Of a stretch of DNA of 64,000 bases, positions 1-64,000 are shown piece after piece (the first letter of the stretch is position 1; each line of letters opens with the position of its first letter). The position numbers were made by a program, and so were the translations under genes. The DNA comes from Rheinheimera sp. GTDB taxonomy: Bacteria > Pseudomonadota > Gammaproteobacteria > Enterobacterales > Alteromonadaceae. Location: assembly GCF_030824435.1 (NCBI RefSeq), contig NZ_JAVBXS010000088.1, positions 1 through 64,000 on the forward strand, read 5' to 3'. A model generated the notes under the pieces. That model was not told the origin of the DNA. It did no database searches and was given only the letters and a program-made list of their open reading frames with translations.

Positions 1-31
1 CATCCATAGGCTTCACCTCATTCCACGGCAT
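1..31 (-). CDS. IS481-family transposase, first 10 codons only (runs off window)
   Basis: On the minus strand an ATG at 31-29 follows a strong ribosome binding site (GGAGGAGA, 34-41) and reads MPWNEVKPMD before the window ends. Many IS481-family transposases begin MPWKE/MPWNE with a second Met a few residues on, so this is probably the start of such a DDE transposase. Only ten codons are visible; neither the HTH nor the catalytic core can be checked. The IS-end-like repeat at 69-116 lies where the element's terminus would be expected. Confidence 0.55.
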   Translation of the reverse strand, partial: MPWNEVKPMD

Positions 32-68
32 AATCTCCTCCGGATGTGGTTAATTTCATCCAGAGAAG

Positions 69-298
69 TGTTACCTATGTGGTTGAACTAAAGTGTCACC
101 TATGAGTGTGAACCGTACCGGGGTCGTTTTTTGCGTCACTTTTTGTCGACACAAAAAGTGATTCGCCCGCGGAGGCGAGTCTCCGCTTAGCGCCATGCCG
201 CAGGCATCAACAAAACCAAATAATGTGTAGCCTACGTCTGTGCACGAACCTGTTACCTATGTGCTTAAACTAAAGTGTCACCTATAAGTGTGAACCGT
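69..298. repeat. Two direct copies of a 48-bp IS-end-like sequence (69-116 and 251-298)
   Basis: Both copies begin TGTTACCTATGTG and end GTGTCACCTATRAGTGTGAACCGT. They differ at three of 48 positions and start 182 bp apart. Each copy itself contains two near-repeats of GTGTYACCTAT, the subterminal repeat pattern common at ends of IS481/IS21-type elements. Between them is an inverted repeat, CACTTTTTGT (137-146) and ACAAAAAGTG (151-160), around CGAC. I read the first copy as the end of the element whose transposase starts at 31 and the second as a leftover end of an earlier insertion. Confidence 0.5.
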
Positions 299-452
299 GC
301 CCCAGGCCATGAAAAAGAATCAAAAGCCAATCGCAGATAACAGTACTCCTGCCAAAGAGCATAAGCCGACAACTTGAGTTATCGATACTTGCTGTATAGA
401 GTCAATGCAGTACTTGCCACCTGATAAGTGCACTCAAATCAGAGGATTGTTT
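117..452. other. Gene-poor stretch between IS end and chemoreceptor
   Basis: Apart from the repeat copy at 251-298 and the hairpin at 137-160 no gene is supported. A 22-codon reading frame at 309-377 (starts MKKNQKPIAD) has no ribosome binding site and no recognisable product. The chemoreceptor promoter should lie in the last 80 bases, but no clear -35/-10 pair could be picked. Confidence 0.5.
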
Positions 453-1778
453 ATGTTTGATTGGTTCGGCCTGAAGGCTTTGCGGGAAGAAAACGAACAG
501 TTAAAAGAACAAGTCAGTATGCAGGCGCAAATTCGTGACAGCGTCGGTAAACAAATGATGCGTTTAACCATGGACGCTAACGGCAAAATCCGGGCTGTGA
601 ATGCGAATTTTTGCAGTGAAAGTACACTTAGTGAAATGGACGTCATTGGCCGGCAAGTGCTGGATTTGGTGCCGTCTTTTTTGCAGCAAACCGAACATTT
701 TAAAAAGCTGGCCACTGCGCTTAGAAACGGTGAATTCTGGATAGGTGCCTGGCAAATTGCCAACCGGCAGGGGCAGGAATTCTGGTTGCGGGCGGCGCTT
801 TGTCCGGTAAAAACCAGTGCAGGTAAGCTTGATCATTTTGAAATTTATGCCAATAACCTCACCCGCACCATTGAAACGTCGCAGCAGCATGACGCGCTGA
901 TCAAAGCCATGCAACGCTCTACCGCTGTGATTGAATTTGATATGCAAGGCCATGTACTTAGCGCTAACGACTTGTTTTTACAGGCTATGGGCTACCGGTT
1001 AAATGATATTGCCGGTAAACATCACAAAATGTTTTGCCCGGCCGATATCCAGCAAAGTGCCGAATACAGCCAGTTCTGGCAACGTTTAGGCCAGGGCCAG
1101 TTTGTCGCCGACCGTTTTCGCCGGGTAGATAATGCCGGGCGTGAAGTTTGGCTGGAAGCCTCTTATAACCCTATTGCCAATGCCCGTGGTGAATTTTACA
1201 AAGTGGTGAAGTTTGCCACTGTGATCACAGATCAAGTGCTGCAGGAACGGGAAGTAGCCAGTGCCGCCCAGGTGGCTTTTTCTACCTCACAGGCCACTGA
1301 TCAAAGCTCGCGTCAGGGTAAACAGGTGATGCACGACACCGCCGCCCTGATGCAGCAGCTTGAAGCCCAGATGAGTAAAGCAGTAGAGAACATTAACGAC
1401 CTCGCCCGCCAGGGCCAGCTGGTGCAGAGTATTATCCAGAGTATTCAGGGTATTGCCGATCAAACCAATTTATTGGCGCTGAATGCTGCCATTGAAGCAG
1501 CGCGGGCCGGTGAACAAGGCCGTGGTTTTGCTGTTGTGGCCGACGAAGTGCGTCAGCTGGCGTCGCGCACCAGTGCTGCCACTGTGGAGATAGTGGATGT
1601 AGTGAACCGCAATCAGCAGCTGTCATCCAATGCGGTGCAAATGATAGAACAGAGCCAACAACAAGCTCAGGATGTGAATGCGCTGATAGGTCAGGCGCGG
1701 CTGGTGATTGACGATATTCAGCTCGCCGCCCAACAAGTGGTTGATTCAGTGTCAAAATTTGCCAACAGAATTAAATAA
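453..1778 (+). CDS. Soluble PAS-PAS methyl-accepting chemotaxis protein (BdlA-like)
   Basis: This is a cytoplasmic chemoreceptor of about 441 residues with no transmembrane segment or HAMP domain. Two PAS domains (about residues 40-150 and 165-275; repeated W-x-G-x-F/W and [11 protein letters not shown]-type motifs) precede a short MCP signalling domain. The hairpin tip that contacts CheA/CheW is clear ([20 protein letters not shown]). This order and length match Pseudomonas BdlA, which senses redox/energy cues and promotes biofilm dispersal; the ligand here is unknown. I start at 453 because AGAGGA lies just upstream; an in-frame ATG at 405 lacks such a site. It stands alone, with no che genes nearby. 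Confidence 0.85.
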
Positions 1779-1795
1779 ATCATTGTTTGGATGCG

Positions 1796-1834
1796 CCCCT
1801 GACAAGCCAAAACAGCCAGGGGCCTGCGCCTTTT
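1796..1834 (+). terminator. Possible terminator of the chemoreceptor gene
   Basis: CCCCTG (1796-1801) pairs with CAGGGG (1817-1822), the stem can be lengthened imperfectly by the flanking GCG/TGC, and TTTT follows at 1831-1834. The U-tract is short, so the call is tentative. Confidence 0.35.
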
Positions 1835-1927
1835 AGCACTGCTGCTGATGCACGCTGCCTGCACTGGACGAACCAGCAGGCAAAACGCTAAGCTGCCAGT
1901 TTCATTCCAATCAGCACAGTTTTTTTT

Positions 1928-2833
1928 ATGTCATCGCCACTGATACCTTTAAGTTCTGCATTGTTGCGGCAACCGCTGCGTTTTATGTCGCGGCCGCTTT
2001 GCCTGTGGCTGTGCTCTGTGTTTTTCAGCCTGCAGGGCCACAGCAAACCGCTGGTGGTGGCTACTTATGCCTACCCTGATATCAACCGGCAGGCGGCTGT
2101 CACCCCTTTAGCCAACTGGCTGGCTGCTCAGCAACAACAGCAGGTGACAGTGCTAGTGGCAAACAAACCGGATGAGCTGGTAAAGCTTGCTGTGCAGGGC
2201 AAGGCTGATCTGGTGGTGCCCAATCTGGTGGCCTATCTGCAAATTCAGCAACAGACTAAAACCATGCTGAATTTTCTGGTGCCCGCTGGCCAACAAACGC
2301 AACAACAAGCTGTGTATACCTCGAGTGTGCTTGGCAAAAATGTAACAGATTTTCAGCAGCTGCAACTGCTGTTACCACAAGGCCAGCCACTGACGGTATT
2401 TGCGGTCTGGCCTGATTCGGCGTCCGGCGGACTTATTGCCACTGCAGAACTCAAACAGCAACTGGCCGGGCAGTTTTCAAAGCTGAAGTTTGATTATGTT
2501 GGCAGTCATCAGGCGGTAGTTCCGGCTTTGGCAGCCAGCGAACAAGGCCTTGGTATAGTGGCAACCGCAACCTTACCGGCACAGCTGCCTAAAGGCGTCC
2601 GCGAAATCTGGCGTTCCGCCGAACTGCCTTTTGGCGCTTTACTTTGTAACAGTCAGACTTTGCCTTGTAACAAACTAAGTCAACAGCTTAGCAAGGCTCC
2701 ACAAGCTGAAGCTGTATTAAAAGGCCTGCAACAGGGCTGGGCGGAATTTCGCCAGAGCACCCAACTGGCACCTGTGGATGAAGCGCCTTATCAGCCACTG
2801 CGTAGCCTGCTCAGCACCGGCTTAGCCCACTGA
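1928..2833 (+). CDS. PhnD-like periplasmic phosphate/phosphonate-type binding protein
   Basis: A protein of 301 residues with a hydrophobic export segment (about residues 20-38) and a type 2 periplasmic-binding fold resembling PhnD. After the signal it reads VVATYAYPDI, then a domain that scores substrate-dependent closure, with the S-A-S-G-G turn (about residues 163-167) typical of PhnD-type proteins. No permease or ATPase gene is adjacent, so transport is unproven; orphan PhnD-like proteins can also act as sensor partners. The start is uncertain: ATG 1928 and ATG 1985 are both in frame and neither has a convincing ribosome binding site. The mature chain is Gln-rich. Confidence 0.65.
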   Translation: MSSPLIPLSSALLRQPLRFMSRPLCLWLCSVFFSLQGHSKPLVVATYAYPDINRQAAVTPLANWLAAQQQQQVTVLVANKPDELVKLAVQGKADLVVPNLVAYLQIQQQTKTMLNFLVPAGQQTQQQAVYTSSVLGKNVTDFQQLQLLLPQGQPLTVFAVWPDSASGGLIATAELKQQLAGQFSKLKFDYVGSHQAVVPALAASEQGLGIVATATLPAQLPKGVREIWRSAELPFGALLCNSQTLPCNKLSQQLSKAPQAEAVLKGLQQGWAEFRQSTQLAPVDEAPYQPLRSLLSTGLAH

Positions 2834-2886
2834 CGCCCAGCGTAACAGCTGATCAGACAGCGGTTTTTCACACCACGCTTATTACT

Positions 2887-2925
2887 AAACACAGCGGCCT
2901 ATGCGCTACCGCTGTGTTTGTTTTT
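2887..2925 (+). terminator. Rho-independent terminator after the PhnD-like gene
   Basis: AAACACAGCGG (2887-2897) is perfectly complementary to CCGCTGTGTTT (2909-2919), with an 11-nt loop and GTTTTT following. Confidence 0.75.
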
Positions 2926-3095
2926 CCCCGAAATCAAGCTGTTGCCAACTGAGCAACGGCCACAACAAAAACAACTTCCTGCACACAAGAAACAACATCT
3001 GCTGACAAAGAATTACAGATCCCGCCAGCGGTGCTTTTTTACTATGGCCTGGCATCCAGCCAGCAGGCTGTAACAGTGTCCCCGGAGGATTGATA

Positions 3096-3797
3096 ATGAG
3101 AGTTTCGAACCGCTTAAGCTGGTGTTTATGGCCCGCTGTACTGACTTTAACCGCATGTGTGTCGACCGCAAAAATGGCGCTGCCTGAGTCGGCGGCCACA
3201 GCTGTTGAATATACGGTGAGTGGTGCCAATCCTTTTGCCTGGGATAAACCGCTGCAATTTGGTCGCTGGCATACCACCCAGCTTAAGGATAAAGGCCGGC
3301 TTGATGCCGGGCTGAACTTTGGCAAGATTGGGATTGGCGGCACTTATCATGGCAAAACCATCAGCACCAACACCGGCAGCGCAGCGCGTTGTAGTGGTCT
3401 GCTGCTGAGCGCAAGTAAAGGCACGTTGGCTGTTGATCCGGCTTTTGGCAACTTGCCGGTATTATCCTGTACCTTCGCAGGCGCTTTGCAGGGCGAGCTG
3501 TCGCTGCGTCAGGATCATCTCAATCGTCTGCAGGGGCAGCTGGTTAGCGGCAACGCTGTGTACGACATCAGCTCAGTACATCAGCTCCAGGGTGGTTTGT
3601 TCAGCAGTGCAGTGCCGCTTGGTTTTCACTTAAAAAAACAACAACAACTGTATTGGTCGGTGGAAAAAATCAACGAAGGCCGGGTGTTGTTATGGCAACA
3701 AGGCAACGCTGCTGAGCAGGATTTACTGGCCACAGCCAGTCTGGTGCTGCTGGCCACCAATTTTGATAATTTATTATGGGAAGATCCAGCGCCGTAG
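3096..3797 (+). CDS. Putative lipoprotein of unknown function
   Basis: The 233-residue product has a lipoprotein signal peptide with lipobox LTAC (Cys about residue 22), so it is probably envelope-anchored after processing by Lgt/LspA. I recognise no family. The start at 3096 is chosen for GGAGG at 3084-3088, seven bases upstream; an in-frame TTG at 3090 overlaps that site. It follows the PhnD-like gene after a terminator, so it is probably transcribed alone, and it ends at the terminator at 3831-3858. Confidence 0.65.
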   Translation: MRVSNRLSWCLWPAVLTLTACVSTAKMALPESAATAVEYTVSGANPFAWDKPLQFGRWHTTQLKDKGRLDAGLNFGKIGIGGTYHGKTISTNTGSAARCSGLLLSASKGTLAVDPAFGNLPVLSCTFAGALQGELSLRQDHLNRLQGQLVSGNAVYDISSVHQLQGGLFSSAVPLGFHLKKQQQLYWSVEKINEGRVLLWQQGNAAEQDLLATASLVLLATNFDNLLWEDPAP

Positions 3798-3830
3798 CCA
3801 CAGCAAAACGCCCAACAAAAAACCCGGCAG

Positions 3831-3858
3831 AAACCCCTGCAAAAGTCGGGGTTTTTTA
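3831..3858 (+). terminator. Terminator copy 1 of the repeat array
   Basis: AAACCCCTGC/AAAA/GTCGGGGTTT followed by further Ts ends the lipoprotein gene on the plus strand. The stem carries one mismatch and one wobble compared with copies 2 and 3. Confidence 0.75.
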
Positions 3859-3969
3859 TTTTTATCTCAAGCCGAATATCAGCCTGCTTTTATCGTCCTG
3901 TGGCAACTTAGAAAAAGCTGTAATTCAGACCTGTGGTTAAGCGGCGTTCTTTAACAAAAGCCCCGGCAG

Positions 3970-3998
3970 AAACCCCGGTAAAAGCCGGGGTTTTATTT
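3970..3998. terminator. Terminator copy 2 of the repeat array
   Basis: AACCCCGG(T/A)AAAAGCCGGGGTTTTATTTTT is a strong hairpin with T-tracts in both directions. Confidence 0.65.
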
Positions 3999-4106
3999 TT
4001 ATCTCAGGCCGAATATCAGCCTGCTTTTATCGTCCTGTCACAACTTAGAAAAAGCTGTAATTCAGACCTGTGGTTAAGCGGCGTTCTTTAACAAAAGCCC
4101 CGGCAA

Positions 4107-4135
4107 AAACCCCGGCAAAAGCCGGGGTTTTATTT
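4107..4135. terminator. Terminator copy 3, serving the TonB-dependent receptor
   Basis: A perfect AACCCCGGC/AAAA/GCCGGGGTT stem. On the minus strand it follows the receptor stop by about 50 bases and is trailed by TTTTTG, so it should end receptor transcription; it can work in both directions. Confidence 0.75.
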
Positions 4136-4181
4136 TTATCTCAGGCCCAATGTCAGCCTGCTTTTATCGTCCTGTCACAAC

Positions 4182-6602
4182 TTAGAAAAAGGTGTAATCC
4201 AGACGGATGGTTAAGCTACGCTCTTCGGCAAAATCCACCGCCAAATCGTTGCGGGTGTTGGTGCCTCGGCTACGCGCCCGTTTGTAGTTAATCACTTCTT
4301 CGTCCAGCAGGTTTTTCACAAAAACGCTGATTTTGGTGTTTGGATTTACATCAAAACGGGTAGATAAGTTCAGACGGTGGTACGAAGGTACAGAATCTGA
4401 ACCGTCGGCACGGGCGTTAAAGTGCGAGTTATATTTGCCATAAGCTTCCACATCTAACCGCACAGAAGCGTCGCGGTTAAATAACTGCAATGTATGGTCA
4501 ATACCTAAAAACGCATTGTATTTAGGTACCATGGTCATTTCCTGACCAGCTTTGGCCTGCAGTGACGCTACATCAACCAGCAACTTAGAGTTGGTATAAG
4601 AAGTGTTAAATACCAGGTTGGTTTGTTCAGTTAACTGATATTTACTTTCCCATTCAAGACCACGTGAACGGGCTTTTGCCGCATTGCCGGTGTAGCTGAA
4701 ACCACAGCTTGGCATATAAACGCTGACAATCACGTCATCCCAGTTGATCTGATAAGCCGCTACAGTAAATTGCAGCTTGTTATCAAGATTGGCTTTATAA
4801 CCCAGCTCATAGTTCATGATGCTGTCACTGGTGTAACGGTCTTTGCGGGCGCCGGCAAATTCGTCGTTCTGACAGGCATTTGCCAGAGGCGCATTGTTAC
4901 CACCAGGGCGATAACCTTCAGCCGCTAACAAATACACCGACTGGTTTTGTTCAGGTAACCAGGCCAGACTGAATTTTTTTCTGTTGCCAGACTCTTTACC
5001 ACCGGAAGTGGTGCTGTTGGCGGTCGAGCCAATCCAGACACCGGATTGGTTGTAGCTGCTGTAGTCTTCCAGCTCGTAAAAACGGATACCTGCGGTTAAT
5101 TCAAAATTACCAACACTGCCGGTTTCAATCAGGTAGCTGGTTTCACCAAACAGTGCTTGTTCCAGTGCCCAGCTGCCGTTGTAAGACAGGTTGTAGTTTT
5201 TCGAATTGTCGCCGTATAACTGCTGACCTAACTGCGCAATAGTGTTGATACCTTGCTCTGCCCAGCCCGGATCATAAGCCATACCCGACCAGTCAGTGAA
5301 AATAGCAATGCTGCGGGCGTCGGTTTCATGGTATTGCCACTGGGTGTCCGGTGACACACCACGCCAGTCTTTGTCATAAAAATAACCAACTGTCCACTTC
5401 AGGTTGCCCTGGTTATTGTCCTGCAAACGGAATTCATGGGTCACTCTGCTGGTTTCATCGTCGTTCAGGATCCAGGTTTTGACCATGTCTTCCATATCCA
5501 GCCGCGACCAGTTGTCCAGGCTGTTTTCTTTAAACACCCGGTAAGAACCGGTGTAGCTGCCGTTGGCAAAGTTGCCGATATTGTCAAACTCACCTTTGAG
5601 CGTCAGTAAATCTGTGCTGTTTTCCAGCCAGCCATCAAGCTGCTCCCAAATGGTGTATTTTTTGTCTACACCACCAATTTTGCTACCGCTGCGGCATTGT
5701 GGTCTGTTGTCCGTTGGGTTGGCACAGTTCACTCTGTTGTAATCAATGTCGTAACCAATAGGTGATTCAGCATTGGGGGTTAAATCTGCCGTCCAGTAAT
5801 AACCAGGAACCGACATATCAGACGACAAGGTACCAATACGTTTTGAGGTGACATTCCAGTACGCCAGGTTAAAGCTGGTGTCTTCAGTCAGTTGCCATAA
5901 CAGTTGAGTGCGGGTGTAGTTATCTTTGCGATTACGCTGTACACCGGTCTGGGCGTTTTTAATAGCACCAGGTTTGTCAGATGAATGGCCGGTAAACCGC
6001 AGTGCCAGAGTGTCGTCCAGCAACGGAATATTCACTGCTGTCCAGCCACGTAAATCCTGGCCGTCGACATTTTTCACCGTTTTGTTCTGCAACGCAGTAG
6101 AGATTTCAAATTCGTTTAATTGTGGCTTGCGGGTTAACACCCGGACGGTACCACCAATAGCGTTAGAACCCCACAAAGTACCTTGTGGACCACGCAATAC
6201 TTCAACTGCGTCTACGTCGTATAACTCGCCAAAATCAAAGGGAATGTCGTCGGTAAAAGACGAGCTGGTACCGGGCGCTGAACTGTTACCACCTGACAAA
6301 CCGCGTAAAATTAATTCACCACGCGGGTTGGCCGCACCGGCCAGCGTTCTGAATAAGTCTTCTTTATTCAACAGGTTACGGTTAGAAATTTCTACCGCTG
6401 ATACTGAAGAAACCGCCATTGGAATTTGCACCAGGCTTTCAGTTCTTTTCCGTGAAGTGACGGTAATAACTTCAACTTCTTCTTTGTTTTCTGCTGTTGC
6501 TGCTGTTGTGTCCTGCGCCTGCGCACCGGCAGCAGCAAACACACCACCAAACAACATAGTTGCGAGCAGTGACTTTTTAAATGGAGTTGTTCCAATCAAC
6601 AT
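4182..6602 (-). CDS. TonB-dependent outer-membrane receptor
   Basis: This 806-residue protein has a signal peptide (about 1-29, ending AGAQA), a TonB box (EVITVTSRKR, about residues 44-53), a plug domain with the conserved VEVLRGPQGTLWGSNAIGGT motif (about 130-150), and a 22-strand-type barrel ending in an aromatic residue (YTFF), as outer-membrane proteins do. It imports a substrate across the outer membrane using TonB-ExbB-ExbD energy. The plug/barrel type is that of catecholate, vitamin or oligosaccharide receptors, and nothing in the sequence fixes the ligand. The ATG at 6602 is preceded by AAGGAAA. No regulator or inner-membrane transporter adjoins it. Its 3' end carries the repeat array. 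Confidence 0.93.
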   Translation of the reverse strand: MLIGTTPFKKSLLATMLFGGVFAAAGAQAQDTTAATAENKEEVEVITVTSRKRTESLVQIPMAVSSVSAVEISNRNLLNKEDLFRTLAGAANPRGELILRGLSGGNSSAPGTSSSFTDDIPFDFGELYDVDAVEVLRGPQGTLWGSNAIGGTVRVLTRKPQLNEFEISTALQNKTVKNVDGQDLRGWTAVNIPLLDDTLALRFTGHSSDKPGAIKNAQTGVQRNRKDNYTRTQLLWQLTEDTSFNLAYWNVTSKRIGTLSSDMSVPGYYWTADLTPNAESPIGYDIDYNRVNCANPTDNRPQCRSGSKIGGVDKKYTIWEQLDGWLENSTDLLTLKGEFDNIGNFANGSYTGSYRVFKENSLDNWSRLDMEDMVKTWILNDDETSRVTHEFRLQDNNQGNLKWTVGYFYDKDWRGVSPDTQWQYHETDARSIAIFTDWSGMAYDPGWAEQGINTIAQLGQQLYGDNSKNYNLSYNGSWALEQALFGETSYLIETGSVGNFELTAGIRFYELEDYSSYNQSGVWIGSTANSTTSGGKESGNRKKFSLAWLPEQNQSVYLLAAEGYRPGGNNAPLANACQNDEFAGARKDRYTSDSIMNYELGYKANLDNKLQFTVAAYQINWDDVIVSVYMPSCGFSYTGNAAKARSRGLEWESKYQLTEQTNLVFNTSYTNSKLLVDVASLQAKAGQEMTMVPKYNAFLGIDHTLQLFNRDASVRLDVEAYGKYNSHFNARADGSDSVPSYHRLNLSTRFDVNPNTKISVFVKNLLDEEVINYKRARSRGTNTRNDLAVDFAEERSLTIRLDYTFF

Positions 6603-6932
6603 AAGTTGTTTCCTTGGGTCTGAGTTTATAGTTATTGATCTGCTGAGTTAATACAGCAAATCGTTAATCAGCAGACACAAACATAATTAATCTTATGAAC
6701 AATTTCTATACATTAAATCCAACTATGCGACAAAATTAGTTTCTAAAATAGGTTTATTTCAGCAATAACAAGGCTTCGCCTGCTGTTGTTTTTTATCAGA
6801 AAATTAAGAAAAGCTGAGCCTGCAAGCTTGATTATCCACTCAGTGCATCACAGGCTTTGCAAAAAACCACAAAAAAGGCGCCATCCGGCGCCTTATTTGC
6901 TCATGCTGAATTTACCAAGGCAACAATAGGTT
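6603..6932. other. Intergenic region between receptor and ppc
   Basis: About 330 bases. The AT-rich half (6640-6760) should hold the receptor promoter; I see no clear operator. The other end holds the ppc terminator. No open reading frame is supported. Confidence 0.5.
6871..6897 (-). terminator. Terminator of ppc
   Basis: On the minus strand AAGGCGCC-GGAT-GGCGCCTT (6875-6894) is followed by TTTT, about 40 bases after the ppc stop codon. Confidence 0.85.
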
Positions 6933-9563
6933 TTACCCCGAGTTACGCATACCCGCCGCTATACCGGCAATAGTCACCATTAAAGCGCGTTTAATATTGT
7001 CGTTGACCGTTTCCGGGGCGTGACGCACGCGGTTTAATAGTTCCACCTGCAAAATATGCAATGGGTCGACATAAGTGTTGCGCAGCACTATCGACTCTCT
7101 GATCCAGCTTTCGTTGGCCATAAAATCTTTAGCGTCAATCAGTTGCAGCAGCAGCTTACTGTCGGCTTCCAATTGGCTTCTAAGCTCAACCCCTAAATGT
7201 TTAAGCTCAGCCGGCACCAGTTTTTCGTCGTAATAAGCGGCAATCTGGGCGTCGGCTTTGAGGTACACCATTTCCAGCATCGACAAACGAGTGGCAAAAA
7301 ACGGCCATTCGCGGCGCATCTGGTGGATAGTTGTGGTGTTACCTGCGGCCACCACTTTAGCCAAAGCACTGCCAGCACCCAGCCAGGCGGGGAGCATTAA
7401 GCGGTTTTGTGACCAGGCAAAAATCCACGGAATAGCCCTTAAACTTTCCACTCCACCATTGGGGTTACGTTTGGGTGGACGACTGCCAAGCGGCAACTGA
7501 CCAAGCTCCAGCTCTGGCGTGGCTGCGCGGAAATACCGCACAAAATCAGGGTGATGCCGCACTATAGCGCGATAAGCTTCACAAGAATCTGTGGCCAGTT
7601 GTTGCATCAACGCCCGCCATTCTGTTTTTGGTACCGGTGGTGGTAACAATACCCCTTCCAGCACCGCAGAGGCGTACAGCGCCAGACTACGCTGCGCCAA
7701 CTGACTTAAACCAAATTTAAAGCGGATCATTTCGCCTTGTTCGGTGACCCGCAGGCCACCGGCCAACGAACCTGGTGGCTGCGACAAAATAGCGGCGTGA
7801 GCCGGGCCGCCGCCACGGCCAATAGTACCACCACGGCCGTGGAATAACGTCAGCTGCACTTTGGCTTGTTGGCAAATAGCCACCAAAGCTTCCTGCGCAC
7901 TGTATTGCGCCCAGCCTGCCGCTATAGCGCCGGCGTCTTTGGCTGAGTCGGAATAACCAATCATCACTTCCTGTTTGCCCTGAATATAACCACGATACCA
8001 GTCGATGCTCAGTAACTTGCTGATACATTCAGGCGCATTGGTTAAATCGGCAAGAGTTTCAAATAAAGGTGCTACCCGCATTGGGAAACTAATGCCGGCG
8101 TCTTTAAGCAGCAGCTGCACCGCCAGCACATCAGACGGCTGACCTGCCATCGAAATCACATAAGTAGAAAGCGCTTCACTGCCATGGCGGGCAACAATGT
8201 CACAGGTATCCAGCACTTCCTGCACTTCGGCGCTGGGCTGCCAGTTTTTTGGAAACAACGGCCTTTTGCTGGCGAGTTCATTCAGTAAAAACGCCTGGCG
8301 GGCGCCTTCGTCCCACTGCGCATAATCCCCCAAACCTAAATATTTGGTAAATTCGCTGAACACCTGGGTATGGCGGCCCGACTCCTGCCGCACATCCAGT
8401 TTTAACAAAGTTAAACCAAAAGCATAAGCACGGCGGATGGTATCCAGTAGCTGACCGTTGGCAATCACCTGCATTTTGCAGTCGATAAGCGAGCGGTAAC
8501 ACAACAGCAGTGGTTCTAACAGCTGATTGTTATGCCAGAGCAAATCATCCGGCTTTTGTAATCTGTCGTGTTTAAGCGCTTCACCCAGCCAGTCGCGGGT
8601 ATACACCAGTTTGTTTTTTAACTGTTTTAATACATCACGGTAAGGCTCTGACGAGTTGCCGCTGGCGGCCAATAAATCGTTATTGGCCAGGTTCATCGAC
8701 AGTTCGTTGCCCAGCACTTCCAGGTCGCGGCTGAATAAATCGGCGGCTTTCCAGCGGCTTAATAACAACACCTGACGGGTGACTTTGGCTGTGACAAAAG
8801 GGTTACCGTCGCGATCGCCACCCATCCAGCTGGAAAACTTAATAGGGGCGGCGTCCAGCGCCAAACCATGGCCAAGCACTGGTTTTAATGCGTCATCCAA
8901 CTCACGGATAAAGTCCGGAATGGCATACCACAACGAGGTTTCAATCACGGCAAAACCGGATTTAGCTTCATCAACTGGTGTTGGCCGCTGCTCACGGATT
9001 TCGTTGGTATGCCAGGCCTGGGTAATTAAATCACTGAGCCTAAGCTCAATTTTATGGCGCTGCGCCGGGGTAACATCCTGCTCCAGCTCGGCCAGACAAT
9101 CGGCAATTTGGGTGAGTTTATAAATCAGGGTGCGGCGGGTCACTTCAGTCGGATGTGCTGTTAGTACCAGCTCTATCGATAAATCAGCCACCGCCTGACG
9201 GGTTTTGGCAACATCGACATTTTTTTGCTGTAACAACGCCAACAATTCAGCCAAAGGTTCTGGTTTTTCAATAGCACTGTGGCCGGCTTTAGAAATGGTG
9301 TGGTACTGCTCGGCTAAATTGGCCAGATTTAAAAACTGGGCAAAAGCACGCGCCACCGGCAAAATTTCATCATCACCCAGGCTTGCCAGAATTTGTTTCA
9401 GTTGTTGGTTTTCAGTGTCGGTGCCCTGCCGGGCTTGTTTGGCTAACAAACGGATTTGTTCAATCCGCTCCAATACTGCGTCGCCTAACTGGTTGCGTAC
9501 TGTGTCGCCGAGCTGAGTGCCCAGCAGACCCACATTTGCCCTCAAGGCAGCATATTGTGACAT
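6933..9563 (-). CDS. ppc: Phosphoenolpyruvate carboxylase
   Basis: PEP + HCO3- to oxaloacetate + Pi, the anaplerotic feed of the TCA cycle, in the cytoplasm. At 876 residues it has the usual bacterial length. Visible hallmarks are VLTAHPTE with the catalytic His at 137, the loop FHGRGGTIGRGGGPAH (about 575), GYSDSAKDAG upstream of it, RAIPWIFAWSQNRLMLPAWLG (in part) further on, and the C-terminal GMRNSG in place of the usual MRNTG. The ATG is preceded by AGAGGA. It is transcribed alone between two terminator-like structures. Confidence 0.97.
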   Translation of the reverse strand: MSQYAALRANVGLLGTQLGDTVRNQLGDAVLERIEQIRLLAKQARQGTDTENQQLKQILASLGDDEILPVARAFAQFLNLANLAEQYHTISKAGHSAIEKPEPLAELLALLQQKNVDVAKTRQAVADLSIELVLTAHPTEVTRRTLIYKLTQIADCLAELEQDVTPAQRHKIELRLSDLITQAWHTNEIREQRPTPVDEAKSGFAVIETSLWYAIPDFIRELDDALKPVLGHGLALDAAPIKFSSWMGGDRDGNPFVTAKVTRQVLLLSRWKAADLFSRDLEVLGNELSMNLANNDLLAASGNSSEPYRDVLKQLKNKLVYTRDWLGEALKHDRLQKPDDLLWHNNQLLEPLLLCYRSLIDCKMQVIANGQLLDTIRRAYAFGLTLLKLDVRQESGRHTQVFSEFTKYLGLGDYAQWDEGARQAFLLNELASKRPLFPKNWQPSAEVQEVLDTCDIVARHGSEALSTYVISMAGQPSDVLAVQLLLKDAGISFPMRVAPLFETLADLTNAPECISKLLSIDWYRGYIQGKQEVMIGYSDSAKDAGAIAAGWAQYSAQEALVAICQQAKVQLTLFHGRGGTIGRGGGPAHAAILSQPPGSLAGGLRVTEQGEMIRFKFGLSQLAQRSLALYASAVLEGVLLPPPVPKTEWRALMQQLATDSCEAYRAIVRHHPDFVRYFRAATPELELGQLPLGSRPPKRNPNGGVESLRAIPWIFAWSQNRLMLPAWLGAGSALAKVVAAGNTTTIHQMRREWPFFATRLSMLEMVYLKADAQIAAYYDEKLVPAELKHLGVELRSQLEADSKLLLQLIDAKDFMANESWIRESIVLRNTYVDPLHILQVELLNRVRHAPETVNDNIKRALMVTIAGIAAGMRNSG

Positions 9564-9759
9564 GTCCCATTCCTCTTGCTGCGCGCTGTGGCGTCTGTTG
9601 TTTTGCTGTTGCTGCTGTTGTCGTAATAACTGCTTATTTTTAATCCACCCTAGCCTGTTCTTTGTTGGTACTCAACACTGACAGATTACAAAACAGGCAA
9701 CAAAATGGACTTTTAGCCCTTTAGATGGCCTTTATTTTAAAGCTGACACAACTCCACAG

Positions 9760-9795
9760 AAAAAAACAGCGCCTGACACTGAAATAATCAGGCCA
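9760..9795 (-). terminator. Likely terminator of the antiporter gene
   Basis: On the minus strand GCCTGA (9793-9788) pairs with TCAGGC (9776-9771) and is followed by GCTG and seven Ts. The stem is short and the loop is 11 bases. Confidence 0.5.
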
Positions 9796-9819
9796 CCAGC
9801 ACAAGATCAAAGCTGGGTT

Positions 9820-11187
9820 TTAACTTTTCTCCCGGCCAAAAGGCCAAAACCGAAAACTGCGGCTGCTCTGGTTTTTAGTCTCAACAAGCGCGTTATCTTC
9901 CGGCTCAGCAGCCACCAGCGCCGACACATCCACCTGCACTTCATGTTGCTGACGCCAGACCCCTTGCCGCCATGGGCTTTTTGGCCTTACCGGCGTACTG
10001 TCGGCCGCTTCTCCGGCCAGACCAAAAGCAAAAGCGGCAATAGGCGGGCCAAAGGTTTCAAACAAAGTGACAGCGCCCAGCACTACTGCTGCTATCACAG
10101 CGGCCTGCTCCGGCACCAGCTTGCCGCTGGTTTGCACCAGACCAATGGCCAGGCCCGCCATCGGAATTAACAACAAACCTGTTGCCTGTGCTTTGCGCCA
10201 GGGCTGCAAACCAAACCGCAGCGCTACACTCACCGCCAGCACTTTCACCAAAGAGCGGGTTAACACTAAAGCCAGAATGGCTGGCGCATAAGCAATTAAC
10301 TCTTTCAGATGTAAACTGGCACCGGCAAATACAAATAACACAATAAAAAACAGCTCAAAAGCACTGCCAAACTCCAGCGCAGACACCACTTCCTCTTGCT
10401 CTACACTACGCACCACTATGCCCACTATTAAAGGCGCAAATAACATCGACAATTGCAGCTGCTGGGCCAGCCCAAGGGTTAACATCAGCGCCCCCACCAC
10501 CAGCGCCAGCTTATATTGCGCCGCTTTGGCAGTGCGGCTGCTGACAAAATGCAGGCCAAGCCCAATACAAATACCCAGCAGGGCCGAACCAAACAATAAA
10601 TACAAAGGTTGCAGCACTACTTGTTGCCAGCTGGCATTTTCATGTAGCAATAAAGCCGGGATCACCAACGCAAACACCAGAAAAGACAATAAGTTATTCA
10701 GTGCTACCAGGGTTTTGGCCGACTCTGTCACCGGGCCTTTGGCACCCACTTCATGCGCCACGTGTAATAACACTGCCGGCGACGAGGAAATCAGAATGGC
10801 GGCTATCACAGCGGCTATTACCGGGCTAAAACCCAACCAGAAACTGACGCTAAACACCGCCATAAAAGTCAGACCAGACTCCAGCAAAGCCACCGCCAAC
10901 AATCTGGGAGATGCGCGGATAAAACGTAAATCAAGTGACGAACCCAGCCGGTATAAAATCAGTGCCAGCGCTATATCGATTAAAATACGGGCGTCTTTTA
11001 AGGTGTTGTAATCCAATAAACCCAACACACTGGGGCCGACTAAAAAACCAACCCCCATAAAACCTGTGATACTGGGCAACCAGGACCAGCGATGCGCCAG
11101 ATAACCGCCCAAAGTGCCTACCACCAGCAGCACGCCAAAAGACAATAAGGGTGTCATGCTTAACCCATGTTGCGGCAAAAACTCCAT
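9820..11187 (-). CDS. CPA2-family monovalent cation/H+ antiporter (Kef-type membrane domain)
   Basis: A 455-residue protein whose first about 390 residues form the 11-13 hydrophobic segments of the Na+/H+ exchanger (CPA2) fold, starting with a G-x-L-A-H-R-W-S-W-L-P segment and containing the SSSPAVLLHVAHE stretch of the unwound core helices. Unlike KefB/KefC it has no C-terminal TrkA-N nucleotide-binding domain, only a charged tail of about 60 residues. It should exchange K+ or Na+ for protons in the inner membrane; ion choice is not visible. The ATG at 11187 has AAGGA upstream. It appears monocistronic. Confidence 0.85.
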   Translation of the reverse strand: MEFLPQHGLSMTPLLSFGVLLVVGTLGGYLAHRWSWLPSITGFMGVGFLVGPSVLGLLDYNTLKDARILIDIALALILYRLGSSLDLRFIRASPRLLAVALLESGLTFMAVFSVSFWLGFSPVIAAVIAAILISSSPAVLLHVAHEVGAKGPVTESAKTLVALNNLLSFLVFALVIPALLLHENASWQQVVLQPLYLLFGSALLGICIGLGLHFVSSRTAKAAQYKLALVVGALMLTLGLAQQLQLSMLFAPLIVGIVVRSVEQEEVVSALEFGSAFELFFIVLFVFAGASLHLKELIAYAPAILALVLTRSLVKVLAVSVALRFGLQPWRKAQATGLLLIPMAGLAIGLVQTSGKLVPEQAAVIAAVVLGAVTLFETFGPPIAAFAFGLAGEAADSTPVRPKSPWRQGVWRQQHEVQVDVSALVAAEPEDNALVETKNQSSRSFRFWPFGREKS

Positions 11188-11334
11188 GCCAAATCCTTGT
11201 TGTTATTGCTGTTATAAAAAAGGTTACAGCAGATAGATTGCAAAAACACATTAGCCACAACGCTTTGTATGGCGCTGCAGATCGTAAAGGCGGACAGCAG
11301 AAACTGATATTGTGAGCTGCAGCCGGTATAACGC

Positions 11335-12123
11335 TTACAGCGCCTGTTTGGCCTGAAACTGCAACTGAAATTGCCCCCAGTCGCCATATTGGAACTGAAT
11401 TGGCTGATTCAGCGGCAACTCAATAACACCGGCATAAGAGCCGGTGATCACCGCCTGTCCGGCTTTGATTCCGATACCCTGAGTCGATAAAAAGTTCACC
11501 AGCCAATACAAAGCCGATTTGGCATTGTCATTCGGATGTTTGGCTTCTTGCTTAATACAACGGCCATCTGCACAGCGAATCTGCAGGCAAAACTGGCTGG
11601 TCTGCAAAGGTTCAGCCGCAAGCACAGGCCCCAGATACAAGCCCTGATTAAATAAACCATCGGCTAGTTGATCAAAATAACCAGCAGCACTGTCGGCTAA
11701 AAACCGGCTTTGGATCAGCTCAAGCGCCAGTCTGATTTCGCCAATGGCGGCATCTATTTCTGCTTGCTGGTAAGGTTTTGCATCAGCACCAAGTGCTGGC
11801 AAATCACGGCTGAATACAAAAGCCAGTTCCGGCTCTACTCTGGCTAAACCAGCAGAAGCAGGGAGCACCGAAGGCCAAATGGGGCAGATTGCCGCAGGTG
11901 AGATAGTGAGATCATCCGCATAAACAGGCGCTACCACTTGTTTGTCGGCACCAGGCAAAGCGCATTTCCAGCCGGCAATGGCCGAAGGCATCAAAGTGGC
12001 CACTTGCTGCTGCAATGCAAAAGCCTCAGCAAAATTTTGCGGGCGCAATTCTTGTGGCAATAAAGCAGCAACTTCACCTTGTTGGCGGCGACGGGCCAAA
12101 ATAGCGGCGGCAGATCCAGACAT
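11335..12123 (-). CDS. 2-keto-4-pentenoate hydratase-like protein (FAH/MhpD fold)
   Basis: This 262-residue protein belongs to the hydratase/decarboxylase branch of the fumarylacetoacetate hydrolase fold: GWK near residue 50, VEPELAFVFSRDL (metal-ligand Glu residues, about 105) and TGSYAGVIELPLNQ (about 225). The family hydrates 2-hydroxy-penta-2,4-dienoates or decarboxylates 4-oxalocrotonate, with a divalent metal. No meta-cleavage genes are nearby, so the substrate is open. I start at the ATG 12123, seven bases after GGAG; an upstream in-frame GTG at 12126 fits less well. Confidence 0.75.
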   Translation of the reverse strand: MSGSAAAILARRRQQGEVAALLPQELRPQNFAEAFALQQQVATLMPSAIAGWKCALPGADKQVVAPVYADDLTISPAAICPIWPSVLPASAGLARVEPELAFVFSRDLPALGADAKPYQQAEIDAAIGEIRLALELIQSRFLADSAAGYFDQLADGLFNQGLYLGPVLAAEPLQTSQFCLQIRCADGRCIKQEAKHPNDNAKSALYWLVNFLSTQGIGIKAGQAVITGSYAGVIELPLNQPIQFQYGDWGQFQLQFQAKQAL

Positions 12124-12313
12124 CACAACACTCCGTGGCAGGCAAAAAACAGCGCCACTTTAACACGCTGACAACACATCAGGCAGATACAAACGCCGCC
12201 TTTGCACATTGCACCGGCGTGCGGCCTGTCAAAATACGGCCTGGCTGCCGACAGGGCAGCACAAAAGCAGGCAATTGACATAAGCTTGTGCCTTCAGTAA
12301 CTTAACCGCCAAA

Positions 12314-12387
12314 GCGGGTGTCGTATAATGGTAATACCCTACCTTCCCAAGGTAGAGCCGTGGGTTCGATTCCCATCACCCGCTCCA
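12314..12387 (+). tRNA. tRNA-Gly (anticodon CCC)
   Basis: 74 bases with encoded CCA. The acceptor arm GCGGGTG pairs with CACCCGC, the anticodon stem CTACC/GGTAG encloses loop TTCCCAA with anticodon CCC, and the T-arm has GTTCGATTC. It reads GGG codons. It is a single tRNA, lying upstream of the M28 peptidase gene. Confidence 0.95.
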
Positions 12388-12615
12388 GCTTTTTACTGTA
12401 ACAACACTGCTTTTTTTGCCGCTTTAAAGACAAATAACCGCCACCATGTCGGCCCAAACCACAGAATATCGCCCCGCTGCTCACAATGACCGCAAACATA
12501 TTGCCTTTGCTTGCCGGCTCATTTACTGCTGGTCAAACAAATCTGTTGGGGTTTGGCAGTTTTGTTATTTGCCACAGTATTTAAAAACAATAACTTATTA
12601 ATGCCGGGAACTGTT

Positions 12616-14292
12616 ATGAAACGTCTTTTTTTACCTGTGATGCTGTTTTCACCAGCGGCCCTTGTTGCTGCCGATCTGGATATGGCCAATAAAATCCGTC
12701 ATGAAGGTTTTCACCAGTCTCAGGTGATGCATACGCTGGAGCATCTGACCGATAAGATTGGACCCCGTTTGACAGCCTCGCCACAGATGGTGCAAGCCAA
12801 CCACTGGACCTTACAACAACTGAAAGACTGGGGTTTAAAAAACGGCCAGTTACATGCTTTTGAATTTGGCCGTGGCTGGAGCAGCGAATCGGCCAGCATC
12901 ACGCTGGCAGGTCCACGTCAGCAATCGTTACACGGTATTCCGGTGGCCTGGACACCTGGCACCCAGGGCGCGGTCACAGGTGAAGTGATGTTATTTGACG
13001 TCAATACCACTGCTGATCTGGCGGCTTATGCCGGCAAACTGGCGGGTAAAGTGCTGCTGATGGGCGAAGATGTAAAAATAGAAGCACCAAAAACCGTTAT
13101 TTTTGAACGTTTAAGCGCACAAAAACTAACAGAACTGAAAGATTACGACACCAGCGCCCGCGCCAGTTATGAGTCTTTTATGACCAAAGCTTTGCGCGAC
13201 AGTCGCATGCAAAGTTATAAATTTAACAAAGAGTTAGATGCATTTTTATTAAAAGAAAAAGTTGCGGCTGTAATTTACCGCAGCAGCCGTCAGGGTGGTT
13301 TGGTGCGGGTATTTGGCAAATCACATAAAGAAGGGGAAACCTTCCCAGTGCCGGCCATGATCATCGAACAGGAAGACTACAGCCTGCTGCTGCGGATGCT
13401 GGACCGCAAAGAACAACCCAAACTGACGCTGGATATTAAAGCCCGTTTCCACGACGAAGATATGAAGTCTTATAACACCATTGCCGAAATTCCGGGCAGC
13501 ACAGATGAAGTGGTGATGGTGGGTGGTCACCTCGACTCCTGGCATGCCAGCGATGGTGCTGTAGATAACGGCGCCGGTGTGGCAGTGGCGATGGAAGCGG
13601 TGCGTATTTTAAGCAAACTGAATGTTAAACCTAAACGCACTATCCGTATTGCCCTCTGGTCGGGTGAAGAGCAGGGTTTATACGGCTCCCGCGCTTATGT
13701 CAATGACTTCCTGGCGAGCCGGCCAGAGCCGGAAGACGCCGCCGAAAAAGCTTTGCCAAGGTATTTGTGGTCAAGCCCGGGCTGGCCAATTCAGCCAAAA
13801 GCAGGTTACGACAAATTGTCGGTGTATTTTAATATGGATAACGGCAGTGGTAAGTTCCGCGGCATTTATACCGAAGGCAATGTGGCAGTGAAACCGGTAT
13901 TTACTGACTGGTTTGGCCCTTACAGCGACTTAAGCACAGGCACCATTTCGCCTTTATCGACCGGCGGCACCGACCATGAGTCTTTTGATGATGTGGGTTT
14001 ACCTGGTTTCCAGTTTATTCAGGATCCGCTGGATTACAGCACCAGACTGCACCACACCCATATCGACTCTATCGACCATGTGGTTGAAGAGGACTTAAAA
14101 CAAGCCTCTGTGCTGATGGCTGGTTTCCTGTATGAAGCAGCGATGGCTGAGAAAAAACTGCCACGTAAACCAATGCCAACAGCACCTTCCAAAGTGCAAC
14201 AACAACAAAAAGACTTAGAAGCGACCAAAGAACGCCGCTTGCGTGAACTGGAAGCCAAAAAAGCCTTAGAGACTAAAGCGGTTTACGAATAA
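12616..14292 (+). CDS. Secreted M28-family zinc aminopeptidase
   Basis: A 558-residue exported peptidase. An N-terminal signal peptide (about 1-18) is followed by a PA-type inserted region and the M28 catalytic domain: GGHLDSWHASDGAVDNGAG (zinc-ligand His and Asp, about 303-321), SGEEQGLYGSR (catalytic and ligand Glu, about 347-357), a further Asp in YFNMDNGSG, and the last His in HHTHIDS (about 478). The family removes N-terminal residues from peptides with two zinc ions. The C-terminus (about 500-558) is a charged, probably coiled tail. I start at 12616 because the signal peptide begins there; the longer frame from 12511 would put a second hydrophobic stretch in front. Confidence 0.9.
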   Translation: MKRLFLPVMLFSPAALVAADLDMANKIRHEGFHQSQVMHTLEHLTDKIGPRLTASPQMVQANHWTLQQLKDWGLKNGQLHAFEFGRGWSSESASITLAGPRQQSLHGIPVAWTPGTQGAVTGEVMLFDVNTTADLAAYAGKLAGKVLLMGEDVKIEAPKTVIFERLSAQKLTELKDYDTSARASYESFMTKALRDSRMQSYKFNKELDAFLLKEKVAAVIYRSSRQGGLVRVFGKSHKEGETFPVPAMIIEQEDYSLLLRMLDRKEQPKLTLDIKARFHDEDMKSYNTIAEIPGSTDEVVMVGGHLDSWHASDGAVDNGAGVAVAMEAVRILSKLNVKPKRTIRIALWSGEEQGLYGSRAYVNDFLASRPEPEDAAEKALPRYLWSSPGWPIQPKAGYDKLSVYFNMDNGSGKFRGIYTEGNVAVKPVFTDWFGPYSDLSTGTISPLSTGGTDHESFDDVGLPGFQFIQDPLDYSTRLHHTHIDSIDHVVEEDLKQASVLMAGFLYEAAMAEKKLPRKPMPTAPSKVQQQQKDLEATKERRLRELEAKKALETKAVYE

Positions 14293-14324
14293 CCATCTGC
14301 CGCACCAATGCAGCTGCAGCCAAT

Positions 14325-14354
14325 AAAAAACACCGGCCATGGCCGGTGTTTTTT
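14325..14354. terminator. Bidirectional terminator between the M28 gene and bfr pair
   Basis: AACACCGGCC-AT-GGCCGGTGTT is a perfect palindrome flanked by As on the left and Ts on the right, placed between two convergent genes. Confidence 0.9.
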
Positions 14355-14376
14355 TGCAAAGTTAATCAGCCGGTAC

Positions 14377-14844
14377 TTAGAGCTGAGCCTGCAGATAGTT
14401 GGGTAAACCCAACATTTTAATCTGCCGTAACTGTTGTTCCAGCCAATGGGCGTGGTCGTTTTCAGTGTCATCCAATAATGTTTGTAACATAGCGCGGGTG
14501 ACATAATCCTGCTGCTGTTCGCATAAGGCCATGGTTTTCTTTAATAAAGCGCCCACTGCGTATTCCACATTTAAATCGTTTTGCAACATGGAAGGCACAT
14601 CAGTGCCAATTTGCAGGCCGTCACGCGTGACCATGTCCGGTGTGCCTTCAAGAAATAAAATACGTTCGATAATTAACGAAGCATGACCTTTTTCGTCTTC
14701 TACTTCGTGGTCAATACGCTCAAACAGCTTGTGCAGACCCCAGTCTTTATACATGCGTGAATGGATAAAATATTGGTCCATGGCACTGAGCTCATTGGCA
14801 AGCAGGGTGTTCAGCGCATTGATAATTTGTTGTTTGCCTTGCAT
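14377..14844 (-). CDS. bfr: Bacterioferritin subunit with ferroxidase site but no heme Met
   Basis: A 155-residue four-helix bundle subunit of the 24-mer iron store. The di-iron ferroxidase ligands are present: Glu18, Glu51, His54, Glu94 and a late ExxH (Glu128/His131, one residue shifted). The heme-binding Met52 of E. coli Bfr is Lys here. It should oxidise Fe(II) for storage but not bind heme by itself. Its ATG overlaps the stop of the upstream bfr paralogue (TAATG), implying translational coupling and probably a mixed shell. Confidence 0.93.
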   Translation of the reverse strand: MQGKQQIINALNTLLANELSAMDQYFIHSRMYKDWGLHKLFERIDHEVEDEKGHASLIIERILFLEGTPDMVTRDGLQIGTDVPSMLQNDLNVEYAVGALLKKTMALCEQQQDYVTRAMLQTLLDDTENDHAHWLEQQLRQIKMLGLPNYLQAQL

Positions 14845-15323
14845 TATTTATCTCCTTCACCCAGTTTGCTCTGCAGATAATTGGCCAGCCCCATCACACT
14901 GATCTGATATTGCTGGGCGTTAATCCAATCGATATGTTCTTCTTCGTGTTCCAGAATTTCCTGCAGAATCTCCCGGCTGACGTAATCCTGTTCTTTTTCA
15001 CAAAGCGCAATGCTCTGTTTTAATAACGGCAACTGCTCCAATTCAAAATCCAGATCACACTGCAACATTTCTTCGGTGTCTTCACCAATACGCAAACGGC
15101 CAAGTGCTTGTAAATTGGGTAAACCTTCCAGAAACAACACCCGCTCTATCAGCTCGTCGGCTTGTTTCATATCGCGGATGGACTTTTTGTAACAGACGTT
15201 GTTCAGCTCAGCCAAACCCCAGTTTTTATAAATGCGGGCATGTAAAAAATACTGATTGATGGAGGTGAGTTCTGAAGTTAACACTTCGTTTAAAGCGGCT
15301 ATTACCGCCGGATGACCTTTCAT
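14844..15323 (-). CDS. bfr: Bacterioferritin subunit with heme Met52 but altered ferroxidase site
   Basis: The 159-residue partner of the downstream bfr gene. It keeps the heme ligand Met52 and ferroxidase residues Glu18, Glu94, Glu127 and His130, but Glu51 is Asp and His54 is Gln, so its di-iron centre is probably weak or inactive. This mirrors the two-subunit BfrA/BfrB type known in Neisseria, where one subunit brings heme sites and the other iron oxidation. The ATG follows AGGAG. No bacterioferritin-associated ferredoxin gene is visible nearby. Confidence 0.93.
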   Translation of the reverse strand: MKGHPAVIAALNEVLTSELTSINQYFLHARIYKNWGLAELNNVCYKKSIRDMKQADELIERVLFLEGLPNLQALGRLRIGEDTEEMLQCDLDFELEQLPLLKQSIALCEKEQDYVSREILQEILEHEEEHIDWINAQQYQISVMGLANYLQSKLGEGDK

Positions 15324-15461
15324 CGTGAAGCTCCTGCAAAAGTGGGTCTGGAAATGTTGACTATTTTAGTAGGAGATAACGAAATGTCGAGTTTTAATTC
15401 GATAAAAACATGAATAAAATCATATACATGCAATTGCGAACGCTTCGCTTTAACACCAGAG

Positions 15462-15498
15462 TTCTTGTTGAGTGCAAAGCCTTTGCGCTCAACAAGAA
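15462..15498. other. Long near-perfect inverted repeat, 18-bp arms
   Basis: TTCTTGTTGAGTGCAAAG (15462-15479) and CTTTGCGCTCAACAAGAA (15481-15498) are complementary except for one position. It sits between the convergent-to-nothing 3' end of the HAAS gene (15597) and the bfr promoter region, about 140 bases upstream of bfr. No T-tract follows, so a protein-binding or cruciform site is as likely as a terminator. Confidence 0.6.
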
Positions 15499-15596
15499 AA
15501 ACTGATGCCTTTTCAACATGCTAACTTTTGACCGGCACTGTTTATATGGTGTTTGTTGTCTGGTCTTTGTTGCACTCTGCTGGTGAGATCAGAGCA

Positions 15597-16565
15597 TCAT
15601 TCGTCAGTTTTTATCTGCCGCAGCTGCCTGATGCGATATAAATCCCTTAGCACTTCATAAAACAGGTAACAGGCCAGCAATAAAGCGCCATGCTGCAGCA
15701 CTCTGTTAATGTCCGACAGCTCCAGTAGCCGTGGCAGCGGATTATTGGTAGCAAGCACTAGTTGGGGTAAAAAACCAATCCAGCTAAAAGCCAATACATA
15801 CAACAGGTTTTGCAGCACATTCAGCAATAAAGTTGTTTGTTGCCAATAAGGCCGGTACCAACACCAGAGGCTGAATAACAAAGAGCACAACAACAACAGG
15901 CTCAGCAGCGGCATAAAAACTTTAAAGTCGGCGGAAAAAACCAGCCTTAACGAAGCCAGGGTGTCAGCCGACATCCAGAGCGGGTGCCATAACAACAATA
16001 ATAAAAAACCGCTGCTGACCAGATCCGTAAAAATATCCATCAGCCGGATCTGCTGCCATGGCCGTTCAACCGCAGGTAAGTCTTTGACTTGCCAGTTTTG
16101 CTGAAGCAACCACCCAGCCAAAGGGTTGCCAAAAGCAGCGGAATAAAACACCAGCGTGACCACCATAAAAGCTGTTGCTACTTCGTCAAAAAAACCAAAA
16201 CTCAGCTGCAATAAAAACTGCAACAACTTAAAGTGTTCGGCCTGCAACATCGACATGCCACTTTGCAGCAGCTGCAACACAAACAAAACCGCCAATACGA
16301 ACTTCAGTACCTGCCAATACAACGGCATCAGTTCACTGCTCACCAGAGGCTGCGCCGGCGCATACTGAGCCGCCACATGGCGTGGATTGCCCCACTGTTG
16401 CAACAAGGCAGCAATTTCATCAGTGCTTAAAACCCGGCCCTGCTGTTGGGCCTGATGTTCAATTTTGTCCTGAATATCGGCGTCAAGTTCGCGGCTGATG
16501 GCGGCTTTGTCGGCTTCGGGTAAATAACGCGCCACGGCGCTGACATAACGTTTTACGAGTTCCAT
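15597..16565 (-). CDS. HAAS-type membrane protein paired with PadR regulator
   Basis: A 322-residue protein with a cytoplasmic N-terminal helical domain (about 1-75) of the HAAS/DUF1700 kind (ELVKRYVSAVARYLP..., TDEIAALLQQWGNP) followed by about six membrane segments. Such proteins are commonly encoded right after PadR regulators and are thought to act with them in envelope or stress responses; the biochemical role is not known. The ATG 16565 has GGAG upstream and overlaps the end of the PadR gene by 13 bases, so the two are coupled. An upstream frame extension to 16613 has no start support. Confidence 0.75.
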   Translation of the reverse strand: MELVKRYVSAVARYLPEADKAAISRELDADIQDKIEHQAQQQGRVLSTDEIAALLQQWGNPRHVAAQYAPAQPLVSSELMPLYWQVLKFVLAVLFVLQLLQSGMSMLQAEHFKLLQFLLQLSFGFFDEVATAFMVVTLVFYSAAFGNPLAGWLLQQNWQVKDLPAVERPWQQIRLMDIFTDLVSSGFLLLLLWHPLWMSADTLASLRLVFSADFKVFMPLLSLLLLCSLLFSLWCWYRPYWQQTTLLLNVLQNLLYVLAFSWIGFLPQLVLATNNPLPRLLELSDINRVLQHGALLLACYLFYEVLRDLYRIRQLRQIKTDE

Positions 16566-16897
16566 GAAGTTTTCTCCAGTAAATTTCCAAGCGCACCATT
16601 GAGTAATTGCCATTCAGCAGACAGCTGCTGCAACAGCTCTTTGCCTTGTAACGACAACTGGTAATAACGCCGCTCCCGCCCTTCGGCCTGCTGCCATTCG
16701 CTGTCGAGCAAACCTTGTTCGGCCAGACGCCGCACCAGCGGATATAAAGTGCCTTCGTCTATATCAATACCAGCATCCAGCAGCTGTTTGCGCAGTGAAT
16801 AACCATAATGTGGCTGCTCTAACGATGCCAGAACCGCCAGCACCAGCACACCCCGCCTGAGCTCTCCGCGCATTTTGTCCAACCGGCTTTCTGTCAT
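16553..16897 (-). CDS. PadR-family transcriptional regulator
   Basis: A small 114-residue regulator made mostly of the PadR winged helix: RRGVLVLAVLASLEQPHYGYSL (in part, about 12-33), DEGTLYPLVRRLAEQGLL (about 44-61), and RRYYQLSLQGKELL (wing). These proteins usually repress their own operon until a ligand or stress releases them. The start at 16897 follows AAAGGAAA; the longer frame to 16942 lacks a site. It is the first gene of a two-gene operon with the HAAS membrane protein, and repeated elements upstream (16985-17036) are the likely operator. Confidence 0.88.
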   Translation of the reverse strand: MTESRLDKMRGELRRGVLVLAVLASLEQPHYGYSLRKQLLDAGIDIDEGTLYPLVRRLAEQGLLDSEWQQAEGRERRYYQLSLQGKELLQQLSAEWQLLNGALGNLLEKTSWNS

Positions 16898-16984
16898 GTA
16901 GTTTCCTTTAGCGCTGTGTTGTGGTGACGCCACCCTCTGCAATACGGGCTGCTGCTTTGGTAGAACCAGCCTTAAGCCAATCCA

Positions 16985-17036
16985 TACTGTGCATCACATA
17001 CTGTATGCTACACAGCAAATACTATGCGTCACACAG
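16985..17036. promoter_or_regulatory. Triplicated operator-like repeat upstream of padR
   Basis: Three related copies, TACTGTGCATCACA (16985), TACTGTATGCTACACAG (16999) and TACTATGCGTCACACAG (17020), lie about 90-140 bases upstream of the regulator start, between divergent genes. The middle one includes the near-palindrome CATACTGTATG. Binding by the PadR protein is inferred from position only. Confidence 0.5.
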
Positions 17037-17152
17037 TGAAAGCGCAAGTTTTTTGTGTGAATTTTAACCAAGGCTGCACCACGCCGGGCTTCAACAACGT
17101 TGTCCTTGTGGTATAACAAGGGTTTTCCCTAAAGCCGACACTGGAATTTCAG

Positions 17153-17815
17153 ATGATTTTTGATTGTGCTGTCATGACCGCAGCCGGGATTTATCCGTTA
17201 TTGGCAGGCACAGTGATCCCAAGGCCTATTGCCTGGCTCAGCACTTGTGATGATAAAGGCCAGCACAATCTGGCGCCTTTTAGCTTTTTTCAGCTGGTCA
17301 CCGACAACCCACCTACTTTGATGATTTCCATCAACCGCCACAGCGATGGCAGCCAAAAAGACAGCAGCCTGAATTTACAACTCTGTCCTGAATTGGTGGT
17401 GCATCTGGTCACACCTGAACTTGCTGGCCTGATGAATGCCACAGCAGCAGGTTTTAGCAAAGACGTCAGTGAAATTACCGCGCTGCAAATTCAAACCAAA
17501 GCTGCCACAAAGGTGCGCCCACCCAGAGTCACCGCAAGCCCGGTGTGTTTTGAATGTAAAGTGGTAAGCCTGACGCCTTACCCGGCCGAAAATCCAAGTT
17601 GCGACATTGTGCTGGCTGAAGTGTTATGTATTGATATTGCTGATGAATTTCTGGACGAAAAACAAAAACTTAAACATACAAAACTGGATTTTTTAGCCAG
17701 GCTCGGCGGCTTGTGGTACAGCCATAGTCAGCAAAGCGATAACTTTCAACTGGCAAGACCGGTTTCAGCTCAGGCTGCAGTGCAAAGCCAGTTGCCCGAT
17801 AGCAATCCAGCCTGA
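17153..17815 (+). CDS. Flavin reductase-like (FMN-binding split barrel) protein
   Basis: The 220-residue product matches the flavin reductase-like split-barrel family: PRPIAWLSTCDDKGQHNLAPFSFF (in part) near residues 24-45 is the flavin-phosphate region, and the second half carries the C-terminal dimer segment. Members bind FMN or FAD and reduce flavin or act as oxidoreductases; no partner monooxygenase lies beside it, so the reaction is open. It is divergent from padR. Confidence 0.8.
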   Translation: MIFDCAVMTAAGIYPLLAGTVIPRPIAWLSTCDDKGQHNLAPFSFFQLVTDNPPTLMISINRHSDGSQKDSSLNLQLCPELVVHLVTPELAGLMNATAAGFSKDVSEITALQIQTKAATKVRPPRVTASPVCFECKVVSLTPYPAENPSCDIVLAEVLCIDIADEFLDEKQKLKHTKLDFLARLGGLWYSHSQQSDNFQLARPVSAQAAVQSQLPDSNPA

Positions 17816-17884
17816 GACTGTGGTAAAAAGGCGCAGTCAGACTGAGCCTTTAGTTTCAGTTGTAGTTCGTACCGAGGTTTTTTT

Positions 17885-18583
17885 ATGTCGCAGTCAGTAG
17901 CACCGGAAAAAAAGTCACAAGGTCTTCTTCCTAACCTTCTGTTTAATATCGCCATTCCCGTCATTATTCTCAGCAAGTTCAGCACCGAAGCTTATTTAGG
18001 CCCGGTCTGGGGTTTAGTCGTGGCTTTAATGTTTCCTATTGCTTATGGCCTGTGGGAGCTGAAAAAGTCCGGCAAAGTGAACTTCTTTTCGGTGGTGGGT
18101 TTAATTTCAGTGTTATTAACAGGTGGCATGAGCCTGCTGCAGCTGGACCCCAAATATATCGCCATTAAAGAAGCGGCAGTGCCCGGCATTATTGGTTTGT
18201 TGGTGTGGTTTAGTCAGCACAGTAAATTTCATCTGATTAAAACCATGTTAGAAAACGCGCAGCTGCTAAATATGGAAAAACTGCAGGCGGCTTTGGCCAA
18301 AAAAGACAATGCAGCACTTTTTGAACAAAAAATGAATTTTACCAATCAGTTATTGGCTGGTTCTTTTTTCCTGTCATCGGTATTAAATTACCTGCTCGCC
18401 AAATGGATTTTAGTCAGCCCACCCGGCACTACGGCTTATAACGAAGAATTGGGCCGGATGACGGCTTTAAGTTACCCCGTGATAGCACTGCCGAGTATGG
18501 TGCTGATGATGGCGGCGCTGTGGTATTTATTCAGCCAGATTGGCAAACTGACCGGCGAAGATATCGAAACCTTTTTGCAATAA
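17885..18583 (+). CDS. VC0807-family inner-membrane protein
   Basis: 232 residues with about six hydrophobic segments and a soluble loop around residues 120-145. It resembles the VC0807/septation-protein-A-like group of uncharacterised membrane proteins (N-terminal LLPNLLFNIAIPVIILSKFS, in part; a WELKKSGKVNFFS loop). No function is assigned. GAGG precedes the ATG by seven bases. It lies 70 bases after the flavin reductase-like gene, possibly co-transcribed, and ends in a hairpin. Confidence 0.7.
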   Translation: MSQSVAPEKKSQGLLPNLLFNIAIPVIILSKFSTEAYLGPVWGLVVALMFPIAYGLWELKKSGKVNFFSVVGLISVLLTGGMSLLQLDPKYIAIKEAAVPGIIGLLVWFSQHSKFHLIKTMLENAQLLNMEKLQAALAKKDNAALFEQKMNFTNQLLAGSFFLSSVLNYLLAKWILVSPPGTTAYNEELGRMTALSYPVIALPSMVLMMAALWYLFSQIGKLTGEDIETFLQ

Positions 18584-18599
18584 AACCTGCTTTTGCCAA

Positions 18600-18634
18600 A
18601 GCGCTGCTGTTTGCCATAGCAGCGCTGTTTAAAA
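18600..18634 (+). terminator. Hairpin after the VC0807-family gene
   Basis: AGCGCTGCT (18600-18608) pairs with AGCAGCGCT (18618-18626) and is followed by GTTTAAAAC. The T-run is weak. Confidence 0.5.
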
Positions 18635-18755
18635 CACCTTCCTGATATATTTTCTGCAACTTATTGCTTGCCTTCATATTTTGTTGCCAAAAATCTGCTT
18701 CACTTAACAGGCACCGATAACAGGTGTACCTCTGGTTCACAACAAGGACAAGTCG

Positions 18756-19451
18756 ATGAATAAATATAGCGCTGAATTTTTTGGAACTTTCTGGTTGGTA
18801 TTGGGTGGTTGTGGCAGTGCGGTGTTGGCTGCAGCTTTCCCCGGCCTGGGTATTGGTTTACTTGGGGTTTCTCTGGCTTTTGGTTTAACCGTTGTCACTA
18901 TGGCTTATGCCATAGGCCATATTTCCGGATGCCACCTGAACCCGGCTGTGTCCATAGGGCTTTGGGCTGGTGGTCGTTTTCCCGCCAAAGAACTGTTGCC
19001 TTACATTATTTCGCAGGTGTTAGGCGGCTTAGCAGCTGGTGCCGTGCTGTACCTGATTGCCAGTGGTAAAGCAGGTTTTGAGTTGTCGGCCGGTTTTGCC
19101 GCCAATGGTTATGCCGAACATTCACCAGGCCAATATTCTTTGCTGGCTGCTTTAGTGTGTGAAGTGGTGATGACCATGATGTTTCTGGTGGTAATTTTGG
19201 GTTCCACCGACAAAAGAGCCCCGCAAGGCATGGCGCCGCTGGCAATTGGCCTGTGCCTGACGTTAATTCACCTGATTAGCATTCCGGTAACCAACACTTC
19301 AGTGAATCCGGCACGTAGCACAGGCGTGGCGCTTTTTGTCGGCGACTGGGCTGTGATGCAGCTTTGGTTATTCTGGCTGGCACCTATAGTGGGTGCAGTA
19401 TTGGGGGCTGGCGTTTACAAAATGATCGGCAAAGAACAAACGCAGGAATAA
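18756..19451 (+). CDS. aqpZ: Aquaporin Z
   Basis: A 231-residue inner-membrane water channel with six helices and the two NPA loops (Asn62-Pro-Ala and Asn184-Pro-Ala-Arg187). The selectivity filter Phe42/His172/Thr181/Arg187 is the water-specific AqpZ set, not the glycerol-facilitator set. AAGGACA lies before the ATG. It is a single gene followed by a strong terminator. Confidence 0.96.
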
Positions 19452-19458
19452 CAGTGAC

Positions 19459-20226
19459 TTAAGACCTGGTGGCAACACCAGGTTTTGTTTTTTGTTGTAA
19501 CTGAACATTTAACGCATCTACACAAGCAGCAGTCACGGTTTTTTTGCTGAACATCAGATGGATATCAGCCTGATATAAAATAAAAGGCAACACCGCCAGC
19601 ATGGCTTCCGGTCCACGTTGCTTGTTGCGCAACTCAAGCCAGTTCTGGTCCACAATGCTGTAGTCAGCGCGTTGACTCAACACCAGCTCCAGCCGCTGCT
19701 CAGGGTCAAAAATCGCCAGAGAACGCTGAATTACCGCAGGTAATTGTTTTAATACTTCAAATTCTTCACCGTAAAAACCTTTGGGATTATAAGTGCCGGC
19801 CAGCCGGCGGCTCGCCAGGGTTAAAAAACCTTGTTTGCTATGAAGTTCAGGGTATTTTTGCAACAACTGCTGATGCACTACCAGCTGATTAATTTCGCGC
19901 CGGTAAGGTGCTGAAAACCAGGCATAAAGGGCTCTTTCTTTGGTGTAAGACGCGGCAAACAACAAATCAACCTGGCCATGCTCCAGCTGACTTAATGCCC
20001 GGGATTCCGGCAAAGGTAACAATTTGAGTTCAGTACCAACTGCGGCCAGAGTTTTGCGGATAAGCTCAATATCAGCACCTGTCACAGCTTCGTCGCGCAC
20101 TTCAACATAAGGCAACCAGGTGCTGTTATACGGCATACGCAGTTCGGCCGGGCAAACACCGGCCTTCACCACAAAACTCACTACAAAACTTAACAGCAAC
20201 AACAAGCTGCACCAGCCCAACTGCAT
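19459..20226 (-). CDS. Periplasmic binding protein (SBP_bac_3-like), orphan
   Basis: A 255-residue exported protein of the amino-acid-type solute-binding family (type 2 periplasmic-binding fold): after a signal peptide (about 1-24) it has GADIELIRKTLAAVG, then VDLLFAASYTKERALYAWFSAPY, the hinge pattern of this family. It has no permease or ATPase nearby. In Alteromonadales many such single genes exist with unknown partners. The ATG 20226 has GGAG eight bases before; the frame extends to 20247 without a site. It follows metC on the same strand by 82 bases. Confidence 0.75.
   Translation of the reverse strand: MQLGWCSLLLLLSFVVSFVVKAGVCPAELRMPYNSTWLPYVEVRDEAVTGADIELIRKTLAAVGTELKLLPLPESRALSQLEHGQVDLLFAASYTKERALYAWFSAPYRREINQLVVHQQLLQKYPELHSKQGFLTLASRRLAGTYNPKGFYGEEFEVLKQLPAVIQRSLAIFDPEQRLELVLSQRADYSIVDQNWLELRNKQRGPEAMLAVLPFILYQADIHLMFSKKTVTAACVDALNVQLQQKTKPGVATRS
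19464..19492 (+). terminator. Terminator of aqpZ
   Basis: ACCTGGTG-GCAA-CACCAGGT followed by TTTTGTTTTTT. It lies inside the last codons of the convergent minus-strand gene. Confidence 0.85.
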
Positions 20227-20308
20227 ACAACCAACTCCATCAGGCATATATCAGATATTCACCACTATAGCCCAAGCTGCCGCTGCAATGCGGCAGAAGT
20301 GTTGACCC

Positions 20309-21487
20309 TTATGCCGTCAGGGCTTTGGCAAAACGGCCAAAAGCTGCTTCTAAATCGGCAATTAAATCGGCTGGGTCCTCCAGGCCAATATGCAAGCGGA
20401 TCACTGGCCCCTGATAAGGCCAATTGGTTGCTGTTCTGATACTTTGTAAATTCAGATTAAAAGTGACCAGACTTTCATAACCGCCCCAGGAAAAACCCAT
20501 TTTAAAAAACTGCATACCTTCGACAAAAGCCGTGACAGCTTTGGCATCCCCTTGTTTGAGCACCAAAGACAACAAACCATTGCTGCCGGAAAAGTCGCGT
20601 TTAAATTCGGCATGGCCGGGATGATCCGGCAACGAAGGGTGCAAAATACGTGCTATTTCAGGCCTTTGTTGCAGGTAATTTAAAACTTCCAGCGTGTTTT
20701 GCTGATGTTGTTTTAGCCTGATACCGATAGTTCTTAAGCCACGGGCCGCCAGATATACATCATCAGCCGATGCACAATAACCCAGCAAATAACCGGCTTC
20801 CCGCAATTGTGGCCAGTGTTTTTCATTGGCGCTGGCCGTGCCCAGCATCACATCAGAATGACCCACTATATATTTAGTGGCCGCCTGAATAGACACATCA
20901 ACACCATGAGAAAAAGGCTTAAATAACAAAGGTGAAGCCCAGGTGTTGTCCAGCATCACCACTACATCATGCTGTTTGGCAACAGCACAAATGGCCGGTA
21001 CGTCCTGCACTTCCATCGAAATAGAACCGGGTGACTCGAGGAAAATCACTTTGGTATTAGGGCGGATCAGCGTTTTAATAGCAGCGCCAATCAGAGGGTC
21101 ATAATAAGTGGTTTCAATGCCGAGGTTTTTCAGTAACTTATCGCACAAAGCCCGGGTAGGTTCATAGACAGAATCCACCATCAGCAGATGGTCGCCGCTT
21201 TGTAAAAACGCCAGCAAAGCCCCGCTGATAGCAGCAGCACCACAAGGGTATAAAGCACAACCGGCGCCGCCTTCAAGCTCACAAATAGCGTCGCTAAAAG
21301 CAAAGTGGGTTTGGGTGCCACGGCGGCCATAATAAGGCACCTGCTCGCCTCTTTTGGCAGTGGCATGTTTTAGTTCACTGACAGTGTCAAACACCACAGT
21401 GGACGCCCGCACCACAGGCACATTAACACTGTAACCTGTCCATTTTTTATCACGACCGGCGTGCACTATTTTACTTGCGATTTTCAT
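20309..21487 (-). CDS. metC: Cystathionine beta-lyase
   Basis: A PLP enzyme of the Cys/Met metabolism family, 392 residues. It cleaves L-cystathionine to homocysteine, pyruvate and ammonia in methionine synthesis. The PLP lysine is Lys205 in the context QAATKYIVGHSD, as in MetC; YYGRRGTQTH (about 52-61) contributes the phosphate-binding residues of the neighbouring subunit, and the C-terminal RLHIGLEDPADLI is conserved. AGGAAGA precedes the ATG. A MetJ-like site lies just upstream. Confidence 0.92.
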   Translation of the reverse strand: MKIASKIVHAGRDKKWTGYSVNVPVVRASTVVFDTVSELKHATAKRGEQVPYYGRRGTQTHFAFSDAICELEGGAGCALYPCGAAAISGALLAFLQSGDHLLMVDSVYEPTRALCDKLLKNLGIETTYYDPLIGAAIKTLIRPNTKVIFLESPGSISMEVQDVPAICAVAKQHDVVVMLDNTWASPLLFKPFSHGVDVSIQAATKYIVGHSDVMLGTASANEKHWPQLREAGYLLGYCASADDVYLAARGLRTIGIRLKQHQQNTLEVLNYLQQRPEIARILHPSLPDHPGHAEFKRDFSGSNGLLSLVLKQGDAKAVTAFVEGMQFFKMGFSWGGYESLVTFNLNLQSIRTATNWPYQGPVIRLHIGLEDPADLIADLEAAFGRFAKALTA

Positions 21488-21498
21488 TATTCTTCCTC

Positions 21499-21529
21499 AG
21501 ACATCCGGATGCCTGCATTGTAGACATAG
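21499..21529 (-). promoter_or_regulatory. Possible MetJ operator (met boxes) before metC
   Basis: AGACATCC (21499-21506) abuts GGATGCCT (21507-21514), its palindromic partner with one mismatch, and a further AGACATAG follows at 21522-21529. MetJ boxes are tandem 8-mers resembling AGACGTCT. The site begins 11 bases upstream of the metC start, so it would overlap the leader; no MetJ gene is in the window. Confidence 0.4.
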
Positions 21530-21652
21530 CCCAGCTGGAATTGCCAGACTGCTGTGATGCCTGTAGCTGCTGCTCCCGGCTGTTTTTACTGTTGTATATC
21601 GCGGTCATTTCCGGCAAGTTAACCATTTCAGGCACAAAAAAAGGACATTTAT

Positions 21653-22135
21653 ATGCAATTTCAGCAGTTTAACCGCCAGTTTCACAGGGCCTTGTTATTG
21701 GCTTTTGTGCTGGCAACAAGCTCTGCCGCCGCCGACACCCGGCAGATAAAAACACAAAGCCGCAATAACTGCAGCTCTGAGCTATTGCAAGGCAGCTGGC
21801 AGTTGCAATCCGCCATTTATAGCGACAGCACAGGCAAAGTTGTGGCTGAAATTCAGCAGCAGAGCAGCAAAAGTCGCAAGCTGATTGCAGGACAGTATTT
21901 TAGTTTTATTACCTGGCAAGCTGAGGGTAAATTTGAGGTGGCAGCAACCGGCACTTTTTACAGCGACAACACCGGTTATCACGAACAGGTAGAAGCAGCT
22001 TCATTGCCGCGTTTGCAAGGCAAAACTTATCATTTTCAATGTGAGCTGAACGGCAACAACTGGCTGCATCAGGGCATGGAAGATGGCGTTTATATTAAAG
22101 AACATTGGATAAAACTGGATGCGGGCCAACCCTGA
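21653..22135 (+). CDS. Exported protein of unknown function
   Basis: 160 residues with a signal peptide (about 1-27, ending SSAAA) and a mature part that looks all-beta: alternating polar/hydrophobic stretches such as GSWQLQSAIYSD and GQYFSFITWQ resemble small lipocalin-like domains, but I cannot assign it. Two Cys residues in the mature chain (about 40 and 133) could form a disulphide. AAGGACA precedes the ATG. Confidence 0.6.
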   Translation: MQFQQFNRQFHRALLLAFVLATSSAAADTRQIKTQSRNNCSSELLQGSWQLQSAIYSDSTGKVVAEIQQQSSKSRKLIAGQYFSFITWQAEGKFEVAATGTFYSDNTGYHEQVEAASLPRLQGKTYHFQCELNGNNWLHQGMEDGVYIKEHWIKLDAGQP

Positions 22136-22216
22136 GCAAAAAGTCAGGACTCCCTGCGAACGCTCAGCCCGGGCAAACTGGCGGCAACAATAAGGTTGCA
22201 GCCTGAAAGATGGTTG

Positions 22217-22993
22217 TCAATTCTGCTGCAGCGCAGCAATATCATGCGCCAAAATTAACTGCTCAAGGGCTGGTCTGGCAAAATAATAACCCTGAAAATA
22301 ACGAATGCCAGTGCCGGCCAGATAATCAAGTTCGGCTTTGCTTTCAATACCTTCGGCTAATACTTCAGTGCCCATGTCCAGACAAAGCCGCTGCACTTCA
22401 GTCACCAGATGTTGTTTGGCTTTATGCTGCTCTATATCCCGAATTAACGACATATCCAGTTTTAATACCCTGGGGCGCAAAGATTCCAGCCAGGTTAAGT
22501 CAGCATAACCAGAGCCAAAATCGTCAATCGCGGTAATAAAACCTCTTTTGGCGTAACTGTCGAAAATTTTCATCAGTTTAGTGCGGTCAACAATCTGCTC
22601 GCTTTCGGTCACTTCAAACATAATATTGCGGATATCAAAACCAAACATATCGGCCGCTTCAATAGTGGCGCGGATGCAGGTTTCCGGGTTGTACACTGCA
22701 TTAGGCAAAAAGTTAATGCTGAGCATTTTATCAAGCCCGAGTTTTGCTGCTGTTTCAATAGCTTTTACCCGACAGGCCTGGTCAAAATAATATTTGTTTT
22801 GTTCGTTAATACGCTCAAACACCCAGGCCGCACCTTCACCCAGAGGCCCCCTCACCAGCGCTTCATAACCTGCAACCTGCCGGCTCTGCCAGTCGACAAT
22901 GGGCTGAAATGCCATTCTGATGTCAAACCCCAGCGACTGACCACTTAAACAGTCCATGCAGCTTTGTTGTTTGATTTGACTTGGAAATTCCAT
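22217..22993 (-). CDS. EAL-domain cyclic-di-GMP phosphodiesterase
   Basis: A 258-residue, essentially stand-alone EAL domain that hydrolyses c-di-GMP to pGpG. The catalytic and metal motifs are complete: EALVRG, SINFLPN, EVTES, DDFGSGYADL, LKLDMSLI, AEGIES and QGYYFARP. There is no sensor domain or membrane segment; a short N-terminal CMDC pair might bind metal or sense redox. The ATG 22993 is preceded by GAGG; the frame extends to 23134 but has no start signal. It is transcribed alone. Confidence 0.9.
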   Translation of the reverse strand: MEFPSQIKQQSCMDCLSGQSLGFDIRMAFQPIVDWQSRQVAGYEALVRGPLGEGAAWVFERINEQNKYYFDQACRVKAIETAAKLGLDKMLSINFLPNAVYNPETCIRATIEAADMFGFDIRNIMFEVTESEQIVDRTKLMKIFDSYAKRGFITAIDDFGSGYADLTWLESLRPRVLKLDMSLIRDIEQHKAKQHLVTEVQRLCLDMGTEVLAEGIESKAELDYLAGTGIRYFQGYYFARPALEQLILAHDIAALQQN

Positions 22994-23169
22994 CACAGCC
23001 TCACTTAGCGTTTTTTTCTTAGTGTGAGCATATTTAACTGCTTTGCAAAGCCTTATGCGAAAATTAGCCGCTAATACGCTATGGATGCAGGATAAAGAGT
23101 CGTTATGCAAAGGATTTAAATTCAGCGCGGGCATCGGTTGTTTTATAAATGTCTAACACACAAATCATG

Positions 23170-23193
23170 GCTGTACTGCAATGACAGTACAGC
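23170..23193. terminator. Hairpin between EAL gene and OM lipoprotein gene
   Basis: GCTGTACTG (23170-23178) and CAGTACAGC (23185-23193) form a perfect 9-bp stem with loop CAATGA. It follows the minus-strand lipoprotein gene, but no T-tract is present. Confidence 0.35.
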
Positions 23194-23213
23194 AACTACC
23201 ACTGATGCAGCAG

Positions 23214-24017
23214 TTAAAAGTGAATACCCAACATCAGGTTAAGCTGAGTATTGGTTTTTTGGCTTTGCTCCATGCGGTATTTTGCGCTTACCAGTTCCAG
23301 ATTCACTGTGGTGCGGCGGGAAAGCCGGTATTGGGTGGCAATATTGGCGCCCACTTGTGTGCCTTTAAAGTTTTGTTTTGCATTCATGGTTTCGTAGCCG
23401 TCGCCAGGCGCCATAAAACGCGAAGACAAATCCACATCCTGTTTCAGCACAAAAGGGCCGCCATATAGCAGCCAGTGGTCATTTAGCCGGTAACCGGCGA
23501 CCCAGCCAATATCTATTGATTGGGTCGACTGATCCCACGACAGTGTCGGATTGGCATCAACAACCACAGAAGCATCACCAAAATTGCCACTATCTTTGAA
23601 TAAGCCATAACCCAGTACCAGCGCCTGGGAAAAATTACCGGCTTTGGCTTGTCCGGCATATTCCCCGGCATATTGCCAGGTAGCACTCACCCGGCGTAGC
23701 GCCGTGTTGTAGTGAAAAACCACGCCAGGTGCAACCGACAATGCCAACATGCTAAATATTGGCTCTTCGTTTTTACATTTGGTTTGGTCATTACAGCTAA
23801 AGTTGGGCTGTTGTGCGCTGTGCACCGGCAACACCACTTTATGCGTTTGCGCAACACCGGCATAAATGGCAGGCCGCCAGCTTTGTGCTGCGACTTCAGG
23901 AACAACAAAACGTTGCAAACTATAAGTAGTGGTTGGGTTTTTAACAGTCGAACAGGCGGTCAACATAGATATCAGCGTAATTGAAAAAACGCGGGGTGCA
24001 ATGTGTTTCAGATGCAT
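23214..24017 (-). CDS. Outer-membrane beta-barrel-like lipoprotein, unknown function
   Basis: 267 residues. A lipoprotein signal with lipobox LTAC (Cys about residue 22) is followed by a chain of alternating amphipathic strands (for example LVLGYGLFKDSG, IDIGWVAGYRLNDHWLLYGG) ending in a C-terminal Phe, as in small outer-membrane barrels. Two cysteines lie close together (CNDQTKC, about 74-80). No family is recognised. The start at 24017 is six bases after AAGGAA; the ATG at 24023 directly abuts that site and is less likely. Confidence 0.65.
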   Translation of the reverse strand: MHLKHIAPRVFSITLISMLTACSTVKNPTTTYSLQRFVVPEVAAQSWRPAIYAGVAQTHKVVLPVHSAQQPNFSCNDQTKCKNEEPIFSMLALSVAPGVVFHYNTALRRVSATWQYAGEYAGQAKAGNFSQALVLGYGLFKDSGNFGDASVVVDANPTLSWDQSTQSIDIGWVAGYRLNDHWLLYGGPFVLKQDVDLSSRFMAPGDGYETMNAKQNFKGTQVGANIATQYRLSRRTTVNLELVSAKYRMEQSQKTNTQLNLMLGIHF

Positions 24018-24210
24018 CTTCATTTCCTTACGAGTTATGCAAAATGAAACAAAATAAACATCAATAGTTTACATATCAAGAACAATTCAATATTTAGTTG
24101 TGGTTCAATTTTATGGCGCGCCGGCTTATATACACTGCAGTTACAGCAAAAGCACCGCAACAACAGCCTTGTTGCCGGTCCATTCGCTGTTTTTATCCGT
24201 ATCAGCCGGA

Positions 24211-24240
24211 CATGGCAAGCCGCCGCTTGCCATGTATAAT
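24211..24240 (+). promoter_or_regulatory. Inverted repeat and -10 element upstream of ubiD
   Basis: CATGGCAAG (24211-24219) and CTTGCCATG (24226-24234) are perfect inverted repeats spaced six bases apart, directly followed by TATAAT (24235-24240). This is a plausible operator overlapping a promoter 64 bases upstream of ubiD. The -35 box is poor, which fits a regulated promoter. Confidence 0.45.
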
Positions 24241-24303
24241 GCCGGCATTGTGCTCAACGTAAATTTGCTGCTGCCTTCAGAGCCAAATAACTTTTGGAAC
24301 CTC

Positions 24304-25794
24304 ATGAAATATAAAGATTTGCGCGACTTTATCGCTCAGCTGGAACAACGGGGTTTATTACACCGTGTGAAAGTAGAAGTAGACCCTGTATTGGAAATGA
24401 CCGAAATTGCCGACCGCACCCTGCGTGCCGGTGGCCCGGCGTTATTATTTGAAAATCCAAAAGGTTACGATATTCCGGTACTGGCCAATTTATTTGGCAC
24501 ACCAGAGCGGGTGGCGCTTGGTATGGGTCAGCCCGATGTCAGCGCTTTGCGTGAAGTGGGCAAGTTATTGGCCTTTTTAAAAGAGCCGGAACCGCCAAAA
24601 GGCTTAAAAGACGCCTGGGACAAACTGCCGATATTTAAACAAGTTTTAAATATGGCGGCCAAAGTAGTGAAAAAAGCCCCTTGCCAACAAGTGGTGCTTG
24701 AAGGTGATGACGTTGATTTAACCAAATTACCTGTAATGACCTGCTGGCCAGGCGACGCTGCGCCGCTGATCACCTGGGGTTTAACTGTGACCCGCGGCCC
24801 GCATAAAGAGCGGCAGAACCTCGGCATATACCGCCAGCAGGTGCTTGGCAAAAATAAAGTCATTATGCGCTGGTTGTCCCATCGTGGTGGCGCTTTAGAT
24901 TTTCTCGAATGGCAAAAAGCCCATCCGGGTGAACGTTTTCCGGTAGCTGTTGCTTTAGGTGCCGACCCCGCCACTATTTTAGGTGCAGTAACGCCAGTGC
25001 CTGATACCTTGTCTGAATACGCTTTTGCCGGCTTATTACGGGGTGACAACACCGAAGTAGTGAAATGTTTAAGCAATGATTTACAGGTACCGGCCAGCGC
25101 TGAATTTGTGCTGGAAGGTTATTTAGAGCCAGGCGAAATGGCACCGGAAGGCCCTTATGGCGACCACACAGGTTATTACAACGAAGTGGACTCGTTTCCG
25201 GTTTTTACCGTCACTCATATCACCCACAGAGAAGACCCGATTTACCACAGCACTTACACAGGCCGGCCGCCGGATGAACCGGCTATTTTAGGTGTGGCGC
25301 TGAACGAAGTCTTTGTGCCTATTTTGCAAAAACAATTTCCGGAAATTGTGGATTTTTATCTGCCGCCTGAAGGTTGTTCTTACCGCCTGGCGGTGGTGAC
25401 GATGAAAAAACAATATCCCGGTCATGCCAAACGCGTGATGATGGGTGTTTGGTCTTTCCTGCGCCAGTTTATGTACACCAAGTTTGTCATTGTCTGTGAT
25501 GACGATGTAAACGCCCGCGACTGGCAGGACGTAATTTGGGCCATTACCACCCGAATGGATCCGGCGCGTGACACCACCTTAATTGAAAATACACCCATTG
25601 ATTATCTGGATTTTGCTTCACCTGTTTCGGGGTTAGGCTCAAAAATGGGGATGGACGCCACCAATAAATGGCCGGGTGAAACCAGCCGCGAATGGGGTGT
25701 GCCGATAGAAATGACACCAGAAGTCAAACACAAAGTGGATGAGCTGTGGGCCAGTCTGGGTATTAAGCTGCCGCCCAAAGGAACAAAAACATGA
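24304..25794 (+). CDS. ubiD: 4-hydroxy-3-polyprenylbenzoate decarboxylase
   Basis: The prFMN-dependent decarboxylase of ubiquinone synthesis, which removes the carboxylate of 3-polyprenyl-4-hydroxybenzoate. It has 496 residues, the E. coli UbiD length. The start [14 protein letters not shown] is the family's usual N-terminus; [12 protein letters not shown] (about 280) and the [13 protein letters not shown] region are conserved. The frame extends upstream to 24100 but without homology. GGAA lies before the ATG. It overlaps the ferredoxin gene by ATGA. UbiX, which makes the cofactor, is not in the window. Confidence 0.95.
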
Positions 25795-26069
25795 GCCATC
25801 TGGTGACTATTTTACCCAGCGGCCTGAGCTTTCAGGTGCGTGAAGGCGAAACTATTTTGCAGGCGGCGCTACAACATGGCATCGACTTTCCCAACCGCTG
25901 CCGGCAAGGGGTTTGTACTTCTTGTGTTTGCAAACTCAAAAGCGGACAAGTGCGTTATTTACCGCCAGAGCCTTTAACTGAGCTCGACAAAAGCCAGAAT
26001 TTTACCTATTGCTGTTTAGCTTATGCTGACAGCGATCTGGTATTACACCACCCTTTTATTCGCGGCTAA
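25791..26069 (+). CDS. Plant-type [2Fe-2S] ferredoxin
   Basis: A 92-residue ferredoxin with the Cys37-x4-Cys42-x2-Cys45 motif (CRQGVCTSC) and the last ligand at Cys74 or Cys75. It carries one electron in the cytoplasm. It overlaps ubiD by four bases and is followed by fre, so electron flow from NAD(P)H through Fre to this ferredoxin is a natural guess, resembling the two halves of phenol-hydroxylase or LuxG-type reductases made as separate chains. Confidence 0.9.
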
Positions 26070-26123
26070 GGCCATTAACACCGCATAGCCAAAGCACAGA
26101 GCCAAACACTAAGAACAGAACCC

Positions 26124-26861
26124 ATGACTGAATCACAATTAAAAGCCGCGTCAAACAAAGTGTTATGCACCGTCAGCCGTATTCAGCCGCTGACGCCCAC
26201 AGTGCAACAGGTGATTTTAACGCCCAAAGCGCCGGTAGAATTTAAAGCGGGCCAATACCTGCAAATTTATTTATCCGACAGCGACAAAAGGCCGTTTTCT
26301 ATTGCCTGCGCACCTGGTTTTACCTATCAAGGTGAACCGGCTCTGGAGCTGCAAATTGGCGGTGCTGTCAGCGACAATTATGCCAGTCAGGCCTTAGCGC
26401 ATTTGGCCGACAACGCTGAAGTGCTGGTGCAGGTGGGTTTAGGTGAAGCTTATTGGCGTGAAGAAAGCAGCAACCCCATTATTTTATTGGCCGGTGGCAC
26501 TGGTTTTTCTTATGTACACAGCATTGCCAGCGCTATTGCCAATGCCAATCTGCACCGCAGCGTGCAGCTTTATTGGGGTCTACGCAATCCGCAGGCTTTA
26601 TATGCTGCCGAAGAGCTGACCGCCTGGCAGGCGCAAAACCCGCAATATCAGCTGAATCTGGTGGTGCAGGAGCCGGATAACAGCTGGCAAGGCCGCACTG
26701 GTCTGGTGCATCAGGCAGTGTTGGACGACCATGCTGATTTAGCCGCTTATGATATTTATATCGCCGGGCCTTTTGCCATGGTGGGTGTGGTGCGCGACGC
26801 CTTTTTAGCCCAGGGCGCCAAACGTGAGCAGATGTACGCCGACGCTTTTGCCTGGCTCTAA
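26124..26861 (+). CDS. fre: NAD(P)H-flavin reductase
   Basis: A 245-residue ferredoxin-reductase-type oxidoreductase: flavin-binding RPFSIACAP (about 54-62), NAD(P) site LLAGGTGFSYVHSI (about 122-135) and the end motif YIAGPFAMV (about 212-220). E. coli Fre reduces free flavins and lies next to ubiD; the same pairing is kept here. The 54-base gap to the ferredoxin gene is short enough for one operon. Confidence 0.9.
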   Translation: MTESQLKAASNKVLCTVSRIQPLTPTVQQVILTPKAPVEFKAGQYLQIYLSDSDKRPFSIACAPGFTYQGEPALELQIGGAVSDNYASQALAHLADNAEVLVQVGLGEAYWREESSNPIILLAGGTGFSYVHSIASAIANANLHRSVQLYWGLRNPQALYAAEELTAWQAQNPQYQLNLVVQEPDNSWQGRTGLVHQAVLDDHADLAAYDIYIAGPFAMVGVVRDAFLAQGAKREQMYADAFAWL

Positions 26862-26864
26862 GCC

Positions 26865-28157
26865 GTGTGGTGGCGTGTTTTTTCTGTGCTGTTGTTGCTG
26901 CTTAGCCAAAGCGGCTGTGAGCAACAACAGCTGGCAGCCACAAGCCATCCAACAGCAACACCTCAGTTAGCAGCGCCGCCGCTTCAACAGAAGTTAAAAC
27001 AACAGTTTCAACAAGAGCTGTATATCTGGCAGCGCGTCTGGACTGATGAACATCAGCAGGCGCTTGAACAAAGCCGACCCCATTTTTCTGTGTTACGCAT
27101 TCTGGCGTTGCAGTATATGGCCACTGCCCAAGGCCCGCTTTGGCATCAGGCCGATGTAAATTTGGCGCTGCTAAAAAAAGATGGCAGGCCCGTCACTCTG
27201 GTGCTGCGCCTTGATGGCCAAATACCAAAACTGCCACTACAAAGTTTGACTGAAAAGCTTCAGCCGATATTGGCGTTGTATCAACAGGCCGGAATTCAGC
27301 TTGCTGGTATTGAAATTGACTATGACTGCGCCCGTAGTCAGTTAGCGGCTTACCGGTTGTGGCTGACAAAGTTCCGGGCGGCGCTCCCCAAAGACATTCC
27401 GGTGAGCATGACCGCTTTACCCGACTGGCTGCAATCGGCTGAATTTGGCCCTTTAACAGCACAAGTCAGTCAGGTGACGATGCAACTGCATGCGGTGTTG
27501 TCGCCGGAGCAAGGTTTGTTTGCACCTGAACTAGCCAAAAAATGGGCCATCGCAGCGGCAGCGCAAAGCCAGAGCCCCTTGTATTTTGCTTTGCCTGCTT
27601 ATCATTCGGCTTTGATCACCGCGGCTTCCAATAAAAAAACTGCGCAGTCTTCAACAGCGGTACAACAATATTGGGTAGAAAGTGAAGTACCGCTGGATAT
27701 CAAAGGCGAAAGAAGGGAACTGCGGGTTGACCCTTTATTGGTGCAACAATGGCTGTTTTGGCTGCAGCAACAACAGTTTGCCAGGGTAAAAGGTATTGTC
27801 TGGTTTCGTTTGCCGCTGCCATCTGATCAACGCAGCTGGGCTTATGCCACTTTGGCTGCTGTCGCCAGCGGGCAGCCACTTAAAGCTGATTTACGGCTGC
27901 GCCTGCAAAAAACGCCAACAGGTTTTGACCTGATTGCAGAAAATTATGGCAATTTAGCGTTGTTATTTGCCACACCCATCCGGCTTAAAGCGCACAATTG
28001 CACTGGTGCAGATGCTCTGGCTGGTTTTGCACTAAGCCAGCAACAACAAGAATATCAGCTAGCGCCCACAACAGCGGTGCAGCCTTTGGCGGTAAACAGC
28101 ACCCGAACTTTGGCCTGGTTTAATTGCCAGAAACTGCAGCTGCTGGCTGAAACCTGA
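26865..28157 (+). CDS. DUF3142 lipoprotein
   Basis: 430 residues. A lipoprotein signal (lipobox LSQSGC, Cys about residue 18) is followed by a Gln-rich spacer and a DUF3142 domain, visible from WQRVWT (about 55), GIEIDYDCARSQL (about 149) and MTALPDWLQSAEF (about 185). The domain resembles a glycoside-hydrolase-like TIM barrel, with the acidic pair in EIDYD a candidate active site, but no activity is established. It starts with GTG four bases after the fre stop and has no clear ribosome site, so translation probably depends on fre. Confidence 0.72.
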   Translation: MWWRVFSVLLLLLSQSGCEQQQLAATSHPTATPQLAAPPLQQKLKQQFQQELYIWQRVWTDEHQQALEQSRPHFSVLRILALQYMATAQGPLWHQADVNLALLKKDGRPVTLVLRLDGQIPKLPLQSLTEKLQPILALYQQAGIQLAGIEIDYDCARSQLAAYRLWLTKFRAALPKDIPVSMTALPDWLQSAEFGPLTAQVSQVTMQLHAVLSPEQGLFAPELAKKWAIAAAAQSQSPLYFALPAYHSALITAASNKKTAQSSTAVQQYWVESEVPLDIKGERRELRVDPLLVQQWLFWLQQQQFARVKGIVWFRLPLPSDQRSWAYATLAAVASGQPLKADLRLRLQKTPTGFDLIAENYGNLALLFATPIRLKAHNCTGADALAGFALSQQQQEYQLAPTTAVQPLAVNSTRTLAWFNCQKLQLLAET

Positions 28158-28192
28158 GTTCAGGGTTCCACTTTTTAAGGATAAAATTTCAG

Positions 28193-30370
28193 ATGTTATT
28201 TGTCACAACTTCAGCGAAAAAAAGCCTGCTGTTATTGGCGCTTGGCACAGCACTCACGCCGGCTTTGGCTTGTGGCCCGGATTTTCCGCAACAACTTGTT
28301 GCCAATCGCACTCAGAGTTTAACCGAGCTACCTGAACCGGTTTTTGCCAGTGAAATCCGTGCTTTGGCAATGAAAATAGCAGCTTTGCCAGTCCCAGAAA
28401 AAACTTTTACCAACCAATATGACTGGTCCACCGACAAAACCATCAGCGCCACCAGTCAGGCTGAACAGCAGCTGCTGAAAGTAGAAGAAGCGTTGTTAGT
28501 GGCGCAAATGCGCCAACAAACCACTGTTGAAGCCGCACTTGCCATTGGCGCGCCACTGAGCAATGAACTGAAGTTGTATACCGCTGCCGCTGTTGCTTTT
28601 CAGCAACAGGATTTCAGCCTGGCCGAAACTTTGTTGCGTCAGGTATTGGCATTGCCTTCCGCAGAGCAACAACAAAGACGCAGCTGGGCTTTATACAGCC
28701 TGGCGCGGGTGCTGCAAAAAACGAACAACAACGTAGCTGCAGAAACCGAAGCACTGGCGCTTTATCAACAGTTACAACAGGAAGTTGCAGCAGGTTTAGC
28801 CGACCCTTTGCAGCTGGCTGTCGCCAGTTTAGGCGAGCAGGCCAGAATTTATAAAAACAACGGCGACTGGCAACAGGCCATTGGTTTATATGCGGCGCAG
28901 GCCGGTTATCAGGAGTCTGGCCGCGCTTCGTTATTACAACTGAGCCGCGAATTGCTGCAAATGCCAGATGCAGCGCTTAAACCTTTGCTCACACAACCGG
29001 CTGTGCCCCAACTACTCAGCCGCTATTTGTTCACTCAGGCTTCCAGCCTGAAATACAGTGACCCTGCCCTTGTCAGCCGTTTATTAACTTTGTTAAGCGC
29101 TGAAGCTGATATCCGACTCGCCAATGCCACGGCGCTGGCCGCTATTAGTTATCAACAAGGCGACTTTGCGCTGGTGCGGCAGCTGTTAACCTATGCTGAG
29201 CCTGAGCCGCTGTTTTATTGGCTGAGCGCCAAAATGGCAGTGCGTGACAACAATTTAGCCGAAGCGGCACAAGCTTATGCCAAAGCTGCGCAGTCCTTTC
29301 CAGCGGCTTTACCTGAACCGGCCCTCAAGGCCGATCCGTACGCAGCTGTGCCCATCAGCGAGCAGCTGCAACGCAATATGGCAGCCACCCAATGCCGTAT
29401 TCAGGCCGAAGCCGGGGTGTTGCAATTACAACGCGGTGATTACCTGGCCGCTATGCAGCTGCTGTATCAGGCGGGTGGCGAATATTGGCAGGACAGCGCT
29501 TATATTGCCGAGCGGGTACTGACCACCCAAGAGCTGCAAACTTTTGTGGATGCACAAGTGCCACCGGGCAAAGTAAAAGCCGAATCGCAGTGGAATTATT
29601 TTGGCGACACTGAACCCAGCACTTTGCTTAGAAACCTGCTGGCCAGAAGGCTGATGCGTGAAGGCCAGTATCAACAGGCACAAAGTTATTTTGTTGACCC
29701 CAAACTGCAACAACTGGCCAACGACTATCAGCAGGCCGACAGTCAAAGCGAACCTGGTACTTTTGCCAGCATGACACAGCGGTTTGGGCTGGATATGGGC
29801 CGTATTGATAACGCCAAAGCATTGTTTCAGCTGGCAACTATAAGCCGCCAGCATGGTCTGGAATTATTGGGTTATGAAATGGCACCGGATTATCAGGTGT
29901 TTTATGGCCAGTTTGAGTTTTACCAGCCTGAGCCCACAACAACACCAGCCATTCCGGACGCTGAACAACAAAGGGTTTTGCAAAGTGCAGCCAAACCGGA
30001 AAAACGTTTTCACTACCGTTATCTGGCGGCAGAATTTGCCAATGAAGCCGCCAGCTTAGTGCCGGCCAACAGTCAGGCTTTTGCCGCAACTTTGTGTCAT
30101 GCCAGCACCTGGCTGATTAACTCAGACCCGGCGCTTGCAACCCAATATTACCGGCGATATTTAAATGAAGGGCCTTATGTCAGCTGGGGGCGCGACTTTG
30201 GTATCCGTTGCCCGGCGCCGGATTTTGCCGGCGCCAAAAACAGGCTTTCACAAAATAACCAACAATATTGGCGTCACGAACTCAGGCAAGCCAAGCCCTG
30301 GTTAGTGCCGGCTGTGGGCTTTGTTTTACTGGCGCTGGCCTTGGTGATTTGGCGTCGCAAGCGCGGTTAA
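28193..30370 (+). CDS. Large exported TPR-like repeat protein with C-terminal membrane anchor
   Basis: 725 residues. A signal peptide (about 1-26, ending ALA) precedes the mature start CGPDFPQQL. Most of the chain is helical and TPR-like (for example FQQQDFSLAETLLRQVL, about 140, and EAAQAYAKAAQSFP, about 360). A single hydrophobic segment near the end (VPAVGFVLLALALVIW) is followed by RRKRG, so it should sit in the inner membrane with most of its bulk in the periplasm. I know of no function. It follows the DUF3142 gene by 35 bases; the two are probably a functional pair. Confidence 0.7.
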   Translation: MLFVTTSAKKSLLLLALGTALTPALACGPDFPQQLVANRTQSLTELPEPVFASEIRALAMKIAALPVPEKTFTNQYDWSTDKTISATSQAEQQLLKVEEALLVAQMRQQTTVEAALAIGAPLSNELKLYTAAAVAFQQQDFSLAETLLRQVLALPSAEQQQRRSWALYSLARVLQKTNNNVAAETEALALYQQLQQEVAAGLADPLQLAVASLGEQARIYKNNGDWQQAIGLYAAQAGYQESGRASLLQLSRELLQMPDAALKPLLTQPAVPQLLSRYLFTQASSLKYSDPALVSRLLTLLSAEADIRLANATALAAISYQQGDFALVRQLLTYAEPEPLFYWLSAKMAVRDNNLAEAAQAYAKAAQSFPAALPEPALKADPYAAVPISEQLQRNMAATQCRIQAEAGVLQLQRGDYLAAMQLLYQAGGEYWQDSAYIAERVLTTQELQTFVDAQVPPGKVKAESQWNYFGDTEPSTLLRNLLARRLMREGQYQQAQSYFVDPKLQQLANDYQQADSQSEPGTFASMTQRFGLDMGRIDNAKALFQLATISRQHGLELLGYEMAPDYQVFYGQFEFYQPEPTTTPAIPDAEQQRVLQSAAKPEKRFHYRYLAAEFANEAASLVPANSQAFAATLCHASTWLINSDPALATQYYRRYLNEGPYVSWGRDFGIRCPAPDFAGAKNRLSQNNQQYWRHELRQAKPWLVPAVGFVLLALALVIWRRKRG

Positions 30371-30509
30371 AGGTTTTACCCAGAAGCGGCCTGGTGCCGT
30401 TTTATGGGGGATGGTTGAAGATTGAAGGGAATAAGCAGGTTGTGGCAAAAACCGATTTACGGCACAATCGCCCACTATCGCTGCAACAGGTCTAACCAGA
30501 GAGAGAACA

Positions 30510-30917
30510 ATGCCACATCTGACCACTATTAAAGTTCGTGGATACCATTTAGATATTTATCAGCATGTGAATAACGCCCGTTATCTGGAGTTTTTAGAAG
30601 AAGCGCGCTGGAGTTATCTGGAAGACAGCGGTGATGTGGCTTATTTTGAGCAGCTGAATCTGGCCTGGGTGATCGTCAACATCAATATTAATTACCGTTT
30701 TGCCGCCACCAATGGCCAAACCTTAGAAATTGCCACCAAATTCAGCCAGATCGGCAGCAAAAGTGCAGTGATCCATCAAGTCATTAAAATTCAGGGCACT
30801 GACACTGTGGTGGCAGACGCCGACATTACCTTTGTTTGCCTGAACCGTAAAACCGGCAAAGCCGCCTTGATTGAAGGTGCGCTGAAAGAACGGTTGGAAC
30901 AACATCTGAACGACTGA
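30510..30917 (+). CDS. Hotdog-fold acyl-CoA thioesterase (4HBT)
   Basis: 135 residues of the 4-hydroxybenzoyl-CoA thioesterase superfamily: YHLDIYQHVNNARYLEFLEEARW (in part, about 12-34) holds the catalytic Asp and the NxxY motif. YbgC/FadM-type proteins cleave acyl-CoAs; the substrate here is unknown. AGAGAG precedes the ATG. It is not linked by sequence to the ape thioesterase at 56 kb, which is only distantly similar. Confidence 0.85.
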   Translation: MPHLTTIKVRGYHLDIYQHVNNARYLEFLEEARWSYLEDSGDVAYFEQLNLAWVIVNININYRFAATNGQTLEIATKFSQIGSKSAVIHQVIKIQGTDTVVADADITFVCLNRKTGKAALIEGALKERLEQHLND

Positions 30918-31065
30918 GTTTGTTGCTGTTACCAAAGCCCCTGAGGCCTCAGCGCATTTGACAGCATAGCGGCAAGTCTTTGCCGCAAAAAAGCCTGAAG
31001 CGATTGCAGAATCGAATGGCTTGGGTTAGGCTCAAGCCTGCAACATTTGATGTGATGGCTTAAAG

Positions 31066-31380
31066 ATGCGACAGCAATTAAAAAGAAATCAAAACGTTAG
31101 CAGTACGCTCTGGCGGCACTGCGGTGTATTGCTGCTGTTAGCTACGATAAGCGTCGTACCGGATTTCTCCCCTGTTGTTACCTCTGCACAAAATGCTAAA
31201 AAACTCCCTGCAGCACAACCTGTCAGTGCAGTGCAGTTTCATTATCTAATGAAAGAAAATGCTGCCGCCGATGCTTCAGCACGTCTGGACGCTTTTCCGG
31301 CCCGCAGTTTTGAGCGCCACTCACGCCGGCTGCAGGTGATGACCAGCAAAGCCAACACCCCTTATCAGCGCCTCGCCTGA
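31066..31380 (+). CDS. Small protein of unknown function with one hydrophobic segment
   Basis: 104 residues with a basic start and a hydrophobic stretch (about residues 20-31) that could be a signal or anchor, then a polar, Ala-rich tail. There is only a weak AAAG site before the ATG, and no family is recognised. It may be real, because the opposite strand and other frames offer no alternative, but the support is modest. Confidence 0.45.
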   Translation: MRQQLKRNQNVSSTLWRHCGVLLLLATISVVPDFSPVVTSAQNAKKLPAAQPVSAVQFHYLMKENAAADASARLDAFPARSFERHSRRLQVMTSKANTPYQRLA

Positions 31381-31518
31381 ATAAAGCTGTTGTTTATCCT
31401 CTGTTTTTAATCATGTTTTACCGGCTAAATTGCCGCTGCTAAGCTGACTCAGCAACGGCATGCCGGCAACAAGGCAACAAAAGCCGAGACCGGCTTTACA
31501 AGCTGTCACCATCAGCTG

Positions 31519-32910
31519 TTAATAAGGACTAACAGGGTTATAAAACGCACTGTTACGACCGTCGATACTGATACGTACCGGCGTGACTAAAGTGCTGTTA
31601 TCCAGCAGATTATATCTTTCCCCCGGCAACAGCTTAAAGCGCAGCAAATCTTTGATAATCACCGGCAGCCCGCAACTGGTCTGGTTGTATTGGGTCTGGC
31701 TATCAGCACGCAGCACATAAACTTCATTGCTGCCATCCACTATGCCCTGGCCGTCCGCAGTGACAAACAAAGAGGTTGCTTCAGATACCGCTATCACCCG
31801 GCCATTTTGCCCCAGTTTGGCCTGAAATACCGCAGAGCGGCCCATCCGGTCACGCTGACGGAAATGGGTGTCGTTCAGTGTATTGGCCAGCAGTGGGAAA
31901 CTGAGGAAGTTGCTGCTGATATTAATAGTGTTATGGCAATAATCTGTCACCACTTCACTGCTGATGGCTCCACTGACACCGTCCGGATCATACACATATT
32001 GGCTCAGCACATGATCACCCGCCGAAGTACCACCCACAACCCCGCCTTTTTGATAGACATGGGCAATAGCACTTTGCACCAGCGTGCCTTGCCAGGCGTT
32101 CAGATAAGCAGATTGATCACCACCGGCAATAAATACCGCTTCCGCACTTTTAATAGCCCACTCCACATAAGCAGAATTTGCTTTGGTTTGGGTATCCACA
32201 ATCAGGGTTTCCACTGACGCAGCACCAGTCAACCCCTGCAGGTAACTGTTGTAAGCATCAGTACCTGTAGCGCGCAGCACAACGATATTGCCGCCTTTGA
32301 TTTGGGGCGCCATCCGGTTGCTAAAGGCCGCGTCCACATCAGTGCCACCCCCCATCAACAATAATGCGCCCTGGCCCGATGTTAATACCGGGCAAACATC
32401 ACTGCTGCCGCCCAGCAGATAGCTGGTCAGGTTGCTGGGTTTGGCTGGCCTTACACCATAACTGCAACTGGCCGGTGGGGTGCTGCCACCGCCGCTGCCG
32501 TTAAAAGTGACATTCAGGCTGTAACTGCCAGTGCCACTATAACGGCTGACTTTAATAAAATGTGTGCCGGCGCTGGCTGCGCTGTAAGTACCGGTTTCTG
32601 GCCGGGCGCTGCTTTGGCCGGACAAAATATAACTGCCGCTGCTGCGGTACAGATAAAAATCAAAATCGGCTGTGCTGCCATGACTCAGGCTTACGCTGAT
32701 ATCACCAGTACTGGTGGTATCAAAGCTGTACCAGTCAACATCACTGCTGCTGCCGATACTGCCAGTTACGGCCTGAGTGCTGCACAAACCCGTGTTGGCC
32801 TTTGCTTCAGTGTTGTTATTTTCTGTTTCCTGCTGCAGGCAGGCGGCACTGGCATGGCCAGCCGCTGACAACAGCGTCGCTAAGGCGACGGCTTTTATCG
32901 TTGCTTTCAT
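31519..32910 (-). CDS. Exported S51-family peptidase, cyanophycinase-like, with N-terminal PPC domain
   Basis: A 463-residue exported enzyme. After a signal peptide (about 1-23, ending HASAA) come a PPC-type domain (bacterial pre-peptidase C-terminal, about 30-135, with DVDWYSFD), a Gly/Ser/Pro linker and an S51 domain: FIAGGDQ (about 265) and the nucleophile elbow GTSAGDH with Ser near residue 296. Cyanophycinases and dipeptidase E cut beta-Asp or Asp-linked peptides. The exact substrate is open. The start at 32910 follows CAGGAAAG; the frame extends to 33009 with no signal. Confidence 0.85.
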   Translation of the reverse strand: MKATIKAVALATLLSAAGHASAACLQQETENNNTEAKANTGLCSTQAVTGSIGSSSDVDWYSFDTTSTGDISVSLSHGSTADFDFYLYRSSGSYILSGQSSARPETGTYSAASAGTHFIKVSRYSGTGSYSLNVTFNGSGGGSTPPASCSYGVRPAKPSNLTSYLLGGSSDVCPVLTSGQGALLLMGGGTDVDAAFSNRMAPQIKGGNIVVLRATGTDAYNSYLQGLTGAASVETLIVDTQTKANSAYVEWAIKSAEAVFIAGGDQSAYLNAWQGTLVQSAIAHVYQKGGVVGGTSAGDHVLSQYVYDPDGVSGAISSEVVTDYCHNTINISSNFLSFPLLANTLNDTHFRQRDRMGRSAVFQAKLGQNGRVIAVSEATSLFVTADGQGIVDGSNEVYVLRADSQTQYNQTSCGLPVIIKDLLRFKLLPGERYNLLDNSTLVTPVRISIDGRNSAFYNPVSPY

Positions 32911-33326
32911 TGTTGCTTTCCTGTTTTTTGTTTTTTGAAGATTGAGGTCGAACAGTAAAAGGCCAAAAAGGCCCATGGCTTCAGGCGCCACGCCGGCGCA
33001 AAACGGCATGACTCCGGAATTCCGGATTACAGAGCGGGGGAAAACTTATAGATCAAACCACTCCGACAAGTGGTAGTCAGTAGCGCAGGCGTGCAGATTG
33101 GCAGGTTTGTGCACCTGTTGTGACAGCGGTAACCCTGAAAGTGGTATCGGCTTTTTCACAATGACTCTGCATAAAAATTTATCAGTGGAGTTTTAATATG
33201 CGGCAGAGCTAACCTGCTGTCAATCAACAAAAAAAGGGAATTTCGCAAACAAAATATCAATTATTTGCGCTTTATATGTAACAATGTCTGAGTTGTAAAA
33301 CCCAGTTACCGGAAAAGGAACTTCTT
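32911..33326. other. Divergent intergenic region before the S51 and TonB-C genes
   Basis: About 416 bases. A perfect 14-bp palindrome, TCCGGAATTCCGGA, lies at 33013-33026, about 100 bases upstream of the S51 gene start and could be an operator. The AT-rich part 33220-33320 should carry the TonB-C gene promoter. No open reading frame is supported. Confidence 0.5.
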
Positions 33327-34658
33327 ATGCGTAAACTTGTATTGATGGCAATCTTGTGCAGCACTTTTGCCAGTCAGGCCGATTTGTTGGATGCGATGAA
33401 GGCTTATGAAAACAAAGATTTTCAAACAGCAACGCAGCAGTTTACTGCCTTGTTACCCCTGGCCAATGGACAGGCGGCATTTAATTTAGGAGCCATGGCT
33501 GCCAACGCTGAAGGCCAGCCACGCGATCTGGTCAAAGCGCTGGCTTATTTTGAGTTTGCCGCAACACGTGAACACCCAAGCGCCAAAGCGCTGGCAGACA
33601 AAATCAGCACTAAACTGACGGCAGCAGAACAACAACAGGCCGCCACACTGCTGACGCAATTGCTGCAACAAGTCAAAGTGACAGGCAAACTTAAACCAGA
33701 ACTATCAGCCTTGTTTGGTGATAAGCGCAAAGCAATTAAACGTATTCCACCTGAATATCCAAAAGAAGCGGCAGCCAGGGGGGCATTTGGTTCTGTCACC
33801 ATGCGTTTGCTGGTGAACGAACAAGGGGATGTGGAAGCCGTGGATGTACTGAATGCTTTCCCGAAAGGCCTGTTTGAACGCGAGGCTATACGCGCGTTAA
33901 AACGCTGGAAATATGAAGCTGGCAACAATAAATTTATCAGCAGGGTGATGCTGACTTTTTCGTTAGGTGATATTGATCATCAAAAGGTCGAGCGCATCTT
34001 CAGCGAATACCAGATGTGGCAATATGCGGCGCTGGGGTCACCAATGCACCAGAATGCGCTGGCGAATATTCTCGATCTGGCCCGCAGCAAAAGCGCCATG
34101 ACCCAGTTTGTGGACAAATCGCTGCCACCGGCGCTGGGGCCTATCACGGCGGATTTTGTCAAAAATGGCAAGGTCGTCAGCAAAGAGTTGCAGTTACCCG
34201 AAGGTTTTAAAGACCATACTTTTGTCACGCTGGACGCACAAGCTGTAGTACAGGCGGTGCATGACAACAACGCTGAACGTCAGGCCAAACAAGCTGCAGT
34301 GCTGCTGGGCAAACGTCTGACCACCGAACAAGTGACAGCTGGTTTTTACAAATTACAAAATCAGGATGGCAATAAAAGCCCACGGCTGCTGAGTGCACAA
34401 CGGATCCCACAAACTTATTCCAACGACTACTGGCTGGAACAGGCAGCCCGTGGTGGCAATCTGGAAGCACAAAGAGCACTGGCGGCCTTACGGCTCGAGT
34501 GGGAATTGTATCTGCTGGAACAACAAGACCCTGTAGTACAGTCATGGGCCGGCACAGCGCTTATTCTGAACGGACAGAAAGTTGCAGGTGAAAAACTGCT
34601 GGATGCCGCTATTGCCAAAGGCCATGCCACAGCCAAAGAGTTAAAAGCCGCTTTATAA
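33327..34658 (+). CDS. Exported protein with Sel1-like repeats and a TonB C-terminal domain
   Basis: 443 residues. After a signal peptide (about 1-18, ending SQA) there are Sel1/TPR-like repeats (about 20-95) and a TonB C-terminal domain (about 140-215: PPEYPKEAAARGAFGSVTMR in part, then LFEREAIRALKRWKYE). About 230 further residues include another Sel1-like repeat (about 375-440, ARGGNLEAQRALAAL). Normal TonB is anchored by an N-terminal membrane helix and has a proline-rich arm; neither is seen. It is probably a periplasmic TonB-like protein of unknown partner. GGAAAAGGA lies upstream of the ATG. Confidence 0.75.
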   Translation: MRKLVLMAILCSTFASQADLLDAMKAYENKDFQTATQQFTALLPLANGQAAFNLGAMAANAEGQPRDLVKALAYFEFAATREHPSAKALADKISTKLTAAEQQQAATLLTQLLQQVKVTGKLKPELSALFGDKRKAIKRIPPEYPKEAAARGAFGSVTMRLLVNEQGDVEAVDVLNAFPKGLFEREAIRALKRWKYEAGNNKFISRVMLTFSLGDIDHQKVERIFSEYQMWQYAALGSPMHQNALANILDLARSKSAMTQFVDKSLPPALGPITADFVKNGKVVSKELQLPEGFKDHTFVTLDAQAVVQAVHDNNAERQAKQAAVLLGKRLTTEQVTAGFYKLQNQDGNKSPRLLSAQRIPQTYSNDYWLEQAARGGNLEAQRALAALRLEWELYLLEQQDPVVQSWAGTALILNGQKVAGEKLLDAAIAKGHATAKELKAAL

Positions 34659-34665
34659 CAACTGT

Positions 34666-35004
34666 TCAGGCCAGCCGGGCGCCATTGGGCACCGGCTGAT
34701 CCGGCACCGCCAATACCACAGCACCATCGTCGCGGTAAAACCCTGTCACCAGACATTCAGACACAAAAGGCCCGATTTGTTTTGGCGGGAAATTCAGCAC
34801 CGCCAGCACCTGTTTACCAATAAGCTGCTCTGGCTGGTACAAGGCTGTCAGCTGCGCACTGGAGCGGCGCTGGCCAATATCAGCACCAAAATCGACGGTC
34901 AACTTCCAGGCTGGTTTACGCGCCTGCGGGAAGGCTTCTGCCGCCACTATAGTGCCAACACGCAGTTCGACCTGCATAAAGTCATGCCAGCTGATTAGGT
35001 CCAT
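34666..35004 (-). CDS. csaA: CsaA-type tRNA-binding protein
   Basis: A 112-residue protein made of one tRNA-binding OB-fold domain: [18 protein letters not shown] (about 9-26) and [18 protein letters not shown] (about 71-88). CsaA proteins bind tRNA as dimers and have been linked with protein export; their precise role is not settled. The start 35004 has GGGGAG eight bases upstream. It is the last gene of the hemC-to-csaA run, 20 bases after the UDG gene, and it converges with the TonB-C gene with a gap of seven bases. Confidence 0.85.
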
Positions 35005-35024
35005 CTGTGCTCCCCGCTTTTGCT

Positions 35025-35555
35025 TTAATTCTGACTTTGTTGCCGGGCATGTTGCCACTGCATCAGCTTGTCGCTGAAACTGCAGGCCGCATGCGCCGGA
35101 CTACTGGACGGCAACGACCATAATTGTATGGTTGCAGGTAAGGTTAAACCGGATTTCTGCAGTTTTTGCCAACTCTTTGCGGCAGTGCTGCCGTTGAGCC
35201 AGATGGCCTGCAACTGCGGTAACTCAGGCAAAAAGGCGGCAAAATCATTCAACTGCACTGAAGAAGACCGGATGGCACTGTCAAGGCTGCCCTGACGCTG
35301 ACAAACCCCAATCACATCCCACAAAGCCACACCAGCCTGTTGCAAGGCTATTAAACGTCCGGCATAAGGCAAAGTGCTATCCACGCCAAACAACTGCTGC
35401 ATCAAAGGCCAGAACTGATTGCGCGGGTGACCATAATATTGCTGGGCGTCGAGCGAGGCCTGACCCGGCATGCTACCCAGGATCAGAATTTTAGCATCGG
35501 GCTGTGCCACTGGCGCCAGCCCGGATAACAAGGGGAGTTCGTTGTTCAGCTGCAA
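35025..35555 (-). CDS. Family 6 uracil/hypoxanthine-DNA glycosylase (HDG-like)
   Basis: 176 residues of the uracil-DNA glycosylase superfamily, deoxyinosine-glycosylase type: [20 protein letters not shown] (about 24-43), [12 protein letters not shown] and the end motif LPSSSPAH (about 149-156). It removes deaminated bases such as hypoxanthine or uracil from DNA. The only frame start ahead of the conserved region is TTG at 35555, five bases after the hemY stop, so translation probably follows hemY; no ATG fits. It is an unusual neighbour for heme genes. Confidence 0.82.
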
Positions 35556-35560
35556 TTAAA

Positions 35561-36661
35561 TCAACGCGGCAAAGTTGCTGTTTTGCTTAAATCAGGTTGA
35601 TATTGCAGCGCTTTGTCCCAGGCATGCTGCGCTTGTTCCAGCTCACCTTCCTGCGCGGCGCAATAACTTAACAACGCATACAAATAACCGTTGTTATTGT
35701 GGTCGCGTAACCAGTGCTGCACCTGTTTACGTAAACCTAATACCGAACGACCCAGCGGAATTTGTTGTAACGCACGCCAGGCTAGCGGTACGTCAGCCAA
35801 AGCCAGGCTATCGAGCAGGATTTTTTCTGCTTGCTCCGGCTCACCACTGACAGCTTTGGCCCAGGCTTTGCCAAGGGTTGCCGCAACAGATTTACGCTCT
35901 TTGGCCGGTAAGTTGTTCCAATAAGGCAGGTTTTCATCAAAAACACCGGCCTGAGCCAAACCGGCAATAGCAGCCGGATATAGCTGATAACGGTATTGTT
36001 GCCACTGCGCTTTATTTAGCCATTGTTGTTTAATAGCTACCGGCACCTGCTCTAACAAAGTCTGCCACTGCCCTGCCTGTTGCAAAGCAGCCAGCCAGAG
36101 GCGACCAATACGGCCATCTTTTTGGTTTTGCTCCATTTTAGGCGCCAGGTAAGCTACTGCTTTTTGGGCGTCACCTTGTTGCAATAATAAATCAGCCACC
36201 ACCAGCCAGGTGTCGCTATCATCGCTGTCCAGCTGCGCTGCTTTTTGATTGGCTTTTTGGCTGTCACCGGCTTGCTGCGCGGCATAACAAGCCATAATTT
36301 GTTTCATTTTGTCCCAGTCAGAATCGGCTTTGGCAATATCAAAATATTGATCAGCCTGTTGCCAGTCTTGCCGGGCAAAAGCCAACAAACCATGTTGCAT
36401 CGCCTGACGGGCGCGACGTTCTTTGCGTGAACGCAAAAAGCTGAAACTTAAGCGTGGTAAATGGAATAAACGTTTAAAAACCCACCACAACAACCAGCAG
36501 CCAAAAATACTGACAAACAGTACCAGCATCAGGCCAATAAAAGTGGCTTCAATAGTGACACCGGCCACCACCAGCATCACATAACCAGGGTGGTTGGCAA
36601 GAATAGGCCCCAGCAACATGGCAAGGCCAAGCACCAGAATAAAAAATGCCAGCCGGATCAT
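35561..36661 (-). CDS. hemY: HemY, heme-biosynthesis-associated TPR membrane protein
   Basis: 366 residues with two N-terminal membrane helices (about 5-60, HPGYVML between them is typical) and a long TPR region. In gammaproteobacteria HemY is encoded with hemCDX; its biochemical role in tetrapyrrole synthesis is not firmly known, though an assembly or interaction role is proposed. It overlaps hemX by ATGA. Confidence 0.92.
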   Translation of the reverse strand: MIRLAFFILVLGLAMLLGPILANHPGYVMLVVAGVTIEATFIGLMLVLFVSIFGCWLLWWVFKRLFHLPRLSFSFLRSRKERRARQAMQHGLLAFARQDWQQADQYFDIAKADSDWDKMKQIMACYAAQQAGDSQKANQKAAQLDSDDSDTWLVVADLLLQQGDAQKAVAYLAPKMEQNQKDGRIGRLWLAALQQAGQWQTLLEQVPVAIKQQWLNKAQWQQYRYQLYPAAIAGLAQAGVFDENLPYWNNLPAKERKSVAATLGKAWAKAVSGEPEQAEKILLDSLALADVPLAWRALQQIPLGRSVLGLRKQVQHWLRDHNNNGYLYALLSYCAAQEGELEQAQHAWDKALQYQPDLSKTATLPR

Positions 36662-37764
36662 AAGGTCAGCTCCGCTTCAGCAGTGCCCTGACGGTAAGCT
36701 TCAAACAAGGCCGGGCTTTTTAAGGGTGCCAGCAAAGGTAAACTCACCTGCAGCGCCGACAGCGCCACTAAGTCATCGGCCATTTGTTGTACCGCTGGTT
36801 CAGTGGCAGCAAAATAACGTTGTAAACTGTCAGCACTTTGCTGAATAGCAGCAGCATAAACCGCCTGATTGTGTTGCATGGCGGCAAGCTCAGCCAACAG
36901 AAGCTGCTGGGTTAAAGTGTTGCGTACACTGATTTGTTGCTCCGCCGTTAAGCTGACACCATCTTCAGGCAAGCTGGCACGCACCTGCACCAGACCCCGC
37001 CAGAAATTACCCCAGTACAACGCCAGATTAGACTGCCAGTCGGCGGCGTCTTCGGTAATTTCTTCTTCAGATTGATTGTCCATCGCCCTTTCTGACTGAC
37101 GCAGCGGCAAGGTGAGACTTTGCTGACGCAGCGCCGACAAGGTCAGATGCAACTGGTGCATATCTGGTGTGTTCAGCTCAGACAACATATGTTTGTCCTG
37201 GCCAATGGCTTCACGCACTGCCACCAGACTGGCGTCCTGCATTTGTTTTAACCTTTGTTCAGCCAGCTCCAGCACCTGCACTACACCAGTGACATTTTGT
37301 TCTAAAAACAGTTTTTGTTCGGCCAGACGCAGGAAATATTCTACTTCCAGCAGTTGCCAGCCTTTGACGTTGCCACTTTGCTGGTCCAGCTGCGTTTGCA
37401 GTTTGCTGAGTTCCTGCTGAGTCTTTTCCAGCTGCGCCTGCTCTTTGTTAGTCCAGTCGGCAACGACATTCACCAGCTGTTGTTGCATTTCCTGCTGTAA
37501 TTCTTCCTGTTTGCTCTGAAATAGTGCAGTCTGGCTTTGTTGTTGATTCTGTAGCGTTTGTTGCTGTTGTTGCAGTGCAACTAACTGCGGTTGCCAGACA
37601 TAAAAAAACCAGCCGACCATAGCGGCAGCAGCCAAAGCAATCAATAAGGCCATCATGCCCAGCATCACGGCAGAACCTGTTCTGGCCGCCGGTTTTACCG
37701 GCGTTGTCGCCACAGCAGCAGGGGCTGCAGATTCGTTATTCAGCATTGGACTGAGCTCGCTCAT
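36658..37764 (-). CDS. hemX: HemX, putative uroporphyrinogen-III C-methyltransferase-like membrane protein
   Basis: 368 residues: an Ala/Pro-rich cytoplasmic start, one membrane helix (about 33-57), then a Gln-rich coiled coil (about 60-135) and the HemX domain. No AdoMet-binding motif is visible, so the old name methyltransferase is doubtful. AAGGAAA precedes the ATG. It overlaps hemD by 29 bases and hemY by four. Confidence 0.9.
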   Translation of the reverse strand: MSELSPMLNNESAAPAAVATTPVKPAARTGSAVMLGMMALLIALAAAAMVGWFFYVWQPQLVALQQQQQTLQNQQQSQTALFQSKQEELQQEMQQQLVNVVADWTNKEQAQLEKTQQELSKLQTQLDQQSGNVKGWQLLEVEYFLRLAEQKLFLEQNVTGVVQVLELAEQRLKQMQDASLVAVREAIGQDKHMLSELNTPDMHQLHLTLSALRQQSLTLPLRQSERAMDNQSEEEITEDAADWQSNLALYWGNFWRGLVQVRASLPEDGVSLTAEQQISVRNTLTQQLLLAELAAMQHNQAVYAAAIQQSADSLQRYFAATEPAVQQMADDLVALSALQVSLPLLAPLKSPALFEAYRQGTAEAELTL

Positions 37765-38545
37765 GAAATTTCCTTCTTAACTGACAAATGGCTTCTAACA
37801 ACGCCTGGTCGTTGGCACTGGCGGCCAGAGAAATATTGCTTAATGGGATCCCGTTGGCAATGGCGGTTTCAGCCATGCGCTGGCTCACCATGATCCATTG
37901 CCGCTCTGCCAGCCAGGGCAAAGCAGTTTCGGGCAGGGATTGTAGCAGCAGGGATAAAATTTCGTTACTGGTCACTACGATACATTGAATTTGTTGCTGA
38001 CGCCACTGGTCAGACAAGCGCTGACCATCCAGCGGCAAGGGTACTCTTTTATAACTTTGCACATAAGTGACTTTGGCACCGCGGGCCAATAAACCTTGTT
38101 TAATCAGCTCTCTGCCGCCGTTCCCCCGCACTATCACCACTTCTTTGCCGGCGACATTCTGCAGTTGTGGCAAGGCCAAAACTCCTTCACTACGCTGGTC
38201 CACTGGTGCTGTCACCGGATGACCACAACTACGCTCCAGCGCTGAGGCCGTAGTGGCGCCAACGGCCAACAAAGGTTGAGTCAGGCGGGTTAAATCAAAT
38301 TGTTGTTCAAGGCAGGTAACAGCAGAAACAGAGACAAAAATCACCAGTTCCGCTTGTTGCAGGTGCTGGCTGTCTCTGCCCCGCAGTGGCATCAACTGAG
38401 TGGTAATCAGCGGCTGATAGGTATAGGTAATTCCGAGCTCATCGAGGCCGGCCAGCAGATTATCTGCTTTACCGGCAGGTCTGGTGATCAGCACCGGAAA
38501 ATCAGCGGAAGCGGGTTCTTGCATGCCGTGCTGCAGTTTGTTCAT
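37736..38545 (-). CDS. hemD: Uroporphyrinogen-III synthase
   Basis: 269 residues; it closes and isomerises hydroxymethylbilane to uroporphyrinogen III. The family is poorly conserved, but PVLITRPAGKADNL (about 17-30), the two-domain fold, and the position between hemC and hemX support it. The ATG lies three bases after the hemC stop without a Shine-Dalgarno site; ATG 38524 is an alternative start. Confidence 0.9.
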   Translation of the reverse strand: MNKLQHGMQEPASADFPVLITRPAGKADNLLAGLDELGITYTYQPLITTQLMPLRGRDSQHLQQAELVIFVSVSAVTCLEQQFDLTRLTQPLLAVGATTASALERSCGHPVTAPVDQRSEGVLALPQLQNVAGKEVVIVRGNGGRELIKQGLLARGAKVTYVQSYKRVPLPLDGQRLSDQWRQQQIQCIVVTSNEILSLLLQSLPETALPWLAERQWIMVSQRMAETAIANGIPLSNISLAASANDQALLEAICQLRRKFHERAQSNAE

Positions 38546-38548
38546 TAA

Positions 38549-39481
38549 TTAAGGAGTCGTCTGATAAACAGCTTTGAGAATAGCACCGGCGCCCAGCTGC
38601 AGCAGTTGTTCTGCCAGTTGCAAACCTAAAGCTTCGGCATCAAGAGCAGAGCCACGCACCTCTGCATGTAAAATTTGCTGGCCATCCAGGGATCCCACCA
38701 AACCGCGTAACCAGAGTTCATCCCCCTGATGCACGGCAAAAGCGCCAATAGGCACCTGACAACCGCCTTGTAAACGACGGTTCATCGCCCGTTCGGCCAG
38801 CACGGCCTGACGTGTTGGCAAATGCTCAAGCGGCGCCAATAACGCCTGAATGTTTGTATCGTCGCTGCGACATTCAATACCAACAGCACCCTGGCCATTG
38901 GCGGGCAGGCTTTGTTCTACCGGCAAATGGGTGCGGATGCGCTCTTCAAAACCAAGGCGGATAAGGCCCGCGGCCGCCAGAATAATAGCGTCGTATTCAC
39001 CGACATCCAGTTTGGCTAAACGGGTGTTCACGTTGCCACGTAAATCACGTATCTGCAGGTCCGGCCGCTGTGCTTTCAGCTGACACTGACGGCGTAAACT
39101 GGAGGTGCCCACCACTGCGCCTGCTGGTAAATCGGCAAGCGTAGCAAAGTTGTTAGAGACAAAAGCGTCACGCGGGTCTTCCCGTTCACAAATGGTTTGC
39201 AGCTGCAAACCTTCGGGGAACTCAACAGGGACATCTTTCATGCTGTGCACGGCAATATCGGCGCGGCCTTCCAGCATGGCAGCCTCTAACTCTTTGACAA
39301 ACAGACCTTTACCACCAATTTTCGCCAAAGGAGTGTCGAGAATTTTATCGCCCTGAGTGGACATAGGTACCAGCTCTACCTGCAAACCCGGATGAAAATG
39401 TTCCAGTTGTGCTTTAACAAATTCGGCTTGCCATAAAGCAAGGGCACTTTTTCGGGTGGCAATACGGATCAATTGGGTCAT
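38549..39481 (-). CDS. hemC: Porphobilinogen deaminase (hydroxymethylbilane synthase)
   Basis: 310 residues; it joins four porphobilinogen units into hydroxymethylbilane using the dipyrromethane cofactor on Cys241 ([12 protein letters not shown]). Other marks: [12 protein letters not shown] at the start, HSMKDVP (about 79-85) with the catalytic Asp, and GTSSLRRQ (about 125). I start at 39481, as in E. coli; the frame extends to 39532. It is the first gene of the hem operon here. Confidence 0.96.
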
Positions 39482-39510
39482 GCAAAAAACCTGAGTCTGA
39501 AGGCTAAACG

Positions 39511-39537
39511 CGACGGTGCGGTGAAGCGGCACCGTCG
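39511..39537. promoter_or_regulatory. Hairpin in the hemC leader
   Basis: CGACGGTGC (39511-39519) and GCACCGTCG (39529-39537) are perfect inverted repeats with a 9-base spacer, 30-56 bases upstream of the hemC start. On the minus strand As and Ts precede it, not follow it, so it is not a standard terminator. It could be a leader hairpin or operator. Confidence 0.4.
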
Positions 39538-39564
39538 GTTAAAAAACTGGCGCTAGTATAACTG

Positions 39565-40428
39565 CTATTGATATTGAAAGTCGTGCGAGTAGAGCACATT
39601 TTGCTGCTGATCAATAATTTCGACCCGCCAGGCGCCAAGCTGGTCTGGTAACAGCCATTTTTCACTATAAGTACGCCAGGGCGAATCTTCGATAGTGAGT
39701 AAAGCTTCTGTCTGTACCACGCCGTTAAAAGACCAACGGTGTTTCAGCTGCTGGCCGGCATAACCTTTCAGTTCAGTAAATAAATACAAACGCTGAATAT
39801 CTTTTTTCGCCACCAGCTGCGCCACTGGTGCGCCTGGCTCCAGCTGTTCCATATCGGCAACAAGCACAATACGGCTAAAACCTTCGGGTAATTTGATTCC
39901 GCTTGCGGTTGTATCGGGCACATTCGTATCTGGCTTGCTGTTTGCAGTAGCGGTTTGCACCAATGGCGATTCAGCGTCCGCCTGCGGTGTTTCTGGAGCC
40001 GCCGTCTGAGTTGCAGTAACAGCTGCACTGTTATCCGCAGCAACAAGCTGAAGCTGCACATCGTTGTGATTGAGGCCACTCTCGACGCTATTGCTGGTAT
40101 TGCCCTGCGGCTGAATGTCATTTTCAGCAGGCGCTGTCTCTTCTTTTTGCTGCAAAGCTGCGGGTTCAGCCTCTTTTGCCGCCAGCTCTGTGTCAGGGAC
40201 ATCACTGCTTGCAACAACATCTTCAATGACGGCCTGTTCTGCCATGGCTTTGCTGTTATTCAGTTGTTGCCAGGCCCAAAAACCAGCAGCAACCAAGGCT
40301 GCTAACAACAGCATCAACTTCAATTTTGAAGTTGATGTTTTGGCACGTTTGAGTTGCGGCATAGGTTCCACCGGCAAGTCGCGGTGCAAGGTTACTTTTA
40401 CCCTGAGTTTGGCAGCTGATTCAGACAC
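39565..40428 (-). CDS. DUF2914 membrane-anchored protein
   Basis: 287 residues: a basic cytoplasmic start, one membrane helix (about 37-54), a long Glu/Ala/Gln-rich low-complexity spacer (about 60-175), and a C-terminal DUF2914 domain (about 205-287) with LYLFTELKGYAGQQLKHRW, in part, and the paired Trp motifs W-R-T-Y/W-R-V-E. The domain is all-beta and of unknown function. It lies where cyaA (adenylate cyclase) stands in E. coli relative to hemC and cyaY. Confidence 0.8.
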   Translation of the reverse strand: MSESAAKLRVKVTLHRDLPVEPMPQLKRAKTSTSKLKLMLLLAALVAAGFWAWQQLNNSKAMAEQAVIEDVVASSDVPDTELAAKEAEPAALQQKEETAPAENDIQPQGNTSNSVESGLNHNDVQLQLVAADNSAAVTATQTAAPETPQADAESPLVQTATANSKPDTNVPDTTASGIKLPEGFSRIVLVADMEQLEPGAPVAQLVAKKDIQRLYLFTELKGYAGQQLKHRWSFNGVVQTEALLTIEDSPWRTYSEKWLLPDQLGAWRVEIIDQQQNVLYSHDFQYQ

Positions 40429-40546
40429 TTTATTTCTCTGGTGTCAGTAGCAGCCGGTTGTTCACTCCGGCTGCGGGTTCTGACATGGGTTACTGATTTT
40501 TGCTTTTACGATTTTGTATTGCTGGTTTTGTTTTATTGGCTTTGCT

Positions 40547-41215
40547 TTATTGGCACAATAACTGTTGAATAAACCGGCTCATATCATCCACTTCCTGGGC
40601 ACAAACACTGTGCTCCATGCGGTAATCCAGCCAACGCACATTAAAACCTGCATATTTTAGGTTGTTAAATGCCGCCTGACCAGCCTGCAGTGGCACCACA
40701 GGGTCAGCAACACCATGGGCGCAAAATACCGGCGTGCTTTTATTCAGCACATTCATTTCTTCTTTGAGTTTATCCGGCACCGCCATATAAGTAGAAAGTG
40801 CCATCACACCGGCAATTTTATACGGCAGCCGCGGCAGCAGGTGCAGCGCTATCACGCCCCCCTGACTAAAACCTGCCAGCAGAATTTTTTCGGCTGGCAC
40901 ACCAGTGGCAATCACTTTATCGATTAATGCCTGCACCAGCGCAGCAGATTGGCGTACACCTTCTTCATCAGCGCGGTTTTGTAAATCCCAGGTTTTAATG
41001 TCGTACCAGGCGCGCATCACCATGCCGTTATTGATGGTGACGCGTTGCTCAGGCGCATGCGGAAATAAAAACCTTACACCGTGACCGGCCGGCAGGCGCA
41101 GTTCCGGCACTATAGGCGCAAAACCATGGCCGGAATCGCCTAAACCATGTAACCAAATCACGGCCGCAGTGGTTGGGCCAGGGGACTTTACATCTACAAA
41201 AGGTAACTGATTCAT
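40547..41215 (-). CDS. Alpha/beta-hydrolase carboxylesterase
   Basis: A 222-residue esterase of the phospholipase/carboxylesterase (acyl-protein thioesterase-like) family. The triad is Ser117 (GFSQGG), Asp171 (GVADPVV) and His202 (MEHSV), and the oxyanion region HGLGDSGHGF (about 23-32) is present. It hydrolyses short acyl esters or thioesters in the cytoplasm; the natural substrate is unknown. It directly abuts cyaY (stop at 41216), so the two are one transcript. Confidence 0.9.
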   Translation of the reverse strand: MNQLPFVDVKSPGPTTAAVIWLHGLGDSGHGFAPIVPELRLPAGHGVRFLFPHAPEQRVTINNGMVMRAWYDIKTWDLQNRADEEGVRQSAALVQALIDKVIATGVPAEKILLAGFSQGGVIALHLLPRLPYKIAGVMALSTYMAVPDKLKEEMNVLNKSTPVFCAHGVADPVVPLQAGQAAFNNLKYAGFNVRWLDYRMEHSVCAQEVDDMSRFIQQLLCQ

Positions 41216-41533
41216 TTAACGCACAAACTCCACACTCTGCCCGGCCTGACGCGAAGCGGCGTCTTTTAACAAAGTCCAGAATTCGGTGCCGGTTCTGTTA
41301 TCAATCCACTGGCCGTTCTGGTATTCAAAATGGTGGCCATTAAATTTGGTCGCCACCCACAGCTGATGCAGTGGTGGTTGTTTATTAATAATAATTTTGC
41401 TTTTGTCCGGAAAAACGATACTGAGCAAACCGCCGTGGTTCTCATAATCTAAATCCAGATCGATATTTTCGATGGCTTCTTCTACCGCCAGCAAAACACT
41501 GTCGGTCAACTCATCATATTCTACGTCATTCAT
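41216..41533 (-). CDS. cyaY: Frataxin-like iron-binding protein CyaY
   Basis: 105 residues with an acidic first helix (about 1-28, rich in Asp/Glu) and the frataxin sheet (GGLLSIVFPDKSKIIINKQ, PPLHQLWVATK). CyaY regulates iron-sulphur cluster assembly at IscS. The ATG 41533 has AGGTG eight bases upstream; an in-frame GTG at 41542 is less likely. Divergent from lptM, with 72 bases between, as in other gammaproteobacteria. Confidence 0.92.
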   Translation of the reverse strand: MNDVEYDELTDSVLLAVEEAIENIDLDLDYENHGGLLSIVFPDKSKIIINKQPPLHQLWVATKFNGHHFEYQNGQWIDNRTGTEFWTLLKDAASRQAGQSVEFVR

Positions 41534-41605
41534 CGGCTTCACCTGTTTGCTTTTGCTGCTAAGGATGCGATTATAGAGCGCTCAAAAATTAAAGAAACAG
41601 AAACG

Positions 41606-41806
41606 ATGAAAGCTGTGACTCAATCCTTGTTCTGCCTGCTGGTTCTTTGTCTGCTACTGACTGGTTGTGGCCAAAAAGGTGACCTGACCCTGCCCAACAC
41701 CAAAGCGACAACCAATACGCAGCAACAGCAAGAACAGACCAGCGCGCAGCCTGCTGCTTCTGCACAGCAGGACGCAACCCAACAGCCCATGCAACAGCAA
41801 AGGTAA
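41606..41806 (+). CDS. lptM: LptM-like LPS-translocon lipoprotein
   Basis: A 66-residue lipoprotein: a signal with lipobox LTGC (Cys21), the CGQKGDLTLP segment that resembles the conserved LptM (YifL) start CGLKGPLY, and a Gln-rich tail. LptM helps LptD mature its disulphides in the LPS export pore. It sits between divergent cyaY and lysA as usual. Confidence 0.85.
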   Translation: MKAVTQSLFCLLVLCLLLTGCGQKGDLTLPNTKATTNTQQQQEQTSAQPAASAQQDATQQPMQQQR

Positions 41807-41811
41807 TTTTG

Positions 41812-43065
41812 GTGGATTATTTTAATTATCAGGGCCCGCATCTGCTGGCCGAACAGGTCAGACTGGCCGATATCGCCGCCCAATATGGCACGCCAACTTA
41901 TGTGTATTCCCGCGCCACGCTGGAGCGTCATTATCAGGCTTTTGCCAATGCCGCCGGTTCACATCCACATCTGGTGTGTTATGCGGTCAAAGCCAACAGC
42001 AATATTGCCTTGTTAAATTTGCTGGCGCGCCTCGGCAGTGGTTTTGACATTGTGTCTGAAGGTGAACTGCGCCGCGTGTTGCAAGCCGGTGGTGATGCCA
42101 GCAAAGTAGTGTTCTCCGGTGTGGGTAAAGCCGAGTCTGAAATTGAGTTTGCGCTCAATACCGGCATCAAGTGTTTTAATGTCGAGTCCGAAGCCGAACT
42201 GTACCGCATTCAGCAGGTCGCAAGCCGGCTGAATAAAATTGCCCCTGTTTCTATCCGGGTGAATCCGGATATCGACGCCAAAACCCATCCTTATATTTCA
42301 ACGGGTCTTAAAGCCAATAAGTTTGGTATTGATATTAATAACGCTGTTGCCATGTATCAGGTGGCTGCCAGCGCCAGTCACTTAAAAGTTTGTGGTGTTG
42401 ATTGTCATATCGGCTCACAACTGACTGAAACCCAACCCTTTTTAGATGCACTGGATAAACTCTTAGTGCTGATTGATAAACTGGCAAACCTCGGCATAGT
42501 GTTATCGCACATTGATATTGGTGGTGGTTTAGGCGTGACTTACCTGGATGAAACCCCACCCCATCCGGCCGAATATGCCGCTGAAGTGGTCAAACGTCTG
42601 GCCAATTATCCACATTTAACGCTGCTGTTTGAACCTGGTCGTGCCATTATGGCCAACGCCGGTGTCTTGCTGACCAAAGTGGAATATTTAAAACCAGGGC
42701 AAGAGAAAAATTTTGCCATAGTAGACGCCGCCATGAACGACCTGATTCGTCCGGCGCTTTATAGTGCCTGGATGAATATTGTGCCTGTGCAGTTGAAAGC
42801 AGATCTGAAGGCCCAACGTTATGATGTGGTAGGCCCTGTGTGCGAAACCGGTGATTTCCTTGGTAAAGACCGTGATTTAGCCATAGCACCCGGTGATTTA
42901 CTGGCGGTGCGTTCAGCCGGCGCTTATGGTTTTACCATGAGTTCTAATTACAACAGCAGGCCACGTGCCGCTGAAGTACTGGTTGACGGCAACAACACTT
43001 ATCTGGTCCGTCAGCGTGAACAATGGCAGGACTTGTGGCAAGGTGAACAACTGTTGCCAGAATAA
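41812..43065 (+). CDS. lysA: Diaminopimelate decarboxylase
   Basis: 417 residues; it converts meso-diaminopimelate to lysine with PLP. Marks: the PLP lysine in YAVKANSN (about 62), [10 protein letters not shown] (about 231), EPGRAI (about 281) and [11 protein letters not shown] (about 344). Alternative starts TTG 41809 and GTG 41812 lie 5-8 bases after AAAGG (41799-41803), and I choose GTG for spacing. It follows lptM within six bases and leads to dapF, as is common. Confidence 0.95.
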
Positions 43066-43108
43066 CGGCATCAACAACAGCAAATGCGCAGCAAGATATA
43101 AGGTTGGC

Positions 43109-43939
43109 ATGTTATTACAGTTTTCTAAAATGCACGGACTTGGCAACGACTTTATGATGGTCGATGCCGTCAGTCAGAACGTGTTTCTGACCAAAGAGCA
43201 AATCAAAGCGCTGGCCGACCGTAATTTTGGTGTTGGTTTTGACCAGTTGTTAATGGTGGAACCACCTTATGATCCGGATCTGGATTTTCATTACCGGATT
43301 TTTAATGCCGACGGTTCTGAAGTAGAACAATGTGGCAATGGTGCCCGCTGTTTTGCCAAGTTTGTCCGCACTAAAGGCCTCACCAACAAATACAAAATTA
43401 ATGTCAGCACCAAATCCGGCAAAATTGTGCTTTATGTCGAGCAGGATGGCCAGGTCACAGTCAATATGGGTGTGCCGCAATTTGAGCCAGCTAAAGTGCC
43501 TTTTAAAGCACAAAAGCAGGAAGTGAATTACATTCTGCACGCCGAAAACGCTACCACTTTGTGTGGTGTAGTGTCTATGGGTAACCCACATGCGGTGATT
43601 ACAGTTGATGACGTAGACCTGGCACCAGTGCACAGCTGGGGGCCGGAGTTTGAAAACCACGAACGTTTCCCGGAGCGCGCCAATATTGGTTTTATGCAGG
43701 TGTTAAACCCTTCGCATATTAAATTGCGGGTGTGGGAACGTGGCGCCGGTGAAACCAAAGCTTGTGGCACAGGCGCTTGCGCTGCCGCTGTCATTGGACA
43801 ACTGCAAAAAACGCTGAGCAACAGTGTCAGAGTTGATTTACCTGGTGGAACCTTGCATATTCGTTGGAACGGTCCAGGCCAGCCAGTCAAAATGACAGGC
43901 CCGGCAGAACATGTATTTGACGGACAACTGGTGTTATGA
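43109..43939 (+). CDS. dapF: Diaminopimelate epimerase
   Basis: 276 residues; it epimerises LL- to meso-diaminopimelate for lysine and peptidoglycan. The two catalytic cysteines are Cys75 (CGNGARC) and Cys219 (ACGTGACAAA), and the start [16 protein letters not shown] is typical. AAGG precedes the ATG. It overlaps the DUF484 gene by ATGA. Confidence 0.96.
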
Positions 43940-44634
43940 CAGATGTAAAAACGGGTGTAAAAACCGACGTTACCGAACTGAACGACCAGGAAAAAGCGCT
44001 GTTGCAGGACGAGCTGGTGTACCAGTATCTGCTGGAGCATCCGGCGTTTTTTCAGCATCACCCAGAATTGCTGAACCGGCTGCGTTTACCTCATGCCCAG
44101 CGGGGCGCCATCTCGCTGGTGGAACGTCAGCTGGAAATGCAACGTGAACGTATTCGTGGTATGGAAGAAGACATCACCCGACTGATGAGTGTTGCCCGGC
44201 AAAACGAACATATCTTTTTTGCGCTTAATCAGCTGCATCTGGATTTATTATCGGCGCGCCAGCGCACCGATATCACCATAGCGCTCAGCGCTTTTGCCAA
44301 TAAAATGCCACAGGTGCATGCCTGTACCCTGCTCGATTTTAACCATGAAGCTATGGGTGAACATTTCAGCGGCCTGCAATTGGTGCTGCAACACAGGTTG
44401 CAACACCGCAGTTATTATTTTGGCCGGCTGAATAAAGACGAAATGGCCACGCTGTTTACCCCCAATATTCATTCGGTCGCTTTGTTGTTGATTAGTCAGG
44501 TGGATAAACCTCTGGCGCTGCTGGCTTTTGGCAGCGAGCTGGATGACCATTTCCAACCCAGTATGGACACGCTGTTTCTCGACCATATCGCCAAACTGCT
44601 GGCCGTGGTGTTGCCACGTTATGACAAAAACTGA
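43936..44634 (+). CDS. DUF484 family protein
   Basis: 232 residues of the DUF484 family, which in gammaproteobacteria lies between dapF and xerC. It has a helical start ([19 protein letters not shown], about 28-46), a coiled coil (about 62-90) and a GAF-like C-terminal domain. Its role is unknown. It overlaps both neighbours (four bases with dapF, 14 with xerC). Confidence 0.9.
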
Positions 44635-45526
44635 GCTGGCCGGTTTTCAACCCTGGTTGAGTCAGTTTCTGGCTTATTTGCAGTTTGAACGTGGTTACAG
44701 CGCACAAACCCTTGCCAGTTACCAGCAACAACTCAGTGCCGTCGCCAGTCAATTACAACATCAGGCCAGTGACTGGCGTGGACTGAGCCAGGAACAGCTG
44801 CAACAACATTTATTATCCTGCCGTAAAACCTTAAAACCTCGCAGTCTGGCCCTACGCGCTGCCGCTTTACGTAGTTTTTACCGTTATTTTGTTGGCTTAA
44901 AACAGCTCAGTGACAATCCGGCCGCTTATTTAAAAGTGCCGAAAACCGCCAGACCTTTACCAAAAAACCTGGATGTTGATCAGATGAATCGTTTGCTGGA
45001 TCTCAACAGCAGCGACGACGATTTGGCCTGCCGTGATCAGGCGATAATGGAGCTTTTTTACAGCTCAGGTCTGCGGCTGGATGAACTGGTCAGTGCCAAT
45101 GTGCGGGATATCTCCTTTAGCGAACAACAAATTCGCGTGCGTGGCAAAGGCAATAAAGAACGGATTTTACCTATAGGCCGGCTGGCAATGCAGGCGCTGC
45201 AACGTTGGTTGCAACTGCGACCGGCATTTTTGGGGCAAGAGCAGGATGCTTTGTTTTTAAGCCGGCAAAAAAGCCGGATCAGTGCCCGTCATGTGCGCAG
45301 CAGAGTGAAACTCTGGGCGGCACGCCAGGGCATGGAGCAAAATGTACACCCACATATGCTGCGCCACTCTTTTGCCAGCCATCTGCTGGAATCGAGCGGC
45401 GATCTGCGTGCAGTGCAGGAATTACTCGGACACGCCAACCTCAGCACCACCCAGGTTTATACCCATCTGGATTTTCAGCATCTGGCCAAGGTGTATGACG
45501 CCGCCCATCCAAGGGCAAAAAAATAA
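44621..45526 (+). CDS. xerC: Site-specific tyrosine recombinase XerC
   Basis: 301 residues; with XerD it resolves chromosome dimers at dif. The active site is complete: Arg152, Lys176, His245-x2-Arg248, His271 and the nucleophile Tyr280 (TTQVYTH). The ATG 44621 lies within the end of the DUF484 gene, so translation is coupled; the frame extends upstream to 44528 but without family similarity. This is a housekeeping gene, not a mobile-element integrase. Confidence 0.96.
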   Translation: MTKTELAGFQPWLSQFLAYLQFERGYSAQTLASYQQQLSAVASQLQHQASDWRGLSQEQLQQHLLSCRKTLKPRSLALRAAALRSFYRYFVGLKQLSDNPAAYLKVPKTARPLPKNLDVDQMNRLLDLNSSDDDLACRDQAIMELFYSSGLRLDELVSANVRDISFSEQQIRVRGKGNKERILPIGRLAMQALQRWLQLRPAFLGQEQDALFLSRQKSRISARHVRSRVKLWAARQGMEQNVHPHMLRHSFASHLLESSGDLRAVQELLGHANLSTTQVYTHLDFQHLAKVYDAAHPRAKK

Positions 45527-45630
45527 CCACGGCAGCAGACCATGTGGCGATAAAATGAACGGTGTTTGATTTTAAGCTTTTGTTATAGAATAAAAAATCG
45601 CCGTCAGCTTGTAGCCAATTCAACAGTGGG

Positions 45631-46455
45631 GTGTCTTTGAAACTATTCCAACATACGGTGTTATGGCTGCTACCGGCCTGCTTGCTGCTGCAATCTTCTG
45701 CCCTGATGGCAACAGAACTGCTGGACTGGCCTTGTCAGCGTGTTGTGGTCAGCCGTTCCAGCGATCAGATGCCGCCTTTTTCCTTTCGGGACCCACAACA
45801 CAAACTCACCGGTTACCGCATAGAGTTTATTCAGCAATTGTTTGCCAGATTAGGTTGTGATCTGGAAATTTTGACCGATTTGCCGTGGAAACGCTCATTA
45901 ATGCTACTAAAAGAAGGTGAAGTGGATGTGTTAATGAACGCGTCCATGTCGGCGCAAAGAGCCGAATTTGCCTGGTTTTCGATACCTTATGAACAAGAAC
46001 AACTGGCATTATTTGTGAAAGCCGGCACACAACTGCCTATCAAAGAGCTGCAGGATATTGTCCGCCTTGGTTATCAGGTTGGGCTGATCAGAGGTAACTA
46101 TTATGGCGACACCATCAACAGCTTGTTTCAACAACCTGATACAAAAAGCAAAATAGTGGAAGCCATTGACCGGCAATCCCTTGGCCAGCTGTTATTGCGC
46201 GACCGGGTTCAACTCTATCTGGATTATTACCCTAATGGGGTGCTGGCATTACAAAATACAGCCCAGCAACAACTGATAGTGCAACATCCACTGCCACCAC
46301 AGCAGATTGGTCAGGTGTATTTTATGCTGAGCCGCAACAGTGTCAGTCCGGCTTTTGTCCGGCAACTGAATAAAGAACTGAGTTTAATGTTACAGGATGG
46401 CAGCATCGAAAAATTGCGGCAAAAATACGCTTTGTCGTTGCAAGTAGCGGGTTAA
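45631..46455 (+). CDS. Periplasmic amino-acid-type binding protein, orphan
   Basis: 274 residues with a signal peptide (about 1-27) and the type 2 periplasmic-binding fold: MPPFSFRD and GYRIEFIQQLFARLGC near the start, then VDVLMNASMSAQRAEFAWFS (about 100-118). No ABC partners are beside it. The GTG at 45631 or TTG at 45637 (spaced better from GGGG) may start it. Confidence 0.75.
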   Translation: MSLKLFQHTVLWLLPACLLLQSSALMATELLDWPCQRVVVSRSSDQMPPFSFRDPQHKLTGYRIEFIQQLFARLGCDLEILTDLPWKRSLMLLKEGEVDVLMNASMSAQRAEFAWFSIPYEQEQLALFVKAGTQLPIKELQDIVRLGYQVGLIRGNYYGDTINSLFQQPDTKSKIVEAIDRQSLGQLLLRDRVQLYLDYYPNGVLALQNTAQQQLIVQHPLPPQQIGQVYFMLSRNSVSPAFVRQLNKELSLMLQDGSIEKLRQKYALSLQVAG

Positions 46456-46524
46456 ACTTTGCCACCCTGCTCTGGATATTTGCTAAAAAATCTTTAACAA
46501 TACCGCTCTTTTTACAAGGAGCGC

Positions 46525-46920
46525 ATGATGTCATTTGGGAAATTAGTTACTGCAACTGCACTGGTTTTGTTATTGGCTGCCTGCCAATCCTCCCCGCTAC
46601 AACAGGTTTATACCGACCCTGTGCCTTATAACCTGACACCAAAACAAATGGAACAAGCCATTCTGGATGCGGGTACCAACCGCGGCTGGCTGATGACACT
46701 TCAGGCACCGGGAAAAATTCATGCAGAACTGAATATACGTTCACATAAAGTCGTGACCATGCTGACTTACAATCCGCAGTCTTTTGCTATTACCTATGTT
46801 GACTCAGTCAATATGGACGCGAAAAAAGGCAAAATTCACCGCCAGTATGGCAACTGGGTGAACAATCTGCGGCAGGATATCCGGTTAAAAATGAATCAGG
46901 CGAGCCTGAGCAACAGATAA
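46525..46920 (+). CDS. Small lipoprotein of unknown function
   Basis: 131 residues. The lipoprotein signal has lipobox LAAC (Cys20), and the mature part has a two-layer-looking pattern (YNLTPKQMEQAILDAG, then ITYVDSVNMD, HRQYGNWVNNLRQD) reminiscent of small periplasmic alpha-beta proteins; no family is assigned. AAGGAGCGC lies before ATGATG, so 46525 or 46528 may start it. Confidence 0.65.
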   Translation: MMSFGKLVTATALVLLLAACQSSPLQQVYTDPVPYNLTPKQMEQAILDAGTNRGWLMTLQAPGKIHAELNIRSHKVVTMLTYNPQSFAITYVDSVNMDAKKGKIHRQYGNWVNNLRQDIRLKMNQASLSNR

Positions 46921-46952
46921 AACAATTCAGCGCAGCAACACAGCTGAACCCG

Positions 46953-46983
46953 AAAACTGCGTATCTTTGCCAGCGCAGTTTTT
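46953..46983. terminator. Terminator between the small lipoprotein gene and the ape cluster end
   Basis: AAAACTGCG (46953-46961) pairs with CGCAGTTTT (46974-46982), with A and T flanks on both sides. It lies between two convergent genes, touches the mipA-like stop and should work both ways. Confidence 0.75.
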
Positions 46984-47794
46984 ACCAGGCGCCGGTTTTC
47001 AGAATTTTCACCACCACAATACCGGCGCTGAGCTGATGTGTTTTGGCATATAACGGGCTGTTGGCAAAAGTGGCATCGTGCAGATAGTCATACCTGCTGT
47101 ACAAAGCAAACCACCAGTGCCCTTGTTGCAGGCTGACACCATTGGCAAAACGCCAACCACTAAAACCAGCTGTGGCGCTGTACGTTGGCCTTTGGATTTG
47201 TTGGTACTCTGGCGCAACCCCATACAAATACTGATGGTAAGCTTTGCTGCTTGCTGCAAGCGACAATACCGACTCCCATGTGAAACCTGCTGCCATTTTT
47301 TGTTGGTAACGCAGCTGAGGTTCAAAGCGCCAGCCAATCCCTGAAGCTTGTTGAAAATCAGTGGCAAAAGCTGCTCTGACAGGTAAACGTAATTGCAGAT
47401 TGGGCGTGAGCTGAACATCCAAAGCCGGGCCAATTTCGGCTATCCAATCCAGCGCCGGCATACCTTGCCTGAGCTGGTTTTTATCATTGTCCACAGCAAA
47501 AGCACCGGCCAGACTCAGGTTCAGCGCCCAGTGGTCGCCTTGAGCCAATAAACCTGTGGCGCCCTGACGGTCAATTTGTAACTGCGCACTGCGGTAACTG
47601 AAATAAGGCACAGGCAACACAAAATGTGCCGACTGAGCAGCGCCGGGATAATGCGGTTGAGCACCGGCCAATACCCCAACACCCAACTGATATTGGCCCT
47701 GTGCTGCCGATGCTGCGCCTGAGGCGCCCGCCAATAACGACGTTATAAATAACAGCACTTTTAATAACGACAGCCCGGGCGGCAGCTTTTGCAT
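46982..47794 (-). CDS. MipA/OmpV-family outer-membrane protein, last gene of the ape run
   Basis: 270 residues: a signal peptide (about 1-30), then a barrel with alternating strands and the MipA/OmpV pattern (YQLGVGVLAGAQPHYPGA, LPVPYFSYR, TYSATAGFSGWRFANG). OmpV proteins are small outer-membrane barrels, some implicated in adhesion or in MltA interaction; here the reading frame begins at the apeR stop (TGATG). It may serve the outer-membrane placement of the pigment. That role is inferred only from its place. Confidence 0.85.
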   Translation of the reverse strand: MQKLPPGLSLLKVLLFITSLLAGASGAASAAQGQYQLGVGVLAGAQPHYPGAAQSAHFVLPVPYFSYRSAQLQIDRQGATGLLAQGDHWALNLSLAGAFAVDNDKNQLRQGMPALDWIAEIGPALDVQLTPNLQLRLPVRAAFATDFQQASGIGWRFEPQLRYQQKMAAGFTWESVLSLAASSKAYHQYLYGVAPEYQQIQRPTYSATAGFSGWRFANGVSLQQGHWWFALYSRYDYLHDATFANSPLYAKTHQLSAGIVVVKILKTGAW

Positions 47795-49047
47795 CAGCTG
47801 TTACCCTGCGCTGTTGTTGTATCGCTCCAGTTGCGGAAAATCAGTGAAGTGTTAATGCCACCAAAAGCAAAGTTATTGCTCATCACATATTGCGCTTGTA
47901 ATTCGCGTGCTGATGTCCTGATATAGTCCAGCTCAGCACAAGCGGCATCCACTTCGGTCAGATTTAAAGTGGGTGCGTACCAGTTGTCACGCATCATCAT
48001 AATGCTGGCCCAACTTTCAATAGCACCACAAGCGCCCAGCGTATGGCCCAGATAACTTTTCAGCGAGCTGATAGGCATCAAAGCGCCAAAGACCTGAGCC
48101 GTAGCCTGAGTTTCCGCCACATCCCCTCTGTCTGTTGCTGTGCCATGGGCATTCACATAGCCAATAGCGTCTGGCGCTAATTCAGCATCCGCCAATGCCA
48201 GTCGCATCGCCTGCTCCATGGTCGGGGCTGAAGGCTGGGTCACATGCAAACCATCGGAGTTGGTGCCAAAACCCACCACTTCGGCGTAAATTTTTGCCCC
48301 ACGGGCCAACGCATGTTCTAACTCTTCCAGAATTAAAGTACCGGCACCTTCCCCTATCACCAGACCATCCCTTTTGCTGTCAAAAGGTCTTGGTGTCAAA
48401 GCTGGTTCAGCATTGCGGGTACTGGTGGCATACAAAGTATCAAATACCGCAGCTTCTGTGACACAAAGCTCTTCAGCACCACCGGCCACCATTAATGTCT
48501 GGCGGCCAAATTTAATAGCTTCGTAGGCATAACCTATGCCTTGTGACGCCGAAGTACAGGCCGAGCTGGTGGTGTAAATACGGCCTTTAATGCCAAAAAA
48601 CACCCCAAGATTGACCGCTGTGGTATGCGCCATCATCTGGATATAACTGGTGGCTGTGACACCGGCCATACTGTGTTGATCCAGCATACGGCCAAAAGCG
48701 CTGATAGGTTCGGTACTGCCGGTGGAAGAGCCATACGCAATACCACAACGACCATCTGTTAAAGCCGGATGTTCAGTTAAACCGGCGTCCAGCAGCGCCA
48801 GTTCGGTCGCGCGGGTGGCCATTAAAGACACCCGGCCCATAGAGCGGGTTAACTTGCGCGAATAATGCGCCGGACGTTCAAAATCCAGCACTGGTGCTGC
48901 CAGGCGGGTGTTTAAATCTGCATAACAATCCCACTGCGGCATATAGCGGGTGGCACTTTTGCCCACACTGATATTCTGCCGGAACGTTGCCCAGTCCTGC
49001 CCCAACGCAGTAATAGCCGACATGCCGGTAACAACCACTCTTTTCAT
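47794..49047 (-). CDS. apeR: Beta-ketoacyl-ACP synthase of aryl polyene synthesis (ApeR-like)
   Basis: 417 residues of the FabF type. The catalytic triad is visible: Cys164 (SSACTSASQG), His in NAHGTATDRGD (about 297) and His in LKSYLGHTLGA (about 333). With ApeO it would elongate the aryl polyene on the ACPs. It starts at the apeQ stop (TGATG) and ends at the mipA-like gene. In E. coli this position is the last ape gene, apeR. Confidence 0.9.
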   Translation of the reverse strand: MKRVVVTGMSAITALGQDWATFRQNISVGKSATRYMPQWDCYADLNTRLAAPVLDFERPAHYSRKLTRSMGRVSLMATRATELALLDAGLTEHPALTDGRCGIAYGSSTGSTEPISAFGRMLDQHSMAGVTATSYIQMMAHTTAVNLGVFFGIKGRIYTTSSACTSASQGIGYAYEAIKFGRQTLMVAGGAEELCVTEAAVFDTLYATSTRNAEPALTPRPFDSKRDGLVIGEGAGTLILEELEHALARGAKIYAEVVGFGTNSDGLHVTQPSAPTMEQAMRLALADAELAPDAIGYVNAHGTATDRGDVAETQATAQVFGALMPISSLKSYLGHTLGACGAIESWASIMMMRDNWYAPTLNLTEVDAACAELDYIRTSARELQAQYVMSNNFAFGGINTSLIFRNWSDTTTAQGNS

Positions 49048-49769
49048 CAGATCATACCGCCGTTCACTGAAATTACCTGCCGGGTAATGTAAGCGGCAGG
49101 CTCAGAACATAAAAAGCTGACTGTTGCCGCCACTTCTTCTGCTGTGCCCATGCGGCGCAGCGGCACCATTTGCAACATCTCATCTATCGGCAAGTCGCTG
49201 ACCATTTCGGTTTCAATGAGACCTGGGGCGACACAATTGACAGTAATTTTGCGTTTGGCCAGCTCCAGCGCCAGCGCTTTGGTGGCGCCCATTAAACCGG
49301 CTTTGGCCGCTGAATAATTCACCTGACCTCTGTTGCCGGCAATACCGGACACAGAAGCAATAGTGACAATACGGCCGCCTTTTCTCAGCTGGATCATTGG
49401 CATCACCAGCGGATGCAACACATTATAAAAACCGTCCAGATTGGTGTGGATCACCTGATCCCAGTCTTGTTCTGTCAGCGCAGGAAAAGCGCCATCGCGG
49501 CTGATACCGGCATTACACACCACCGCATAAAAAGCACCGTGGCTGGCCACATCCTGCTCCAGTATGGCTTTGGCACTGGCGCGGTCGGCCACATCAAACT
49601 GCAATACATGAGATTGCCGCCCCAAAGCACGGATTTGTGCTGCCACCGCTTGCGCACTTGCCACATCACTGCGGCAATGTACTGTCACATCAAAACCATC
49701 TTTGGCTAACTGTAATGCAATAGCACGACCTATTCCGCGGCCCGAGCCTGTCACTAAACAACGTTGCAT
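49047..49769 (-). CDS. apeQ: 3-ketoacyl-ACP reductase (ApeQ-like)
   Basis: A 240-residue short-chain dehydrogenase: nucleotide motif GSGRGIG (about 8-14), NAG, and the Ser-Tyr-Lys set in ASVSGIAG/NYSAAKAG (about 140-157). It would reduce the 3-keto intermediate with NADPH. It starts next to the apeP stop (TAAATG) with AAGGAG just before. Confidence 0.92.
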   Translation of the reverse strand: MQRCLVTGSGRGIGRAIALQLAKDGFDVTVHCRSDVASAQAVAAQIRALGRQSHVLQFDVADRASAKAILEQDVASHGAFYAVVCNAGISRDGAFPALTEQDWDQVIHTNLDGFYNVLHPLVMPMIQLRKGGRIVTIASVSGIAGNRGQVNYSAAKAGLMGATKALALELAKRKITVNCVAPGLIETEMVSDLPIDEMLQMVPLRRMGTAEEVAATVSFLCSEPAAYITRQVISVNGGMI

Positions 49770-50225
49770 TTAAAACTCCTTTAACCAGTCCAGATGATTT
49801 TCTGGTTGAAACACATTTAAATTGGCCTGCACCAGCACAAAGCCGTTGGCCGAAATTTCACATAAAAACACACTTAAGCCAGTGTCTTCACTCACCACTT
49901 TTTCAGCTTTCAGCTGCAATTTTGTTCCCAGCGCAAATTGGCTGACAGCAGGCGCATATTTACGACAACCGAGCAAAAAACCAATTTTTACTTCATTACC
50001 GTTCAACAAAGCATTGGCACCGGCATAACAGGCAATAGTTTGCGCCATATATTCCAGGCCAACATAAGCCGGCACTGCCTGTAAAACATCCTGAAAAAAC
50101 GGGCTGCTACTGCTGATTTCTACTTCGGTTTGTACTGAATTTTCATCAGCAACAATAAAACGGCTGAGTAAAATCATCGGGTGATCATGGGGCAATAACT
50201 GCTCCAGCGCATAACCGCTTATCAT
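49770..50225 (-). CDS. apeP: 3-hydroxyacyl-ACP dehydratase (ApeP-like)
   Basis: 151 residues of the FabZ/hotdog fold with LLPHDHPMILL (His13/His15) near the start and YVGLEYMAQTIACYAG in the middle. With the smaller ApeI (60 kb) it would form the dehydratase that makes each double bond of the polyene. Overlaps apeO by four bases. Confidence 0.85.
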   Translation of the reverse strand: MISGYALEQLLPHDHPMILLSRFIVADENSVQTEVEISSSSPFFQDVLQAVPAYVGLEYMAQTIACYAGANALLNGNEVKIGFLLGCRKYAPAVSQFALGTKLQLKAEKVVSEDTGLSVFLCEISANGFVLVQANLNVFQPENHLDWLKEF

Positions 50226-51469
50226 CGTTGTCTTCTCAAAATAACAGCGGCATTGTTGCCACCAAAAGCAAAAGAATTACTCAGGCATAAGGACAGGGGT
50301 TGTTGTTGCCCGGCCAACACAAAATTCAGTGTTGGCAGTTCTGCATCCGCCGGGTTATCCCGCACCTGAGGCAATAACGCAAAAGCGGCATTATAGTCTG
50401 ACAATAACAACCAGCATAAGGCAGCTTCAATAGCACCGGCAGCACCCAGAGTGTGGCCGGTCATACTTTTAGTGGAACTGGCCGGCACTTTATCTGCGCC
50501 AAGGCGTTGTAACACTGTACTTTCCATAGCGTCATTCAGTGGCGTGGCAGTGCCATGCAAATTGATATAACCCAGTTCGCTGGCGCTGACACCGGCCTGA
50601 GCAAGCGCCTGACGAATGGCCGCTTCTGCACCCCGCCCTTGTGGGTGTGGTGCCGACATATGATAAGCATCAGCTGCAGCACCGGCGCCTGCCAGCTCAA
50701 TCAGCTGCTGAGCGCCCGGTTGCTGCGCTGTTACATCAGCCTGGCGCAACATTAAAAACAGCGCTGCACCTTCACCAATGTTAATGCCGTCCCGACCCTC
50801 TGCAAAAGGCTGACAAAAACCGGCCGCCACAGATTCCAGCGCGGCAAAACCCTGCAAGGTCATACGGCATAACGAATCCACCCCACCCACTATCACAGCA
50901 TCTGCCAAGCCGGAAGTTAATAAATTGCGGGCGCTGATAAGCGCTCTGGCGCTCGATGAACAAGCGGTGGAAATCACATAAGCAGGGCCGCTGACACCGG
51001 CAACTGCAGCAATAAAATGCGCAGGTGCTGCCATTTCCTGCTTTTGATAGTGATAATCCGCAGGCCAGTTACCGCTGTTTAAGCGCTGCTGTAGTGCATC
51101 TTCACCATCGGCAATACCCGAGGTGCTGCTGCCAAGCACGACGGCAATACGCTCAGCGCCATATTGTTGTTTTGCCTGTTGCACCTCAGCGGCAATTTGC
51201 AGATAAGCACAATAAGCCAGCTGGTTATTGCGGCTACTCAGATGGGCAAAAGCAGGGTCTATCTGCGGCAACTTTTCAGTCACGGCACCAACCACCACAG
51301 CTTGCCCGGCCAGCAATAAGTCGTCCCGCCAAACCATGCCAGCTCTGCTGCCGGCCACTGCCGCCTGCCAGACCTGCTGTTTGGAAGCACCCAAAGCACA
51401 ACAAATACCCAGCGCCGCCAATACCGGCGCCTGAGTTGTATCCGCTGTGTTGCACTGCACTTCTGTCAT
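50222..51469 (-). CDS. apeO: Beta-ketoacyl-ACP synthase (ApeO-like)
   Basis: 415 residues of the KAS fold: Cys170 (STACSSSARA), His in NLHGTATPLNDAM (about 306) and TKSMTGHTLGAAGA with the second His (about 340). In E. coli ApeO is the elongating ketosynthase that works with the chain-length factor ApeC. It overlaps its neighbours by four bases on each side. Confidence 0.9.
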   Translation of the reverse strand: MTEVQCNTADTTQAPVLAALGICCALGASKQQVWQAAVAGSRAGMVWRDDLLLAGQAVVVGAVTEKLPQIDPAFAHLSSRNNQLAYCAYLQIAAEVQQAKQQYGAERIAVVLGSSTSGIADGEDALQQRLNSGNWPADYHYQKQEMAAPAHFIAAVAGVSGPAYVISTACSSSARALISARNLLTSGLADAVIVGGVDSLCRMTLQGFAALESVAAGFCQPFAEGRDGINIGEGAALFLMLRQADVTAQQPGAQQLIELAGAGAAADAYHMSAPHPQGRGAEAAIRQALAQAGVSASELGYINLHGTATPLNDAMESTVLQRLGADKVPASSTKSMTGHTLGAAGAIEAALCWLLLSDYNAAFALLPQVRDNPADAELPTLNFVLAGQQQPLSLCLSNSFAFGGNNAAVILRRQR

Positions 51470-52026
51470 AAAAAGTCCTGCTGCAAAGTAGTTAAGCGCA
51501 ACTGGTAATGCGGTTGGGTGATGTCGGTGATTTGGCCAGCCACCGGACCGCCAGCGCCCTGAATTACCAACAGCTGCTGTAATTTACTATCCAGCAACAG
51601 TCGCTGCTGTTGTTTTTCCTGTAACAACAAACCACTGAACCGGGGTTGTAGCGCCGCTACCGGCCATAAACTCCATTGCATCTGCGCTAATAACTGCAGC
51701 GCAAAAGCAGGTTCAGAAAAAGGTGCTTGCCCTTGATGTTGCAGACGGCCATCGGCGGTTAATTCTACCCGCCCCAGCTCCTGCCCCAGCGGCGATAAGG
51801 CCACCAGCAACATTTGCTCCGGCAACAGCTGCACACTGAGTAAAAACTCCTGTTGTTGTTTTGCGGTTTTAAACTGCACCTGCTGCAACAACTGCTGCGA
51901 AGGGCCTGGCCATTGTGTCAGCAGCTGATAACCTCCGCCGCCAAAGGCATAATACAATGGCGGTTTTGGCCATAACTGGCAGGCGCTCAGGCTTAAAGCC
52001 AGCAGCAACAGCAGCACTAAGCGCAT
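51466..52026 (-). CDS. Outer-membrane-type lipoprotein of the ape cluster (DUF3261-like, ApeN position)
   Basis: 186 residues with lipobox LSAC (Cys16) and a Gln-rich, mostly beta mature part, similar to the DUF3261 lipoproteins found at this place in ape clusters. It would take part in export or anchoring of the pigment with the LolA-like and MMPL proteins. It overlaps the oxidoreductase gene by ten bases and apeO by four. Confidence 0.75.
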   Translation of the reverse strand: MRLVLLLLLALSLSACQLWPKPPLYYAFGGGGYQLLTQWPGPSQQLLQQVQFKTAKQQQEFLLSVQLLPEQMLLVALSPLGQELGRVELTADGRLQHQGQAPFSEPAFALQLLAQMQWSLWPVAALQPRFSGLLLQEKQQQRLLLDSKLQQLLVIQGAGGPVAGQITDITQPHYQLRLTTLQQDFL

Positions 52027-53264
52027 ATTTCACTCAGGGTTTGTAAACGTTTTTTGGTGTCAGCCACATAAGGGTTTTGTTGATCCCAGGCATAACCGGC
52101 CAGAATAGAAGAAATCATCTGACTGACTTGCTCCTGCCGTTGTTCGTTAAAAATAATGTTCTGAAAACGGCTGTCGTACCAGGCTTCGACAAACTGGCGG
52201 AAGGTGCTGATGCCATGACGCAGTGGTTTGGTGTATTGTGCATTCCAGTCCACCGCTTCACCACTCAGCTGTTTCAGTACCAGCGGCACCGCAGTGCTGG
52301 CTGAACGCAGCGCTATAGTCACGCCTGACGAAAATACCGGGTCAAGAAATTCACCGGCATTGCCAAGCAGCGCATACCTGTCACCGGCCAAATCGCCAAC
52401 ATTGGCAGAATAACCAACCAGACTGCGTACCTCGTTAATGGCTTCTGCATTGGCCAATAACAACGATAAATCAGCTTCGTCTGCCACTTTTTGCCATAAC
52501 GAAGCAGCTGCGGTGTCAGTGGCGGCAAAACGTTCCGTGGCGCCAACCACACCTAAACTGGCAGTGCCGTCGCTAAAAGGGATCAACCAATACCAGACAT
52601 CGTGCAAAGTGGGATGCACGGTAATTAAAATTTTATTGCGGTCAAACCCTGGGTCTGTGATGCCATCACGGATATGACAAAAACAGGCCTGACGCACCGG
52701 GAAACCGGACGGAGTTTCCAAATCTAATAATTTCGGCAACACCCGGCCAAAACCTGAAGCGTCCAGCACAAATTTACAGTTGAGCAAGCGGCTTTCACCC
52801 TGCTCATTGTTGACCTTTAACTGCACCAACTCAGCATCAGGGTATAAAAAGTCTGTCACTTCCAGCCCATAACGGATATCCACCCCCTGAGCCGCAGCAC
52901 CATCGGCCAGCAAAGCATCAAAAGCTGCTCTTTTGACCTGAAACGTCGTGCCCGGGCCTTTAGAAAACTTGCGGGTAAAATCAAATTCAGTCCGCATGCC
53001 ATTTTTTAAAAAAGCTGCACCGTTTTTAAACTGAAAACCTAAGCTGTCCGCTTGTTGCTCCAGCCTGTCCAGCAAACCAGCTTCGGCTAAAAACTCCATA
53101 CAATGCGGCAATAAACTTTCGCCAATGGAAAAACGCGGGAAATGGGCTTTTTCTACACAAAGCACTGTTTTACCGGCGCGGCGTAACAAAGCACCGGCAC
53201 AAGCACCGGCAGGCCCGGCGCCAATAATAATCACATCGTATAAAGGTAAAAAATCTTTATTCAT
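52017..53264 (-). CDS. FAD-dependent enzyme with flavin-dependent halogenase motifs
   Basis: 415 residues. FAD-binding GAGPAG (about 15-20), ESLLP (about 49-53), a Lys at 80 in GFQFKNGA, and WYWLIP (224-229), which matches the WxWxIP signature of flavin-dependent halogenases; Lys80 corresponds in place to their catalytic lysine. Geranylgeranyl-reductase-type oxidoreductases share the fold but not this signature. Xanthomonadins are brominated and some flexirubins chlorinated, so halogenation of the aryl head is a direct hypothesis. It is inserted between the ApeM-like and lipoprotein genes, where E. coli has none. Confidence 0.75.
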   Translation of the reverse strand: MNKDFLPLYDVIIIGAGPAGACAGALLRRAGKTVLCVEKAHFPRFSIGESLLPHCMEFLAEAGLLDRLEQQADSLGFQFKNGAAFLKNGMRTEFDFTRKFSKGPGTTFQVKRAAFDALLADGAAAQGVDIRYGLEVTDFLYPDAELVQLKVNNEQGESRLLNCKFVLDASGFGRVLPKLLDLETPSGFPVRQACFCHIRDGITDPGFDRNKILITVHPTLHDVWYWLIPFSDGTASLGVVGATERFAATDTAAASLWQKVADEADLSLLLANAEAINEVRSLVGYSANVGDLAGDRYALLGNAGEFLDPVFSSGVTIALRSASTAVPLVLKQLSGEAVDWNAQYTKPLRHGISTFRQFVEAWYDSRFQNIIFNEQRQEQVSQMISSILAGYAWDQQNPYVADTKKRLQTLSEICA

Positions 53265-53272
53265 CGGTTTGG

Positions 53273-55579
53273 TTACTCCCTGATACCGATTTTTGTTAAC
53301 ACAGGTGCTGTCAGCACAGCCACCAAAATGCCAATCAACACTGTCAGACCAAAACCTGCGATCACAGGCGTCTGGCTAAAAGCCAACATACCAAAAGCCA
53401 ACATGCTGGTGAGGGCCGACAACCCTACCGCCAGCTGCACTTCTGCCCGCTCCAGGCCCGACACAAAAAAGATGGCGTAATCAAAGCCAAGCGCCACCAC
53501 CAGCAGCACGCCAACCAGATGAAATAAACTTAAGCTATAACCCAGCGCCAGACTGACATTGAGTGCACTGAGCACTGCCACCAACAAAAATAACGCTATT
53601 GCAGTGGCCTGACGTACACCGTAGCGCCAGCCCAATAACAACATGGCTGCCGCAACTGCCACAGCTAACCCAAGCATCAGCTGCTGACGCACCCCGGCCA
53701 CTCTGGCAGAAGCATCGGCAACAGGGTCAAATAACTGCACAGCAGCATTGGCGGGCAACTGCTGCAATTGTGTTGTTGTCAAACGGGCATCTTTTAATAA
53801 AATAAGGCTGACATAAGCAGGGGCACCGCCCAGCTGAGTTGGCTGAAACAATTGTTGCGCCACCATTGCCGGTACATCAGCGACGCTCAACCAGCTGCTG
53901 ACAGGTGCAGGCGCTTCAATACCCAATTCGGTGAAATAAGCTTTAAGCACATCCGACTGATAAGCTTGTTGTAACTGCTGTTGTAACTGCTGCTGAGCTT
54001 GTTGGGACGGCAACCAATCCGATAACGCCTGCCAGCCGGCCAACACACCTTGTTGTTGCCAGCTGCTTAATAAGGGCCGCAACGCTGTTTCCTGTTGTAA
54101 CAAGGCTTCCAGACTGGTGGCTGACACTAATAAAAACTTGTTGTCCCAGCTCTGGCCGCTATAAAGTTGCATTTGTTGTTCATGTGTTTTCAGCGCAGGA
54201 TCCAGCCGGTTAAAACCCCGCACATCATCACTAAAGTGCATCAAAGGCACAAAACACCACAGAGATAACAGCGCTGCACCAAGCAATAAACCCCATGCCC
54301 TGCCTGTGCTGACCCCTTGCCACAAGCCAATAAAACCGGCTGCAGCACGTTTTGCCAGCGGTGCCACCTGCAACGAATATTGCGCCAGTGCCACAGGGTA
54401 TAACCAGCGCACCATCAGGTAAGCTGTAGTTAAACCCACCAGCATAAATACCGCCACCTGATTCAGAATCGTCAACGGCAACAACAACAAAGCGGCATAA
54501 CCAAGCAAAGTCGATAACAAACTCAGGCTTAATCCAGGCAACATCCGGCGGAAAAAAGCCGCACCTTGTTGCACCGCCAGCAAACCATGAAAAGAATAAT
54601 CAATGGCAACACCAATTAAGGTGGTGGCAAACACAAAAGCCAATAAATGCGGCGCGTCAAACAACCAGATCACAGCGGCTAAACCGGCCAGAGCTGCGGT
54701 AGATAAAGTCAGCAACGCCAGCAACAAAGGTTTGGCACTGGCAAATACCCAGCCTAACAACAACAGGATGGCCAGCATCGACAAACCGCCATACCAGTTC
54801 ATTTCAGCCTGCGCTCGGGCCGCTGCTTTGACTGCATGAAACAACACACCGCTGTGATGATACCTAAGTTCTGGATATTGTTGTTGTAACAGCTCTAGTT
54901 GTTGCATCAGCACCCCATGTAGCTCTGTTGCCAGCGCAGTGTCAAAAGGGTCTATCTCAAGCTGGGCATGTAATAACACAAAAGGATCTGCTTCGAGCTT
55001 GCCTGTCAGATAACCACCGGCCGGTATGAGCTGCTGTTGATTCAACAGGTTCAGCAAACTTTCTGTGGCCTGCTGCGACAATAACAACGGATCTTGCGCC
55101 AGTGCGGCATCGGCAAAAGGTTGGGGGCTTAATAACCTTTGCCAGGCGGCATCACGTAATGGCTGATATTGTGCTGCTGCCAGTTGTTGTTTTGCTTCTG
55201 GGCTTGCCACTAAAGCCGCTGAATGCTGCAGATAACGCTGTAACTGCGCCAACTGCTGATCCGGCGTGACCCAGCTTAACAGCGGTTTTTTGTCATCAAG
55301 CCCATGGTTTTGTGTCGACAACACCCCTTGCTGAAGCTGTGTGGCAGCCTGTGCCAGTTGTTCAGCGTCCAGGCCGGTCAGCACCAGCCTTAACTGGCGA
55401 TTGGCGCTGTGCTGCGACACTAAATCTCTTTGCCAGTCGGCCTCTGCCGCCGGAAAAGCCGCAGTGATACTGCTGCTCCAGTGCCTTTGTGGCAGTTGCC
55501 ACAGCAAATAAAGCCCAAGCAACAACACAGTGGCCAGCCAGCCAGCCCAGATAAACACGGCTTTTTGTTTCAGCTTCAC
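53273..55579 (-). CDS. MMPL/RND-type exporter of the ape cluster (ApeM position)
   Basis: 768 residues with the RND-like layout: a first helix, a large periplasmic domain (about 30-240), a block of five or six helices (about 255-430), a second helix and periplasmic domain (about 430-630), and a last block of helices. MMPL proteins move lipids and pigments across the inner membrane; here it would export the aryl polyene lipid to the periplasmic carrier. It overlaps the LolA-like gene by four bases. Confidence 0.85.
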   Translation of the reverse strand: MKLKQKAVFIWAGWLATVLLLGLYLLWQLPQRHWSSSITAAFPAAEADWQRDLVSQHSANRQLRLVLTGLDAEQLAQAATQLQQGVLSTQNHGLDDKKPLLSWVTPDQQLAQLQRYLQHSAALVASPEAKQQLAAAQYQPLRDAAWQRLLSPQPFADAALAQDPLLLSQQATESLLNLLNQQQLIPAGGYLTGKLEADPFVLLHAQLEIDPFDTALATELHGVLMQQLELLQQQYPELRYHHSGVLFHAVKAAARAQAEMNWYGGLSMLAILLLLGWVFASAKPLLLALLTLSTAALAGLAAVIWLFDAPHLLAFVFATTLIGVAIDYSFHGLLAVQQGAAFFRRMLPGLSLSLLSTLLGYAALLLLPLTILNQVAVFMLVGLTTAYLMVRWLYPVALAQYSLQVAPLAKRAAAGFIGLWQGVSTGRAWGLLLGAALLSLWCFVPLMHFSDDVRGFNRLDPALKTHEQQMQLYSGQSWDNKFLLVSATSLEALLQQETALRPLLSSWQQQGVLAGWQALSDWLPSQQAQQQLQQQLQQAYQSDVLKAYFTELGIEAPAPVSSWLSVADVPAMVAQQLFQPTQLGGAPAYVSLILLKDARLTTTQLQQLPANAAVQLFDPVADASARVAGVRQQLMLGLAVAVAAAMLLLGWRYGVRQATAIALFLLVAVLSALNVSLALGYSLSLFHLVGVLLVVALGFDYAIFFVSGLERAEVQLAVGLSALTSMLAFGMLAFSQTPVIAGFGLTVLIGILVAVLTAPVLTKIGIRE

Positions 55580-56196
55580 TGCGTAGCACCTGTGCTGAGC
55601 TGAATGTCACTGCGGTTGCCTGATATTTCCAGCAAGGTGATTTGTTGCAGTTTGTCAGCACCACAAAGCGTGATATGGCGGTAAAAATCTGTCAGAGGTT
55701 TTTTCAGCGGTTGTAGTTGTACACAATGTTCTGGCATTTGTTGCAACACAAAATGCTGTTGTAAAAAAGTAATGTCCTGTTGCATTACCGCCAGCATCAG
55801 GCTGCCAATCAGCTCTGTGCCAGGTTGCAGTTTTAATGCACCATCAAGCTGTTGCTGCACACCACTGTTATCCAGCACTATCTGTTGTTGCACCGGTTTT
55901 TCGGTGATCCACAGCAGACGTTTTGTCTCAAGCTGCAAATATCCGCTGCTTTGCAGGGGCTTTTTTAAACCGCGGATCCATTTTTGCTGCTGAAAATAAA
56001 ACCGGCCTTGTAGCATCTGCCACTTTGCCAACTGCGCTGGTGCAGAAACGGCAGGTGCTGTTAGTGCTGCTGTGCTGGTTTTAGCTGTGCTGGCATTAGC
56101 GGTGTTGGTTTTTATAACTTTGTCACTGGCAGTGGCCGCCACTGGCCATAACAATATCAGCAGCGCAGCTGCAACAACCTGGTGCCACAACCTCAT
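55576..56196 (-). CDS. LolA-like periplasmic carrier (ApeL position)
   Basis: 206 residues with a signal peptide (about 1-23) and a LolA-like half-barrel: RFYFQQQKWIRGLKKPLQSSG, in part, and YLQLETKRLLWITEKPVQQ. LolA carries lipidated proteins to the outer membrane; ape-cluster versions probably carry the pigment lipid. The mature start is rich in Thr/Ala/Ser. It overlaps neighbours by four bases on both sides. Confidence 0.8.
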   Translation of the reverse strand: MRLWHQVVAAALLILLWPVAATASDKVIKTNTANASTAKTSTAALTAPAVSAPAQLAKWQMLQGRFYFQQQKWIRGLKKPLQSSGYLQLETKRLLWITEKPVQQQIVLDNSGVQQQLDGALKLQPGTELIGSLMLAVMQQDITFLQQHFVLQQMPEHCVQLQPLKKPLTDFYRHITLCGADKLQQITLLEISGNRSDIQLSTGATQ

Positions 56197-56603
56197 GGCT
56201 GTAAGCCTAATTTTTGCAGCAAAATCAGTGGTGATTCATAACACATTTGCTGGTTTTGCATATCAACAGCCACCTGAATACTGCTGGCTTTGGTCAGGGT
56301 CTGGCCGGATTCAAGATCAATAATACGGTAGTTAATTTTCAATCTGTGTTCCCATTCCACTAAGGTGGCGGTCACTTCAATTTGTTTACCAAAACGGGCT
56401 GAACCGCGGTATTTCAGGTTTAAATCGACAATAGGCCACAAATAACCCGACTGCTGCATTTGTGGATAGTCGTAATCAAAAGTACGCAACAAAGCACAAC
56501 GGGCAATTTCCAGATATTTGACATAATGGCCGTGCCAGACAATCTGCATCGCATCCACATCAAAAAACGGCACTTCAATCACAACACTGGCCTTTTTCAT
56601 CAT
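56193..56603 (-). CDS. apeK: Acyl-ACP/CoA thioesterase of the ape cluster (ApeK-like)
   Basis: 136 residues of the 4HBT hotdog family, with the catalytic region FFDVDAMQIVWHGHYVKYLE (Asp17, His24). It would release or edit the polyene chain. It begins directly at the ammonia-lyase stop with ATGATG. Confidence 0.85.
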   Translation of the reverse strand: MMKKASVVIEVPFFDVDAMQIVWHGHYVKYLEIARCALLRTFDYDYPQMQQSGYLWPIVDLNLKYRGSARFGKQIEVTATLVEWEHRLKINYRIIDLESGQTLTKASSIQVAVDMQNQQMCYESPLILLQKLGLQP

Positions 56604-58208
56604 TTACTCCTGATACAAAGGCCATTGCTGGTGTTGAATAGCATCCACCAGCGACCTTAAATTGCTTTCCAGCGGCCTGTCTTCTGTCACCAGTCCATGT
56701 TCCTGCTGTAATTGCGCCAGCATTTGTTGCAGCTCAGGGATTAAACTCTGTGGTGATAATTCCTGCTGACTAATACGCAGTTGCACCCCTTGTTGCACGG
56801 CCAATAAAGACGCAGCCATCACTTGTTCTGTCAGCTGCAACACCCGCAAACAGTCACGGGCGGCAATAGTACCCATGCTGACTTTGTCCTGGTTATGGCA
56901 TTCGGTTGAACGGGAAAACACACTGGCCGGCATCGTCAGTTTTAACGCTTCCGCTGTCCAGGCGGAGCAGCCAATCTGCACCGCTTTAAAACCATGATTA
57001 ATAAAACGGCGCTCCGGCGCAGCGCCACTCAGATTGGCAGGTAAGCCATTGTTATATTTAGTGTCCATCAGCAAAGCCATTTGCCGGTCGTGCAAATCTG
57101 CCAGGTTGGCCACAGCGGTTTTCATGCTGTCCATCACCATGGCAATGTGGCCACCATAAAAATGGCCCCCATGCAGCACATGTTCACCTATACCATCCAC
57201 TATTGGGTTGTCGTTGGCGCTGTTTAATTCGTTTTCAATAGTGTGGCGAAACCAGGGTAAAGCGTCGCGTAACACGCCAATAATATGCGGTGCACAACGA
57301 ATGGAATACCTGTCCTGCAAACGGTCGGCATTACGCGGATGTTCATAATGATTGAGATCGTGCCGGATCCAGCCCGCCACCTGATTCTGGCCCTGATGCG
57401 GTTTAACACTAAACAGAATTTCATCAAAATGATGGCTGTTGCCTTTCAGTGCCAGGCTCATCAGCGCGGTAATGCGGCTGGATAAGCGTGTCAGATATTC
57501 GGCTCTTTCATAAGCCAGACAAGCCAAAGCTGTCATGACTGCAGTGCCGTTCATGATGGCCAGCCCTTCTTTGGGCCTTAAAGTTAACGGAGTGAGACCA
57601 AGTTCCGCCATCACGTCCAAAGAGCGACGACGTTCACCACGAAACATCACATCCCGTTCACCTATCATGGCGCCCGCCACATAAGAAAGTGGTGTTAAAT
57701 CACCACTGGCACCCACACTGCCTTCTTCCGGAATACAAGGCACTATGTCGTGGTTTAAAAAATCCTGCAGCAGAGTTAACAAATCACGGCTGACACCGGA
57801 ATAACCCTGACTCAAAGAACATAAACGGGTAGCAAGCACAGCGCGGCTTTGGGTTTTATTGAGTTCAGCGCCTAAACCACAACCATGAAAACGGGTTAAA
57901 TGCATTGGTAATTCATACACTTGCGACAGCGGCACTTTCACAGTAACACTGTCGCCATACCCTGTAGTCACGCCATAAATCACACCATCTTCCTGCAGCA
58001 GTTTGTCCAGAAAAGCCACGCCGGCATCAATACGCTGCCAGAAGCTGTGGTCGCTGGTGAGAGTTGCGCTGCATTCAGCACGGGCAAGCGAAGTGATGTC
58101 GTACAAGGATAAACGGCCCTGACCAAAACTCACGGTAGCTTGTGGCTGGCGCTTGGGTCCAGCCATGGTGGTGGAAAATTCAGCCGGAGTAAAAACTGCA
58201 GAAGTCAC
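56604..58208 (-). CDS. Aromatic amino acid ammonia-lyase (probable Tyr/Phe ammonia-lyase)
   Basis: 534 residues of the MIO-dependent lyase family. The Ala167-Ser168-Gly169 triad makes the MIO group; Tyr78 (IYGVTTGYG) and NDNPIVDG (about 333) are conserved. The selectivity pair is Phe107-His108, neither Ser-His (typical HAL), His-Leu (TAL) nor Phe-Leu (PAL). By context it would turn Tyr or Phe into 4-coumarate or cinnamate, the aryl starter of the pigment; a histidine-degrading role is unlikely because no hut genes are near. It starts with GTG overlapping the previous stop (TAGTG). This gene is absent from the E. coli ape cluster. Confidence 0.88.
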   Translation of the reverse strand: MTSAVFTPAEFSTTMAGPKRQPQATVSFGQGRLSLYDITSLARAECSATLTSDHSFWQRIDAGVAFLDKLLQEDGVIYGVTTGYGDSVTVKVPLSQVYELPMHLTRFHGCGLGAELNKTQSRAVLATRLCSLSQGYSGVSRDLLTLLQDFLNHDIVPCIPEEGSVGASGDLTPLSYVAGAMIGERDVMFRGERRRSLDVMAELGLTPLTLRPKEGLAIMNGTAVMTALACLAYERAEYLTRLSSRITALMSLALKGNSHHFDEILFSVKPHQGQNQVAGWIRHDLNHYEHPRNADRLQDRYSIRCAPHIIGVLRDALPWFRHTIENELNSANDNPIVDGIGEHVLHGGHFYGGHIAMVMDSMKTAVANLADLHDRQMALLMDTKYNNGLPANLSGAAPERRFINHGFKAVQIGCSAWTAEALKLTMPASVFSRSTECHNQDKVSMGTIAARDCLRVLQLTEQVMAASLLAVQQGVQLRISQQELSPQSLIPELQQMLAQLQQEHGLVTEDRPLESNLRSLVDAIQHQQWPLYQE

Positions 58209-59167
58209 TATTGGGCATCCTTGTTGTTGGCAGCGCCTGGCTGCTGCCAGAAGTCGTAAAAATTAAACCATTGCAGCGGGTAACGCAGCGCATATTGCTC
58301 CAGCACGCTGGCGTAATGGCGGATATAAGCTTCCAGTGCCTGTTGCCGGCTTTTGCGGGGTAACAGCACCTGCTCAGTCACAGGTTCCAGCGTCAGCTGG
58401 TAAACGTCACCCTGACGCATACAAAACAATAAATGCACCGGACATTCCAGCACACTGGCCAGCACCCATGGTCCTATGGCAAAAGGCGCAGGCGTGCCAA
58501 GAAAAGGCATATACACAGCACGTTCCGGTGCTGTCACCGAAATGCGATCACCCACTATCACAATAAATTCGTTTTGTTCGACCCACTCTTTTAACTGCAT
58601 CACCAGCACAGGGTTAATGCTGTCGACCTGAATTAAGTTAATTTCCACCTGCGGGTTGGTCTGGCGCAACGCTTTGTTAAAAGCGGCGGCATGGCGGGTA
58701 AACACCAGCACATGAATACGGCTATTGTATTTACCGGCCGACATAGCACGGCATAATTCCAGGTTGCCCAAATGGCTGCCAATCAACACGCCACCTTTGC
58801 CGGCGGCCACTAAATCAGCAAACTGCACCTGGCCTTGTTGCTGAATGTTGTCAGCAGGAATGCGCCCAAGCCAGCCATCAATTTTGGCCAGTGCTTCCAG
58901 CGCAAAACTATAAAAATGCTGATAAGCCTGGCGGTAACCCGGCGTCTTCTGAAAAGGACTTTGTGGCCCAAGTTGCTGATGCACTTTGGTTAAAAACTGC
59001 AAAGACGCATCACGGCCACGGCGATTGGTGCAAACGAAATACCAAAGCACAGGCACAAGAGTAAGTAAAATCAGAAACTTACCGCCAAGACGATAACAAA
59101 ACAGCAAAAACCTGATGCCGCTGTAACTGCCACTTTCCTGCTGTGTTGCCCAGTGTTGCTGTTGCAT
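58208..59167 (-). CDS. Lysophospholipid-type acyltransferase of the ape cluster
   Basis: 319 residues with an N-terminal hydrophobic anchor (about 20-45) and an LPLAT domain: GSHLGNLELCRAM (the HxxxxD/E site, His and Glu, about 130-142) and GDRISV (about 208). In E. coli this domain is fused to the GT2 domain in ApeJ; here it is separate. The ATG 59167 overlaps the GT2 stop (TAATG) with AGGAAA upstream; a longer frame to 59194 has no site. Confidence 0.82.
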   Translation of the reverse strand: MQQQHWATQQESGSYSGIRFLLFCYRLGGKFLILLTLVPVLWYFVCTNRRGRDASLQFLTKVHQQLGPQSPFQKTPGYRQAYQHFYSFALEALAKIDGWLGRIPADNIQQQGQVQFADLVAAGKGGVLIGSHLGNLELCRAMSAGKYNSRIHVLVFTRHAAAFNKALRQTNPQVEINLIQVDSINPVLVMQLKEWVEQNEFIVIVGDRISVTAPERAVYMPFLGTPAPFAIGPWVLASVLECPVHLLFCMRQGDVYQLTLEPVTEQVLLPRKSRQQALEAYIRHYASVLEQYALRYPLQWFNFYDFWQQPGAANNKDAQ

Positions 59168-59907
59168 TAGCTGGTTTTCCTGCATTTGCGCCATAACAAC
59201 CAGGGCAAACGTTTTAACATGCCAAAAAACAATCTGCTGTGCATTTTGCTGATCAACCAGTTATCCCGCAGCACCCTAAAATGTGAACGGCCCCCTTCAG
59301 GGTAAATCACTTTGGTGGGCACAAACACCACCGGCACTTGTTGCCAATACAAACGCACCATCACTTCAATATCAAAATCCATACGAAGGCCCGGTTTTTT
59401 GCTGGCAAATAACTGCATACAAGAGGCCAGCGGATAGACCCGAAAGCCACACATAGTGTCTTTGACACTAAAACTTAAAGTTTCAACCCAAACCCAGAAG
59501 TGCGTGATGTAACGGCCAATTTTACGGCCTGTAGGAATGGAGTCGTCATAAACCGGCGCGCCGCTGACCAGCGCCAGCGGCTGCTCTAAGGCTTTTTGCC
59601 ACAACAGTGGAATGTCGGCCAGGTTATGTTGACCATCTGCGTCCACCTGCAGTGCATGGCTAAAACCGCGCTCAAAGGCCCGGTTTAAACCGGCCATCAC
59701 AGCGCCGCCTTTGCCAAGATTCTGCGGTAAAGTCAAAAGCTCCATAGCCGGCACTTGGGTGGCAAGCGCTGCCAGCTGTGCTTTGGTGGGTGCGTCGGAG
59801 CCATCATCCACCACAATAATGGGCAACTCAAACTGCAACAAAGACCTGACAGTAGCGGCAATAGTGTCGGGGTGGTTATACACCGGAATGACAAAACAGC
59901 GTTTCAA
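59167..59907 (-). CDS. Family 2 glycosyltransferase-like protein of the ape cluster
   Basis: About 246 residues of the GT-A fold: VIPVYNH at the start, VVDDGSD (about 32-38), QVDADGQH with the DxD motif (about 87-94) and a central GGAVMAG. It would glycosylate or transfer a sugar-phosphate to build the anchor of the polyene lipid. The strongest start is TTG at 59907, which overlaps the apeI stop (TTGA) with GGAG upstream and gives the family-like beginning (M)KRCFVIPVYNH; ATG 59922 is the alternative. It corresponds to the first half of the E. coli ApeJ. Confidence 0.82.
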   Translation of the reverse strand: MKRCFVIPVYNHPDTIAATVRSLLQFELPIIVVDDGSDAPTKAQLAALATQVPAMELLTLPQNLGKGGAVMAGLNRAFERGFSHALQVDADGQHNLADIPLLWQKALEQPLALVSGAPVYDDSIPTGRKIGRYITHFWVWVETLSFSVKDTMCGFRVYPLASCMQLFASKKPGLRMDFDIEVMVRLYWQQVPVVFVPTKVIYPEGGRSHFRVLRDNWLISKMHSRLFFGMLKRLPWLLWRKCRKTS

Positions 59908-60254
59908 ACCACCTGCTCCCATTTTAACCGGCCCGACGCTACTTTATTGCCGTCAAGCCAATAACAAAAAGTGCTGGTGTCGGCTTTTTGTTGTTGTAAT
60001 TCAAGGCTGATTTGACAACCAGGCTGCACCATATGCTGAAACTTCAACACTTCAACCGCCAGCACGGCACGCTGCCCCATCAGCAACTGCTGACTAAATT
60101 GCACTGCCCAGTCCAGCTGCGCCACACCAGCCAATACCGGCGCGCCGGGAAAATGGCCCTGGAAATAATGCAAATCAGCATTGATGTCCAGCAGCAAGGT
60201 AACACCTTGCCCTGTCTGTTGTTGCTGCAAAATGGTTGGAAACAGTTTATTCAT
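59904..60254 (-). CDS. apeI: Small 3-hydroxyacyl-ACP dehydratase subunit (ApeI-like)
   Basis: 116 residues, hotdog fold, with the FabA/FabZ motif YFQGHFPGAPVLAGVAQ (His34). In E. coli ApeI and ApeP form a heterodimeric dehydratase. It overlaps apeH by four bases. Confidence 0.88.
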   Translation of the reverse strand: MNKLFPTILQQQQTGQGVTLLLDINADLHYFQGHFPGAPVLAGVAQLDWAVQFSQQLLMGQRAVLAVEVLKFQHMVQPGCQISLELQQQKADTSTFCYWLDGNKVASGRLKWEQVV

Positions 60255-61681
60255 GCTAAAAACAATAACTCCAGCGCCTGACGTGGCAATTTGCCCTGGG
60301 CGTTAAAAGGTAACTGCGTTGGATAACAAAAACGTCTTGGTAATAACACGGTATCAAAACGTAACGCCAATTTCTGTCGTATCTGCTGATTCAGCTGAAA
60401 TTTGCCAAGCTGCTCCAGCAAATCACGGCCTTGTGTATTTAACAATACCACCAGCGTCAGTTGTGGCCTTGAAGCCGCGCTACGCCCCGGCAATACCAGT
60501 GCTACCGCTTTTTCCACATAAGGCAATTCGGTACAACAAAGCTCAACTTCACCCAGCGCCAGCCGTTTTTCCGCCAGTTTGACAATACGGTCGGCCCGGC
60601 CTTGCAGGCTAAACTGCGAAGGCGAAATAAAACTCACCAGATCGGCAGTGGCAAACCAGTTTTCATCCGGCAAATAAGGCGATTTTAACCACAAACAACC
60701 TTGTTCATCCTGACGCAGTTGCAGGCCGGTAAATGCCTGCCAGGCCGGGTTTGGTGTATCTTGCTGGTACTGACGCCAGCCAATACCACCGGTTTCGGTG
60801 CTGCCATAAATTTCCAGCGGCGCCAGGCCAGTCTGCTGATAAAACTTTGCCGCGTCTGCGCTGGCCAAAGGCCCGCCAGAGCTAAAAACACCAATAAACT
60901 GCTGCTTGTGCTCCGGATACTGCGGCAATAACTCAACAACATCATCATAACGGCATAAATGCGCCGGACTGCTGATAAGCAACACCGGCATCTGATAACG
61001 GCTCAGCGCCAGCCATTGCCCGGCAAAATGCACAGTGTCACGCGCCAAAGTCCAGCCAGAGCTCAGTGGCCATAACAGCCGGAATAACAAACCATAAATA
61101 TGCTGCGGCGGCACTGTGGCAGCCACCAGCAGATGAGTGTTGCTGTTTTCGGATTGAGTGCTGTCGGATGGACGGCCTAGCTCAGCAAAAGTGGCCGATA
61201 ACACCGCTATTTCACGTTGCAATTGCCATAACTTTTTATAAACCAGCTTAGGTTCACCACTGGAGCCTGAGGTAAAAAACACCAGCTCTGCCAAAAGCGG
61301 CAACTGACATGCAGCTGTGCCTGGCTGCTGATTTCCGATACTGCAGGTAACAGGCGCAGGCAGATCGGCACAAAGCTTATCGTCACAGAGCTGAATATCG
61401 GCAGATAAACCGGCTTGGGCCAGGGTATCGGGTAATCCGTTTGGCGCCAGTATCACGGTTTTACCTGCTTGCAGCAGCGCAAATAACCACAAGGTAAAAC
61501 AATAACTGTCTGACTGATACAACAACACCCTCTGCCCTTGCAGCTGCTCTGCCTGTTGTTTACAGGCCGCCAGTTGCGTCAGAAATTCAACCACTGTCAC
61601 AGCAGCTGTGTTGTTGTTTTTGTCAGATAAAAACAGCGGTTGTTGTAAAGAAGGCCAGCTAAAGTGCCAGAATTCAGCCAT
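60251..61681 (-). CDS. apeH: AMP-dependent aryl-acid:ACP ligase (ApeH-like)
   Basis: 476 residues of the adenylate-forming family: phosphate loop VFFTSGSSGEPKLVYKK (about 136-152), EIYGSTETGG (about 292-301), ATADLV (about 345) and GRADRIVKLAEKRL (about 357-370) with the C-terminal Lys region. It should activate the aryl acid (probably 4-coumarate from the neighbouring lyase, or 4-hydroxybenzoate) and load it on ApeE/ApeF. It overlaps the membrane-protein gene by eight bases. Confidence 0.9.
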   Translation of the reverse strand: MAEFWHFSWPSLQQPLFLSDKNNNTAAVTVVEFLTQLAACKQQAEQLQGQRVLLYQSDSYCFTLWLFALLQAGKTVILAPNGLPDTLAQAGLSADIQLCDDKLCADLPAPVTCSIGNQQPGTAACQLPLLAELVFFTSGSSGEPKLVYKKLWQLQREIAVLSATFAELGRPSDSTQSENSNTHLLVAATVPPQHIYGLLFRLLWPLSSGWTLARDTVHFAGQWLALSRYQMPVLLISSPAHLCRYDDVVELLPQYPEHKQQFIGVFSSGGPLASADAAKFYQQTGLAPLEIYGSTETGGIGWRQYQQDTPNPAWQAFTGLQLRQDEQGCLWLKSPYLPDENWFATADLVSFISPSQFSLQGRADRIVKLAEKRLALGEVELCCTELPYVEKAVALVLPGRSAASRPQLTLVVLLNTQGRDLLEQLGKFQLNQQIRQKLALRFDTVLLPRRFCYPTQLPFNAQGKLPRQALELLFLA

Positions 61682-62213
61682 GTTTTTTCACCTGTTGGCG
61701 CACCAGCCACTCCAGGCCCATTAACAGGCCCATCAGGGCGTATGAAATGGCGCCGTTGTACCACAGCCACCACTGCCAGTTGCCATACCAGGCTAAGCCT
61801 GCTGCCACAGTGCCGTTGAACAAAAAAAACAGGCACCAGACCTGGGTGACTTTACGGGTATAACGCACACCGGATTCCGGCAAATCCCCTTCCATCAGCC
61901 TGGCAACACGTTCAATCACTGTGGGCGGGAAATACAAGGACCAGCCAAATAACAACAACAAACCAGCGTTGATCCAAACCGGGTAATACAACAACGCCAG
62001 TTCAGTTTGTCCGGCCAGCAAGGCCAGTGTCAGCAGCAGCAAAGTCAGGGCAGCAAAACCACGTTGGCTCTGCTGTTCTTTGTTGTTAAATATCCGCAAC
62101 ACTAACAACAGCACAAGCGGCACAGGCGCCAGCCAGAGCCAGTGGTAACTGACCATCACAAAAACCCACAGCGGATATAACAGCGTGGCCAACACCAACA
62201 AAAATTTTTTCAC
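61674..62213 (-). CDS. Inner-membrane protein of the ape cluster (COG4648-like, ApeG position)
   Basis: 179 residues with about five hydrophobic segments and the conserved middle ARLMEGDLPESGVRYTRKVTQ (in part, about 104-122). Members occur in aryl polyene clusters beside the ACP genes, but their role is not known. Confidence 0.78.
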   Translation of the reverse strand: MKKFLLVLATLLYPLWVFVMVSYHWLWLAPVPLVLLLVLRIFNNKEQQSQRGFAALTLLLLTLALLAGQTELALLYYPVWINAGLLLLFGWSLYFPPTVIERVARLMEGDLPESGVRYTRKVTQVWCLFFLFNGTVAAGLAWYGNWQWWLWYNGAISYALMGLLMGLEWLVRQQVKKHG

Positions 62214-62224
62214 TGCGGCTAAAA

Positions 62225-62473
62225 TCAGGCTTGTGACAAGGCAAACACTTCGTCAACCACATGGCCAACAGTGCGTACTTGTTTAAAAGCTTCAGGTTCT
62301 ATTTTGCGGCCTGTCAGTTCACGTAGTTTCACCACCAGATCCACAGCATCAATGCTGTCTAAATCCAGATCCTGATACAAATGGGCATCCGGGTGAATTT
62401 GCGCTGCATCCAGTTCAAACTCGTCCACCAGAATTCTGGTTAACAGGCTCAGTACTTCTTCTTTAGTTTTCAT
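62225..62473 (-). CDS. apeF: Acyl carrier protein (ApeF-like)
   Basis: An 82-residue ACP; the 4'-phosphopantetheine attachment site is Ser40 in DLDSIDAVD. The start 62473 has GGAGAA upstream; the frame runs on to 62533 but would overlap apeE without a site. It is separated from apeE by a single base. Confidence 0.93.
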   Translation of the reverse strand: MKTKEEVLSLLTRILVDEFELDAAQIHPDAHLYQDLDLDSIDAVDLVVKLRELTGRKIEPEAFKQVRTVGHVVDEVFALSQA

Positions 62474-62474
62474 G

Positions 62475-62741
62475 TCAGTTCTCCACCACTGCTTGCTGCA
62501 TGATATAAGCCGCCAGATTGTTAATACTGGCAAAATGCTGTTGGGTTTGTTTTTCGTTGGCGTCTATTTTGATGTTGTAACGTTTTTTAATCGCCAACCC
62601 CAGTTCCAGCGCATCAATTGAATCCAGCCCAAGGCCTTCAACAAAAAGCGGGGCGCCATCCTCTATATCATCAGCACTGATATCTTCTAATTCGAGGCTG
62701 CTAATAATCAGTTGTTTAAGTTCTGCTTTCAGTTGTTCCAT
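62475..62741 (-). CDS. apeE: Acyl carrier protein (ApeE-like)
   Basis: An 88-residue ACP with the attachment Ser41 in GLDSIDALE. In E. coli ApeE carries the growing aryl polyene. It overlaps apeD by 26 bases. Confidence 0.93.
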   Translation of the reverse strand: MEQLKAELKQLIISSLELEDISADDIEDGAPLFVEGLGLDSIDALELGLAIKKRYNIKIDANEKQTQQHFASINNLAAYIMQQAVVEN

Positions 62742-63507
62742 GAGTTGTCATTACCTGATGATAAAAAGTTTCTAATTCCCGACTGAGTTGCCGCGCTGCC
62801 AAAGACGCCGATTCTTGCTGCAAAAATGGCTGAATATCAATTTCCTTCAGCACCTGAATACTTAAGGTTGGCCTTTGTGCCGGCACCTGATACCAGGCTT
62901 CCTGTTTGGTTAAGGTAGTGGGTTTGCATTGAATAAAACAAGCGAAAAAATTACAACCAGTACGCAACGCAATATTGGCGGCACCACGCTGAAAATGTAG
63001 TGCCACACCTGGTGTGGTGCGGGTTCCTTCCGGAAAAATAATTAAGGTATTGCCACTTTTTAACGAAGCGGCACAGTCCTGCAACAATAAATCCGGATCA
63101 GCATTGGTTAAATAACCAGTGGACTGAATAACCCCCCGCATAAATGGGTTGCGAAACAGCTGCGCTTTCACCACACAGTCGGCATGGGGCAACATCGAAA
63201 TCAGCGCCACCACATCAATCAGACTGGGGTGATTGGCTATCAGAATTTTGCCGCGGCTGGCGGCCAGCTGTTTTTTGTCCGGGAAATTAAAATGAAAAAC
63301 CCCCACCAGGCGCATCAGACTAATAAAAAATTTAAAACTGCGGTGCACTGTATAACGGGCAACAATACGGCGCTTAGTGGCATTTTGAATAAACAACCGT
63401 TGCACCGGAAATAACAACAACGACAACACCAGGCCACCTATCCCAAAAACACTAAAACAAAAGCCGGTGGCCAGCACCCGGTAACCGTGATTAAGCTGTT
63501 GCCACAT
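62716..63507 (-). CDS. apeD: 1-acylglycerol-3-phosphate-type acyltransferase (ApeD-like)
   Basis: 263 residues of the PlsC fold: an N-terminal helix (about 20-42), NHPSLIDVVAL (HxxxxD, about 93-103) and FPEGTRTTPG (about 162-171). It would transfer the aryl polyene or a fatty acid to the lipid anchor. The ATG 63507 follows GGAGG; the frame extends to 63537 as GTG. It overlaps apeC by 17 bases. Confidence 0.87.
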   Translation of the reverse strand: MWQQLNHGYRVLATGFCFSVFGIGGLVLSLLLFPVQRLFIQNATKRRIVARYTVHRSFKFFISLMRLVGVFHFNFPDKKQLAASRGKILIANHPSLIDVVALISMLPHADCVVKAQLFRNPFMRGVIQSTGYLTNADPDLLLQDCAASLKSGNTLIIFPEGTRTTPGVALHFQRGAANIALRTGCNFFACFIQCKPTTLTKQEAWYQVPAQRPTLSIQVLKEIDIQPFLQQESASLAARQLSRELETFYHQVMTTHGTTESRT

Positions 63508-64000
63508 AAGGCCTCCGTTGCCATTGCCAGCTGGCACTTTGGGTCCGGATCACAGAGCCTGACTGCTCAGAATACAAAAAGCTTTTTAGTGCCTGCACTT
63601 CATCCTGATGCTGTTGCAAGGGGTTAGGGTAAACGGCAGCAGCCTGAGCGCCATATTGTTGCCCGCAAGCATGTGGCGCCCCGCCCTGATACTGCAGCCG
63701 CACCGCCAGACCTTCGTGTTTTGATAATAACAAAGCCGCGGCCTGCGCCTGTGCCGGCTGTTGTTCAAAACATTGATACAACTCAGGCACCGGCTGGTCA
63801 GCATACACCACCAACACTTCATCAACTTCAGGGTCCAGCATTAAGCCAACAGCTTCCAGCAGCGCATAATGCAAACTGCTGTCGCCACCGGCAACGGACG
63901 AATGGGCCGCCTGATGCTGCTGAAAAATACTGTATTGGCCCACAATGGCATTGTGCACTGATAAGGCAAACTGAGTGGGTGACAAAGCTTGTTGTTGCAC
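63491..64000 (-). CDS. apeC: Chain-length-factor-like ketosynthase (ApeC-like), cut by the window end
   Basis: The last about 169 codons of a beta-ketoacyl synthase-like protein, whose 5' end lies beyond the window. LSPTQFALSVHNAIVGQYSI is the family's conserved stretch. The active-site region cannot be checked in full. In E. coli ApeC pairs with ApeO and sets chain length. The frame has no convincing start inside the window. Confidence 0.75.
   Translation of the reverse strand: MQQQALSPTQFALSVHNAIVGQYSIFQQHQAAHSSVAGGDSSLHYALLEAVGLMLDPEVDEVLVVYADQPVPELYQCFEQQPAQAQAAALLLSKHEGLAVRLQYQGGAPHACGQQYGAQAAAVYPNPLQQHQDEVQALKSFLYSEQSGSVIRTQSASWQWQRRPYVATA

Follow-up and report, generated by a model that had tools for sequence, protein, structure and literature searches.

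A complete, lyase-bearing aryl polyene cluster in Rheinheimera, with a predicted coumarate starter and a halogenase-like flavin enzyme

Aryl polyenes are yellow membrane pigments, and Vibrio fischeri has a cluster with a lyase. In the available portions of two reports, they are called among the most widespread bacterial secondary metabolites (PMC8253772, PMC8358021). The E. coli CFT073 aryl polyene (APE) cluster (apeA-apeR) encodes two ACPs, two dehydratases, three KS-type proteins and the ApeL/M/N transport set. In the bromoalterochromide cluster of Pseudoalteromonas (altA-altN), as excerpted from a review, the polyene is joined to an NRPS-made peptide and ABC transporter genes are present; AltA converts tyrosine to coumarate, on the evidence of knock-out and feeding, and deletion of altN abolishes bromination (PMC5577590). 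A tyrosine ammonia-lyase (TAL) encoded by flxA likewise provides the aryl polyene starter of flexirubin, which is esterified with a dialkylresorcinol, in the Chitinophaga cluster as partially available (PMC3992019). Halogenase genes also occur in the arcuflavin (Azoarcus) and xanthomonadin clusters, as far as the accessible descriptions go; in Azoarcus the glycosyltransferase and acyltransferase are separate genes, a MipA gene (arcC) lies two places from the halogenase gene, and the starter comes from a XanB2-type chorismate enzyme, with no lyase in the published table. Our literature searches returned nothing on point for aryl polyenes with an ammonia-lyase, including in Vibrio, nor for Rheinheimera aryl polyenes or for halogenated or chlorinated ones.

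We analyzed a window of 64,000 nucleotides from Rheinheimera sp., in which an earlier note had recognized an aryl polyene cluster of at least 16 minus-strand, mostly overlapping genes in the ape order from apeC to apeR. This description holds. There are 20 minus-strand genes at 46982-64258 (Table 1), of which 19 lie wholly inside the window (46982-63537, from the ORF list and Pfam); apeC is truncated by the window end, and its remainder was read on the same contig (L003). Their families agree with those of ape genes, and their order is the one given for E. coli in Table 1 of PMC8253772, as excerpted. Of the 18 junctions between whole genes, 14 are overlaps, 13 of them of 1-28 bases, two abut, and two are gaps of 8 and 11 bases. 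The sole larger overlap, 59 bases between ApeE and ApeF, arises because the ORF list gives apeF a TTG start; an internal ATG near 62473, the likelier start, would abolish it. A single run holds the KS-CLF pair apeO/apeC, apeH, apeI, apeP, apeQ and the ACPs, the gene content by which an aryl polyene cluster is recognized, and we conclude that the locus is a complete cluster of a lyase-bearing type common in its taxonomic order.

Table 1. Genes of the aryl polyene run and its neighbor, listed from apeC onward.
Gene	Predicted product	Position	Strand	Evidence
	divergent gene next to apeC	64401-65042		weak PPTase match, PF01648 E 7e-4, below cut-off
apeC	chain-length factor	63491..64000 in window (full 63491-64258)	-	PF13723 E 4e-59 (full gene)
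apeD	lysophospholipid acyltransferase	62716..63537	-	PF01553 E 5e-17
apeE	acyl carrier protein	62475..62741	-	PF00550 E 2e-8; Ser41 in DSID
apeF	acyl carrier protein	62225..62533	-	PF00550 E 1e-11; Ser60 of listed ORF in DSID
apeG	membrane protein	61674..62213	-	no Pfam match; assigned from order and relatives
apeH	AMP-forming acyl-ACP synthetase	60251..61681	-	PF00501 E 4e-12; top NCBIfam match a 4-coumarate-CoA ligase, 79 bits, below its cut-off of 334.7
apeI	dehydratase	59904..60254	-	PF22818 ApeI-like E 2.7e-15
apeJ (glycosyltransferase half)	GT2	59167..59922	-	PF00535 E 3e-19
apeJ (acyltransferase half)	LPLAT	58208..59194	-	PF03279 E 5e-9
	aromatic amino acid ammonia-lyase, predicted TAL	56604..58208	-	PF00221 E 7e-159
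apeK	4HBT thioesterase	56193..56603	-	PF13279 E 7e-11
apeL	LolA-like carrier	55576..56196	-	weak: PF03548 E 0.0013, TIGR00547 E 2e-7, both below cut-off
apeM	RND-type exporter	53273..55579	-	position and relatives; no Pfam or NCBIfam match
	flavin-dependent halogenase-like enzyme; closest kind with tests is AltN	52017..53264	-	PF04820 Trp_halogenase E 3e-21
apeN	DUF3261, LolB-like lipoprotein	51466..52026	-	PF11659 E 4e-19
apeO	elongating ketosynthase	50222..51469	-	PF02801/PF00109; Cys170 in TACSS
apeP	dehydratase	49770..50225	-	PF22817 ApeP-like E 3e-20
apeQ	ketoreductase	49047..49769	-	PF13561/PF00106
apeR	ketosynthase	47794..49047	-	NF006587 735 bits, above cut-off 470; has Tyr135, Cys164 and Phe202, the residues described in A. 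baumannii ApeR (PMC8358021)
	MipA/OmpV-family outer membrane protein, final gene of run	46982..47794	-	PF06629 E 1.2e-32

Beyond the families shared with E. coli CFT073, the window adds an ammonia-lyase in the J-K slot, a halogenase-like gene that separates M from N, and a MipA gene following R. It also has ApeJ as separate GT2 and LPLAT genes overlapping by 28 bases, the split that had been proposed for this locus. No gene precedes apeC in the run. The window shares an AltA-type lyase and an AltN-type halogenase with the alt cluster, whereas in place of NRPS and ABC transporter genes it has lipid-attachment and Lol/RND-type genes. No NRPS gene stands beside the polyene genes, the largest ORF being 768 aa at 44000-64000 and 722 aa at 63400-79000, and the NRPS genes of the alt loci are far longer than these. 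Among the genes at 43936-65042 there was no Pfam match of the dialkylresorcinol (darA, darB) type.

The earlier note presented the lyase, the halogenase-like gene and MipA as three genes added to the E. coli pattern, which is literally true but misleading, since the lyase is the rule: it occupies the J-K slot in 60/74 loci with that slot visible in a sample of the same taxonomic order. Among 36 named loci, 33 repeat the C-to-R gene order, which is beyond chance. Of the other three loci, L026 is truncated where its contig ends; L027 and L028 hold a cluster of another, compact kind near contig starts. We considered whether these two were alterochromide loci and rejected this, as neither has an NRPS-sized ORF. 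On a core tree, built quickly without a mixture model and carrying a long-branch warning, the lyase changes twice, versus at least 11 times in 200 shuffles (four contig-cut rows left out). Lyase-bearing clusters of Rheinheimera, Pseudoalteromonas, Idiomarina, Colwellia, Thalassotalea and others have the same genes in the same order, with a halogenase-like gene between M and N that is 57-90% identical to the window's, and differ in little but MipA. The extras in the window are therefore not special but usual in related bacteria.

The lyase has the Ala-Ser-Gly triad of MIO ammonia-lyases within its PF00221 domain (residues 167-169), Phe107-His108 at the two selectivity positions and Gln440 in an HNQD motif. 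Both the triad and HNQD are kept in all 97 aligned lyases, namely the window lyase and locus matches above 200 bits. According to a figure legend (Fig. S1) in the available part of PMC3992019, Gln at motif 2 is common to TAL and phenylalanine ammonia-lyase (PAL), while HAL has Glu. A housekeeping HutH can thus be ruled out: the genome's own HutH has QED at motif 2 and scores 593.6 bits on the NCBIfam hutH model (cut-off 539), versus HNQD and 392 bits for the window lyase. Curated TAL models also scored below cut-off for the window lyase (BagA_FevW, 405.8 of 1000 bits; FlxA, 353 of 700); for the two AltA candidates run on NCBIfam, the best model was the window lyase's best TAL model, and they likewise scored below cut-off on both TAL models. 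All eight AltA candidates carry YHGCG and NQD. Candidates in the genus of AltA are just 40-44% identical to the window lyase, and the lyase tree did no more than set the AltA candidates apart on one long branch.

A PAL, giving a cinnamate-started pigment whose ring lacks a hydroxyl, is suggested by the first selectivity position, where a TAL would be expected to have His. This position is Phe in 91/97 lyases, Phe107 of the window lyase included, and Tyr in 6/97, as in the AltA candidates; an older rule reads Phe as PAL-like, and the same legend allows Phe there in PAL enzymes (PMC3992019, excerpt). However, the second position is His in 97/97, as in all eight AltA candidates, and FlxA prefers tyrosine about 1000-fold despite departing from the motif-1 rule, in the portion of that report available (PMC3992019). 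Phenolic halogenation would also need the hydroxyl. We consider a PAL quite improbable. The earlier note had left the starter as coumarate or cinnamate; homology to the AltA candidates and the motifs support coumarate, and cinnamate is less likely.

As in E. coli, the starter could instead be 4-hydroxybenzoate made by UbiC, with the lyase as a side route or a supply top-up. Since ubiC is present in the genome (G000:C47), this compound would be available; furthermore, ApeR is kept in 94 of 96 lyase-bearing loci (the remaining two being compact clusters), though coumarate would spare the first extension, and E. coli-type clusters function without a lyase, as seen in the accessible part of PMC8253772. 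Against this, the lyase recurs in one slot and lies within an overlapping gene run, and AltA, whose candidates resemble the window lyase, makes an aryl polyene starter (PMC5577590, as excerpted). A. baumannii ApeR, moreover, is reported to raise throughput and to have roles beyond priming, in the text available (PMC8358021). We regard a 4-hydroxybenzoate start as rather unlikely here and favor coumarate.

Flavin-dependent halogenases are recognized by a GxGxxG motif, a catalytic Lys, WxWxIP and FxxPxxSxG, and the FAD enzyme has all four, with Lys80, WxWxIP from residue 224 and FxxPxxSxG from 306. The far ends of four alt loci were examined. In two of them an AltN candidate directly follows the final NRPS gene, and these candidates are 42% and 39% identical to the FAD enzyme and retain the same motifs; the far ends examined in the other two gave no halogenase match. 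In a halogenase tree of 45 hand-chosen rows, with long branches elsewhere, these candidates group with the APE enzymes (support 90/95, not starred). At loci L185-L190, more distant halogenases are only 30-34% identical.

Alternatively, the FAD enzyme may be a hydroxylase or another oxidoreductase whose substrate is the head group or the polyene. Its closest solved structure, 3nix from Cytophaga hutchinsonii, carries the name flavoprotein/dehydrogenase but no stated reaction, the gene sits at three different places among the 34 of 75 same-order loci that have it, and arcuflavin is not called halogenated, in the text available, despite its cluster's halogenase gene. Yet the catalytic Lys is kept in 68/68 real matches, and WxWxIP and FxxPxxSxG in 64/64 and 61/61 of those that reach that far; the motifs and identity of the AltN candidates count likewise against a non-halogenase. 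The fold predicted for the enzyme by AlphaFold (mean pLDDT 93) is that of a halogenase: TM scores by query length were 0.82 to Bmp2 and 0.85-0.86 to Mpy16, PltA (chains C and D) and ChlB4 (chain B). In the model-based fold search, ranks 1-40 were 3nix and known halogenases, with hydroxylases, p-hydroxybenzoate hydroxylase among them, from rank 41. A hydroxylase or other oxidoreductase seems doubtful. The earlier suggestion of a possibly halogenated product is supported by the AltN-candidate homology and the motifs.

Unlike in E. coli CFT073, a search of the window's genome (G000, one genome) gave no ApeB-like methyltransferase for the head group, so we predict a ring without methylation; the control search gave positives in 3/6 genomes. 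An ApeB-like gene was seen at 13/65 halogenase loci versus 30/41 other loci, raw counts that lean toward mutual exclusion but may miss genes outside the stretch examined. We rejected the idea that halogen replaces methyl by mutual exclusion, as 13 loci hold both and only 0-2 of 6 independent tree pairs differ in the methyltransferase.

With good confidence, we predict that the product is an aryl polyene lipid that starts from coumarate, is unmethylated and probably halogenated, and leaves by the usual ApeL/M/N export. By analogy with relatives, the lyase would convert tyrosine to 4-coumarate, which ApeH would load onto ApeE. ApeO/ApeC and ApeR would then extend the chain with malonyl units, with ApeQ, ApeI and ApeP reducing and dehydrating each round to give a conjugated polyene. 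The flavin enzyme would brominate or chlorinate the phenol ring, ApeK would release the acid, and ApeD and the two ApeJ halves would join it to a lipid. Since a single extension round on 4-hydroxybenzoate gives the equivalent of coumarate, the lyase would supply a tyrosine-derived starter and spare one round, leaving the skeleton as in E. coli.

These results suggest that the E. coli starter may apply to a minority of clusters in the order. We see an even chance that the 4-hydroxybenzoate-started E. coli type is the exception there, that most clusters use tyrosine-derived coumarate, and that a large share, including the window's, produce aryl polyene lipids bearing bromine or chlorine; such lipids would then have gone unnoticed because neither gene is present in the best-studied strains. 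The comparison also predicts that common aquatic bacteria make halogenated aryl polyene lipids, and AltN offers a working model of the enzyme responsible.

ApeM, ApeL and ApeN would carry the lipid to the outer membrane, and MipA may assist there. The cluster had been credited with an export path of its own, which we reject as a special feature, for the identical set is present in E. coli, as listed in the part of PMC8253772 at hand. MipA is a real but patchy extra with a published precedent in arcC of Azoarcus; of the 34 named loci in which R is visible, 17 have it after that gene.

An earlier note had correctly recognized an aryl polyene (ape) pigment cluster from the sequence of the window, and both protein families and the E. 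coli gene order agree. It had also presented an aromatic ammonia-lyase, a halogenase-like enzyme, a MipA protein and a split ApeJ as departures from the E. coli pattern; all are present, but they are ordinary in these bacteria, each with precedent. What deserves testing, here and in many similar clusters, is the starter and the halogen. Our working model is a coumarate-started, probably halogenated, unmethylated aryl polyene lipid.

Coordinates of the cluster, its neighbors and related features
Feature	Location	Strand	Remark
ape cluster	46982-64258	-	twenty genes (ORF listing)
Aromatic ammonia-lyase	56604-58208	-	ApeJ/ApeK slot
Halogenase-like gene	52017-53264	-	ApeM/ApeN slot
DUF484, phage-integrase-family (XerC-like) and solute-binding protein genes	43936-46455	+	adjoin cluster; ordinary-looking
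Compact cluster, Pseudoalteromonas luteoviolacea	L027:2214-13189		also in L028
Broken ApeB-like copy	G347:C1:1698303-1699430		three stops

The contig is 83,500 bases long, the window being its first 64,000, and the cluster's genes overlap at 14 of 18 junctions. Pfam identified ApeP-type and ApeI-type dehydratases, two ACPs, a ketoreductase, an AMP ligase, a thioesterase, DUF3261, two complete ketosynthases, a protein with just the N-terminal ketosynthase domain (ApeC), two acyltransferases, a glycosyltransferase, the lyase, a tryptophan-halogenase-like protein and MipA. Since ApeM and ApeG had no Pfam matches and ApeL only a weak LolA match, we assigned these three via gene order and relatives; the order is that of E. 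coli in Table 1 of PMC8253772 (consulted in extract). ApeO keeps its active-site Cys, and a TACSS-like site is absent from ApeC, the chain-length factor. ApeR has Tyr135, Cys164 and Phe202, numbered identically in A. baumannii ApeR (excerpt of PMC8358021). Just past the window's end lies a divergent gene whose Pfam match to phosphopantetheinyl transferases is weak and under the cut-off. The nearest named lyase loci, from Rheinheimera sp. 4Y26 and UBA8519, are both 93% identical.

The window lyase has the MIO triad. Specificity motif 2 is Gln in all 97 aligned sequences, itself included (Glu in the genome's own HutH), as in tyrosine (TAL) and phenylalanine ammonia-lyases according to the portion of PMC3992019 available; motif 1 is Phe-His in 91 of the 97, the window lyase among them, and Tyr-His in six. 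A second kind of lyase occurs in eight Pseudoalteromonas loci, followed by AMP-ligase, ketosynthase and ketoreductase matches as in the published table for the bromoalterochromide (alt) cluster. Further along, seven have ORFs 1203-3032 residues long that give adenylation-type matches; the fetched stretch of the eighth (L163) ends before any such ORF. The one of these large ORFs put through Pfam, in L157, proved to contain NRPS domains, as did the far-end stretch L178. These second lyases are candidates for AltA, whose knock-out halts production until coumarate restores it (review PMC5577590, in part). They have Tyr-His at motif 1 and the same GCG and NQD as the window lyase, and two submitted to NCBIfam best matched the same TAL model with near-equal score. 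FlxA of Chitinophaga, a proven TAL, likewise violates the first-motif rule (PMC3992019, same portion). Taken together, these points make tyrosine a likelier substrate than phenylalanine, although Phe107 leaves doubt and the window lyase falls under every curated NCBIfam cut-off.

Extending, reducing and dehydrating 4-hydroxybenzoate once gives coumarate, so the lyase route would yield the same chain. The genome has ubiC, which makes a 4-hydroxybenzoate starter a live alternative to coumarate. Of the 96 loci that carry the lyase, 94 retain ApeR (the exceptions being the compact L027 and L028), consistent with its role in A. baumannii, where it is reported to raise throughput and to act other than in priming (PMC8358021, excerpt). 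If instead ApeR is the initiator, as described for X. doucetiae in the extract of PMC8253772, coumarate would suit less well. A search of six genomes for an ApeB-like methyltransferase found none in the window's genome, one congener and one other family member, and one in each of the other three; the G347 copy is broken and lies distant from that genome's ape cluster.

The catalytic Lys was kept in 68/68 real halogenase matches (one of 69, at 18 bits, was rejected as not real), WxWxIP in 64/64 and FxxPxxSxG in 61/61 long enough to show them; we take these to be halogenase motifs. An AlphaFold model (mean pLDDT 93, input alignment of 27) best matched PDB entry 3nix (TM 0.92-0.93, 41% identical), annotated as a flavoprotein/dehydrogenase with no reaction stated; halogenases including PltA, ChlB4, Mpy16 and Bmp2 followed, with hydroxylases from row 41 onward. 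The far end was fetched for four alt loci, and in two of them a relative, 42% or 39% identical to the window protein and with the motifs kept, comes directly after the final NRPS gene; this is where altN belongs, which makes them AltN candidates. In L178, the one of the two checked with Pfam, that NRPS gene bears a thioesterase domain. The fetched far ends of L177 and L180 lacked a halogenase match. Deletion of altN abolishes bromination (PMC5577590, in part).

Halogenase matches at E 1e-40 or better occurred in 15 of 143 genomes of the class, including the window's own. Surroundings were fetched for ten of the 14 others. In nine there are ape-type genes: as few as an ACP with MipA in L185, or a glycosyltransferase with an acyltransferase in L189, and as many as a near-whole cluster. 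L184 has none besides the halogenase within 4.9 kb. Elsewhere the gene sits at a cluster end, after apeR or divergent before apeC (L106, L107, L141, L142, L117-L124, L138, L149); the copies in the tree (L106, L107, L120, L138, L142, L149) group with the other copies: the gene has changed position within the cluster.

We ran profiles from the window genes and 36 named loci on those loci and on 80 hand-picked for spread over families among listed ApeP matches (the order has 394 genomes, 187 of them with such a match); the sets share at least two loci (L070 = L004, L108 = L026). Because the named set was retrieved by lyase, lyase frequency was counted in the 80: 60 of 74 with a visible J-K slot have it, the 14 lacking it there falling in groups f3 (six), f5 (one), f18 (five) and f27 (two). 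ApeJ is fused in 56 of 74 loci and split in 17. MipA occurs in six of 78 loci showing apeR, two on the opposite strand, and in 17 of 34 such named loci; the halogenase lies between apeM and apeO in 34/34 named loci showing both. Among 106 loci of both sets with apeC, apeM and apeR visible, 65 carry halogenase and lyase, 27 lyase alone and 14 neither, so all 65 halogenase-bearing loci also carry the lyase. Outside the order, L181 has a halogenase and no match to lyase or ApeM. On a quick ApeO/ApeQ/ApeR tree the lyase state changes twice, versus 11 or more changes when the labels are shuffled, so it tracks descent; the tree is unrooted, and these changes are read neither as gain nor as loss. Pseudoalteromonas aryl polyene clusters are already published from antiSMASH (PMC9966250, PMC11573776), and the available parts of those accounts do not mention a lyase.

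In Azoarcus, the arcuflavin cluster has a halogenase (arcA) and, beyond arcB, an MltA-interacting protein (arcC); acyltransferase and glycosyltransferase are encoded there by two genes, arcD and arcE (PMC3949708, in excerpt). MipA also directly adjoins the halogenase in L185 (by Pfam) and L186. Neither MipA nor the split ApeJ is therefore new.

Compact sets also occur. A profile search of L136 found a second aryl polyene-like set (C, E, H, I, K, O, P, Q), with D, F, G, J, L, M, N and R unmatched. The P. luteoviolacea cluster has C, E, H, I, lyase, K, O, P and Q, with no matches to lipid-attachment or export genes; its neighbor in L027 is a gene for a fatty acid cis/trans isomerase.
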